Shown here piece after piece: positions 1-39,496 of a stretch of DNA of 39,496 nt. Positions within the stretch are counted from its first letter, which is position 1. Every line of letters starts with the position of its first letter. The position numbers were made by a program, and so were the translations under genes. Below the pieces are notes generated by a model. The model had not been told where the DNA came from. It did no database searches and worked only from the letters and a program-made list of their open reading frames with translations. This DNA comes from a virus, in the IMG/VR virus record IMGVR_UViG_3300049783_000946, positions 1-39,496 of that record; one strand, 5' to 3'.

Positions 1-666
1 TGCTCTACCAAGGTTTGACTTCATGCTTCCCAATTTCTTCACCAGGTCATCAAACTCTTTTGTTGTATCCTGAGTTTTTACTTCAACTTGCTTACCTATT
101 TTAATAAGGTCAAAAACACTTGTCACAGCAGCTTCATTACCTGGACCAAGCTTATCTTTTCTTAACTTCTTTGCAGCAAGCAAGTAAAGAAATGGCATAT
201 CAGCAAAGAATCCCCATTGATTTGGCACAAACTCACACTTAACATCATAAGAGCCATCGCTACCATTAAATGAGGTAGATGTTCTCTTTAGATTAAGAAG
301 CCATGTAGATGGCTCCCCAAGGTATCCTTTAAATGAAAATAAAAACTTTGGAGGCGGCCAGTTAAATAAGACAGAATAATCAATAGAAATCCCATCTGCT
401 GGATGTCTTTCTTGACCTCCAAAAATAGTTTGTCCATACAAATCCTTGAATACAATTGTAACGAGAGGTTGAAGTGATGTGTTTATTTCTATGTCAATTG
501 ATGTGATACCAAAGCCCACGCTATCTCTAAAGAACTCTGCACTAAACAGTTTTCTCCCAAGAAAATCAAAAGTACTTCCCCCAACGCAAGCTTCAAGCCT
601 AACGTCAATGAATAGGTCTTTCATTAGAAAACCTTCTGGTTGCGGATTTACTGGTGTTCTTCCCAT
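1..666 (-). CDS. Virion structural protein, N-terminal part (runs off the window)
   Basis: An open frame of 222 codons starts with ATG at 666 and is still open at base 1, so the C-terminus is missing. It begins MGRTPVNPQPEGFLMKDLF. No enzyme motif is visible. The text is mostly beta-type, with an aromatic/proline patch NWPPPKFLFSFKGYLGEP near residues 99-116. It starts 2 bases after the stop of the LysM-like baseplate gene, so the two are co-transcribed and presumably co-assembled. The family is not identified. From position and composition I infer a large baseplate or tail structural protein of the far-T4 type. The frame is certain; the function is inferred. Confidence 0.75.
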   Translation of the reverse strand, partial: MGRTPVNPQPEGFLMKDLFIDVRLEACVGGSTFDFLGRKLFSAEFFRDSVGFGITSIDIEINTSLQPLVTIVFKDLYGQTIFGGQERHPADGISIDYSVLFNWPPPKFLFSFKGYLGEPSTWLLNLKRTSTSFNGSDGSYDVKCEFVPNQWGFFADMPFLYLLAAKKLRKDKLGPGNEAAVTSVFDLIKIGKQVEVKTQDTTKEFDDLVKKLGSMKSNLGRA

Positions 667-668
667 TG

Positions 669-974
669 TTATCCTCTATCTCTAAGTTTAACAATTTTTA
701 TGTTCACCTCATTTAATACATCTTGAAGTGGTGCTGGAACTCTAATCGGAGTGTTATCAGGAATGTCAAATTCCATGAAGTACTCTGGATTTGCCCACAA
801 TATGAGTCTCCAAAAAGTTTCATCTCTATAGATGTCTCCAGCAATAGTGTCGAGTCTGTTTTTTTGCTTATTGTATATGATAACTCTATCAGTATGTCTC
901 TTGTTGATTTCAACAGGCGGCATATCTTTCAACTTATCGTTGCTCTTTAATAAACTATAGAAATTGAATGGCAT
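669..974 (-). CDS. Small LysM-like baseplate protein (T4 gp53-like)
   Basis: A 101-residue protein. Its C-terminal two thirds have the LysM pattern: an N-terminal DTIAGDIYRDETFWRLI segment (about residues 42-58), then LWANPEY and a hydrophobic PIRVPAP strand near residues 77-83. In contractile phages, short LysM-like proteins sit in the baseplate; T4 gp53 of the wedge has such a domain, and phage tail protein X is related. The position between two large structural genes agrees. It follows the 1452-residue gene with about 60 bases between, where a TTATTTATAA element lies 16 bases before the ATG. It could instead be a tail-terminator or hub LysM adaptor; the wedge assignment is by analogy. Confidence 0.6.
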   Translation of the reverse strand: MPFNFYSLLKSNDKLKDMPPVEINKRHTDRVIIYNKQKNRLDTIAGDIYRDETFWRLILWANPEYFMEFDIPDNTPIRVPAPLQDVLNEVNIKIVKLRDRG

Positions 975-990
975 AATTATTTACTTTTTA

Positions 991-1000
991 TTATAAATAA
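991..1000 (-). promoter_or_regulatory. Putative late element TTATTTATAA
   Basis: Reads TTATTTATAA on the minus strand, 16 bases before the ATG of the LysM-like gene. No clear -35 box. One of the set of elements shared by the structural genes. Confidence 0.45.
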
Positions 1001-1036
1001 TAAGAATAAAAAAAGTGAAAACAAAGCTATTATAGA

Positions 1037-4000
1037 TTATAATCCACCAAGAGGGCTATACATACCTCCTTTGTCTGTAGCAAGAGGCGGTGCAGCATTG
1101 AATGACCTGAATGGTCCAATCATATTAAAGTTGATTGAAACGAGTACCCACATAGGCTGAACTCTACCTGCATCAAGCGTCCAAGGAGCATCTGCATAAT
1201 CAAAAGAAACACTGTTTACAACAATATCATGGTTCCACCAATCACCAAGGTGAATATGGCAAATAGGCGGCTTTGTAAATGAGAACCCAGTACCTGTTCC
1301 ATTTTCATTTGCTGATGGTCTTGTAAGTTTAGACAAGAACTCTACTTTTCTAACGAAGTCAATTTTATCTCCAGAGAAATATGATGGTTGGAACATCAGA
1401 CTTTTCTTCATTGTGTTAATTCTCTTAATAGTATCTTCTGGCTTGCTAATAGTTTCTCCATTCACAAATTCCTTTTTAATCATATCTATGTTATAGATAT
1501 TTCCAGCACTACCATTAGTTTCAGAGTAGTTTGTAATTCCATTAAAGTTATTACCCGCTTCTCCAATAGCATCATTGGTTTTCCCAGCTTCAGCAGATAG
1601 CTCCGCACTTCTTGCGGCTAACTCTGCTCCTTCAACATTGTTGGCTTCACTTTGATTGCCATTTTCATTTAGTTTATTTGCAGCTTCTGCTTTATTTTTA
1701 ATTTTTAACACATCAATATTAAGCCATGAAGGACCAGCACCTGCGTCTGCACCTTTTTCTATAACTGATTTTTGTTCAGAAATAGCCACAGCTTCAGTTT
1801 GGTTTTCTTCAATCTTTTTGCTGAGTTTAGTTTTTTCTTCACGCTGTGCAGCTTGTTGTGCTTTAAGTGCTTCAACTCTGCTTATTCTGGCAGAGTTTTG
1901 CTGTTTATCTTTTGTAGTAAAATGCTGGTCGAATGTTGCAGTAACTTTTTCCATACCTTCACTTCCCCAGTCTCTACCAATATCAACACTTTGTGCATAG
2001 TCAGTTAGAACAAAAAACGAAATAGAAGCGTCTCTGCTTGAGTTGTTGTACGTATAAACAGCCTCTGGTCTACCAAGGAAGTTAACTGAATTCCAGTTAG
2101 CATTCTCAGTATTTTGCATGCTCGTAATATAAGGAGGAAAGTGAAACTGTTCTTCACTCGCATAATTCTTTATAAAGAAAATTAGTTTTCCAGCATCAGA
2201 AGGAGCATAAGGATTTGCTATCGTATATCTTTGTCTTGAAACTCTTGCGCTACCATCTCTTTCTACACCAGTAATATAAGCTCTATTGTTCTGTGGGTCA
2301 AAGTTTGCTGCCAGAGGCTGGTCACTTGACTTGATAGTGTTCACAATATGCTTAACACCTCTTTTTCCAAGAAAGAAATCTTCATCCTCATAAGGGTTTC
2401 CAAGAGATGTCTTAGCCATCATTGATTCTGCAGAACCAAGAATAGCATCATTCGCTGTTGGTCTTAATAAATCCATTTCACCAGCACCACCTTGATAATA
2501 GGTACCGCCATTAGCTTGTATAACTGAAGCTGGAGTCGTAAGTGTTCTCAATTGAGATAAACCTTGGAATGAACCAATGGTATGTGAAATTAAATCCTGG
2601 AATCCTTCTTGATTAAACCCTTCAAGTCTTGCTAATGAAGTTGGGTCACCTGCCTGTAATCCATGCAAGTTAAAAACACTTCGCTCCAAGTTATAGTCTC
2701 TAATAGTAGAAGTTACTTGTCCCTCACTGTAAGGTGTATAAGTTTTTCTATGGAAGAATGAATCTGAAAATTGACCACCCTTGGCAGTTCTTGAATTTGT
2801 AGAATAAAGAGCATCACTAATATCTCTATCAGCTCTTCCAGTTGGAAAATCTACTCTACTACTTGTTCCATACATGTTTTGCATTTCAACACCCTTTGTT
2901 GTAATGTAGTCATCTGTTGCAAAAATTGCTTTTGCTGTAGGTGTATAATACGGTTCAAGAGGCGTGTAATCAACCATGTTCGTATTATAACTACCTTGCA
3001 TTATCTTACCAAGCTTCCAATTCTCACTGTTCGCAGTGTATTCATCGTTTGAAAGTTGCCATTTGTTTCCAACCTTATTGTTTTCTCTAATTTGCTCAGA
3101 GCCTGTTAACAAATTGGTGTTCTTAGATTTATTCTTTGAAAGGAGTAATTGTCTTAAAATAATACCCTGAGTAAACACTCTTGATATTCCAAGAAAAGCA
3201 CTTGTTCCAGCGCCATAGACATTTAATCCCAATAAGCCATAACCAGCATTTTTTGCAATAGCATCTGTTCTGTATGTTGTAGAATCTGTAAGAAGATTTT
3301 GTGCCAACGGAACATTAGACGAAATAGCATCATCTCTAAAGTCAACTGAATCAGCAAGAATGCTTGAGTTAATTGGAACGTTTGCAGCAAGGTCTGTTTG
3401 TCTGTGTATAATAGAATCTGCAGCAAGATTACTTATGCTTGGCACGTTCGATGCCAAGTCATCTTCTCTGAATGTTTCTGAATCCGTTAAAAGATTGCTT
3501 GTGTTTGGCACATTGGATGCCAAGTCATCAACTCTAAATGGAACTGAGTCTGTTTCTAAATCACTATCACTTGGCACGTTAGCAGCAAGGTCATCGTTTC
3601 TAAATGGAACTGAGTCCACTTCCAGGTCTGTAACATTCGGGCTGTTAGCTGAAAGGTCATCTGTTCTAAATAAAACAGAATCTGTCTCCAGGTCTGTAAC
3701 ATTAGGAGTATTAGCAGCAAGGTCATCCAATCTAAAGTCTAATGAATCTATTTCAAGGTCACTTAAGTTTGGGGTGTTAGCTGCAAGGTCATCTGCTCTG
3801 AAGACAACTGAGTCTGTCTCCAAATCTGTATAATTTGGAGTATTAAATGATAAGTCATCACTTCTAAATGGAACTGAGTCTGTTTCCAGATTGCTTCCAT
3901 TTGGCTTGTTGTATGACAGGTCATCTTCTCTAAATACACCAGAGTCTTTTTCAAGGTCAGAGAAACTTGGCTTGTTTACAGCGAGGTCATCAGCTCTAAA

Positions 4001-5395
4001 ATCCACAGAGTCTCTTTCTAAGTCGCTCTCGCTTGGTTTATTCACTGAAAGGTCATCTGCTCTAAATTGAGCAGAATCTTCCTCTAAATCGCTTAATTTA
4101 GCTTTATTTAATGATAAGTCATCATGCCTAAATGGAACTGAGTCAAATTCCAAGTTGCTTCCATTTGGCTTATTTGCCGAAAGGTCATCACTTCTGAATG
4201 TTTTCGAATCACCTTCAAGGTCAGAATTGTTCGGAACATTTAAAGAAAGGTCATCTTTTCTAAACTGGCCTGAATCTGATTCTAAATTTGTAACTGAAGG
4301 TTTGTTTTTTGATAAAGAGTCTGGTCTTTTTTCATCAGCAACTTCATCTAATCCAGTTTTACTTGGAACGTTTTTAGAGATACCGCTATTTCTATAAATA
4401 GCAGAATCAGCCTCCAAGTCAGAACCCTTATCTACGTTCTTTGAAAGATTATCTCTTCTGAAGAGTTCATTATCTTTTTCAATATCAGTACTGTTTGGAA
4501 CATTTCTGTTCAAATCCTTTTCTCTATAACCCGTTCTAATATCTTCAGAATCTCTAAGGAGGTCCTGGTCTTTTGATGGATTCTTGCTTAAGTCTCCATT
4601 TCTAAAAGACTTAGAATCTTGTTCAAGGTCACTTTCATTTGGAGTATTCTTCGCAGCGTCTTGTTCTCTCTTTGATTTAGAGATTTCATCTACACTTTGC
4701 TTATTAACCCCTTCAACATTTTTCGCAAGGTTCTTTGTCCTAAAAGATTCAGAGTCTTTTTCAAGGTCTGTATTGATTGGGACGTTCTTGTGAATATCGT
4801 TTTTTCTATATTGATTTCTAAACGCTTCAGAATCATGCAAAAGGTCTTGGTCTTTTGATGAATTCTTTGCAATGGCATCTTCTCTAAAAGAAGCGTTGTT
4901 TCTATCAATAGTGTCGTTAATTGATAGGTTTGGGTTATTCTTGGCAACATTGGCCATTCTCGCTTGTTCTGAATCTTTTTCAATATCCGAACTCTTAGGG
5001 GAGTTTTTTGAGATTAGATTTTTTCTAAAAGCCTCACCAGACCTCATTAAGTCACCTCTGTCATCTTGAATCTTTGCTCTTGCAAGCATTGACTTTCTAA
5101 AATCAGCAGATATTTTTTCAAGGTCAGTCTCATTATCAACTAACTTAGCAATTAATCTATCTCTTATGATTTTTGCATCTTCTTCAAGATTTGATTTGAA
5201 TGGGGCGTTTTTGGACAATAGTGTTTCCCTTGTTCTTGGATAAAGAACATCATAAACGCTTGATGGTCTGACAACAGTTTTAGCAAGAAGTCTCTGTCTC
5301 GCATTAGCTGAGAATTCTTCATAGTATTCTTTTAGCTTCTGCTCTTGTCTTGCAGCATCATCGTTTGGGTCAAATAAAGGGAATCCGTCTTCCAT
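1037..5395 (-). CDS. Large baseplate/tail structural protein with ~29 tandem 22-residue repeats
   Basis: A 1452-residue protein in three parts. Residues about 1-60 are a charged helical head. Residues about 61-715 are roughly 29 imperfect 22-residue repeats of the type NxPNxSDLExDSxxFRxDDLA. Residues about 716-1452 hold a small glycine-rich hydrophobic segment, a globular region (with FPPYITSMQNTENANW and FLGRPEAVYTY near residues 1090-1120), a coiled-coil/low-complexity linker rich in Ala, Glu and Asn (about 1165-1300), and a C-terminal beta domain ending SINFNMIGPFRSF. The C-terminal text resembles phage tail-tube-initiator or baseplate proteins that contact LysM-type partners, and the LysM-like gene is next downstream. 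The repeats probably form an extended fibrous or solenoid spacer. Start ATG at 5395, preceded by a TTATTTATAA element. The exact T4 counterpart (gp48/gp54 class) is uncertain. Confidence 0.65.
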   Translation of the reverse strand: MEDGFPLFDPNDDAARQEQKLKEYYEEFSANARQRLLAKTVVRPSSVYDVLYPRTRETLLSKNAPFKSNLEEDAKIIRDRLIAKLVDNETDLEKISADFRKSMLARAKIQDDRGDLMRSGEAFRKNLISKNSPKSSDIEKDSEQARMANVAKNNPNLSINDTIDRNNASFREDAIAKNSSKDQDLLHDSEAFRNQYRKNDIHKNVPINTDLEKDSESFRTKNLAKNVEGVNKQSVDEISKSKREQDAAKNTPNESDLEQDSKSFRNGDLSKNPSKDQDLLRDSEDIRTGYREKDLNRNVPNSTDIEKDNELFRRDNLSKNVDKGSDLEADSAIYRNSGISKNVPSKTGLDEVADEKRPDSLSKNKPSVTNLESDSGQFRKDDLSLNVPNNSDLEGDSKTFRSDDLSANKPNGSNLEFDSVPFRHDDLSLNKAKLSDLEEDSAQFRADDLSVNKPSESDLERDSVDFRADDLAVNKPSFSDLEKDSGVFREDDLSYNKPNGSNLETDSVPFRSDDLSFNTPNYTDLETDSVVFRADDLAANTPNLSDLEIDSLDFRLDDLAANTPNVTDLETDSVLFRTDDLSANSPNVTDLEVDSVPFRNDDLAANVPSDSDLETDSVPFRVDDLASNVPNTSNLLTDSETFREDDLASNVPSISNLAADSIIHRQTDLAANVPINSSILADSVDFRDDAISSNVPLAQNLLTDSTTYRTDAIAKNAGYGLLGLNVYGAGTSAFLGISRVFTQGIILRQLLLSKNKSKNTNLLTGSEQIRENNKVGNKWQLSNDEYTANSENWKLGKIMQGSYNTNMVDYTPLEPYYTPTAKAIFATDDYITTKGVEMQNMYGTSSRVDFPTGRADRDISDALYSTNSRTAKGGQFSDSFFHRKTYTPYSEGQVTSTIRDYNLERSVFNLHGLQAGDPTSLARLEGFNQEGFQDLISHTIGSFQGLSQLRTLTTPASVIQANGGTYYQGGAGEMDLLRPTANDAILGSAESMMAKTSLGNPYEDEDFFLGKRGVKHIVNTIKSSDQPLAANFDPQNNRAYITGVERDGSARVSRQRYTIANPYAPSDAGKLIFFIKNYASEEQFHFPPYITSMQNTENANWNSVNFLGRPEAVYTYNNSSRDASISFFVLTDYAQSVDIGRDWGSEGMEKVTATFDQHFTTKDKQQNSARISRVEALKAQQAAQREEKTKLSKKIEENQTEAVAISEQKSVIEKGADAGAGPSWLNIDVLKIKNKAEAANKLNENGNQSEANNVEGAELAARSAELSAEAGKTNDAIGEAGNNFNGITNYSETNGSAGNIYNIDMIKKEFVNGETISKPEDTIKRINTMKKSLMFQPSYFSGDKIDFVRKVEFLSKLTRPSANENGTGTGFSFTKPPICHIHLGDWWNHDIVVNSVSFDYADAPWTLDAGRVQPMWVLVSINFNMIGPFRSFNAAPPLATDKGGMYSPLGGL
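3254..5215 (-). repeat. Tandem 66-bp (22-codon) repeats inside the structural gene
   Basis: About 29 units, each near 66 bases. They are imperfect towards the 5' end of the gene (several units carry 1-4 extra codons) and very regular from about 3450 to 4330. There a GATGAC core (seen on the plus strand as GTCATC) recurs at 3655, 3721, 3787, 3853, 3919 and on. Unit consensus: NxPNxSDLExDSxxFRxDDLA. Asp is GAC whenever the next codon starts with C, so no unit contains GATC. Confidence 0.9.
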
Positions 5396-5408
5396 TAATT
5401 AGTGTTTC

Positions 5409-5418
5409 TTATAAATAA
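5409..5418 (-). promoter_or_regulatory. Putative late element TTATTTATAA
   Basis: Reads TTATTTATAA on the minus strand, 13 bases before the ATG of the repeat-protein gene. Identical to the elements at 991 and 8857. Confidence 0.45.
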
Positions 5419-5454
5419 TAAAAGAAAAAAATTCGAGCTCTAAAATAAAGCCTT

Positions 5455-8400
5455 TTATGTTACAATCTTGGTATCATCAACGATAATGCTCTGAAGGTCT
5501 CTACCATTAAGCTTAAGGTCGATTTGTATTTTCTGAGCTCCACCCTTACCACCTCCGCCTTCTCCAGCTTTGGAAAGTTTAGCAAGAGCTTCAGCAATTT
5601 TACTAATTGAGTCTCCCATTCCTCCGCCCATCATTCCAGCCATTGCCATTGACCAAGAAAGGTCTTTAAGCATTTCAAGCTTTTCAAGGTCAAGACTATT
5701 TGCTGCAGCCTGAAGTTTTGTCAAACCATCTGAAAATCTATCAAGACCATCAGCTCCAGTGTTTAGAGATTCTGAGAGTGGAGACATTACCATTGCAAGC
5801 ATTGCAAGGTTTCCAATCATAAGTAGCATACCAAGAAGTAAAAGAGGATTAAGAAACATAAGTCCAGCAAATCCAAACCCAATAAGCCCAGGAACAATAG
5901 ACATAAGAGCATCTCCCATTGCAGCAAATGAAGCCCAGTCTACACCAGAAACAGTAGCAGCTGCAGTAGCAATTGCCATAAGACCAATTGAACCCATCAT
6001 TAAAAATGGAGATGCTAATCCAAGAGCAATACCACCAAGTAAAAGCCCAGGCGCTGCTAATAATAAATTCCAACCAAGGTCACCAAGCCATCCAAACTCA
6101 AGACCCTGCATCATCCCTGCTGCAACTGCGAATATCATAAGAGAGGCTCCAAATGCCATAAGAGCAACACCAACAGCCACAAGAGCAAGCGCCCCAAGAA
6201 GAAGTGCGATACCACCAGGGCCAGCAACAATCATTCCAATTGCCATAAGGGCTAATACACCAGCAGCCATCATTGTAATAGCCATAAGAACAGTTCCCCA
6301 ACCAACTTCAGACATCATTTGAAGCGCAAGTGCAAATGGAATTAATGACGCTCCAACAATTAACATGGCAAGAGCACCTTTGGCAACGTTTCCAAAATCT
6401 TTACCCATTGCACTAACACCGTTTGAAAGTGCTGTGAATCCTGACTCAACAAGTTCACCTAAAGCTCCGACACCAGCCATAAGGAAAAGCGTAGGAATAC
6501 CTGGCAGCAATAATAATAAAGCTGGACCTGCCAATGCTGTTGCGAGAACACCTTTCATTACAGTTCCAAAATCAGTACCCATTGCCTTCAGTCCTTTTGC
6601 AAGTCTTTCAAGTCCTGTCTCACCTTTTCCTCCTGGAGCCTTATCTGTAGAGTCTGCACCAGGAACTTCTGTGGCTCCTCCTGCTTCTACTGCACCTTTT
6701 CCGCTAACCATTCCTTTAACTTTTCCAAACAAACCTTTAGCCCCACTCGCCATTGCCTTAAATCCATCAAGAGATTTACCAAGCATTGGAGCTGCGGCTA
6801 CAAAAGCAAGAAGAGCTGCTGCTACATATTTAAGAGGACCTGGCATTCCCATAAGAGTTTGTATAAATGATGTCAACACATCAAGTACTGGTTGGAATAC
6901 TGTAAATAAATTCATTACAGAATCTTTAAACGCAGTTATACTTTCCTGGAAGGATTGATTAGCCTTGGCTTGCTCTTCAAGAGTAGCTTGCTCATCCATC
7001 TTCTTTTTAATCAATTGTTGAGCTTGGTCTGCCGTCAGGTCTTCAAGACTTGCAATCCCCATCTCATCAAGCAAACCTCCTTCAAGAGCGTCTCCATGAA
7101 CATCAACTGAGTCTAAAAGCATATTATTCATCATGTCTTGGTCCAGCGGTTTTCCGTCTGGCCCCATAATTTCACCCAACTCCATGTCTGGCATGAAGTC
7201 CATTTTCTTATTATCTTCAGCATTCTTCTGAATCATCTTCTGGATTGAATCCATTGACATATTTGTTGCATCAGCAACAATTTGAAGACGGTCAGTATCA
7301 ACTGGGTCAAATGAGAATTTTCCATCTTCACCAAATGAACCGATGTCGTCACCCATTTCCTTAAGTATGTTCTGAAGTTCCTCTGGACCCTTACGAGCAG
7401 CAGAAAGTAGGTCCATTGGATTAATAGCTGCAAACGAACCACCAGCAAGCTGAAGTTGTGAAGCCATATCCATTGCGCCCTCAATTGTTCTTGCCTTTGC
7501 TGCAACATCAAATATCTCATCAACGTTCATACGAAGTCTTTCAGCAGTTGCGACCATTCTTGTTAATGATTCTTCACCGCCCTGGAATCCCATCTGACGC
7601 ATTTTATCAATATTCCTTGCAACACCTTGCAAAACCTTTTTAGTGTTAACCCCGAAGAGCTGAGCCATCTTATTCGAACCTTCCATGTACTGTTCTACTT
7701 CTTCAGCAGAATTACCAGCACGCATCATCTCCCCAGCTATGGTAGAAACTTCTCCAGCAGAAATACCAGTAGCTTTTTGAATTGCTAAAAAATGTTCTGT
7801 TGCCGAAGCTAAATATTGTGTATCAATTGTTCTCAACTCTTCTCCAAGAGACCCCATTAACTCAACAGTATCTTTTGCTGACATGTTAAACTCTGCAGCT
7901 TTACTTGTCAACGCAGCCATTTGGTCGTAGTTTTTTGAGTCGAATACAAGACCAAAATCTTTTTGAGCATCTTTAAATGCTTGATTGGTCTGCTTCATGT
8001 GGTCAAATATAGACTTGAATGCGTTTCCAGAATTCTTCTGAACCATGCTCCACATATTCTTTCGAATACTGGTCTCTGCCTTCATTTGATTTGCTGACTC
8101 AGCTTGAAGACCGTTAAGAGTTTCTTGACCATCTGTCATTTGCTGAGTTAGCCCAAGAAGTTTTTGCTTAGATTTCTCATCAAGAGAGTCTGTGGCAAGT
8201 ATTTGCTCTACAGCATCAAGTTCACCCTTTCTAAGACTTTCTATCATTTTCATTTTATCTTCAATAGAGCCCAGAGGTAATTCATCTAATATCTTGGTAA
8301 TTTCTTTATTAGCATCAAGCCAGTCGTTAAAATGTTTCTCATTTTCTTTTTGAAAATCTTTTGAACCCTTTTGATATTCGCTATGCAATTTTGCTAACTC

Positions 8401-8844
8401 TTCAAACTCTGACTTTTGTTCTCCTTGAAGTTTGTTTATATCACCTCCAAGCTCTTTCATTCTTGCTTGAACTTCTACAATACTATTAAACTCTTGAGAA
8501 AGTTTTGAACTATCTATTGACGCAACTGAAGCTGCAAATAAATCCGATGATGATTTAACAGTTTTAAATGCTCCGTCTAAATTTAGAATTTCGTTAGCCG
8601 CTTCAGATATGGCTGCCTTTTGACCTTCAATAGATTTCTTGGCATCATTGATTAACTTAATTTCTCGCAATCTTTCTTCCTGAGACTTCTTAGTCTGAGT
8701 CATGAAGCCACTAAAAGCAATACCCATCTCATTAGCAAGACTTGTTACAGCTCCCTCTTGAGATTTCAATCTTTTGTTTATCGCTTCGAGTGAATCTTGA
8801 TAGGCTTTCGCCTTTTTAAGATTGTCGTCCATTTTGTCAGCCAT
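5455..8844 (-). CDS. Tail tape measure protein
   Basis: A 1129-residue protein. The first ~660 residues are Lys/Glu/Gln-rich and largely helical or coiled coil. From about residue 667 to 1025 there is a long Gly/Ala/Leu/Met-rich stretch with many membrane-like helices (PALLLLLPGIPTLFLMAG, for example), ending in an amphipathic and Gly/Lys-rich tail. This is the standard architecture of tape measure proteins, which set tail length and leave the tube at DNA injection. T4 gp29 is about half this size. By the usual rule of about 1.5 Å per residue, the tail would be near 170 nm long. No lysozyme or peptidase motif is visible. It lies between the baseplate genes and a small membrane-protein gene. 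ATG at 8844, 12 bases after a TTATTTATAA element. Confidence 0.85.
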   Translation of the reverse strand: MADKMDDNLKKAKAYQDSLEAINKRLKSQEGAVTSLANEMGIAFSGFMTQTKKSQEERLREIKLINDAKKSIEGQKAAISEAANEILNLDGAFKTVKSSSDLFAASVASIDSSKLSQEFNSIVEVQARMKELGGDINKLQGEQKSEFEELAKLHSEYQKGSKDFQKENEKHFNDWLDANKEITKILDELPLGSIEDKMKMIESLRKGELDAVEQILATDSLDEKSKQKLLGLTQQMTDGQETLNGLQAESANQMKAETSIRKNMWSMVQKNSGNAFKSIFDHMKQTNQAFKDAQKDFGLVFDSKNYDQMAALTSKAAEFNMSAKDTVELMGSLGEELRTIDTQYLASATEHFLAIQKATGISAGEVSTIAGEMMRAGNSAEEVEQYMEGSNKMAQLFGVNTKKVLQGVARNIDKMRQMGFQGGEESLTRMVATAERLRMNVDEIFDVAAKARTIEGAMDMASQLQLAGGSFAAINPMDLLSAARKGPEELQNILKEMGDDIGSFGEDGKFSFDPVDTDRLQIVADATNMSMDSIQKMIQKNAEDNKKMDFMPDMELGEIMGPDGKPLDQDMMNNMLLDSVDVHGDALEGGLLDEMGIASLEDLTADQAQQLIKKKMDEQATLEEQAKANQSFQESITAFKDSVMNLFTVFQPVLDVLTSFIQTLMGMPGPLKYVAAALLAFVAAAPMLGKSLDGFKAMASGAKGLFGKVKGMVSGKGAVEAGGATEVPGADSTDKAPGGKGETGLERLAKGLKAMGTDFGTVMKGVLATALAGPALLLLLPGIPTLFLMAGVGALGELVESGFTALSNGVSAMGKDFGNVAKGALAMLIVGASLIPFALALQMMSEVGWGTVLMAITMMAAGVLALMAIGMIVAGPGGIALLLGALALVAVGVALMAFGASLMIFAVAAGMMQGLEFGWLGDLGWNLLLAAPGLLLGGIALGLASPFLMMGSIGLMAIATAAATVSGVDWASFAAMGDALMSIVPGLIGFGFAGLMFLNPLLLLGMLLMIGNLAMLAMVMSPLSESLNTGADGLDRFSDGLTKLQAAANSLDLEKLEMLKDLSWSMAMAGMMGGGMGDSISKIAEALAKLSKAGEGGGGKGGAQKIQIDLKLNGRDLQSIIVDDTKIVT

Positions 8845-8856
8845 GCTCTTCTTTTA

Positions 8857-8866
8857 TTATAAATAA
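8857..8866 (-). promoter_or_regulatory. Putative late element TTATTTATAA
   Basis: Reads TTATTTATAA on the minus strand, 12 bases before the tape measure ATG and immediately after a terminator. The tape measure gene would therefore need its own promoter, which makes this the most telling copy. Confidence 0.55.
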
Positions 8867-8871
8867 ATAAT

Positions 8872-8903
8872 AAAAAAAAAGCCGCCCAAATTAAAGGGCG
8901 GCT
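8872..8903 (-). terminator. Rho-independent terminator
   Basis: AGCCGCCC/GGGCGGCT stem (8880-8887 with 8896-8903) and an 8-base AT loop, followed on the minus strand by nine Ts (8872-8880). It ends the transcript of the small membrane-protein gene. Confidence 0.9.
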
Positions 8904-8927
8904 GACTATTATATTGGTTTTATATTT

Positions 8928-9416
8928 TTACTTGTCCATAAGACCTTTGTACACTTTTGCTGGGTTACTATTTCCAACAGTAGCATTAAAACCTGTTACT
9001 GCTTTCTTAAACGTTGGGCTCCCAGCGCTTGCTCCAGCTTTCATCATATCAAGACCAGCAGTCTTTTGGTAAATTGCAAAAGCTTCTTTGTCATCTTTGT
9101 GAGACATAATATTATCTCTATGAGCAAGGGTTCTATCTAAAATATCAGTATTAGCTCTATTTTCAGACTCTCCAAACATTCTGAAGAAAGAAATAAAATA
9201 AGGAATTCCAAATGGTAAAACAAAACCTAAAGCCATGCTAACACCATTGGCTTCACAAACTTCCTGAATAACCTTTGGGTCAATTGCTCCGAATATTAAG
9301 TAAATCATTACGTTATATCCAATGAATGCAATTATAGTAAGGTTAAATGGAATTACATAAAACCAGTACATAAGTACTTTGGCAATTGCAAGTAATAAAT
9401 TTTTAATAGCGTTCAT
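8928..9416 (-). CDS. Small membrane protein, unknown function
   Basis: A 162-residue protein. Hydrophobic segments lie at about residues 6-28, 26-45 and 58-81 (GFVLPFGIPYFISFF in the last), followed by a soluble, Lys/Ala/Gly-rich C-terminal half. There is no signal-peptide cleavage site or catalytic motif. It sits between the tape measure gene and a 500-residue gene and is closed by a strong terminator 25 bases after its stop. A virion-associated membrane protein or a holin-like protein is possible, but the sequence does not decide between them. ATG at 9414-9416 has no Shine-Dalgarno sequence. Confidence 0.6.
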   Translation of the reverse strand: MNAIKNLLLAIAKVLMYWFYVIPFNLTIIAFIGYNVMIYLIFGAIDPKVIQEVCEANGVSMALGFVLPFGIPYFISFFRMFGESENRANTDILDRTLAHRDNIMSHKDDKEAFAIYQKTAGLDMMKAGASAGSPTFKKAVTGFNATVGNSNPAKVYKGLMDK

Positions 9417-9433
9417 AACATTTTAATTATTGG

Positions 9434-9457
9434 TTCTATCTTCTTATACGGATAGAA
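9434..9457 (-). other. Intercistronic hairpin without a T-run
   Basis: TTCTATC (9434-9440) and GATAGAA (9451-9457) can pair around a 10-base loop, directly after the stop of the upstream gene. No T-run follows, so it is not a typical terminator. It may be an RNA-stability or processing hairpin. Confidence 0.3.
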
Positions 9458-9458
9458 A

Positions 9459-10961
9459 TCAAAAATGTTTCAAATTATTCAAAAGAATTTCTTGAACTGC
9501 TTCTTGAAGTGTTTTTGCTTTTTTCCTTAATGGACTCATTTCTTTTGGGGCAACTGCTGCTGTGGCCACCTTTTCTTCTGGGTCAATTCCTAAAAATCTT
9601 TTAATTCCAGACTTAGCCATTTCTTTTACTTTATCATTAGAAACATCATGCACTCCATCTTTCTTCTTAACTTTAAGAACCATAGTGTCTATGAAGTTTT
9701 TAAGCATAGATTCAATACGAAACATAGAACCTGTAAGATTTTGGTCTAATTCCAATTTAGAATTCTTTGATGCACCGATTAATGAAGCAAGATATGGATA
9801 TTGTGCAGGAGCTCCATCTATAACATTATTCTTAAGAGCTGATTTAAGACCAGTAAGGTCTGCTCTTAAAACTTTTTTCTCAATGTTACTAACAGTATCT
9901 TTGTATCCCTGTAGTTGGTCATTGTTTATAAAGTTAAAAAATACTCTACCAACATTATTCTTATATTGACCTCTTTTTCCTTGTATAGCAATGGGTTGTC
10001 CAGGTATTTCTTTAATACCAAACAAAGGAGCTTTGGCTAAATCAAAAAATTCTTGATGAGCGGCAAGTTCTTCTGGTGTCTTTTCTTTTTCTCCACCTGG
10101 GTTTATTACCTCAGGTTCGTAAGACGTGTTTTCTTCAACTACAACCTTTACTACTTCAGATGTAAACTCAAGTTTAAATTTTTCTTTAAACAAAACTGGT
10201 ATTTGAACATTGCTAAATACAGTATTGTTATCAAACTCTTCTTTTGTATTACCTCTCAGGTAGGCCCACTTAACAGTAAGCTTAAATACTTCTTTTGTAA
10301 TTCCATTTTTAACTTTAAATTGGAACATAGAATTTTTATCGTCCAATCTTTTAATAACAGAAATCTCATGAACAGTTCCATCTTTTAGTTGAATTGACAT
10401 TTTATTTCCTGGAGTTACTCTTATGATATTAATATTGAACTTATTCTGATTGAATACACTCATGTTTTTTAATCCAAGAATTGTCTCTGTTTCCTTGGTC
10501 GTTCCATCCACAAAAGCAAACGGTGTAGTCAACCATTCTGCTCCTGGACCAAATTGACCAACAAATGAATCTCCAGCAAATTTGCCTCTAATAAATTTTC
10601 CTCCCCTAAAGTTTCCGCTTTCAAAAAGACAATCTTTAACAGCAACAATTTTTCTATTATTACCCTGACCCTCAATTTGAGCCGCCTCAGCTTTGAATGC
10701 TGATTTAGAAATCCAATCAATATCTTTACTTGACCAGTCCAACTTAGTCCACACACCATAGTTAGGTAGTGGATTAGAAATTGAGCTCTTTGTATTAGGG
10801 AAATATATCTTGTGGTCAGGACCAATAACAATTACATCATCATAATATAAAGCCTCTGCTCCACCTTCCTCTTTTTTCTTAAAAGGATTTGTAAAAGCTT
10901 CTTCGAACACCTTATTGGCATTCTCTCTTAAGTTTTGTAGTTTATTTGATTGTTCGTCCAT
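9459..10961 (-). CDS. Uncharacterised ~500-residue structural-region protein
   Basis: I do not recognise the family. The ATG at 10961 (protein MDEQSNKLQNLRENANK...) is preferred over an in-frame TTG at 11006, because a CTATTTATTA element lies at 10979-10988, between the two. This gives 500 residues. The N-terminus is a short helix. Residues about 45-160 include a pentapeptide-like run (CLFESGNFRGGKFIRGKFAG), and the middle is beta-rich with alternating Lys/Phe/Val. The C-terminal third is helical, with a basic end that includes PLRKKAKTLQEAVQEIL. The pentapeptide-like run and its place between the baseplate-hub and tape measure genes suggest a tail or baseplate component or an assembly factor. 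This is not certain. Confidence 0.65.
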   Translation of the reverse strand: MDEQSNKLQNLRENANKVFEEAFTNPFKKKEEGGAEALYYDDVIVIGPDHKIYFPNTKSSISNPLPNYGVWTKLDWSSKDIDWISKSAFKAEAAQIEGQGNNRKIVAVKDCLFESGNFRGGKFIRGKFAGDSFVGQFGPGAEWLTTPFAFVDGTTKETETILGLKNMSVFNQNKFNINIIRVTPGNKMSIQLKDGTVHEISVIKRLDDKNSMFQFKVKNGITKEVFKLTVKWAYLRGNTKEEFDNNTVFSNVQIPVLFKEKFKLEFTSEVVKVVVEENTSYEPEVINPGGEKEKTPEELAAHQEFFDLAKAPLFGIKEIPGQPIAIQGKRGQYKNNVGRVFFNFINNDQLQGYKDTVSNIEKKVLRADLTGLKSALKNNVIDGAPAQYPYLASLIGASKNSKLELDQNLTGSMFRIESMLKNFIDTMVLKVKKKDGVHDVSNDKVKEMAKSGIKRFLGIDPEEKVATAAVAPKEMSPLRKKAKTLQEAVQEILLNNLKHF

Positions 10962-10978
10962 CACAGAGAATAGTTTAC

Positions 10979-10988
10979 TAATAAATAG
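10979..10988 (-). promoter_or_regulatory. Putative late element CTATTTATTA
   Basis: Reads CTATTTATTA on the minus strand, 17 bases before the ATG at 10961. It helps choose that ATG over the upstream TTG. Confidence 0.45.
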
Positions 10989-11016
10989 GTTATTTTTTTT
11001 AAACAAAACCTATTTA

Positions 11017-12090
11017 CTACCTCGTTTTAGACTTCGCTTTCGCTGCTCTGTGAGCTTTTTCTTCAGCCTCTTTCTTCTTGGTAAGCTCTTCGTTGATTCT
11101 GTTAAGTAACCATCTCCTTTCGGTAACTGGCATTTTCTTTGCATCTTCATGACTAATACCTTTACCATAATAAGACACAAGGAAGCATTCTTCTTGAACA
11201 TTCTCTCTAAATGTCGCTGGGAAAGCAAGAAAACTATGAGCTCCACCGAAGTTAAGTGCATTATCTTTACCGCAAGAGCTACATGAGTGCCTAACAATAG
11301 CATCTACTCCAGGAGTAGAATTTATAACAAACTTCTTTACTCTTCTTATTTGTGGGATGCTGAGCTTTCTATATATTTGTGATATAATCATTTTATCTTC
11401 ACAATCATTTACTGAATGTGTCATATAAATCAATTTATCCAAACTGCTCAGCTTGGCTTTTTCTATACCAATCTCTTCAAAATAAGTAAGGGGCTTAAAC
11501 ATAAATATAAGTTCAGTACCATCCAAAAGCATTGGAATCATTCCATTCTCTGGCTGAGCTACAATATCTTTCATCTGAAATGATGACAATCTAACTGGAA
11601 CTTCTTCTTCAAACCCACAATGAGGACATTCAAGCTCAAGTTCAAGATTATCTCCATAGGCATATGAGCGCAAAAACAACCCAATAGCCTGAACATCTCC
11701 AGTTAATAAATCCTTTGGGTCTATGTTTTGTTCTACAAGAATATTCTTAAGAACAAACTCCATAGCCTTTCCAGACTCTACAAGGAATTCACTTGTGAGG
11801 AGATTTTCCTCAACATAAGTCAGTTGATTTAAAAGAAGATGGTTCTCTTGGCTTGGATAAAAAAGACCTCTTGAGGGTATAAATAACATCTCAAAAGGTC
11901 TCTCTATATTTTTATGTTTCCTTTCTTGTTGAATCAGTTCGGCAAGATTTCTTACCTCATCTGTATTCTCGCTAAACTTTTCTTTTAGCTCGTTAACAGA
12001 CTTCAACAAGTCATTGGCATCCTTGTTTTTTTCTACAACCTCTTTCAAATCATCAATAGACTTTATTATATCTTGATGACCGTCTGACAT
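11017..12090 (-). CDS. T4 gp26-like baseplate hub assembly protein, paralogue 2
   Basis: A 357-residue protein. After a coiled-coil head (residues 1-60), a domain starting IPSRGLFYPS (71-80) leads to a first Cys pair CPHCG (155-159). A second pair lies in CSSCGKDN (270-277), and the C-terminal tail is charged and Lys-rich (KKKEAEEKAHRAAKAKSKTR). The layout and the Ser/Gly-x-FYP motif match the neighbouring upstream gene and the T4 gp26-type baseplate family. In T4, gp26 takes part in hub assembly and may not remain in the virion. The two Cys pairs probably bind one zinc. The gene starts 1 base after the stop of its paralogue. It differs from the paralogue mainly in the coiled-coil head and basic tail. 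Confidence 0.65.
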   Translation of the reverse strand: MSDGHQDIIKSIDDLKEVVEKNKDANDLLKSVNELKEKFSENTDEVRNLAELIQQERKHKNIERPFEMLFIPSRGLFYPSQENHLLLNQLTYVEENLLTSEFLVESGKAMEFVLKNILVEQNIDPKDLLTGDVQAIGLFLRSYAYGDNLELELECPHCGFEEEVPVRLSSFQMKDIVAQPENGMIPMLLDGTELIFMFKPLTYFEEIGIEKAKLSSLDKLIYMTHSVNDCEDKMIISQIYRKLSIPQIRRVKKFVINSTPGVDAIVRHSCSSCGKDNALNFGGAHSFLAFPATFRENVQEECFLVSYYGKGISHEDAKKMPVTERRWLLNRINEELTKKKEAEEKAHRAAKAKSKTR

Positions 12091-12091
12091 A

Positions 12092-12985
12092 TTAATCTAA
12101 GTCTGGGTAGAACAACTTAGGAGTAATTGGAATATCTTTAATATCCAGTTCCCCACATGATGGGCATTCGAATTCGTAAGAAAGGTCCAATCCTGGCTCA
12201 ATTCTTCTAACATACTCTCTAAAGAACCCAGAATCTTTCATTGGCATTGCTGCAATAAACTTCTTAATGTAAAGCTTGTCTCTGTTTCCATTTACTTCCA
12301 TGATTTGCATCACGTACTTTTCAGTAACAAGTTTAGAAACTCTGATTCCTCCATTTTTCGTACCTTTTACTTCAGCAAGTTTTCCTAATCTTTTTTCATC
12401 AACTCCAGTAAGAAGTCTAAATCTAATTCTCATTTTCATGATAGGAAGTTCTACCTCATACTCTCCATCTGAATCTGGCATAATCTCAAGAGTCTTGGAG
12501 CCAAGCTTAGAAAGGTCGATTGTTGGCTCGTGAACCTGGCCGCAAGAAGGGCATTGTATTTCTCCTGGAACATAGTCATTACCAAGACCAGTCTTTCTGA
12601 TTTCAACAAGAAGGTAGTTTCTGTCTCCAGAAAGCATATTTTCAGGTCTAAGGTCTTTGTCCATAACAGCTTTATCAAGAAGAACATCTAATACTTTTCC
12701 TGACTTAATAAGGTCTGGAGAATAAAGAATATCATCTTCTTCAGCTGTAAGGTACTTAATTGTAACTGATTTTTTGTTGTTTGGATAAAACGCTCCCATT
12801 GATGGCAACTCTACCTCTTCGGTTGGAACTTGAAATTCCATGTCAAGATACTGCTCTGGGATATTATGCTCCTTAGCAATGTCTTTTTGTGTTTTAGGTT
12901 CTTGCTGGCTATTAATTCCTTCATTGGGATTAGTATTACCACTATTTGGCTCTTTAGCTCCGCCTAACGTTATAGTTTCTGACAT
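12092..12985 (-). CDS. T4 gp26-like baseplate hub assembly protein, paralogue 1
   Basis: A 297-residue protein. After a disordered Gly/Asn/Gln-rich head (1-45) come LPSMGAFYPNN (60-70), DLIKSGKVLDVLLDKAV (91-107), a Cys pair CPSCG (145-149) and a second pair CPSCGELD (274-281). The protein ends FYPDLD. The same order of elements appears in the downstream gene, so the pair is a tandem duplication. Family knowledge: T4 gp26-like proteins (Pfam T4_baseplate type) help build the baseplate hub. The cysteines suggest a structural zinc site. ATG at 12985 follows a long AT-rich leader containing ATATTTATTA. Confidence 0.7.
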   Translation of the reverse strand: MSETITLGGAKEPNSGNTNPNEGINSQQEPKTQKDIAKEHNIPEQYLDMEFQVPTEEVELPSMGAFYPNNKKSVTIKYLTAEEDDILYSPDLIKSGKVLDVLLDKAVMDKDLRPENMLSGDRNYLLVEIRKTGLGNDYVPGEIQCPSCGQVHEPTIDLSKLGSKTLEIMPDSDGEYEVELPIMKMRIRFRLLTGVDEKRLGKLAEVKGTKNGGIRVSKLVTEKYVMQIMEVNGNRDKLYIKKFIAAMPMKDSGFFREYVRRIEPGLDLSYEFECPSCGELDIKDIPITPKLFYPDLD

Positions 12986-13007
12986 AATTTATTAGTTTGT
13001 TAATTTC

Positions 13008-13017
13008 TAATAAATAT
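13008..13017 (-). promoter_or_regulatory. Putative late element ATATTTATTA
   Basis: Reads ATATTTATTA on the minus strand, 22 bases before the ATG of the first gp26-like gene. Confidence 0.45.
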
Positions 13018-13064
13018 AGGCGTAAAAAAAAGTAAAGTAAATAGAAAAACTTTTTTTGTTTTCC

Positions 13065-13424
13065 TTAGATTTGAGAATCAATTTGAGAACTACCGTCTGT
13101 CTGAGTCTGCACCTGTGTCTGCATCTGAGTAAACTTAACTGCATTAATTTCTGATTGCTTTGACATTTCGAGCTCAAGTTTTGCTGCTTCAAGTCTGTCT
13201 TTTACAACCTTTACCATCGCAACTCTGGCATCTCTTTCATCTCTTGGAAGGCTGGATACTCTGGCATCAGCTTCTCTATATTTAAGCTCATCCTCAAGCT
13301 CTTTGACTTGCTCTTCATTAGAAGCAATCATATCCTGACTAAGCTTCATAGGGTCTTCTTCACCTATTTCCATCATAACCTTGTAGACTTCTTCTCTGAT
13401 TATTTTTTTAAGTTCCTTATCCAT
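13065..13424 (-). CDS. Small coiled-coil protein, unknown function
   Basis: A 119-residue protein, helical throughout and rich in Glu, Lys and Met, with heptad-like spacing (EEQVKELEDELKYREAD near residues 37-53) and a Gln/Thr/Ser-rich tail (TQMQTQVQTQTDGSSQ). Its first 8 bases overlap the end of the DUF559-like nuclease gene, which indicates translational coupling. Candidate roles are a tail-assembly chaperone or a structural spacer; no family is recognised. Confidence 0.65.
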   Translation of the reverse strand: MDKELKKIIREEVYKVMMEIGEEDPMKLSQDMIASNEEQVKELEDELKYREADARVSSLPRDERDARVAMVKVVKDRLEAAKLELEMSKQSEINAVKFTQMQTQVQTQTDGSSQIDSQI

Positions 13425-13896
13425 CTTTCAATAATTTTTTAAATCTCTTCTTTTGTTCTTTATAGTCATTGTTGAGGTCATATTCCCACACTCTCTCAAT
13501 AGTATATCCATTTCCTTTCGCAAGCACATCCTTAAATTTGTCATTTCTGACATTTCTAATCTGCATCTTATTCAAATCTTTCGACTCGTAAATAAGAGGG
13601 TTTGCATGATAGTAATCCCCATCAACCTCAACCATCATATTCTTGGATGGTATATAAAAGTCATATATCTTCTTTCCAAGAATCTTCTGAGTTTCAAATT
13701 CAACCCCAAGCTCTTTCATCATCTCAGCAAAAACCTTTTCAGGAGCCGTCATCTTGTTTGACATCTTCTTTGCTTGAGATTCAAGCGTCTTCTTTTTCTT
13801 TAGCCTTGCTGCTTCAGGGCTCGCCTCTCTTCTGGCTTTGGCTATAGCCTTTTTAACCATTTGAGCATAAGTCAAATTATTTCTTTTCTTCGCCAT
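13417..13896 (-). CDS. DUF559/Vsr-like PD-(D/E)XK endonuclease
   Basis: A 159-residue protein. The basic helical head (1-48) is followed by a compact nuclease core. TAPEKVFAEMMKELG carries the conserved Glu (E53), then come D79 in IYDFYIP, E90-V-D92-G in MMVEVDGDYYH and H97, followed by a basic helix and GNGYTIERVWEYDL. This is the pattern of DUF559/Vsr-fold enzymes, which cut DNA at mismatches or act as free-standing homing endonucleases. The gene is tightly embedded among virion genes: TAATG overlap with the gene before and 8-base overlap with the gene after. This is unusual for a selfish insertion and may mean a resident role in DNA processing. All key acidic residues are present, so it is probably active. 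Confidence 0.7.
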   Translation of the reverse strand: MAKKRNNLTYAQMVKKAIAKARREASPEAARLKKKKTLESQAKKMSNKMTAPEKVFAEMMKELGVEFETQKILGKKIYDFYIPSKNMMVEVDGDYYHANPLIYESKDLNKMQIRNVRNDKFKDVLAKGNGYTIERVWEYDLNNDYKEQKKRFKKLLKDG

Positions 13897-14669
13897 TAAG
13901 CAAATCCTAAATTAGGAAGCACTTTAGCTAAACTTGCAAGACTAAACTCTCCAAGTTCAGCACCTTTTACTCCAGTTAAAATACCTGGGTGTGCTAATCC
14001 TCCTGCGAACATAATAGCAACTCCTCCCATAAATATACCATTGGCTGCTTTGTGAATTTGTTCCTTATTTGCTTTTGGCATAAATGGAGCAATCGCTTTT
14101 TCAATAACACCAATATATTTGTGATGAATTTTCTCTCCAGCCTTAGCTGTTTTTCCTCCCCACTTTTGAAGCCATCCTGAGTTCATTTTCTTTCCAGTCC
14201 ACTCTGCAGCTTTACCGCCATACTTTAATATAGCTGGAACCGCCATTGCAAGACCAAGTATTCCACCTTCGTTCAGTTCTCCTTCTCCCATTGTTTCCAT
14301 GAAAACAGCTTCATTAAAGGTGATTTCATTCATCATCCCCTCCTGAATCGGCTGAGCTTGTGCGCTGGCATCATTGTCGTAAACACCTGGAGCATCCAAT
14401 GCTCCATCTTTATCTCCACCCGCTTTTGCAAAGTTAGCAAGAACTGCTGGAAGCCCTTGAACCATCTTAGCCATAGCTTGGTCCATCGTTGCATCAATAT
14501 TTTGACTTATTTTTTGGTCTCTTTGAGGGTCTGCCGCTGGCTGCTGAGCCTGTGCTGGCTGTTGTGCCGCAGGAGCTACAGGAGCAGCTTGAGCTTCACC
14601 AATCCTTGATTCCAGTAGTGTTTTCATTTTATTAAATGATTCCTCTACTAATTTCTTTTTATTATTCAT
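13896..14669 (-). CDS. Virion-type protein with Pro/Ala/Gln linker and hydrophobic C-terminal half
   Basis: A 257-residue protein of unrecognised family. Residues about 25-48 are a Pro/Ala/Gln-rich linker. Residues about 50-80 are helical, and an acidic section follows (EITFNEAVFMETMGEGELNE). The C-terminal half is Gly/Ala-rich with two membrane-like segments (ILGLAMAVPAIL near 137-148 and GIFMGGVAIMFAGGL near 211-225). This composition is common in capsid-internal or injected proteins. It is the first gene of its transcription unit: an ATATTTATTA element lies 13 bases before the ATG, and its stop overlaps the nuclease start (TAATG). Confidence 0.55.
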   Translation of the reverse strand: MNNKKKLVEESFNKMKTLLESRIGEAQAAPVAPAAQQPAQAQQPAADPQRDQKISQNIDATMDQAMAKMVQGLPAVLANFAKAGGDKDGALDAPGVYDNDASAQAQPIQEGMMNEITFNEAVFMETMGEGELNEGGILGLAMAVPAILKYGGKAAEWTGKKMNSGWLQKWGGKTAKAGEKIHHKYIGVIEKAIAPFMPKANKEQIHKAANGIFMGGVAIMFAGGLAHPGILTGVKGAELGEFSLASLAKVLPNLGFA

Positions 14670-14682
14670 GTCTTCGGCTTTA

Positions 14683-14692
14683 TAATAAATAT
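14683..14692 (-). promoter_or_regulatory. Putative late element ATATTTATTA
   Basis: Reads ATATTTATTA on the minus strand, 13 bases before the ATG at 14669. It sits in the 120-base divergent region shared with the plus-strand cassette. Confidence 0.45.
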
Positions 14693-14789
14693 GAAATAAA
14701 AAGGCTTTTGAATTGATAAAAACCTATTTTTTGCAAAAAACCAACATATTTAGAACAAACGACCAAACCTCTTAAAACATAACGTATAT

Positions 14790-14960
14790 ATGGAATTAAT
14801 AGTAGAAGATTTTGATGAAAATTCAAAATTAATTATAAAAGAATTAATCGAAGCAAATGATAATTTTGAGAAAATTATAAAAAAGCTCAAAACTTCAAGA
14901 GATAAATTCATAAAAAATTCAGAATTCACAAAAGCCTTCAAAGAGGGAGTTAAAAAATAG
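14790..14960 (+). CDS. 56-residue helical protein, first gene of plus-strand cassette
   Basis: A short frame starting MELIVEDFDENSKL and ending KAFKEGVKK. It is charged and Lys/Glu/Ile/Phe-rich, predicted helical, with no known motif. The leader ends AACGTATAT before the ATG, closely similar to the AATAACGT just before the polymerase ATG, and there is no late element on this strand. It is followed after 5 bases by the membrane-anchored gene, so the two form a unit. Real gene is likely from the spacing and codon use; function unknown. Confidence 0.6.
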   Translation: MELIVEDFDENSKLIIKELIEANDNFEKIIKKLKTSRDKFIKNSEFTKAFKEGVKK

Positions 14961-14965
14961 AAGTA

Positions 14966-15394
14966 ATGACAGATAACAACGAAAATCAAGGATGGAAGGA
15001 ATGGTCTAACCACGTATTAAAAGAACTTGAAAGACTTAACAGTAATTACGAAAATCTTAGAGATGAAGTTGTTAGAACCAATCAAGAATTAGTTAAGACA
15101 GCTGCCATGAAACACGCAGTCAATGACCTAATTATATGGAAGAGGGATGTAGAAAAAGTTGTTAATGAAGAAGACCTAAGGGAGATGAAGAAGTGTGCTT
15201 CTAAAATTCAAAAAAACACAGAAGACATCCAGCAAGCAGAAAAAGACATTGCAACCATTACCAGAGAAAAAGACGATAATAAAAAAGAGATTTCTGACCT
15301 TAAACATTTTAAGACAAAAGCAGTAACAGTTGGCGCAATAGTGTTTTTCCTTTTAACTACAGCAATTACTGTTCTTGGTTGGTATCTTTCTTAG
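14966..15394 (+). CDS. Coiled-coil protein with a C-terminal membrane anchor (XhlA-like)
   Basis: A 142-residue protein. Residues about 10-105 are a long coiled coil (KELERLNSNYENLRDEV and NTEDIQQAEKDIATITREK). One transmembrane helix lies at about 119-141 (VGAIVFFLLTTAITVLGW), leaving almost no tail. Short coiled-coil proteins with a C-terminal anchor are common in phages; XhlA/holin-accessory and superinfection-related proteins have this shape. Its last 29 bases overlap, tail to tail, the end of the RNase H gene on the other strand, and no terminator is seen between them. The topology is clear; the lysis or exclusion role is a guess. Confidence 0.7.
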   Translation: MTDNNENQGWKEWSNHVLKELERLNSNYENLRDEVVRTNQELVKTAAMKHAVNDLIIWKRDVEKVVNEEDLREMKKCASKIQKNTEDIQQAEKDIATITREKDDNKKEISDLKHFKTKAVTVGAIVFFLLTTAITVLGWYLS

Positions 15395-15851
15395 AAGCCT
15401 TTTTAGCCATTCCATCAACCATTCTTATATACTTCGTAGTATTACGTTTTACGTGAAAGAAATTTACACTATAACGACCTACAACATCAATTAACCTTTC
15501 CCAAGCCTTCTGGTTTTCGACTGGTTTTTTTTTGTTATTAAGCCATCCGTTAGCCACCCAATTATCGTACCACCTATCTTTTAAGCAATTGATTACATAA
15601 GCGCTATCTGAATATAGGTTTATCATTTCAGTATGATTATTGTTCAATGCTTCAAAGGCTTGAGCTACAGCAAATATTTCCATCTCTTGATTGGTTGTTC
15701 CAACTACCTGTCCAGAACCCTGAAGAGTAATTTCCATATCTTTGCCTGGCTGACTTTCTAAAATTAGAAAAGCCCATCCACCTTTTCCTTCTGCAGTTCC
15801 ATCTTCTTGTCTGTTGTTGTCCTTGCAGGCTCCGTCTGTATATATGTTCAT
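15366..15851 (-). CDS. rnhA: Ribonuclease HI
   Basis: A 161-residue RNase HI. The carboxylates are all present: D6 in NIYTDGA, E58 in QEMEIFAVAQAFE, D82 in LYSDSAYVINCL and D146 in MVDGMAKKA, with the expected NGW and KKPVEN region between. It removes RNA from RNA-DNA hybrids, here presumably Okazaki primers made during phage replication. I choose the ATG at 15851 rather than the in-frame ATG at 15884. The stop of the preceding 50-residue gene overlaps it as ATGA, and MNIYTDG is the usual RNase H start. Last gene of the polymerase operon; it overlaps the convergent gene by 29 bases. Confidence 0.9.
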   Translation of the reverse strand: MNIYTDGACKDNNRQEDGTAEGKGGWAFLILESQPGKDMEITLQGSGQVVGTTNQEMEIFAVAQAFEALNNNHTEMINLYSDSAYVINCLKDRWYDNWVANGWLNNKKKPVENQKAWERLIDVVGRYSVNFFHVKRNTTKYIRMVDGMAKKASKKDTNQEQ

Positions 15852-16000
15852 CGTTTTATTTCCATTAACTCTTTTGTGGGACATTTTTTAAACCATTTCT
15901 TATAAAATGGCAAGTTATAATAATCTATGATTTCTTCATAGTTTACTAAAGCATACTTCTTGTTAGAAGATGCGATTTTAAACACTTGAACATTACTCAT
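15848..16000 (-). CDS. 50-residue micro-gene between HNH and RNase H genes
   Basis: Protein MSNVQVFKIASSNKKYALVN... ending KELMEIKR, 50 residues, basic and aromatic (IIDYYNLPFYKKWFKK). Its start lies inside the preceding 40-residue gene, and its TGA overlaps the RNase H ATG (ATGA at 15848-15851). This double overlap supports a real, translationally coupled gene. No family recognised. It may be a small nucleic-acid-binding or inhibitor protein. Confidence 0.6.
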   Translation of the reverse strand: MSNVQVFKIASSNKKYALVNYEEIIDYYNLPFYKKWFKKCPTKELMEIKR

Positions 16001-16115
16001 ATTCAACGTCTATATTAAATCCTGGACATGGCACCATATCCATACAAGTACCTATTTCATGCTCTGACAATCTTTCTAAAAACATTTTAAACCCTTCTAT
16101 TTCTGCTTCACTCAT
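15993..16115 (-). CDS. 40-residue acidic micro-gene
   Basis: Protein of 40 residues starting MSEAEIEGFKMFLERLSEHE and ending FNIDVEYE, with a helical head and two cysteines (TCMDMVPCPG). It overlaps the end of the HNH gene by 8 bases and the start of the next micro-gene by 8 bases. The overlaps and a clean ATG/TAA frame support coding, but it is short and has no recognised relatives. Confidence 0.5.
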   Translation of the reverse strand: MSEAEIEGFKMFLERLSEHEIGTCMDMVPCPGFNIDVEYE

Positions 16116-16545
16116 CTTCTTTTTTTTCTAAAAACGTAATATCAAGTTCCCAATTATTTTGACTTCTCTTTTCCCATACATCAAAACACTCATTCACATA
16201 TTTCTCTGCACCTTTTTTAGTCATCTCATTAACTGTCATAAGCTTATTTAGAACTACGTCAAATCTCCCTTGTATTTGAGCAAGACCCACATGCTTTGTA
16301 GAGTGACAATCTGGACACAGAGCAATAAGCCCAAGAAGTGTTTGCTTGTGTGTTTCGTCATTATAGTCCCAAATCTCATGGCACTCCACTGGATGTTTTG
16401 GACCTTTCCCAGCACAAACCTCACACTTGTACCCAGCCTTCTTGTAACATTCCTTTCTGAGAACATCCCACTCTGCCGCTGTAACATTAGAGCGGACATT
16501 GCTATACCAAGCTGTTTGTGGTACTAATTCAATCGTTAACTTCAT
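16108..16545 (-). CDS. HNH endonuclease
   Basis: A 145-residue protein with a zinc-supported HNH core: CEVC (C41, C44), then VECHEIWDY with H56, LLGLIALCPDCH with C77, C80 and H81, and a further His at H85. These match the betabetaalpha-metal HNH layout; such proteins nick or cut DNA and are often free-standing mobile nucleases in phages. The start overlaps the last 17 bases of the polymerase gene, so it is in the same operon. It may be a homing nuclease or a resident replication/recombination nuclease. The N-terminal 25 residues are not family-specific. Confidence 0.8.
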   Translation of the reverse strand: MKLTIELVPQTAWYSNVRSNVTAAEWDVLRKECYKKAGYKCEVCAGKGPKHPVECHEIWDYNDETHKQTLLGLIALCPDCHSTKHVGLAQIQGRFDVVLNKLMTVNEMTKKGAEKYVNECFDVWEKRSQNNWELDITFLEKKEDE

Positions 16546-19500
16546 CTTCTTTTTTGCTTAAATCTTTATCAACTCGAACGATTCTCGTTCCTCTCTTAAA
16601 GTTTACATACCCTTTTGCGTTCTTTTCAAACTCAGCAACGTATATTCCATTTGCTGCAAGGAGTGGCTGAAGGTCTTTTGCAACTGGGTCGAATGCTCTA
16701 AGTGTTGTGAAACTAATTCCATCACCAACCCTCATTGTTAAATACTCTTTCCCATTCTTACTCATAGAAACCTTGAAGGTGTCAACAACAAAGATATAAA
16801 AATCATCATCATCAAAATTTATTATCGTCTCTACAAGTTTATTTCTTTTTGCTCTGGCGTTTACATCAGCTTTTATGTCTTGAATGTATTTAATTTTTTC
16901 AAGGTCAAAATTACACACCTCAAGGAAGTCCATTCTTTTTGATGCCCAGTTTGTTGGAGGATATTTGTTTTCCTCTTTTTTAACTGGAATGTCGAAAGCA
17001 GAATCGTTCATATCAAACAACACAGTCTGATTAGCGTCTACTTTCTTTTTCTTTTTAGTCTTAGACTTAAGGTCAGCCAATTGCTCTCTCGATGTACTCC
17101 AATCATCAAAAACTCCCGCCTTAAGACAAGCTTCAAAAGCACTCTTGTTAAACTTGCTAAACGCCAGTCTAAAGAATTGACTCATGGTTACAGTTTCAAG
17201 AATCTTTTTTGGCTGCCCATCTGTGACTTTAATTTGTCCGATTAACTCCAACATCTCTTCGTATGCAATTGGACCTAATCCATTAATACCAGAGAATCCC
17301 ATAGATATTTCATGCTCTCCAGTCATTGTCCATCTCCATCCTGATTTTCTTGATGGCATCTTGATTTCAATTCCTTTCGACATTGCTGACGCAATCGCAG
17401 AACCAATCCAAGCTTGTTGCTTTTCTTTATTTCCAGATTTAGGATGATTCAAAAGTGCTGTATAAAATTCAGTAGGATGATAATGCTTTAAGTACAATGT
17501 CTGCATCGCCAAGTACGAATAAGAAAGTGCGTGAGATTTGTTGAATGAGTAACCAAGATACTGAATTACCCAATCTTTAATTCCATCAACTTCATCTTTA
17601 TTATAACCCTGAGCAGCTGCGCCATCAAGGAACATTCCCCAATATTCTTGGAAGCCTTTCCAGTTTCTATTATTTTTTTCTTCATCCGTCAATTTCTCTC
17701 CAGCTGAATTTCTTGCAATAATCTTAGAAGCCTTGTCCATATATCTACGAAGCATGTCTCCTTTTCCAAGTCCCATACCACCAATCTTATCGGCAATAAA
17801 CATAAGTTGCTCCTGGAACACAAGTACTCCATTCGTCTCTCCAAGAATTGATTCCAGCGCTGGGTGAATGTACTCAATCTTCTCTGGGTTGAATTTGTTT
17901 ACGATAAACTCTTCGTGCGCACCAATACCCATTGGACCTGGACGATACAATGCATTCGCTGCGACAAGTTCCTCAAACTTCTCAACACCAATACCTCTAA
18001 TAAGATTATTCATCCCATGACTCTCAAACTGAAATATACCATGATTAAGACCAAGGCGAAGTTCCATAAACAAATTAGAATCTTCAAGGTTTACATAATC
18101 TACACTCTCAGTTATATCAATACCTTTTGTTTTCTTAACTATTTCTATTGTCTCCTTAATTACATTTAAGGTTTCCAACTTCAATCTATCTAATTTTAGA
18201 ATACCCAAAGCCGAAAGGTCTTTTCCAGACTTATCAGCCTCTTGAAACGCTGTAACCACATTTTCATTTGATGCAATAACGTTTGTCGGAATATAATCCC
18301 AAGACAGACCTGGAGTAATTACAACCCCTGCAGCGTGTTGACCAATACCTCTAATGTTTCCATGAAGCTGAAGAGCGGTTTCAATCATCTCAGTGTTTTT
18401 TGGATTTCTAATCCAAGCTTTAACTTCTGGAGAACACTCTGGTTTATCTGGCCATGTCTCAAACCAATGCCTAAGAGTGTCATTGTAATTTAAGAAGTTC
18501 GGCATCTCTTTCGTTAATTTGAACACTCCTGAATCAAATCCAGTTGCATCACTTCCACGATAAGCACGAACAACATCTTTAATTGTGTTTTTCTCTGAGA
18601 ATGTAGAGAACGTTGCAACAGACATCACACGCTCCTTACCATATTTATCTTGCAAGAATTGATTGGTTACATCATCTGTACCAGTCATAAAATCAATATC
18701 AATATCTGGCGGTGAATCTCTTTCTGGATTTAGGAAACGCTCGAAATAAAGACCAAACCTAATTGGGTCAATCTTTGTGATGTCAAGACACCATGATAGT
18801 AAGCTACCTGCAGCAGAACCCCTCGCTGGACCAATGTCATGCCCTTGGTCTCTGTAGAAGTTAATTATCTCCCAGTTAACAAGAAAGTAGTCAAGCATCT
18901 TCTTTGATTCGATGATACTGATTTCATAATTTAAACGAGCAACATACTCTTCAATTTTTTCCTCAGTCATTTCAACGATTCCATTCTTCTTGTAGATTTC
19001 AATCTTTTGTTTCAACTTAGCAAATGCAAGTTTAACAATTATCTCCTCTGTCTTATCTGTCTTGAAGTAGTTGATTACTTTTTCAGTTGGTTCATACCTT
19101 GGGTATTTCTCTGTTCCAGTATCAAATTCGAAATTACACTTATCAGCAATAACATTTGTATTTTTCATACAAAGCTCAAGAAACTTTTCAGGATACTTAA
19201 ATCCATACTTAGTATTCATTTCTCTATAGTCATCACTGTTAAAGTAATACAATTCTCTATTCTCTTTTAGGGAGCAGTAAGCCAACATACGATGCTGCTT
19301 AATTGATGTAACCACATCCTGGAGATTAGAATTTTCCTTTCTTGGATAGTAAGTGTCATTGCTTAATACAGGAAACAATTTATACTTACTCATCATTTTG
19401 ATTAGGAAGTTGTTGTATTGCTTCTGAGTGGCGAACTTACTAAACTTGAACTCTACTATCAAATCATCTGTAAACTCTGTCCTAAGCATGTTAACATAGT

Positions 19501-20635
19501 TCTCTGCGTCAACATCTCTACCTTTAAGAACCAAGTTTGCCAATTTACTGTCAAGACCAGAAGTTGAGACAACCAATCCCTCTTTGTATTTCAACAACCA
19601 CTCAGTAGTTATTCTTGCTTCTTTCTTAAAGTAACCTTCTGTATTAGACAAATACAATAAGTGGTTCAGGTTTTTATAACCCTGCTCATTCTTTATGAAA
19701 ATCTTTATCCTGTAATTATCTCCCTCAAGCTCTTTTTCTTCGAATTTACCAATGTTGTCATTCAAGAAAATCTCAATACCGAAAATTGGCTTAATCCCAT
19801 TTGCCTTACACTTATTGAAGAACTCGAATGTTCCAGACAATGTTGAATTATCTGTAATAGCCATTGAGGTATGTCCATACTCTTTTGCAATCTTAATGTA
19901 TTCAGTAGCAGAACCAGCTCCTTCAAGAATTGAGTGAAACGTATGTAATCCAAGTGGAGTTATCTTAATTGTATCAGCATCTACTTCTGAAGGTTTCTCT
20001 TCAGCAGCTATAGACAACGATTCCATAAGGTCTTCGGCTCTATCGTCTTCTTTAAATCCAAGAATCCCTATTCTCTGAAGCTCGAAGAAACATCTTGCTA
20101 ATGCGGTAACATCGGCAAGTGCATCGTGAGCATCATCAAATCCTTTGTCAAATAACTTTTGGTGGAGCTCTGTTTGAGAAGGGAACTTAAATCCACTTCT
20201 ACCTCTTTTGTTTGGAATTGCCACGAAGTCAGTTGTGAGCTTCATGGTATCAATATGATTTATGTCTGGAACACAATTATGCATTCCCTCTCTAAGAAAC
20301 TCACATCCTGTTACATTTTCATCAAACGTTATATTGTGAGCAATAAGGTGCTTATTGTTTTTTACAGCTTCAGCGAACTTTTCAAGAGCCTGCCTCAAAG
20401 GAATCCCTTCTTCTTTGGCTCTTTCATTTGTAATCCTATGAATCGCTATTGCTTCATCAGGAATTTTAAACCCTTGAGGTTTAATTATTAGATTCTGTGA
20501 ATCTATCTCTACTCCATTTCCATCAAACACCTTCCAAGCAATCTGAACCATTCTTGGCCAATTGTTGAAGTCTGTGATAGGAGCGCTGAAATTTTTTGCC
20601 TTTCCAGTGGTCTCGGTATCAAATACTATATACAT
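16529..20635 (-). CDS. dnaE: DNA polymerase III alpha subunit fused to a DnaQ-like proofreading exonuclease
   Basis: A 1368-residue family-C replicase. Residues 1-195 are a DEDDh exonuclease (D6/E8 in VFDTETTG, AHNITFD, HDALADVTA). Residues about 225-330 are a degenerate PHP domain: LHTFHS, and ITDNST where active PHPs have TDH. The polymerase palm, fingers and thumb follow, with ARGSAAGSLLSW, PDIDIDF (643-649), QHAAGVVITP, ALYRPGPM, VFQEQLMF and KSHALSYSYLAMQTLYLKHY. A Q-T-V-L-F sliding-clamp motif is at 1203-1207, and an OB-type region closes the protein. It carries out processive DNA synthesis and proofreading in one chain, replacing the family-B polymerase of T4. First gene of an operon with HNH, micro-genes and RNase H, read from the promoter at 20682-20713. 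Confidence 0.95.
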   Translation of the reverse strand: MYIVFDTETTGKAKNFSAPITDFNNWPRMVQIAWKVFDGNGVEIDSQNLIIKPQGFKIPDEAIAIHRITNERAKEEGIPLRQALEKFAEAVKNNKHLIAHNITFDENVTGCEFLREGMHNCVPDINHIDTMKLTTDFVAIPNKRGRSGFKFPSQTELHQKLFDKGFDDAHDALADVTALARCFFELQRIGILGFKEDDRAEDLMESLSIAAEEKPSEVDADTIKITPLGLHTFHSILEGAGSATEYIKIAKEYGHTSMAITDNSTLSGTFEFFNKCKANGIKPIFGIEIFLNDNIGKFEEKELEGDNYRIKIFIKNEQGYKNLNHLLYLSNTEGYFKKEARITTEWLLKYKEGLVVSTSGLDSKLANLVLKGRDVDAENYVNMLRTEFTDDLIVEFKFSKFATQKQYNNFLIKMMSKYKLFPVLSNDTYYPRKENSNLQDVVTSIKQHRMLAYCSLKENRELYYFNSDDYREMNTKYGFKYPEKFLELCMKNTNVIADKCNFEFDTGTEKYPRYEPTEKVINYFKTDKTEEIIVKLAFAKLKQKIEIYKKNGIVEMTEEKIEEYVARLNYEISIIESKKMLDYFLVNWEIINFYRDQGHDIGPARGSAAGSLLSWCLDITKIDPIRFGLYFERFLNPERDSPPDIDIDFMTGTDDVTNQFLQDKYGKERVMSVATFSTFSEKNTIKDVVRAYRGSDATGFDSGVFKLTKEMPNFLNYNDTLRHWFETWPDKPECSPEVKAWIRNPKNTEMIETALQLHGNIRGIGQHAAGVVITPGLSWDYIPTNVIASNENVVTAFQEADKSGKDLSALGILKLDRLKLETLNVIKETIEIVKKTKGIDITESVDYVNLEDSNLFMELRLGLNHGIFQFESHGMNNLIRGIGVEKFEELVAANALYRPGPMGIGAHEEFIVNKFNPEKIEYIHPALESILGETNGVLVFQEQLMFIADKIGGMGLGKGDMLRRYMDKASKIIARNSAGEKLTDEEKNNRNWKGFQEYWGMFLDGAAAQGYNKDEVDGIKDWVIQYLGYSFNKSHALSYSYLAMQTLYLKHYHPTEFYTALLNHPKSGNKEKQQAWIGSAIASAMSKGIEIKMPSRKSGWRWTMTGEHEISMGFSGINGLGPIAYEEMLELIGQIKVTDGQPKKILETVTMSQFFRLAFSKFNKSAFEACLKAGVFDDWSTSREQLADLKSKTKKKKKVDANQTVLFDMNDSAFDIPVKKEENKYPPTNWASKRMDFLEVCNFDLEKIKYIQDIKADVNARAKRNKLVETIINFDDDDFYIFVVDTFKVSMSKNGKEYLTMRVGDGISFTTLRAFDPVAKDLQPLLAANGIYVAEFEKNAKGYVNFKRGTRIVRVDKDLSKKEDEVND

Positions 20636-20681
20636 ACGTTATTTTTGTTTTGTTGAATTACTTTCTAACTCCAACTTAACG

Positions 20682-20713
20682 CAAAAATATATACTTTTTG
20701 TAGAATAACCAAA
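20682..20713 (-). promoter_or_regulatory. Bacteroidetes-type promoter of the polymerase operon
   Basis: On the minus strand: TTTG (20710-20713), 20 bases, then TATTTTTG (20682-20689), which fits TAnnTTTG. This is the -33/-7 pattern of Bacteroidota primary-sigma promoters. The polymerase ATG follows 46 bases later. It lies between the stop of the H1-like gene and the polymerase gene. Confidence 0.6.
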
Positions 20714-20716
20714 TTT

Positions 20717-20965
20717 TTATTCATAATCACTTTCGTAATCCTGCTTCGTCATCTGAATTTTTGACTGAATTTCCTTAAGAATTCCAATCATTATCCTACA
20801 ACTTCTCCTAACATCAACGCCTGCGGCTTTTACTTTTTGAGGACCGAAAAACTTCTTGATGCGCTCGTCAAATTCTTCGAGTTCCTCAAGAAGTCCTACG
20901 ACATCTTTTTTTGCCCCGTACTCATCATTCTTATTCCAGCCTTCATAGTATTTCTTATCAAGCAT
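20717..20965 (-). CDS. Small histone-H1/Hc1-like protein
   Basis: An 82-residue helical protein. It has an acidic first half (GLLEELEEFDERIKKF), then FFGPQKVKAAGVDVRRSCRIM and a helix ILKEIQSKIQMTKQD, and an acidic end (DYESDYE). The layout (a short acidic helix, a KxAG-x-xxRR turn, then a helix ending in Lys) resembles the small histone-H1-like proteins found in Bacteroidota and their phages. If so, it would bind DNA or help condense it near packaging. The start is 5 bases after the portal stop. The acidic ends weaken the DNA-binding idea; a scaffold role is possible. Confidence 0.45.
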   Translation of the reverse strand: MLDKKYYEGWNKNDEYGAKKDVVGLLEELEEFDERIKKFFGPQKVKAAGVDVRRSCRIMIGILKEIQSKIQMTKQDYESDYE

Positions 20966-20970
20966 CGTTA

Positions 20971-22983
20971 TTATTTTTTTCTGTTTCTCAAAAACTTTTC
21001 AATATCATTCATAAGAATATTACTTTCATCTCCAAGTTTACCAGAACCATCAACAAGTGGGTTTGCTTTTTTAACAGTCTCCTGAATGACTCCTCTACCT
21101 ATTCCAGTAACACTGCCATTCATACTATCAATCAATCTTTTAGACTCAAGATTCATTGACTTGTTTCTTTTTATCAAAGCATTGTCTTCAACGTTAACCT
21201 CTTTCTTTGGCGCTTCATCAGGGCCCAATAATTCATTAAGCATGTTTCCAACGTATTTGTCAGAAATCCTTTGTGCCTTTCTGAAATTGTTTTCAGGAAG
21301 TGGTTCTGCTTCTGCTCCAGCTTCTGCTCCAGCATCAGCCTCTCCGCCCATGTCAAGCTCATCAGCTCCGCCCATATCCAATCCACCAAGGTCTCCGCCA
21401 AGACCTCCGCCTCCGCCTCCACCAAGGTCACCACCTTCTTCGTCACCACCTTCTTGTTGGGCTTTCATCATTTCTTCAGCGCCTTCAATTTCAAATTTCT
21501 CATCAAGGTCTTTGAAAAGACCAATTTTCTTGTACATCTCAACAGCTGAGTCAATTTCAGCAAATATTTTCTTCTCAACCTTTTTCTGCTTAAGAATAAG
21601 TTTGATTTCAGATTTAGAGAATCCAAGAACATTTTCCATTGCCCAAACATAAGATACTGGAGATGTTGCCTCTGCAGAGAACATTTCCTTGAATACCTCA
21701 AGACGAGCTTTCATAGTTTCTAATTTTAGAAGCTCTTGCTGCGTAGATGGATTTGTAAGTGTAAGTGTAAAGTTATCTATTTCATCTGTAAATCCATTGA
21801 AATAAAGATGAATGTTTGCAACTCTCTTAAGCTCAGCAAGCACTGCTTGTTGAATTGTGTTAATTGTTCTTGCAAACCTAAGGTCTTGTTGACTAAGTGT
21901 CGAACCTCCAGGAAGACTTTCACCATAGTTCAAGTAATTCTTAGGAACTTGAAGTGAGGCGAATAACTTATTTTGTAAGTATTCAATATCCTGAATATCT
22001 CCAAGATTAGATGCTCCTGGAAGAGTTTCAATTCTTGATGACCTATCAGCTCTCATCGGAATGAAGTAATCTTCTGTTACGTTCATTGGATTGTACTTCA
22101 TGTTCATATTACCAGTCTTCTGGTCAACAATAGGCTGTTTCTTAAGTTGAATCTGGAACTGTTGTACGAATTGCGCAACATCTGCATGCTCTAAATTACC
22201 AACATCAATATAAAATACCCTTCTCTCTGGGGCTCTTGTAATACGATATACAAGCATAGAATCCTCAGCAAGCTGAAGTTGTTTCCAAAGCTTTCTCGCT
22301 GGGTCCAAAATAGAACGTCCGTAAGGAAGTTTTCTTGTATCTTCAAGAAGTCTAAAGTGAGCAACTTGCCAATCCTCAAAATAATCTCCAGTAGTTTCCC
22401 ATCTAAATCTTACGTTATCAGTTCTTCCCTCATACCCTTCTTCTCTGTGAATTTCCTCAGAGGGAAGCGCCATTACATCATAAATACCTTCTTCCTTGTC
22501 AACATGAAGGTGAAGAAAGAAATCTCCATACTTAAGAAGGTCTCTAATCCACAATTTAAGTGCGAAATCTATATCAAGTCTGTTGAAGAATAAGTCCTCA
22601 AGTATTGTTTTAACTCTTGCATTTTCAGAGAATATGTCAAGAATCTTACCTTTTTCTCCTCTGGTAATACACTCATCTCTCATGATATTAAGAGCAGCTG
22701 CAATCTCAGGAGATTGGTCCATAGCTCTAAAATCCTGATAAGCATTAATCCTATCGGTATCATAATAAATCGTTCTTGAATAAAGGTCGTTTGCAATTTT
22801 GTTCACCTGCCAATCAAGGAACTGTTGCTGAACGTGCTCAACGTTATTTTCTTGATTGATAAGTCCATTACCAACATTTTGAACTACACCAGGATTTTCC
22901 ACCCTCGGAGTTCTACGTTTATTCTTGTTTATTGCGTCATTTACGCCACCAAAAACGCTATTGAAATTATTATCGTCTGCCAT
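20971..22983 (-). CDS. Portal protein (T4 gp20-like)
   Basis: A 670-residue portal. Diagnostic text includes AMDQSPEIAAALNIMRDEC, LLKYGDFFLHLHVD, PYGRSILDPARKLWKQLQL, EDSMLVYRITRAPERRVFYI, LPGASNLGDIQDIEYLQNKL and FARTINTIQQAVL, which is the gp20 core. It forms the dodecameric ring at one capsid vertex through which the terminase packages DNA and to which the tail attaches. Compared with T4 gp20 (524 residues) it has an extended C-terminus containing a Gly/Asp/Glu-rich low-complexity linker (about residues 510-565) and a charged tail. It follows the terminase gene by about 50 bases, with a late-type element in the gap. The unit ends in the H1-like gene. Confidence 0.95.
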   Translation of the reverse strand: MADDNNFNSVFGGVNDAINKNKRRTPRVENPGVVQNVGNGLINQENNVEHVQQQFLDWQVNKIANDLYSRTIYYDTDRINAYQDFRAMDQSPEIAAALNIMRDECITRGEKGKILDIFSENARVKTILEDLFFNRLDIDFALKLWIRDLLKYGDFFLHLHVDKEEGIYDVMALPSEEIHREEGYEGRTDNVRFRWETTGDYFEDWQVAHFRLLEDTRKLPYGRSILDPARKLWKQLQLAEDSMLVYRITRAPERRVFYIDVGNLEHADVAQFVQQFQIQLKKQPIVDQKTGNMNMKYNPMNVTEDYFIPMRADRSSRIETLPGASNLGDIQDIEYLQNKLFASLQVPKNYLNYGESLPGGSTLSQQDLRFARTINTIQQAVLAELKRVANIHLYFNGFTDEIDNFTLTLTNPSTQQELLKLETMKARLEVFKEMFSAEATSPVSYVWAMENVLGFSKSEIKLILKQKKVEKKIFAEIDSAVEMYKKIGLFKDLDEKFEIEGAEEMMKAQQEGGDEEGGDLGGGGGGGLGGDLGGLDMGGADELDMGGEADAGAEAGAEAEPLPENNFRKAQRISDKYVGNMLNELLGPDEAPKKEVNVEDNALIKRNKSMNLESKRLIDSMNGSVTGIGRGVIQETVKKANPLVDGSGKLGDESNILMNDIEKFLRNRKK

Positions 22984-23002
22984 TTGTGCTCATTTTTATA
23001 AA

Positions 23003-23012
23003 ATATAAATAA
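23003..23012 (-). promoter_or_regulatory. Putative late element TTATTTATAT
   Basis: Reads TTATTTATAT on the minus strand, about 20 bases before the portal ATG. Confidence 0.4.
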
Positions 23013-23033
23013 TTGAATCTTTAAAATAAATAG

Positions 23034-24800
23034 TTATCCCAACAACCAACTTAAATCATCATCATCGCTTGCTCCTGGAGTTCCAGCACCACCTACGTCT
23101 GTATTCCCATTTCCATTAAATATAAAGAGACCGCCTCCTCCTTTTGGGTTCTCTGTCTTTTTTGTATTTTCAAGTACTTTTCCAACAGAAGGGTTTGCAT
23201 TAAGCATCATCGCATTAAGCATGCTTTTTGTCATCTCAGTAGATGAAATTACGTTTTCGAATTCTGTATCCCTAATGTAAAGAGCAATTCCAAGCGCCAT
23301 GATTAAATCATCATGAGAACCTTTTTCGTGCTCTGGTTTGTCTCCATTCATAACAAATGTGTCAAACTCCATCATAAGCCTTTTAGAGTGAAGAGTTATT
23401 GAGTTCTCCCTCATATGCTCGATAATAGCCTTTACAAGAAGTACTCTGTTTTTTCTTGATGTTTGGAAACCTGGAATCTCTGTTCCTTCATTTACTTTGT
23501 AAGAATAGTGCCTTACGTGAATGTCTTTTATATTTTTAGAAAAGTATAACCTGTTTCTTGGATACTTGAATTTATCTCTAACGTCAAAACAAACACCAAG
23601 ACCAAACGAGTTCGCCTCAATTACAACATATGCTTTATTATACATCCTTGCTACTGCGTCAATTACGTGTGGGAATAAATCTGGACCAACCTTTTCTCTG
23701 TACTCTGCCACTTGTTCAAGTGTTTCAGCATCAAGAATCTGCATTGTAGAGTAATCCTGACCATCACCCCTGGCGACATCGGCAGCGAGTATGTAGCTCG
23801 CTCCCTCTTCTGGTTGTTTAAAGATATGCATATTTGTTTCCTCCAAAGTAAACTTAGCAAACTCTGATGGGTTTTCTTTTTGCATGAAATCAAACTTAAT
23901 GTAACCAAGTCTTTTGAAATCAGCCTCAACCTTTGCTCTATACTTAGAAACCAACTCAGCATCAATTGCAAGCCTTTTCGAACCTTCAAACGAAAGGTCA
24001 AGCTCTTGTGCAATCTGAACTGAATCCCAGTTAAGCCTTTTACATTGCGCTTCATACCATGGGCTCCAAGGTTTCTCGTTTCCATTAGCATCCTTTTTGT
24101 ATTCAAGACCTTCTGCGCTATTTTCATTTTCAGTCCAGTGAACTGTTTTTCCAACAAAATCTTCTGCCTCATTAGCAGATTTATCTCCACTAATAGTTTC
24201 TCTCCAGGTCTTGTAATATAATCCAGAAGTACCGTTTGGTGTAGAAATCATAATACACTTTCCACCAGTAGCAGAAAGCGCCATACCAGCTCCCATCCAA
24301 ATTGCCTCGTCATCTTTAATAAAGGCGGTCTCATCAAGAACCAGCATTGTAAGTGAATCTCCACGACCAGCGTTAGGGCTCGATGCTTTTGCTTCAGCGT
24401 AAGAGTTGTTTGAAAACGCAATCTTCTTTGTGTTATCAGTTTCGATTGCATCTGGCTTAAGCCACAATGGAGTATGTTCAATAAATTGTTTTACAGTTTC
24501 AAGAAAACGAACCGCACCAGCGCCATCATTGGCAATGATAAGAATCTTTTCATCATATCTGAACAAAAGTCTCCACGCAACATATCCAGCTGTAACAACC
24601 GAAAGACCTGTTTGTCTTGACTTTAAAATTATGTTATTTTGGTATTCGTGAAAGTTTCTTAGACAATCGTTTTGATATTCAAAACATTCCATCTTAGTCA
24701 CCATTCTCTCTTTTGCGTTAAACACATACCCATATGTGTTCATGTAATATACAGGGTCAGCTGCACACTTTGCAAATTCCAACATTTGATTATTCACCAT
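23034..24800 (-). CDS. Terminase large subunit (T4 gp17-like)
   Basis: A 588-residue packaging motor. In the ATPase domain, the P-loop region is ILKSRQTGLSVV (58-69), the Walker B is TMLVLDETAF with D157/E158, and a coupling segment ISTPNGTSGLYYKTW follows. In the RNase-H-fold nuclease, D341 lies in AADVARGDGQD, E395 in VVIEANSFG, and H496-D497-D498 in GSHDDLIMALGIA. It pumps DNA through the portal and cuts the concatemer. The P-loop lacks the usual GK[S/T]: the lysine is before the loop (K60), as in some T4-like marine phages. The C-terminus ends in a Gly/Asn/Asp-rich tail. The length is close to T4 gp17 (610). No small subunit is visible next to it. Confidence 0.95.
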   Translation of the reverse strand: MVNNQMLEFAKCAADPVYYMNTYGYVFNAKERMVTKMECFEYQNDCLRNFHEYQNNIILKSRQTGLSVVTAGYVAWRLLFRYDEKILIIANDGAGAVRFLETVKQFIEHTPLWLKPDAIETDNTKKIAFSNNSYAEAKASSPNAGRGDSLTMLVLDETAFIKDDEAIWMGAGMALSATGGKCIMISTPNGTSGLYYKTWRETISGDKSANEAEDFVGKTVHWTENENSAEGLEYKKDANGNEKPWSPWYEAQCKRLNWDSVQIAQELDLSFEGSKRLAIDAELVSKYRAKVEADFKRLGYIKFDFMQKENPSEFAKFTLEETNMHIFKQPEEGASYILAADVARGDGQDYSTMQILDAETLEQVAEYREKVGPDLFPHVIDAVARMYNKAYVVIEANSFGLGVCFDVRDKFKYPRNRLYFSKNIKDIHVRHYSYKVNEGTEIPGFQTSRKNRVLLVKAIIEHMRENSITLHSKRLMMEFDTFVMNGDKPEHEKGSHDDLIMALGIALYIRDTEFENVISSTEMTKSMLNAMMLNANPSVGKVLENTKKTENPKGGGGLFIFNGNGNTDVGGAGTPGASDDDDLSWLLG

Positions 24801-24813
24801 ACTTATTAATTTC

Positions 24814-24823
24814 TAATAAATAG
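24814..24823 (-). promoter_or_regulatory. Putative late element CTATTTATTA
   Basis: Reads CTATTTATTA on the minus strand, 13 bases before the terminase ATG. The flanking CCC-CTATTTATTAGAAATTAA is nearly the same as in front of the gp26-like gene at 12985. Confidence 0.5.
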
Positions 24824-24848
24824 GGGTAAAAAATGAGTTTCTGATAAA

Positions 24849-25157
24849 TTAAATTCCGATGTACACGTTTGTGCTAAGTTCGCTGTCTGATATGACAGAA
24901 ATATTGTCTGCTATAAACACAACCGATGTGATGTTGTTTTTGGCATACAATTGATAGTCTCCAGTAGTGCTTGCTGACCAAGAAGCTGTAAACACCCCTC
25001 TTGAAGAGTCTGATAATGTCACGCCTATGGTAGTCCCAGTATAAGAAACTCCATCTCTATACATTATTGTATCGAATGTTGCGCCAGTAACAGGATTGTT
25101 ATCTACGTCAAGAGAAATTATTTGTTCATATACGGTTTGTCCAGTAACAACGTTCAT
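24849..25157 (-). CDS. Small Ig-like beta-sandwich protein
   Basis: A 102-residue all-beta protein with the pattern of a single Ig-like fold: LDVDNNPVTGATFDTIMYRDG, then GVFTASWSASTTGDYQLYAKN, then NISVISD. Single-domain beta proteins of this kind serve as capsid or neck decoration or as fibre adaptors in phages. It lies between the patatin-like gene and the terminase gene, with a CTATTTATAT element 13 bases before its ATG. Its short DNA-free style resembles the two small beta proteins at 37.6-38.4 kb. Function inferred from fold only. Confidence 0.55.
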   Translation of the reverse strand: MNVVTGQTVYEQIISLDVDNNPVTGATFDTIMYRDGVSYTGTTIGVTLSDSSRGVFTASWSASTTGDYQLYAKNNITSVVFIADNISVISDSELSTNVYIGI

Positions 25158-25169
25158 AATAGGAGTTTT

Positions 25170-25179
25170 ATATAAATAG
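25170..25179 (-). promoter_or_regulatory. Putative late element CTATTTATAT
   Basis: Reads CTATTTATAT on the minus strand, about 12 bases before the ATG of the Ig-like gene. Confidence 0.4.
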
Positions 25180-25189
25180 AATTAAAAGA

Positions 25190-26155
25190 TTATTCTTCCA
25201 CCTCTTTGAACACATTTGACCTTGTAATCTTATATTTTTTTACATTTCCAGACTTTGCATTAATATAACCCTCTTGCCACCATCTAAGCATCTCCTCTTT
25301 TTTGAACACCAGCGAGTTATCAGTTAAGCTATAGGGAGTGTAGTAAATATTTATATCTATCTCTCTTCCGTGTGACTTAAGTTTCTCAAGGTCTACGTTG
25401 TCTTTTGCGATTTTTCTCATTAATATTTCTATCAATCTGAAAAAATACTGAAGCAAGTTGTTTATTTTTTTTCTTTTTACAACCCCAAACCCTTCTGGAG
25501 ACAAAACGATTACGTCTATCTCTGTGGCCCCGTTTTCAATTGCAACCTGAATTGGAATCTGTTCGTATATTGCTCCGTCAGCATATTGATTGTCGTCTTT
25601 TTCAAGAATGCTTGTAAATATAGGCGCATTGCACGATGCCCAAAGCCAATCTACAAAGTCTTCATACTTACTTTCGTTTGAAGATTTATACTCCGCTCTT
25701 TTGTCTGTCAAGTTTGAAACTACAGCAATCACTTCTTTGTCTGACTTGTAAAGCTTTTCGAAATGCTTCTCCTTGAAGTGTAGTTTGATTAAATCTCTAA
25801 GGCTATCAGTTTCTCCAAGTGTTTTTTTTGTTTTTAAAACCCTCTTGATTGCGTTCCATTTTCTGATGCTACCATCTTCATTAAATGGATTTAGTGAAAA
25901 TATGTCTTCCGATGTTATGCTGGTGTATCCTTCTTTTAAAATACTTAATTCTCGAATAGATGACAGCGGGGCGAGCAGACTCCCAGTAGAAGTTCCTACA
26001 TATAAGTCGTAGTCTTTTTCTTTATCTTCAAGCAGATATTGGATTACTCCACCAGCCCATGCTCCTTTTGACCCTCCTCCTGAAATAACGAGAGCCTTCT
26101 TTCCCTTAAAGGGTTTCTTTTTAAGCTTGCCTGGTATGTTGTTATCTTCTGCCAT
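25190..26155 (-). CDS. Patatin-like phospholipase
   Basis: A 321-residue protein when started at the ATG at 26155 (MAEDNNIPG...); an in-frame ATG at 26170 lies in a hairpin loop. The catalytic layout is complete: oxyanion glycines GGGSKG (26-31), nucleophile S56 in G-T-S-T-G, and D193 in Y-A-D-G-A. Family knowledge: patatins cleave acyl chains from membrane lipids with a Ser-Asp dyad. No signal peptide or membrane helix is seen, so it is cytosolic or virion-carried. It lies in the structural block between a two-helix membrane protein and an Ig-like gene, and a terminator-like hairpin directly precedes it. Possible roles are membrane attack at lysis or at entry, or host membrane remodelling. 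The enzyme class is sure; the role is open. Confidence 0.88.
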   Translation of the reverse strand: MAEDNNIPGKLKKKPFKGKKALVISGGGSKGAWAGGVIQYLLEDKEKDYDLYVGTSTGSLLAPLSSIRELSILKEGYTSITSEDIFSLNPFNEDGSIRKWNAIKRVLKTKKTLGETDSLRDLIKLHFKEKHFEKLYKSDKEVIAVVSNLTDKRAEYKSSNESKYEDFVDWLWASCNAPIFTSILEKDDNQYADGAIYEQIPIQVAIENGATEIDVIVLSPEGFGVVKRKKINNLLQYFFRLIEILMRKIAKDNVDLEKLKSHGREIDINIYYTPYSLTDNSLVFKKEEMLRWWQEGYINAKSGNVKKYKITRSNVFKEVEE

Positions 26156-26188
26156 AAAAAAAGGGGTCATAATAATATAGCCCCTTTT
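26156..26188 (-). terminator. Terminator-like hairpin abutting the patatin start
   Basis: AAAAGGGG (26159-26166) pairs with CCCCTTTT (26181-26188) around a 14-base loop, followed on the minus strand by a T-run (26156-26162). It follows the stop of the membrane-protein gene by 26 bases and runs straight into the patatin ATG. Confidence 0.65.
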
Positions 26189-26214
26189 ACTGATAAAATC
26201 AAACTTTGATTCTA

Positions 26215-26754
26215 TTATTTTTTAATGTTCCCATGTAAATTTCTATCTTCAAGTTCTTTTAAAGCTAATTTTCTCTCCCAGGAGCCTATTGCATGACGTT
26301 TTTGTCTAAACGCAATATTAAGAACTTTACTTAACTGATGACCTCTCTTAAACATGCGTGTTTTATTATATTCATACCAACCTATTGTTGCAGAAATAGT
26401 CGTTTGTTTCTCTCCAAATGGAGTATCTTCCTCTGTGCCCACACTATCTTCCAGCCATTCTCCCCATACATTAGCTAATTCATCATATGGCTCCGCAAAT
26501 CCTTTGTAAAGAATATCCCCTAAAAACGAGTAAGTACCATCAATTGCTCTCCACCAGATTCTGAAAAACAATTTCCAATCCTTTTCTTTAAATGGCATAT
26601 AAAACGAATAGAGAGTGTTGTAAATAATTCCGAATGCAATAACTGGAGTAAATACTATAGCAGACCCTATTGTCGTAATAACCCCATATCTAAATTCCTT
26701 AGATATAATTAACCCAAGCAACACAAAGGCTGATATAATAATAATTCCTATCAT
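26215..26754 (-). CDS. Membrane protein with two N-terminal helices, unknown function
   Basis: A 179-residue protein. Two membrane helices lie at about residues 2-18 (GIIIISAFVLLGLII) and 24-52 (VITTIGSAIVFTPVIAFGII), followed by a soluble, Trp/Tyr- and Lys-rich part with WKLFFRIWWRAIDGTYSFLGD and GEWLEDSVGTEEDTPFGEK. No enzyme motif. Its ATG overlaps the stop of the 88-residue gene (TAATG), and its transcript seems to end at the following hairpin. It could be an inner-capsid or injected membrane protein, or a partner of the patatin-like enzyme. Neither is shown by the sequence. Confidence 0.6.
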   Translation of the reverse strand: MIGIIIISAFVLLGLIISKEFRYGVITTIGSAIVFTPVIAFGIIYNTLYSFYMPFKEKDWKLFFRIWWRAIDGTYSFLGDILYKGFAEPYDELANVWGEWLEDSVGTEEDTPFGEKQTTISATIGWYEYNKTRMFKRGHQLSKVLNIAFRQKRHAIGSWERKLALKELEDRNLHGNIKK

Positions 26755-27020
26755 TAGTTTCTATTTTTGTTTTTAATTTTCTTAATCTTAGACACATCCA
26801 GGTCTTCTACAAACTCTGATACTGTATCAATATCGAATGTGTCATTTATGAAAAATGTTCTTACATCCCCCGAAGCGCTAATTGCATACACTGTACTTGT
26901 CTTGCTGTGAAATCTAATAGAATCTACCAAAAGCCCTATGTCATCATCGTCATAAATTGTTTTACCCACAAGAAGCTCGTTAAGGAGCATTTCAAATATA
27001 TTTGTTCTTTTCTTTGCCAT
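26754..27020 (-). CDS. 88-residue protein, unknown function
   Basis: Short protein starting MAKKRTNIFEMLLNELLVGK and ending KIKKIKNKNRN. It has a basic head, then an acidic IYDDDDIGLLVDSI segment, beta-type text, and a very basic tail. Both ends form TAATG overlaps with the neighbours, a strong sign of a real, coupled gene. No family recognised. Confidence 0.6.
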   Translation of the reverse strand: MAKKRTNIFEMLLNELLVGKTIYDDDDIGLLVDSIRFHSKTSTVYAISASGDVRTFFINDTFDIDTVSEFVEDLDVSKIKKIKNKNRN

Positions 27021-27658
27021 TAGTAATTTCCGTTTTTAAGTATGTCTAACATTTTATCTTGGTCTACTTGAGTCCAATAAGCTTTACCACTATAACCCGT
27101 ACCACCAGAAAATGTAGAAGTGTTACCTAACCAGTCAAATAAGCCATCTTCACCACTTTTTTCAAATGATTCAACACCATAAATAATATACTCATTACTT
27201 AATGTATTAGTAGATTTACCAAGGTCGATTGAATCTGGCATTGGAATGGTGAATGAAATGTAAGCCTCAGCTGCATCCCATCTTAATTGCCTTGATTTAC
27301 GTGCTTTAATAACTAAATCACTCCACGCCTCTTGCTGCTCTTCATCTGTTAATACAGTATCTCTATCAGCTGGGCCGACAGCAAAGTGCGTTGCAGCGAC
27401 AACCTTCTCTTCTGTTGTTAGTGCGCTAAAGTTATTTATAGCAGTCCAAGTCATAACTTGAGTTCTACAAAATGAATAATCATAATGTCCAACACCTATT
27501 TCCATCCAACTTTTATTAGACGTAATCTCGTCATAATAATCACCAACAGTACCTTTGGGTCCATCAAATGTGGCACCTGTAAATATATAATAAGGTTTAC
27601 CTGTATTATTTAACTTCGTTGGTTTTACTTTTATTTCTCCTATTCTAATTAAACTCAT
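27020..27658 (-). CDS. Fibre-region protein, unknown function
   Basis: A 212-residue soluble protein. The beginning is beta-type (PYYIFTGATFDGPKG) and the middle is helical (FSALTTEEKVVAATHFAVGP, then DEEQQEAWSDLVIKARKSRQ). The end (GLFDWLGNTSTFSGGTGYSG) is Gly/Ser-rich. It stands at the end of the fibre cluster and overlaps the next gene by TAATG, so it may be a fibre tip, a chaperone or an adaptor. No family recognised. An ATATTTATTA sequence lies only 2 bases before the ATG. Confidence 0.55.
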   Translation of the reverse strand: MSLIRIGEIKVKPTKLNNTGKPYYIFTGATFDGPKGTVGDYYDEITSNKSWMEIGVGHYDYSFCRTQVMTWTAINNFSALTTEEKVVAATHFAVGPADRDTVLTDEEQQEAWSDLVIKARKSRQLRWDAAEAYISFTIPMPDSIDLGKSTNTLSNEYIIYGVESFEKSGEDGLFDWLGNTSTFSGGTGYSGKAYWTQVDQDKMLDILKNGNY

Positions 27659-27660
27659 AA

Positions 27661-27670
27661 TAATAAATAT
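27661..27670 (-). promoter_or_regulatory. Late-type element ATATTTATTA very close to an ATG
   Basis: Reads ATATTTATTA on the minus strand but ends 2 bases before the ATG at 27658, too close for a normal promoter of that gene. Kept as a weaker member of the set. Confidence 0.25.
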
Positions 27671-27673
27671 GTT

Positions 27674-28990
27674 TTAATAAATTAATGTGTCAGTACCACT
27701 GCTGCCGCCTTCCTGTATTTTAATGTTATCCACAATCATTGGTGGATTTGCCCCTACTGAACCATCATTTTTCCATGTAAACACAAGCCTCTTTGTGCTA
27801 CCAGAATAAGACGTTAAGTCAATTGTTTCAGTATTCCATACCGTACCTGGCGTTGTTCCATATGCGAGGTTAAATTTACCTAAGTTCGCCACAGCTCCAA
27901 GCCTACCGTTAGTCCCAACCCCAGCTTGAGTTGTTATAACCTCGGTGCCAGCCACTGGCGTTGTACCAGTATCTGTAATCACAACAGCCCCATAGTCATA
28001 CTGTGTTGCTCCAGCCGCATTCTCACCTTGACATTTCCAATCAAATGTTAATGTAAGCCCAGAAGCAGAAGGAAGGACGAAATCTTTATAAAAATGAGAA
28101 GCCTCAGCATTATTGATGTCGTATGTAGCCGAAGTTCCTCCATCATTAGAAACATAAGCTGATGACGTTCCACTGAAACTCTCTGCTTGACCTACAACCC
28201 AAATATTAGCAGAATCATTAGCAACAGTCCATGAATTTGATGTGAATCCAGATGATTCAAAAGTCTCATCTATTATTGTAGTACCTGTTGTGACCACACC
28301 TGGAATTATTAATGGCTCATCAACCTTGCTTGCAACAATCTGACAATGCTTAGGAATATAAGACCTTCCAGAGGCTCCACCAGCTCCACCACCCTCTCTG
28401 CTCACCGCTGAAATACCACCCAATAAATAAGCATTTGTAGGCATTTCAAGCATACGCAGTGACGAAATATTTGTTGTTGAACCATTGTCTGATGCAAAGG
28501 CTTCATTATACCCGTAAGGTGGTATAGTGAAGTTTGCTGCAATTCCAGATAGCCAACTCATCCACTTACTTGGACCACCTCTCATAGTTGATGTCTGACT
28601 TATAAAAGCCCTCATCGTTGTGCTGCCAGTATATTTTAAATCATCTGTAGTCGTGTTCTCAGTTGCCAACTCCCATTCAGAGCTGCTATCTGGGTCCAGT
28701 ACCCAAGATGCACCAGCTGGTGCGCCATTAAATGCAAACCAATCACCAAGCGGTTGTGTGTCGAAATCAACAAGAGATGTTGAATTAGTTAAGCTAATCT
28801 TCCCATATGATGAGTGAATACACTTCAACCAAGTAGTACCACCATCATTATTGATATAGGTGAAACCATTGCTATACGTTGTTGATGACATCATCATCGC
28901 CACAGAACCTTTTGTGGCACTGTGAGATGGAATATCGTCTACTTGATAATACATTATGTCTCCTACTGATATTTGTGAAATTACTCCCAT
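27674..28990 (-). CDS. Receptor-binding fibre protein with a MAM/jelly-roll domain
   Basis: A 438-residue protein. The N-terminus has the short fibre module with HSATKGSVAMMMSS and INNDGGTTWLKC (about residues 22-55), also found in the next gene upstream. The C-terminal ~200 residues form a beta-sandwich of the MAM/choice-of-anchor-J kind: TIIDETFESSGFTSNSWTV (about 240-258), LTLTFDWKCQGENAAG, and the closing PPMIVDNIKIQEGG. Such domains bind glycans or cell-surface polymers. The gene starts directly after the stop of the 198-residue fibre gene with no space. It is probably one of several alternative or combined receptor-binding tips. Confidence 0.65.
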   Translation of the reverse strand: MGVISQISVGDIMYYQVDDIPSHSATKGSVAMMMSSTTYSNGFTYINNDGGTTWLKCIHSSYGKISLTNSTSLVDFDTQPLGDWFAFNGAPAGASWVLDPDSSSEWELATENTTTDDLKYTGSTTMRAFISQTSTMRGGPSKWMSWLSGIAANFTIPPYGYNEAFASDNGSTTNISSLRMLEMPTNAYLLGGISAVSREGGGAGGASGRSYIPKHCQIVASKVDEPLIIPGVVTTGTTIIDETFESSGFTSNSWTVANDSANIWVVGQAESFSGTSSAYVSNDGGTSATYDINNAEASHFYKDFVLPSASGLTLTFDWKCQGENAAGATQYDYGAVVITDTGTTPVAGTEVITTQAGVGTNGRLGAVANLGKFNLAYGTTPGTVWNTETIDLTSYSGSTKRLVFTWKNDGSVGANPPMIVDNIKIQEGGSSGTDTLIY

Positions 28991-29587
28991 TTATCCTACT
29001 TTTCTTGCCAATAATTGTGCATGTCTAATATCTAAATTTGCTGTTGAGTCTAAATTCCTAACATCAAAACCAATCGTGTCTCCACCTGTTAGGGATACTA
29101 TTGTTTGAAACCCTATATGCTGCCTTGTTTGTGTGGCATCTATATAAGCTCCTCCATATGTTCCAGCTACTGGGTCAGCTCCATTAACAGATAGGCCAAC
29201 TTCATAATTAGCAGCTCCAACACTATAACTAATAGTAGCATTACCTCTAACCTCATAATCACCATCATATCCAGCTATTAAAACCAACGTATTAGTACTG
29301 GCAGATAAACCCTTTGCAAGGCCTTCAGTGAAAGTGTTCCCTACCGATGCCCATACGTTTTGTGTAGATATTGTAGTATCAGTGGTATTGACTTGGTAAT
29401 ATGCTTCACCATAAGCTACCGTGCTTAACAGCTCCCACGTTGTAGTTCCATTAAGGTTTTTCCATACATTACCCGTGTCTTTATCGCTATATATAGACCC
29501 TAATGGTGAAGTGTGGTCTGGTGCTCCATTTCCACTCTCAGTGAGAATGTCCCCCAAAGATTTCGATATTAAATTAGTCGTAGCCAT
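28991..29587 (-). CDS. Small tail fibre protein with a C-terminal jelly-roll head
   Basis: A 198-residue protein. The N-terminal module GAPDHTSPLGSIYSDKDTG followed by VWKNLNGTTTWELLS (about 20-55) is a common phage fibre adaptor. The C-terminal ~140 residues are a C1q/TNF-like or similar beta head (VNTTDTTISTQNVWASVG, SLTGGDTIGFDVRNLD, RHAQLLARKVG at the end). It would form a trimeric knob that contacts the host surface. It starts 1 base after the stop of the 619-residue fibre gene and is followed directly by another fibre gene. Confidence 0.65.
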   Translation of the reverse strand: MATTNLISKSLGDILTESGNGAPDHTSPLGSIYSDKDTGNVWKNLNGTTTWELLSTVAYGEAYYQVNTTDTTISTQNVWASVGNTFTEGLAKGLSASTNTLVLIAGYDGDYEVRGNATISYSVGAANYEVGLSVNGADPVAGTYGGAYIDATQTRQHIGFQTIVSLTGGDTIGFDVRNLDSTANLDIRHAQLLARKVG

Positions 29588-29588
29588 A

Positions 29589-31448
29589 TTATATAATTAT
29601 TTCATAAGCAGATACCCAATCAATCGTGGTAGCCGCAATTCCTGTTACATCAATATCAATATTACTTCCATTTACTGTGAAGTTAATTGAATTTGCATTT
29701 AATCCAGATGATGTTTTATCTACATCTGCGTTTTCTTCTCTTATAACAACAGTTCCAGATACGCTTGTAACTGTTAAAGTTCTTTTCCAAACACCATATT
29801 CTGCAGCACCACTTTCGTATGCCTTAACAAATACTTCAACAATGTTTGTTGCATTGTCTACAAGTGTGTCAATTACATCAATCTCTCCTGGTGTTGCAGT
29901 TGTTGTTTGAGTTGCACCTGTTATTCTTGACGTTCCTCCGCCTCCGCCTCCAGACGCATTTATCGTAAGCTCTGTTGCTCCTGATGTAATTGTTACATTG
30001 GTACCAGCTACTAATGTTCTAAACTCAAGGTCAACTCCAGTCTTTTGCTTAAACACTGGGTTTCCACCTCCAAGGTTAGAACCTGTGTTTGCTTCACCAG
30101 AACCAGCTGGTCCAGAAATTGTCACAACATTATCTCCTGAGAATATCTGAATATTTGTTCCTGCAGAAAGAGTTTTAAACTCAAGGTCAACTCCAGTCTT
30201 TTGCTTAAATAACCCTGTTTCTCCACCTACATTTGATGCAGTGTTATCTTGTCCAGTACCAGCAATTGATTCAAAGTTAATTGTGTCTCCAGATGTTGTA
30301 ATTGCAATTGTAGCTCCAGAAGAAGTAAGCGACTTAAATTGGTTAACTGTACCAACCTTGGCGCTAAATACACCTTCTCCTCCACCTATATTAGCAGATG
30401 TTGTAATTGACACTCCAGACCAAGATACCTTTTTAGTTGTTGCGGCATCTGTATCCCATATCATAAGGTAGTCATCTGATGCTGGCGTTCCTATATCAGT
30501 AAAGTCATTAACAGATTTCTCAACAGCAATACTATCGGCTCCACCAATCCAAAAATTTTCAGGTGATAAATTAGGCAAATCATTTGACCTACCAGCACCA
30601 TACACAGCAATTACACCACTAACGGCATCAACCTTAAGGACTATACCGATAATTTGTATATCGGCTGTGTCACCAGTTGGTCTAACGTTTGTTAATTGAC
30701 CAGGTGTTTCAGAAACATAAAGTGCGTTATTTAATCCCCAGGCAGATGTATCAAAACTATCATGTGTACCATTTGTGATTAGAGTACCTTGTACAGTTGA
30801 TGAACCAGATGACGTACAAATACCGATAGCTGGCATGGTGCCACCACCAGATGTCGCATCTGCAAGTGCAACTGAAACAACAGAATTTGCATCATTCCAA
30901 TTTTTAGCGAAAATAACCTCACCAACATTAATCGTACCAGCAGAATCTTTCAAAAAGTAAGTTTCAATATTAAGACCAGTAAGGTCTGTTGTAATTGCTG
31001 ATAAACCATTATTTCTATTATAAGTTATTATAGTATCATTAAATGTAGTACCAGTAATATATGAATCAGTAGTAATAATTCCTGTTAGATTAGAACCATC
31101 ACCAAAATATGTTGTTGCGGAAATACTACCACTAACCGTTAACCCAGTGAAGTTATTAATTATTGTACTATAAGTACCACCAGTACTATTTGTAGCTGTA
31201 AGTGTATTATTGTTAAAAGTCATACCTGTTGTATAGGTATTATTTCCACCAGCTATACCAGTAAGATTAGAACCATCACCATAAAATGTAGTAGCACTAA
31301 TACTCGTTGCTGAAAGTGTTAAAATTTGAGCATTAAAACTTACCCCATCGGTTTGGTCGATAGTAAATTGATTTGTCCCATCATATGTAAAAGCACTGAT
31401 TGATGTGTCTACCACTGGTATTCCGTTTATCTTTCTTACTTGTGTCAT
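29589..31448 (-). CDS. Large tail fibre protein with repeated beta modules
   Basis: A 619-residue protein. The N-terminal part has two copies of the FYGDGSNLTGI module (about residues 52-63 and 111-122), then an Ig/decoration-like region (about 160-300, including AIGICTSSGSSTVQGT). Three ~52-residue repeats follow at about 347-504 (core VGGETGLFKQKTGVDLEFK). The C-terminal head (about 515-619) ends WVSAYEIII. The architecture is that of a trimeric fibre with a receptor-binding tip. Glycine codons change along the gene: mostly GGT in the first half, GGA/GGC in the second, so it looks mosaic. GTATTTATAA lies just 3 bases before the ATG. Confidence 0.75.
   Translation of the reverse strand: MTQVRKINGIPVVDTSISAFTYDGTNQFTIDQTDGVSFNAQILTLSATSISATTFYGDGSNLTGIAGGNNTYTTGMTFNNNTLTATNSTGGTYSTIINNFTGLTVSGSISATTYFGDGSNLTGIITTDSYITGTTFNDTIITYNRNNGLSAITTDLTGLNIETYFLKDSAGTINVGEVIFAKNWNDANSVVSVALADATSGGGTMPAIGICTSSGSSTVQGTLITNGTHDSFDTSAWGLNNALYVSETPGQLTNVRPTGDTADIQIIGIVLKVDAVSGVIAVYGAGRSNDLPNLSPENFWIGGADSIAVEKSVNDFTDIGTPASDDYLMIWDTDAATTKKVSWSGVSITTSANIGGGEGVFSAKVGTVNQFKSLTSSGATIAITTSGDTINFESIAGTGQDNTASNVGGETGLFKQKTGVDLEFKTLSAGTNIQIFSGDNVVTISGPAGSGEANTGSNLGGGNPVFKQKTGVDLEFRTLVAGTNVTITSGATELTINASGGGGGGTSRITGATQTTTATPGEIDVIDTLVDNATNIVEVFVKAYESGAAEYGVWKRTLTVTSVSGTVVIREENADVDKTSSGLNANSINFTVNGSNIDIDVTGIAATTIDWVSAYEIII
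29935..30405 (-). repeat. Three ~52-codon repeats in the 619-residue fibre gene
   Basis: Units start near NIGGGEGVFSAKVG, NVGGETGLFKQKTG and NLGGGNPVFKQKTG. The last two share more than 30 identical bases (30014-30047 and 30179-30212 region, AAACTCAAGGTCAACTCCAG on the plus strand). This is a recent internal duplication and a likely site for fibre recombination. Confidence 0.75.
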
Positions 31449-31451
31449 ATC

Positions 31452-31461
31452 TTATAAATAC
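31452..31461 (-). promoter_or_regulatory. Late-type element GTATTTATAA close to an ATG
   Basis: Reads GTATTTATAA on the minus strand, 3 bases before the ATG of the 619-residue fibre gene. The short spacing argues against a simple promoter. Confidence 0.25.
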
Positions 31462-31476
31462 TTATAATATTCTTTA

Positions 31477-34014
31477 TTAAAAATCCTCAACCCAAGAAAT
31501 ATCCACCTCAGTTGATGTTGAGTTATCCCCTTGTGTTATAAACCCTATTGTCCTGCCTGGTCTTATAGCAATACCTCTATTTGTTAATTCTGTAAATACA
31601 TTACTAACCTGGGTAACCCCGAATGTTGCAAGCACTTTACCACTACCAGTTGTATATGTACCGCCAACACCAACTTGTATTATGGAACTATTTGCGTCTT
31701 TATATGTATATGTTGGTGATACTGAATATACTGGGTCTTCTATTACTTGAATCCTGACAATAGTATTATTAGCACCATCATTTGATATTGATAAATCTCT
31801 TAAATATGCCACAACCCTATTTGTTGTTGTTGCACCAGATGGGAATACCGACACACTTCTTAATGCCAATAACTCACCATCATTACCACCAGTATTGCTA
31901 CCATTAGCCGATTGTAATGGACCTGTTATCACATTTTTACCTTCAACAAATGCTGCCATAGATGATGACTTCATAGTCAATACATCTGTTGAAGTTCCGT
32001 TATTAACCTCAGCCCTAATAGGGAATGTTGGATTATATGATGATGGTATTACTTCATTATTCGCATATTTTATTTGGTGAACTGGAACATATTTTCCAGT
32101 ATAATCGCTCTCGATAAAGAAATTGACCGCACCAAACCCTAACCATTGGTATTGTATTTGAAATACATTACCCTTTGTTGGGTCAAGTAACATACCAGAT
32201 GGGTTTGAACCATCTGAACCACCATCCATTGTATCCACATTCCATTCTGATTGTGATATAAATGTTGTACCACTATTTATTCTATGGTGAATACCATATG
32301 TGTCACCACTATACCCAAAGAAATAACCATCGTTATCATCACCAATACCAATTACTTGACGTGAATCACTCGTAGTTGCACCAGATGTAAATAATGCTGT
32401 AAATCTTGCCACAACACCTTGACCCGCTCTATACTTAGCTACATTAATCGTATTTAATATACCAATAGATGATGATGAAGTAGACGTTGCTAATGACACC
32501 ATGCTATCAACTTGTGTTATTGTTGCCCCATTTTCGGTTGTTGTATTTACTAATTGTGTGTTAATATTATAAGGATAAGTAACTTGAATTACTGGTGTCA
32601 TCTCAGCAACTTGTACCTCACCAAAAGCTGTGGTAGGACTTTGAATTGCTACCTTTAAATTACTTACCGTATCAGTATTAACGTTATTAAATCCGCCAGC
32701 ATCATTCTTACCAACAATAACATTTCTACCTAAGTTAGCCACAACACCAGCTGGTATAAAATCATTCATACCTAATATTTGACCACTAATAGATTTTATT
32801 CTTGGGTGGAAGTCTAAAAAGAAACTTGTTTGACCAATACTACCATTTGTATATTCATATTCTATATAAGGCCCAAATATAGGTGACGAAAAATAACTAA
32901 CCGTCCCTACTTCATCACCAGCATAAGGTCTTGTAAATGTTCTTAATAATATTGTTTTTGCCGAATCATTATACCATCTTCCAGTTAACGCACCAGCAAC
33001 GTTAGAAAACATATGTGTTTCTATTTGTGAATAACCTTCTGTTGATACGAGTGTTGAGGTATATGTCCCACCGCTAACTAATGCTATATCAGTTCTAAAT
33101 GCAACACCATCAATTTTTTGGTTAGTAAATGAACCATCTGGTTCTTGACCAACGATAACGCTTCTACCTAAGTTGGCAACCATTCCACCAGAAACAAAAT
33201 CATTCAAACCAAGAATCTGACCACTAATAGATTTTGTGGTAAATTTGGTATCAAAATAAAATTGAGTTTGACCTGTACTTGTACATTCAAATTGGTATCT
33301 AACATAAGGTGTAAAAGCTGGTGCTGATAATATTTTAAAACCATCCCCACTTGTATAAGGAGATACCAGCGTTCTTAGCAAGTTAGTACCACCCGCATCT
33401 TCATAGAATTTAATAGTTGTCGTACCGTTAGCACCTACGGATAATAAATCAGTTTGCACTTGTGTATAACCAACAAGTGATAATATACCACTATCATATG
33501 TTTGACCAGATGTTAATACTGAATTTGTTGAAAAGCCTAAACCATCTGCTTGTACATTATTGTAAGAACCACCTGGTGTCTCACCGATTGAAACTGCTCT
33601 AACTATATTAGCATCAGAATCAGCACTAATTGGTTGATTAAGTGGTGCTGAAAGAGTTACTGGAGCATAAGAATACATAGTTCTAAGTCTAAAGTGACTT
33701 CTACCACCAGTACCTATGAATTTAACCCTAACGTATCGAGTACCCTTCCACGCTCCGTGAACTTCATTTATACCACTTGCAACAGTGAAATCAACCGTTG
33801 GATATTCTGACCAATTAGTACCATCTTGAGAAAACTCAAAAGTAAGTGTACCAACTTCATCAGTTTGTAAATTTACTGCAACATATGAATAGTCGTTTTG
33901 TTCTCCAACCCCTAAGTAGGTGTTTGAAGTCCAGTTTCCTCCAGATATTGCTGTGTCGGAATTTACACCTATTGCAGATGTGTACGTTGGATTTATTGGT
34001 GGTGTATAGCTCAT
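31477..34014 (-). CDS. Large fibre protein with three beta repeats and a giant-virus-type structural domain
   Basis: An 845-residue protein. Three homologous beta domains lie at about residues 25-140, 160-275 and 305-415; the last two end in the nearly identical KSISGQILGLNDF and KSISGQILGMNDF and then VVANLGRxVIVG. About residues 480-700 form a globular domain with GIGDDNDGYFFGYSG, FQIQYQWLGFGAVNFFIES and MAAFVEGKN, followed by a C-terminal beta tail. I recall this globular pattern (FFGY...FQIQ.QWLG.G...AFVEG) from structural proteins of jumbo phages and nucleocytoplasmic giant viruses. Glycine is mostly GGT, unlike the flanking fibre genes, which suggests transfer. Probably a receptor-binding or long-fibre protein. 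Confidence 0.7.
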   Translation of the reverse strand: MSYTPPINPTYTSAIGVNSDTAISGGNWTSNTYLGVGEQNDYSYVAVNLQTDEVGTLTFEFSQDGTNWSEYPTVDFTVASGINEVHGAWKGTRYVRVKFIGTGGRSHFRLRTMYSYAPVTLSAPLNQPISADSDANIVRAVSIGETPGGSYNNVQADGLGFSTNSVLTSGQTYDSGILSLVGYTQVQTDLLSVGANGTTTIKFYEDAGGTNLLRTLVSPYTSGDGFKILSAPAFTPYVRYQFECTSTGQTQFYFDTKFTTKSISGQILGLNDFVSGGMVANLGRSVIVGQEPDGSFTNQKIDGVAFRTDIALVSGGTYTSTLVSTEGYSQIETHMFSNVAGALTGRWYNDSAKTILLRTFTRPYAGDEVGTVSYFSSPIFGPYIEYEYTNGSIGQTSFFLDFHPRIKSISGQILGMNDFIPAGVVANLGRNVIVGKNDAGGFNNVNTDTVSNLKVAIQSPTTAFGEVQVAEMTPVIQVTYPYNINTQLVNTTTENGATITQVDSMVSLATSTSSSSIGILNTINVAKYRAGQGVVARFTALFTSGATTSDSRQVIGIGDDNDGYFFGYSGDTYGIHHRINSGTTFISQSEWNVDTMDGGSDGSNPSGMLLDPTKGNVFQIQYQWLGFGAVNFFIESDYTGKYVPVHQIKYANNEVIPSSYNPTFPIRAEVNNGTSTDVLTMKSSSMAAFVEGKNVITGPLQSANGSNTGGNDGELLALRSVSVFPSGATTTNRVVAYLRDLSISNDGANNTIVRIQVIEDPVYSVSPTYTYKDANSSIIQVGVGGTYTTGSGKVLATFGVTQVSNVFTELTNRGIAIRPGRTIGFITQGDNSTSTEVDISWVEDF

Positions 34015-34036
34015 TTTAATCTATTTTTATTTTATT

Positions 34037-35095
34037 TTATAATATTATCCAATTACTATCGTCAGATTGGAAAGTTCTTGACAAATATTGCTCTGTCATT
34101 GTGATTCCTGTAGAACCATTTATTGTTTGAGATGATGTTGTTGCCACTGTAATGACTCCTCCGCCACTATTTACAACATTATAAATCTTGCCAATAACAC
34201 CAATAGCTGTCGGAAGAGTTTGCGTTGTAGCTCCAGTGCTTATGACATTAACAGTAAAATCTGAAACTAAAATATTGCCACTTGCAGATACATTTCTCAA
34301 CCCTGGTTGTGTTCCTGGGCCAGAAGATGAAGATATTTCAATATACAACTCATCTGGATTAAACTCAAGGACAGTTGCACTTGAAGGTGTTCCAATATAT
34401 CTTACAATGTTACCATCTCCAGTTGGCTGTGTTGATGTGTATGAACCTGTTGTACCAAGCCAATATGTAACTCCAGTTAATAAACCAGTAGTTGTATATG
34501 GTCCACTTTTAATTACAGCACCACTTGCATCTGCTAATATTGTTGCATTTGCAAGTCTAAGCTCTGTTGAGGATGTTACCTCAGAAGTGTTTGACGCTTT
34601 CCAATAATTACCATCTGTATTAAGATAAAGAACATCTCCACTTGATACGTTCTCTCCAACTATGACAGTCTCAGTTCCAACTGTTATATTTGTAATATTG
34701 CTTCCATCGCCATAAATGGTTCCACCAGATATTGTAACAGCACTTAAAGAGCTTATTAAAACATTATCTGCCAAATTAATTGTTGGCTCATTTGCTGTAC
34801 CTCCAGTTGTTATGTTTGTTCCTGGCTGAACTCTTGTGATGTCATTTCCATCAGCTGAAGTAATAAATATGTCATAAAGATTTGTTGAACCTGAATATAT
34901 CGTAGACGCACTTATTGTTCCAAATGAATTATTTCCACTTGAGTTGAATTGGCCGTCTACAGTTAAGTCTTGCGAAACAGTAAGTCCGCTAACCGTAAAC
35001 GTAACAGCAGATGATGCAATATCTTCACGAGCTGCATCAGTTATACCTCCAGCGGTATTTGTTGTTATTCTTATTATTTTATATTCTTCAGCCAT
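34037..35095 (-). CDS. Tail fibre protein
   Basis: A 352-residue protein. It has a short N-terminal adaptor (MAEEYKIIRITTNTAGGIT), then ISASTIYSGSTNLYDIF (about 59-75), RVQPGTNITTGGTANEPTIN (about 87-106) and IYGDGSNITNI (about 126-136). A decoration-like region follows (VGENVSSGDVLYLNTDG near 143-159), and a beta end closes with FQSDDSNWIIL. The QPGTNITTGG and YSGSTN modules also occur in the 591-residue gene just upstream, so the two were built from the same parts. Its ATG overlaps the stop of that gene (TAATG). Confidence 0.7.
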   Translation of the reverse strand: MAEEYKIIRITTNTAGGITDAAREDIASSAVTFTVSGLTVSQDLTVDGQFNSSGNNSFGTISASTIYSGSTNLYDIFITSADGNDITRVQPGTNITTGGTANEPTINLADNVLISSLSAVTISGGTIYGDGSNITNITVGTETVIVGENVSSGDVLYLNTDGNYWKASNTSEVTSSTELRLANATILADASGAVIKSGPYTTTGLLTGVTYWLGTTGSYTSTQPTGDGNIVRYIGTPSSATVLEFNPDELYIEISSSSGPGTQPGLRNVSASGNILVSDFTVNVISTGATTQTLPTAIGVIGKIYNVVNSGGGVITVATTSSQTINGSTGITMTEQYLSRTFQSDDSNWIIL

Positions 35096-36870
35096 TATCT
35101 AAGTGCATTATATGTAAAGACAAAATCTGTCATGTCTAAATCTGAATTTAAAGTATCTCCAGCATCTCCTGGGTCTCTTGTTACTGTTAAGTGTATTTTC
35201 ATTCCAGCAGAAAGAACCGTTGTTGGCGTGTAGCTTGGGCTGTAAATAAATACATTCGCAGTTGACTCTGGAGTATCTGAGATAGAAAATGACTCTGCCG
35301 CTGTTACAAGAGAGCCAGTGCTCGTGCTATTTCCAGTGTACATATTATAACTTGTCTTCGCAGAAAGGGTTGTTGATGTTGTAGAGCTTCTCCATATATA
35401 AGAGAATTTTCCACCATTCTTATAGTCATCTGGAACTGTGAATCCAATACCCGCAACATCAGGAGTTCCAACGCCAGCAAATCTAACTGTTGATATTGTT
35501 ATTGGAGTTAAAGTAACTCTTGTCGCACTATCAAGAGCAAATTCTTCTGCATTAAAAGATATAGCCCTCTGTATCGAGAAGTCGGTTGTTATGTCAACTC
35601 CATCATTTCTTGAAATGATAAGAGTGGTGTCAGCGCTGAGTGTTGCTCCTGTTATGTATGTGTCTTCTCCAGTTATTAGGTCCCTTATAATGGTCTCCAC
35701 ATTTGTTGAACCTGAATACAAGGTTGTTGCAGACAGTGTTGTTGCACTTAAAGAATTTAAAGTTGGAGACGATGTGGCTTCCCAAAGATTTGTCGCTCCA
35801 TTCCATTGAATTATATCTAAATTTGACTCTGTTCCTCCTGATATTCCAATATCTTGTAAATCACTTAAAAACGGATACCTATGTGGTCTAACGAAAATAG
35901 AACCGTTTGCGATATGTGCTAAAATCACAATACCCATCTCTATTTTATAATTTGGAGAAACAGGTTGTACATTTGTAAGGCCACCTTCTATAGTTGTAGA
36001 AACCCAAAGAATATCTCCATCGCTCCACGTTTCACCATATGGCGTACCAGTTGTGTTCAAACCTCTTACTAACCCAAACTCTGTTACATAACCATCATTG
36101 CCATTTAAAATATCTTGAGTAGAAAGACCAAGGGTAAACTTAGGTAAAACACTTCCATCAGCAATCATATACTCAGCAAGTATTCTACCAGAAGCCCCTA
36201 ATGTTCCAGAAGCTCTAACTGCTCTACCATTTTGTATAGTTGCTCCACTATTATTCCTTACATAATAATGAGTTTCTTGACCAACTTGCAATTCAACTTC
36301 GCCACTATGCATTCCGATGCTAACTGTACCGTTATTTTCATCCCATTGCATTTTCCCTTCAACAGTAGCTCCAGGAGTAGCTCCTGTATTAAATTGAATA
36401 TAATCTTCAATATAAACAGTTGTTGCTGTAGTTGCTTGTAATGATGTATCACCAGATGCTGTTAATCCGTTGAAAAATGGAGAGTCTACAACGCTAACTA
36501 TTGGATATTGTGCTGTTCCTCCAGTTATAATGTTTGAACCTGGTTGCACAAAAGTGTGTGTATCGGAGCTTATTAAGTTTCTAATGATTGTTTCAACATC
36601 AGTAGAGCCAGAGAATAGTGTATCAGCACTAAAATTACCAATTACTCTCGTGTCACCAGTAATTGTGCCTCCTGTAAGTCCAAAAAATGAATTGGAACCA
36701 TATTCAAATACGTCTGCACCATCATATCCCCACAAACTATGGTCTGCAAGATTTGAGGCAAGTTCACCAGACTTAATGTAATTAAGCTCATTACCAGTGG
36801 TTCCAGTAGGAATCTTGCCAGGTACAGAGGTTCTTTTCGTTATTAAACGAGCGTTTCTTGTCTCTGCCAT
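35095..36870 (-). CDS. Tail fibre protein, first gene of the fibre cluster
   Basis: A 591-residue protein. The N-terminus (RLITKRTSVPGKIPTGTTGN, then YIKSGELASNLADHSLWGYD, residues 8-50) resembles the baseplate-binding domain of phage tropism determinants. Next come FSADTLFSGSTDVETII (about 80-96), FVQPGSNIITGGTAQYP, a decoration-like region (YVRNNSGATIQNGRAVRASG near 210-230), LSATTLYSGSTNVETII (about 375-391), and a C-terminal beta head ending DMTDFVFTYNALR. It is likely the baseplate-proximal fibre. It faces away from the tail tube gene across a 179-base divergent region. Confidence 0.7.
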   Translation of the reverse strand: MAETRNARLITKRTSVPGKIPTGTTGNELNYIKSGELASNLADHSLWGYDGADVFEYGSNSFFGLTGGTITGDTRVIGNFSADTLFSGSTDVETIIRNLISSDTHTFVQPGSNIITGGTAQYPIVSVVDSPFFNGLTASGDTSLQATTATTVYIEDYIQFNTGATPGATVEGKMQWDENNGTVSIGMHSGEVELQVGQETHYYVRNNSGATIQNGRAVRASGTLGASGRILAEYMIADGSVLPKFTLGLSTQDILNGNDGYVTEFGLVRGLNTTGTPYGETWSDGDILWVSTTIEGGLTNVQPVSPNYKIEMGIVILAHIANGSIFVRPHRYPFLSDLQDIGISGGTESNLDIIQWNGATNLWEATSSPTLNSLSATTLSATTLYSGSTNVETIIRDLITGEDTYITGATLSADTTLIISRNDGVDITTDFSIQRAISFNAEEFALDSATRVTLTPITISTVRFAGVGTPDVAGIGFTVPDDYKNGGKFSYIWRSSTTSTTLSAKTSYNMYTGNSTSTGSLVTAAESFSISDTPESTANVFIYSPSYTPTTVLSAGMKIHLTVTRDPGDAGDTLNSDLDMTDFVFTYNALR

Positions 36871-36940
36871 GTTGAATTATATAATTCTCTTTATAAAATA
36901 GCCTATGTAGGCTTAAAATCGAAGCTATTTAGCCTCGTGT

Positions 36941-36950
36941 TAATAAATAG
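36941..36950 (-). promoter_or_regulatory. Putative late element CTATTTATTA (fibre side)
   Basis: Reads CTATTTATTA on the minus strand, 70 bases before the first fibre ATG. The longer leader contains the 36900-36913 inverted repeat. Confidence 0.45.
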
Positions 36951-37005
36951 ACCGAAGTTTTATTTTCTTTTAATTCAAATCGAATAAATAATTTTTTTTT
37001 ATACT

Positions 37006-37015
37006 CTATTTATTA
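37006..37015 (+). promoter_or_regulatory. Putative late element CTATTTATTA (tail tube side)
   Basis: Reads CTATTTATTA on the plus strand, 34 bases before the tail tube ATG. The only plus-strand gene with the element in its sense direction, which shows that its orientation follows the gene. Confidence 0.5.
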
Positions 37016-37049
37016 ATACAAACGAAAATAACAATTTAAAAATAAGATT

Positions 37050-37538
37050 ATGGCTGATATGTTTAGACCAGTTCCAATTGAACAGGAACCGAAAAGAAAG
37101 AACAGATTCGTGTTGGAATTTCCAACTGAGCTTGGTATTGAGAGTTTCTTAGTACAAACTTCAGGAAAACCATCACTTGAAATCGGTTCAACCGAAATCC
37201 AATACATGAATACATCAACTTGGGTTGCTGGTCGTTCAGTTTGGTCAACTATTGAAGTTTCATTCATTGACGTGATTGGACCCTCAACTACTCAAAAAAT
37301 TATGGAATGGGTAAGATTGCACTTTGAATCTGCTACAGGTAGAATGGGTTATGCAATTGGATACAAAAAGAACCTTGTACTTAAAGCTCTTGACCCAACA
37401 GGGGTTGAAGTTGAAAAATGGACTTTAATTGGATGTATGATTACAAATGCTTCATTTGATGATTACGATTATGGTGCTGATGATTTATCTACAGTAACAA
37501 TTACACTTCAGCCAGACAGATGTCTGCTTGCGGCATAA
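37050..37538 (+). CDS. Tail tube protein (T4 gp19-like)
   Basis: A 162-residue protein; T4 gp19 has 163. It has the tail-tube pattern: an N-terminal strand after RKNRFVLEFP, the SGKPSLEIGSTEIQYMNTST hairpin (residues 40-59), and VWSTIEVSFIDVIGPSTTQK, then IMEWVRLHF. The middle has NLVLKALDPTGVEVEKWTLIG, and the end STVTITLQPDRCLLAA. Hexameric rings of it stack into the inner tube of the contractile tail, through which DNA passes. It is transcribed alone on the plus strand, bounded by the late element and a strong terminator, as suits a protein needed in many copies. No Shine-Dalgarno sequence. Confidence 0.93.
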   Translation: MADMFRPVPIEQEPKRKNRFVLEFPTELGIESFLVQTSGKPSLEIGSTEIQYMNTSTWVAGRSVWSTIEVSFIDVIGPSTTQKIMEWVRLHFESATGRMGYAIGYKKNLVLKALDPTGVEVEKWTLIGCMITNASFDDYDYGADDLSTVTITLQPDRCLLAA

Positions 37539-37561
37539 TATTATTGTAAAAATATTAACTC

Positions 37562-37605
37562 AAACCTTGGGTGCTATTTTTTAGCGTTCAAGGTTTTTGT
37601 TTTTA
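37562..37605 (+). terminator. Rho-independent terminator after the tail tube gene
   Basis: AAACCTTG (37562-37569) pairs with CAAGGTTT (37589-37596), with an inner GCTA/TAGC pair, followed by a T-rich run (TTGTTTTTAA). Confidence 0.75.
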
Positions 37606-37614
37606 ACGGAGACT

Positions 37615-38004
37615 ATGGGAATGTTTAGATTATATAGGAAGTTTTATTGTGTATCCACATCGGGTACAGGAAACACTTACACCCTTATAACTCCTACATC
37701 AGTCTCTGCAGAATCATACGTTGCTGGAACAGGCGGAACCAATTCTAACACGCTTATAGAAACAGGGCTCACCCTGACCGAAGAAGAAACTGGAATATTC
37801 TACACAGACCTGGACCCAACTCTATACACATCTGATGTAACTTATGACCTTGTGTTTTATGTGCAATATACCCCAGAGGCTCCGTTGGACAAAAAACTAA
37901 TAACCAGGTTTAGAATCAAACCCTTCAATATTGCTAATCAACTCGATTTTGAAATTAGCGATGTTCGACCAATTGAATACGAAATATTAGGAACCTATAA
38001 CTAA
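37615..38004 (+). CDS. Small beta-rich tail/neck protein
   Basis: A 130-residue protein with ATG at 37615 (MGMFRLYRKFYCVSTSG); an upstream in-frame TTG is unlikely, because AACGGAG lies 3 bases before this ATG, one of the few visible ribosome binding sites. The text is beta-sandwich-like: LIETGLTLTEEETGIFYTDL (about 64-83), then DLVFYVQYTPEAPLDKKLIT. It ends FEISDVRPIEYEILGTYN. It is followed after 6 bases by the BppU-like gene. Both probably decorate or link tail, neck or fibre parts. Family not named. Confidence 0.6.
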   Translation: MGMFRLYRKFYCVSTSGTGNTYTLITPTSVSAESYVAGTGGTNSNTLIETGLTLTEEETGIFYTDLDPTLYTSDVTYDLVFYVQYTPEAPLDKKLITRFRIKPFNIANQLDFEISDVRPIEYEILGTYN

Positions 38005-38010
38005 CAAGAC

Positions 38011-38370
38011 ATGCCACTTAATAAAAATGAATTTATAATCAAGAGAAACGATACTCTTCCAGCTTTACAACTTTGCTTAATTGATAGAGGTTGTCTTGGC
38101 GGAAAGGAGTCTTTTAATCTTGACGGAGTTACTGGAGCAACTTTTACAATGGCCAATGATTGCGGAGATTACAAAATCTTTGGAAAGACTGCGCAAATCA
38201 TTTCTTATTCAGGCGGAACTATTCAATACAATTGGGATGCTGAAGATACAAATGAGGGTGGTAAGTTTCGTGGAGAATTTCAACTCTTGTATTCAGATGG
38301 AAACAAATTATCTATACCTCAAAGTGGTTTCATAGATATTATGATTCCGAAGGATGTGAATCCATACTAA
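38011..38370 (+). CDS. BppU N-terminal-domain-like protein
   Basis: A 119-residue protein that closely follows the pattern of the BppU N-terminal domain: FIIKRNDTLPALQLCLIDRG (8-27), NLDGVTGATFTMANDCG, GGTIQYNWDAEDTNEGG (about 73-89), FRGEFQLLYSDGN, and IPQSGFIDIMIPKD at the end. In lactococcal phage baseplates this domain anchors receptor-binding proteins to the rest of the baseplate. Here it stands alone, so it may be an adaptor for the fibres across the divergent region. Last gene of the plus-strand unit; a bidirectional terminator follows. Confidence 0.7.
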   Translation: MPLNKNEFIIKRNDTLPALQLCLIDRGCLGGKESFNLDGVTGATFTMANDCGDYKIFGKTAQIISYSGGTIQYNWDAEDTNEGGKFRGEFQLLYSDGNKLSIPQSGFIDIMIPKDVNPY

Positions 38371-38390
38371 AAACAAATTAACACAAAATG

Positions 38391-38422
38391 AAAAAAGCCA
38401 TCTAATTTAGATGGCTTTTTCT
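38391..38422. terminator. Bidirectional rho-independent terminator
   Basis: AAAAAGCCATCTA (38392-38404) with TAGATGGCTTTTT (38408-38420). A-run on one side and T-run on the other, so it works both ways. It lies between the convergent BppU-like gene and the lipoprotein gene. Confidence 0.85.
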
Positions 38423-38458
38423 TTTCTCAAAAGATTTTGTTTAAATCTTCATGAAATA

Positions 38459-38581
38459 TTATGACATCACTTCTGTGGTGTCTGTTTTATGTTCAACGTT
38501 TCCATAAGCATCACAATGAGACGTGCTCGCACAAGATGCGAGTGCCGACCCAATGATTAATGCAATAATTATCTTTTTCAT
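38459..38581 (-). CDS. 40-residue lipoprotein
   Basis: Short protein MKKIIIALIIGSALASCAST..., ending NVEHKTDTTEVMS. It has a perfect lipoprotein signal: two lysines, a hydrophobic core, and the lipobox L-A-S-C with Cys17. The mature part is only about 24 residues and holds a second Cys (HCDAYGN). Small lipoproteins in phages serve as outer-membrane spanins (Rz1-type) or block receptors against superinfection (T5 Llp-type). Flanked by a terminator downstream and a CTATTTATAA sequence 2 bases upstream of the ATG. The GIY-YIG gene ends 15 bases before it. Confidence 0.75.
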   Translation of the reverse strand: MKKIIIALIIGSALASCASTSHCDAYGNVEHKTDTTEVMS

Positions 38582-38583
38582 GT

Positions 38584-38593
38584 TTATAAATAG
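38584..38593 (-). promoter_or_regulatory. Late-type element CTATTTATAA close to lipoprotein ATG
   Basis: Reads CTATTTATAA on the minus strand, 2 bases before the lipoprotein ATG. Spacing is short, as at 27661 and 31452. Confidence 0.25.
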
Positions 38594-38596
38594 TTT

Positions 38597-39385
38597 TTAA
38601 TTTTCTTCTTTATATTTCCAAACATATCCTCCAGAAGACTTTAACTTACCTTTAGCTGCCATAGCCACATTTCCAGCATTAAAACCATCTTCAACTACCT
38701 GGTTTATAAAATCATACTCTTTAATTTTATTCCCTTCTTTATCAAATTGAACGACAGACCTCCTGTGCTTAACTGGTTTACCATACATAGGATTCTTCTC
38801 TCCTTTTTGTCTATCACCTTTTCCATGTGCTGGATTCTTCTCTCCAATATTAGCTTTCCTTATTTTGTTTAATGTTTCTTCTGAATGCTTTCTACCCTTT
38901 TGTGCTTCTGCAGAATTTTCCTTCATTTCATTAGCTTTCTTTTTCCCATACAACTCTTCCCATGATTTTCCTTTCCTGGATTCAGACATTTTCTTTCTTT
39001 GTTCATCCGTCCACTTGTTTCCATAATTTGGATTGTTTTCTCCTAAACTACTTTTACTCATTTTATTCCTAACGTAATCATTGTGCTCATTAAGAAGTGG
39101 GTCCTTAAAATTATATGTGTTATCACTATTGATTCCTCCGTAGTGGTCAATCCAATGTTTCTCTCTTGAATCCAAGATAGACAAATCTTCTATCTCTTCT
39201 AAAATCTCATAAATGAACTTATCCTCACCATATTTATCAAAAGACCTCTGCAGATGCTCGTTGTGATGTTCTTTTCTTTTTATTCTATATAAATGCCTTC
39301 CATACCTTGTGCCTAAATTTTCTGCCTGGCCTACATAAACTTTGTTGTCAGTAGTGTTTGTTATTTTGTAAATTCCCGATTTCAT
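38597..39385 (-). CDS. GIY-YIG homing endonuclease (Seg-like) with NUMOD3 motifs
   Basis: A 262-residue protein. GIY (4-6) and YVG (17-19) start the nuclease domain, with R30 in YGRH and the catalytic E75 in REKHWIDHY. Three NUMOD3-type motifs follow: GENNPNYGNKW (115-125), GEKNPAHGK (181-189) and GEKNPMYGKP (195-204). A C-terminal NUMOD1-like helix-turn-helix covers VVQFDKEGNKIKEYDF and NAGNVAMAAKGK (211-250). Such enzymes cut a specific DNA site in related phages and spread their own gene. It sits as a free-standing gene between a terminator and the lipoprotein, with no late element of its own. All key residues are intact, so it is probably active. Confidence 0.92.
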   Translation of the reverse strand: MKSGIYKITNTTDNKVYVGQAENLGTRYGRHLYRIKRKEHHNEHLQRSFDKYGEDKFIYEILEEIEDLSILDSREKHWIDHYGGINSDNTYNFKDPLLNEHNDYVRNKMSKSSLGENNPNYGNKWTDEQRKKMSESRKGKSWEELYGKKKANEMKENSAEAQKGRKHSEETLNKIRKANIGEKNPAHGKGDRQKGEKNPMYGKPVKHRRSVVQFDKEGNKIKEYDFINQVVEDGFNAGNVAMAAKGKLKSSGGYVWKYKEEN

Positions 39386-39413
39386 AACTCTGGTTTTAAA
39401 TTAATTGTAAACA

Positions 39414-39445
39414 AAAAAGACAGAGTAATCAAACCCTGTCTTTTT
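39414..39445 (-). terminator. Rho-independent terminator upstream of the homing gene
   Basis: AAAAAGACAG (39414-39423) pairs with CTGTCTTTTT (39436-39445). On the minus strand it is followed by Ts and comes 18 bases after a TAA (39464-39466), so it ends the gene that lies to the right of the window. The mirrored A- and T-runs mean it could also work on plus. Confidence 0.75.
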
Positions 39446-39463
39446 AAATAGTTTAAAAAAAAA

Positions 39464-39496
39464 TTAAAATGTTCCTCGGTCAGTAGCTGCCTCCAT
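39464..39496 (-). CDS. C-terminal end of a gene entering from the right
   Basis: One minus-strand frame reads M-E-A-A-T-D-R-G-T-F then TAA, 18 bases before a terminator. Only ten codons are visible and a second minus frame is also open here, so the product cannot be named. A tail gene (for example the sheath, next to the tube in many T4-like phages) is only a guess from context. Confidence 0.35.
   Translation of the reverse strand: MEAATDRGTF

Follow-up and report, generated by a model that had tools for sequence, protein, structure and literature searches.

The DNA analysed here, a stretch of 39,496 bases from an IMG/VR virus record (the window), raises the question of why the word GATC is missing from it and what has removed it. 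Exact counting gave no GATC at all, where 100 are expected from a second-order Markov model and 129 from base composition; at an expectation of 100 the Poisson probability of finding none is ~e^-100. The original prediction, made from the letters alone, had claimed this absence against about 100 or more sites expected by chance at a GC content of about 35 %, and both figures were close (the measured GC is 36.8 %). The palindromes it had named as present are indeed there (GGCC 21, GCGC 33, TCGA 50, GTAC 82 and CATG 81 times), and several palindromes, e.g. GCGC, TCGA, ACGT and TTAA, occur near their expectation. The avoidance of GATC is thus real, but GATC is not the sole word concerned, as CTAG (67 expected), CGCG (15), CCGG (13), CGNCG (14) and GATATC (9) are missing too. 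GATC, CTAG, CGCG and CCGG are the fully absent 4-mers of the window, all of them palindromes with known Type II enzymes, and none of the four occurs in its 2,416 non-coding bases either.

1..39496, either strand, coding and non-coding: zero GATC, CTAG, CCGG, CGCG, CGNCG and GATATC

Across the pooled family the 6-mers CTCGAG, GTCGAC, CACGTG and ATCGAT are also depleted; they are left uninterpreted, since their expectation in the window alone is too low.

The window represents part of the genome of a large T4-like myovirus, as seen from its T4-type terminase, gp20-type portal and T4 baseplate-type proteins. It had no close DNA match among 50,697 phage records. The following genes were recognised:

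1037..5395, minus strand: ORF of 1,452 aa with at least ~13 repeats of 22 residues (66 nt), no Pfam match
11017..12985, minus strand: two T4-type baseplate-like proteins (PF12322)
13417..13896, minus strand: Vsr-like/DUF559 endonuclease of homing-endonuclease type
16108..16545, minus strand: small HNH-type protein, weak match
16529..20635, minus strand: DNA polymerase III alpha with PHP domain and N-terminal DnaQ-type exonuclease
20971..22983, minus strand: portal protein, gp20-type
23034..24800, minus strand: terminase large subunit, the query for relatives and for the tree
25190-26170, minus strand: patatin-like phospholipase, among structural genes
37050..37538, plus strand: T4 gp19-like tail-tube ORF, weak match under the curated cut-off
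38597..39385, minus strand: GIY-YIG/NUMOD3 homing endonuclease

The repeats of the 1,452-aa protein form a long run rich in Asp-Leu and Asn, and the DnaQ-type exonuclease, PHP and DNA polymerase III alpha parts are fused in a single protein of 1,368 aa.

Purifying selection acts on the DNA word and not on the protein, a conclusion drawn from synonymous shuffles, codon neighbours and homologous sites. When synonymous codons were permuted in the window genes, with all proteins and the total codon usage held constant, 112 ± 8 GATC were obtained, with a minimum of 94 among 100 shuffles, compared to the observed 0. The same shuffles gave expectations of 69 for CTAG, 25 for CCGG, 11 for CGCG and 24 for CGNCG, each of which was observed zero times. 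Amino-acid composition and codon bias are ruled out as the cause by these shuffles. At the level of neighbouring codons, Asp in the window is encoded by GAC in all 102 cases in which the next codon begins with C, compared to 26 % (183/705) elsewhere, and Ile after G is never ATC (0/119), compared to 13 % in other contexts. The suggestion that avoidance reaches codon choice, originally made from the repeats of the 1,452-aa ORF, therefore holds window-wide. The two examples given for it, GAC-CTG and GAT-TTA, are real and lie on the minus strand within the 22-residue repeats; Asp-Leu pairs of this ORF are written GAC-CTN, GAC-TTR or GAT-TTR and never GAT-CTN. Before C, Asp is likewise always GAC (326/326) in a 195-kb relative (G002), and is GAC in just 68 of 154 cases in a GATC-bearing sister (G007). 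Where the GATC sites of this sister fall on identical amino acids, none is kept in the window (0/35), in G002 (0/47) or in another relative, G005 (0/24), while the GATC-tolerant sister G009 retains 28 of 42. Control words were retained at ~30 % in the comparison between G007 and the window (AGCT 22/72, GTAC 5/18). The usual substitute for GATC in the window is GACC or GATT.

A terminase search of IMG/VR gave 23 relatives with 61-93 % identity, and a terminase profile widened the family to 80 loci among the matches listed. GATC was absent from 21 of the 23 and near normal in two (L015 and L017). Nowhere in the GATC-free set did its count approach the Markov expectation, being 0/100 in the window, 0/465 in the 195-kb relative and 0/1,714 in the pooled set of 631 kb, window included. 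The 195-kb relative also lacks CCGG (0/50), CGCG (0/71), CGNCG (0/50) and GATATC (0/44) and has 18 CTAG compared to 300 expected. CCGG and CGCG are missing across all near relatives. CTAG differs between lineages: none is found in the window, G005 and G010 and nearly none in G002, and the count is near normal in G004. As for its gene content, the 195-kb record (L025-L034) has ~39 tRNA genes, one of them called with the anticodon CTA, and encodes aminoacyl-tRNA synthetases, ribonucleotide reductase and chaperones, as well as RNA repair proteins (RtcB, Tpt1 and Hen1/PNKP-type), NADAR and an Apyc1-like protein.

The word sets under purifying selection differ by lineage. The two close sisters G007 and G009, with terminases ~75 % identical, have near-normal GATC (137/167 and 74/85 observed/expected), and among their 211 GATC sites in all, neither GGATC nor AGATCT occurs (58 and 31 expected, respectively). 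This loss is what enzymes of the AlwI and BglII types would cause, and a mutation bias would be hard to invoke for it. A distant relative, L095, has independently arrived at the same state, with GATC present and GGATC and AGATCT absent, as in L015 and L017. A maximum-likelihood tree of the terminases (84 rows) requires at least seven changes of the GATC state, each of them forced by well-supported branches, and at least five of the CTAG state. Selection had been described as long-lasting, which is true of the clade to which the window belongs; in the wider family, the state has changed seven times or more. GATC-free L005 and L018 share a metagenome with GATC-bearing L017, as do GATC-free L014 and L023 with GATC-bearing L083, so the difference does not come from sampling site or library; most simply, it reflects different hosts. 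Losses of a single palindrome were also noted in the wider tree: CATG in L076 (0/28), GGCC in L108 (0/41) and AGCT in L119 (0/18).

The word CGNCG shows a pattern of its own. Across the window and its near relatives (708 kb) it was found 0 times compared to ~149 expected, with three sites on the short contigs L005 and L018, and it is present in the next clade. CG pairs spaced by 2-10 bases are common in the same 708 kb. The restriction-enzyme list used has no entry for CGNCG, only one for CGWCG (Hpy99I).

In all likelihood, purifying selection on the DNA itself has cleared the genome of the window's phage of host restriction-enzyme sites. From the form of the words, their pattern among lineages and the precedents, the agent is inferred to be host Type II (or equivalent) restriction, which explains the data best; the enzymes concerned would be candidates only. 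An unprotected site in the infecting DNA would be cut, and mutations gaining a site would consequently be removed. The words cleared in this way would be GATC in the first place, with CTAG, CCGG, CGCG and probably CGNCG and GATATC; escape would usually be synonymous, from GAT-C to GAC-C, or, following a G, from ATC to ATT. The forbidden words are different ones in related phages, which presumably infect other hosts. What strengthens the restriction reading is that the avoided words vary by lineage in enzyme-like units, GATC in most and GGATC with AGATCT in two sisters and one distant relative. Type II enzymes exist in the restriction-enzyme list for GATC, CTAG, CCGG, CGCG, GATATC, GGATC and AGATCT. 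Selection by GATC-cutting restriction, as proposed in the original prediction, is thus supported by counts, shuffles and lineage word sets; other words have to be added to it, and its DpnI variant found no support. Against the restriction reading, the complete loss of four to six sites together implies multi-enzyme hosts or a succession of hosts, CGNCG has no enzyme in the list used, and the 195-kb relative has a lone methylase.

A contribution of the phage itself, by a methylase or a nuclease, was considered as well. Methylases of three families (PF02086, PF01555 and PF00145, i.e. D12, N6/N4 and C5) were searched for and none was found in the window, in G002 or in G004-G012, these records being fragments, so that one may lie beyond them; a phage-borne methylase was accordingly rejected as explanation, and the statement that no Dam-type methylase is visible holds within the window. 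G002 does carry a lone methylase (L033:10490-12028), Eco57I/Type II-like with an NPPY motif; a scan of neighbouring genes recognised no restriction partner for it, and it could protect another site. The window's homing endonucleases (GIY-YIG/NUMOD3 and Vsr-like/DUF559) were also considered as the selecting nuclease. Such enzymes recognise long sites, and they were rejected because avoidance concerns a number of different short words.

Of the other explanations, a non-classical host defence acting on GATC, e.g. phosphorothioate modification (Dnd-type) with restriction of unmodified GATC, would yield an identical GATC taboo. We consider it unlikely, as alone it would leave unexplained why CTAG, CCGG, CGCG and CGNCG were lost together, and why the sisters lack GGATC and AGATCT. 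Methylation-dependent cutting, in which GATC of the phage is methylated and then cut in the next host, was raised in the original prediction, GATC being the site of DpnI. It seems very improbable, since the other avoided words do not fit and since the window, the 195-kb relative and the other near records have no D12, N6/N4 or C5 methylase, although Dam of the host could still act. A search for the DpnI family gave no match, but the control likewise gave none. In surveyed phages, moreover, no more than weak avoidance was seen for modification-dependent enzymes, and the authors regard ordinary Type II systems as its main cause (PMC6286503).

It could also be that the phage destroys host DNA by a GATC nuclease of its own, and that the absence of sites protects its genome in place of a methylase. 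The window and its relatives do carry several nucleases (GIY-YIG, HNH and Vsr-like), but those of the window are homing-endonuclease types, and searches of 17 phage records for the MutH/Sau3AI and DpnII families, positive in the controls E. coli and M. jannaschii, gave no such protein. As one nuclease per avoided word would be required in addition, we give this explanation very little credence. An artefact, be it mutational, structural or in the data (polymerase bias, a packaging signal, or loss of GATC in library or assembly), has nothing positive in its favour and a practically negligible probability, as same-letter words are normal, the replacement is largely synonymous and word-specific, sisters with ~75 % terminase identity carry GATC at a near-normal count and lack it only in certain flanking contexts, GATC-bearing related contigs come from the same metagenome, and 21 of 23 related records concur.

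Restriction-site elimination is already known in other phages, and Staphylococcus phage K, the HF1-group haloviruses and a survey of lytic dsDNA phages place the present case within this phenomenon. In a recount of the first 49 kb of phage K, GATC was found 0/109 and GGNCC 0/16 times (observed/expected). The scan thus recovers the words cut by Sau3AI (GATC) and Sau96I (GGNCC), both of them S. aureus enzymes. The loss of GATC from phage K has been ascribed to escape from Sau3A restriction (review PMC6532042). Phage K (Kayvirus) resembles the window's phage in being a large myovirus with zero GATC, but the two are unrelated, its host and enzymes are known, and the accompanying words are others (GGCC, GCNGC and CCAGA). 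No eliminated enzyme site was found in the parts examined of a Flavobacterium phage and of Microcystis phage LMM01, so the scan does not report taboos everywhere.

In the available text of the report on HF1-group haloviruses (HF1, HF2, Serpecor1, Hardycor2, HRTV-5, -7 and -8), both GATC and CTAG are described as absent from all seven, as they are from the window, together with 21 absent 6-mer palindromes, and host restriction is invoked (PMC7230728). According to the same text, however, the hosts are archaeal, and the compared relatives, except proviruses, avoid the same two words; no switching of words like that from GATC to GGATC/AGATCT is described in it (PMC7230728). Among non-temperate dsDNA phages, some have eliminated orthodox Type II sites, and wherever the host encodes a GATC enzyme, GATC was under-represented in the phage, in 46 of 46 cases (PMC6286503). 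In that survey the host enzymes were known, whereas the window family gives many independent changes of state. What is unusual here is that the loss is complete in long genomes, that it concerns so many words and that the state has changed many times in one family.

The nearest isolate by portal is Microcystis phage Mel-JY01 (PP395634.1; 41 % over 57 %), an isolated cyanophage and a distant relative, the literature search for which returned no paper. In its 190 kb it shares with the window zero GATC (0/357), CTAG (0/156) and GATATC (0/61), but its CCGG and CGCG are normal and many other words are gone (GGWCC 0/109, GAATTC 0/95, CTGAAG 0/50, TTATAA 2/130), CTGCAG (0/26) being zero as well. Its list of missing sites (L132, L153-L155) is exceptionally long. 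Leads to the hosts of the window's phage by terminase and portal gave only distant isolates, from Flavobacterium and Microcystis, and no psbA/psbD-type gene was found in the phage records searched. In a genome scan an 8.3-kb contig of the phage family (L058, JAJFLM010000318.1) was found binned in a Deltaproteobacteria-labelled MAG, a weak host lead, as the MAG is mixed and its other contigs vary widely in GC.

It is possible, though rather doubtful, that the CGNCG taboo marks an undescribed host nuclease specificity and that the switching between GATC and GGATC with AGATCT is a readable record of host-restriction turnover, usable to infer hosts. If this is true, the switching record could point to the hosts of uncultured phages. 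With total multi-site loss and at least seven changes of GATC state, in places inside a single metagenome, one uncultured family provides a natural experiment on the pace at which genomes are shaped by restriction. Its forbidden words together make up a fingerprint, and matching it to methylome data could name the hosts of uncultured phages.

Follow-up and report, generated by a model that had tools for sequence, protein, structure and literature searches.

The 39,496-base viral record examined in this study (itself a fragment, and hereafter called the window) carries a patatin-like phospholipase gene that, judged from its sequence, appears intact and complete and is predicted to encode an acyl hydrolase. 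Patatins are already known from phages, and the enzyme type is a familiar one that has been reported in few of them; what is new is the long co-inheritance of the patatin with the packaging genes of a T4-like clade, the occurrence of tandem copies, and the failure of a test for partnership with the adjoining membrane gene. The best explanation, to which we assign about an even chance, is that the gene encodes a late cytosolic patatin-type phospholipase or lysophospholipase of a T4-like, probably Bacteroidota, phage, which would weaken or remodel the inner membrane around virion release.

The patatin gene and its product

The features of the patatin gene and its 5' end are as follows:

25190-26170, minus strand: full open reading frame of the patatin-like phospholipase, 326 aa
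25190..26155, minus strand: patatin gene from its likely start at 26155, 321 aa (Pfam, AlphaFold2 model, fold match)
26156..26170, minus strand: stretch from the alternative upstream ATG of this frame (sequence)
26156..26188, minus strand: intrinsic-terminator-like hairpin, AAAAGGGG...CCCC followed by seven T, stopping right at the patatin ATG at 26155
26063..26080, minus strand: GGGSKG oxyanion-hole motif (sequence), its first two glycines invariant in alignments
25988..25990, minus strand: codon of catalytic Ser56 (GTSTG), invariant in all aligned rows
25577..25579, minus strand: codon of catalytic Asp193 (DGA), invariant in all aligned rows

The protein covers the whole 191-position Pfam model PF01734 (E 1.6e-27), scoring 97.4 bits where the gathering cut-off is 27.7 bits, and it has the glycine-rich, G-x-S-x-G and D-G-G/A motifs and the fold of the patatin family. 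The initial annotation had called the catalytic parts intact, and GGGSKG, GTSTG and DGA are indeed all present, with no variation at Ser56, Gly58, Asp193 or Gly194 in an alignment of 18 phage patatins whose identity falls to about 30%. The upstream ATG at 26170 falls within the terminator-like hairpin and for that reason is probably unused. The patatins of relatives begin at the inner ATG, and the arrangement of hairpin and ATG is common to five of them; the likely start is thus placed at 26155, a choice with which the residue number given earlier for the catalytic serine (S56) is consistent. No signal peptide or membrane segment was found in the protein (highest 19-aa hydropathy 1.17), so it is predicted to be intracellular.

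An AlphaFold2 model built with the 18 relatives (pLDDT 87, pTM 0.86) matches CapV (Z 23.9), PlpD (23.5), CapE (23.2) and patatin-17 (22.6) about equally, and the modelled fold can be read as that of a patatin and nothing finer. A single-sequence phmmer search of the PDB gave no match; a profile search did. With CapV and CapE nearest in fold, and with a match to PADLOC phospholipase effectors at E 2e-15, the protein might be imagined to serve immunity, either as a CBASS-like lipase directed against rival phages or as a decoy that binds defence nucleotides. Such a role is nevertheless quite improbable, given that the score of 42 bits is far under the CBASS lipase cut-off of 200, that PlpD and plant patatin are equally close, and that no cyclase gene was seen among the window proteins scanned.

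Genomic setting and probable host

Nearly all long genes of the window lie on its minus strand, and the surroundings of the patatin include the following:

11017-12985: two baseplate-hub proteins
16529-20635, minus strand: bacterial-type DNA polymerase III alpha
20971..22983, minus strand: T4-like portal protein, gp20 (Pfam Portal_T4, E 1.2e-78)
23034..24800, minus strand: T4-like terminase large subunit, TerL (PHROG phrog_2, E 4e-41; Pfam Terminase_6N/6C)
24849..25157, minus strand: Ig102, a conserved protein of 102 aa encoded between the patatin and the terminase, its position beside TerL conserved
26754..36870, minus strand: variable module upstream of the patatin (g88, g212, g438, g198, g619, an 845-aa protein, g352, g591)

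A T4-type terminase and a gp20 portal, both recognized with Pfam, mark the region as a T4-like structural block. The initial annotation was right in placing a terminase gene downstream of the patatin, beyond the gene for the 102-aa protein, as the Terminase_6N/6C match confirms, and in counting the patatin among late structural genes. It had also described the 102-aa protein as Ig-like and virion-type. The first of these terms may stand in a weak sense, as PDB matches to filamin-like structures (E 0.03-0.5) suggest a weakly Ig/filamin-like protein; no Pfam or PHROG family scored above cut-off, however. The content of the variable module differs among relatives, its 845-aa protein matches a virion structural protein family (phrog_1645), and the module probably encodes tail fibres or adhesins.

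The closest terminases among isolates belong to Flavobacterium phages (about 30% identity), and the host is likely to be a member of the Bacteroidota. The Flavobacterium immuto phages have the terminase-portal order in common with the window, and no recognizable Ig102, patatin or membrane gene was found adjoining their terminase. Shine-Dalgarno motifs are at background level among the window genes (2 of 25 starts).

Several other features of the window were observed. The polymerase (1368 aa, with exonuclease and PHP domains) takes the place of the T4-type family B polymerase, so that a bacterial-type polymerase III alpha shares a contig with a T4-type portal and terminase. There are three homing or HNH endonuclease genes (38597-39385, 16108-16545 and 13417-13896, all minus strand). 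A reading frame at 37013-37267 (minus strand) is the antisense shadow of a conserved tail-tube-like gene of 162 aa at 37050-37538 (plus strand).

Co-inheritance with the packaging genes

A patatin scan of viral contigs yielded 10 loci and a profile scan 23 (some of them repeated), while a terminase scan, made independently of the patatin, yielded 80. When the window's own clade is defined by a terminase identity of about 73% or more, the patatin is present in all 13 of the clade's loci that reach upstream of Ig102 (L040, whose contig stops there, is outside this count), and no testable locus departs from the order patatin-Ig102-TerL-portal. The same order is found in four more distant loci (L026, L027, L030 and L053), in which patatin and TerL are each about 45-57% identical to those of the window. 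Across 16 loci, patatin and TerL distances agree closely (Mantel r 0.94, a value reached in 0 of 2000 permutations), L048 and L053 departing somewhat from this agreement. Estimates of dN/dS were 0.02-0.08 for the patatin and 0.04-0.14 for TerL, the patatin values coming from 11 of 45 pairs, since most pairs were saturated at silent sites. On these sequence comparisons the patatin is under strong purifying selection, which together with the conserved gene order argues that it is not a chance reading frame; the conserved linkage to packaging genes likewise marks it as a true phage gene and no stray.

The gene is not universal among related phages. A sister clade with terminases about 61% identical has the order Ig102-TerL-portal without the patatin, and no patatin was found elsewhere on its contigs, which are fragments; the patatin is therefore dispensable for that kind of phage. 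To explain its distribution on the terminase tree, the gene must have been gained or lost at least four or five times. A second patatin, 33-42% identical to the first, lies just upstream in L003, L007, L008, L009 and L011, and a truncated one in L005. Additional observations concern individual loci. Homing-endonuclease-like genes abut the 5' end of the patatin in L003, L007 and L022. In L058, a relative without the patatin, the patatin position holds a 218-aa protein (2961-3617) that is weakly like YiiX/C92 cysteine peptidases and weakly matches the cysteine peptidase 3kw0 (E 0.016). The terminase frames of L058, L059, L061 and L062 are enlarged to roughly 970-1000 aa, probably by inteins; an enlarged portal frame is found in L047. 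In L005, a fibre N-terminus is fused in frame to the C-terminal half of the second patatin (3006-3860), which may be a deletion remnant or an assembly join.

This setting bears on whether the patatin could be a lipase of the virion or tail fibre whose target at entry is the outer or the inner membrane. The patatin adjoins the variable fibre module, the patatin of megaphage LR756500 comes after a g212-family gene, and the L005 fusion joins fibre and patatin sequences. Nevertheless, the fused copy is without the catalytic serine and may have arisen by deletion or assembly, and the slot next to the fibre module also houses unrelated genes. The protein itself contains no virion, fibre, carbohydrate-binding or tail domain that we could find, and the lack of any virion domain or export signal disfavours action at entry, which we regard as improbable.

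Cellular relatives and origin

A scan of genomes returned more than 550 stretches encoding relatives of the patatin, 80 of which were kept. With one exception these are from Bacteroidota, at 41-47% identity, and the Bacteroidota homologues are full-length and chromosomal. The exception (L117, 82% identity) is a phage contig binned with a Deltaproteobacteria metagenome-assembled genome. The other 79 stretches (L118-L196) represent a conserved chromosomal patatin of Bacteroidota; in 48 of them it has a nearby gene that, going by its sequence, encodes an M1-like aminopeptidase, and 11 contain tandem patatins. In an unrooted tree, phage and bacterial patatins form two separate groups, with no nesting of phage sequences within the bacterial ones.

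It is possible that the patatin is a host-derived metabolic gene with no part in lysis, its product freeing fatty acids or trimming damaged phospholipids in the infected cell, as the Bacteroidota homologues may do in theirs. Full-length relatives at 41-47% identity in hundreds of Bacteroidota genome contigs, their chromosomal settings (for example near the M1-like aminopeptidase, and some in tandem) and the auxiliary metabolic gene label given to other phage patatins are all compatible with this idea. However, the gene is placed in the late structural block and not amid metabolic genes, and the phage patatins do not branch from within the bacterial group; we hold a purely metabolic role to be rather unlikely.

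Promoter-like motifs and timing

The coding strand of the whole window has 21 copies of the motif TATTTATW and the opposite strand 4, and 11 sites lie 8-60 bases before gene starts, where 0.7 would be expected; the motif is strongly enriched about 20-30 bases before the starts. This motif is probably the late promoter of this phage group. Two sites, both recognized by motif enrichment, lie downstream of the patatin:

25171..25178, minus strand: late-promoter-like motif TATTTATA before Ig102
24815..24822, minus strand: late-promoter-like motif TATTTATT before the terminase

The motifs before Ig102 and TerL recur in relatives, and the same motif stands before the patatin of L026 and before the tandem copy of L003. 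A search of the sequence before the window's own patatin, including the hairpin loop, revealed no convincing late motif. Since the gene sits among late structural genes and both Ig102 and TerL are preceded by late-promoter-like motifs, we infer late expression of the patatin.

The adjoining membrane gene

Upstream of the patatin, the following gene is found:

26215..26754, minus strand: membrane protein of 179 aa with one or two N-terminal helices (hydropathy, family alignment)

Its reading frame and that of the patatin lie exactly where the initial annotation had put them, and the two hydrophobic segments detected by hydropathy agree with its description as a two-helix protein. The AlphaFold2 model of this protein is poor (pLDDT 51), and a tblastn comparison of the membrane proteins with named phages gave no match. 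The special link to the patatin that had been suggested for this gene did not hold up among relatives. The membrane gene lies upstream of the patatin in 5 of 11 readable loci (the window, L002, L004, L016 and L021); the other six have in this position either another patatin or a gene for a homing endonuclease, a tail tube or a glycosyltransferase-like protein. Four loci without the patatin (L041, L042, L046 and L052) have a homologue of the membrane gene immediately upstream of Ig102; since L041 and L042 seem nearly the same, these amount to about three independent cases. The membrane gene also has its own strong late-type motif in L002, L004, L016 and L021.

The terminator-like hairpin (fold z -3.1) lies between the membrane gene and the patatin in L004, L016 and L021, as it does in the window, and after the second patatin in L005 and L117. 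In the alignment, 96% of cells are paired, compared to 43-72% for slid partners, and one pair is altered on both sides; covariation showed no excess over column shuffles. The 5/11 linkage, the patatin-free loci and the intervening hairpin speak against the membrane gene as a dedicated partner of the patatin.

The same results weigh on the proposal of a holin-patatin lysis cassette like the one put forward for Wolbachia phage WO, in which the 179-aa protein would give the phospholipase access to the membrane or help it to break through. That precedent (PMC9203015) and the adjoining genes in the five loci recommend the idea; however, no membrane gene lies beside the patatin in six of 11 testable relatives, the membrane gene occurs without the patatin in four loci, and a terminator-like hairpin separates the two. 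Together with the membrane gene's own late-type motif, these findings leave such a cassette with very little probability.

Probable function

The breach of the inner membrane by phages is generally ascribed to holins and not to lipases. If the patatin is a late cytosolic phospholipase, as we prefer to read it, it would be made late in infection, its Ser56-Asp193 dyad would attack host phospholipids on the cytoplasmic side of the inner membrane and strip off their acyl chains, and the membrane would thereby be weakened or remodelled around virion release. The fold, the catalytic residues, the co-inheritance with the terminase, the strong selection and the lack of a dedicated membrane partner are computed; timing, substrate and purpose are what we infer, with assistance in lysis and remodelling of lipids roughly as likely as each other as the purpose. 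In searches of related contigs, all records being fragments, a 388-kb relative gave a match to Amidase_2 and a further contig one to Peptidase_M15_4. The other large related contigs contained nothing above cut-off for five families, and searches of the large contigs for Lysozyme, M15_3 and GH19 (the last without a positive control) gave no match. As peptidoglycan-hydrolase candidates are present in two related contigs, the patatin would add to an endolysin and not replace it.

A more specific proposal, which we offer only tentatively and consider unlikely to be right, is that the place flanked by the fibre module and Ig102-terminase serves as a dedicated slot for enzymes of membrane attack or release, in which the patatin would be a late phospholipase with which a clade of Bacteroidota T4-like phages disrupts the inner membrane at lysis. 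The occupants of such a slot would be a patatin, tandem patatins or, as in L058, a C92/NlpC-like hydrolase.

Comparison with known systems

The initial annotation held that such lipases are rarely discussed as phage late proteins. This is a fair statement, and a literature search with the phrase "phage-encoded phospholipase" found no paper; however, the WO cassette (PMC9203015) and Mar_Mega_1 (PMC9723777) precede the present case. Patatins have also been listed in Caudovirales of lake viromes (PMC9469726).

The chromosomal patatins of Bacteroidota are full-length homologues with the same motifs, at 41-47% identity, but are cellular, without linkage to phage genes, and form a separate group in the tree. 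PlpD of Pseudomonas aeruginosa is a type V secreted protein that includes a transporter domain. The window patatin resembles it in fold (PDB 5fqu/5fya, Z 23.5 over 242-245 residues) but has no transporter domain and is 18-19% identical. The CBASS effectors CapV and CapE (PDB 8zr9, 9iom) likewise share the fold (Z 23-24) and the catalytic motifs, at 20% identity and, on this fragment contig, with no cyclase seen among the window proteins scanned. Membership in the CapV family was rejected at 42.4 bits, compared to an equivalog cut-off of 200 in NCBIfam NF041079.

The patatin of megaphage Mar_Mega_1 was reported as the first in a phage and read as an auxiliary metabolic or virulence gene, and a patatin of megaphage LR745206 was reported as well (PMC9723777). 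As in the present case, these are patatins of large tailed phages, and in LR756500 a g212-family gene lies directly before the patatin; however, the patatins of LR756504 and LR756500, which were found in this analysis, are about 30% identical to that of the window and showed no terminase linkage in the stretches read. Contrary to the suggestion of the megaphage report, a patatin in a phage is not necessarily cargo acquired recently for virulence or metabolism.

For Wolbachia phage WO, a putative lytic cassette based on a patatin has been proposed (PMC9203015), following an earlier suggestion (PMC3173496). Both there and here the patatin lies beside structural genes, with a small membrane protein adjoining it in some of the relatives studied here. 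WO is a temperate phage of the Symbioviridae with holin-like and ankyrin genes, whose host has no detected peptidoglycan, whereas the window belongs to a T4-like, probably Bacteroidota, phage in which the patatin is linked to the terminase and the membrane gene is an inconsistent partner and not the dedicated small holin-like neighbour of a WO-type cassette. As the patatin is inherited with packaging genes, the lipase-aided release proposed for WO becomes testable in free-living, culturable Bacteroidota.
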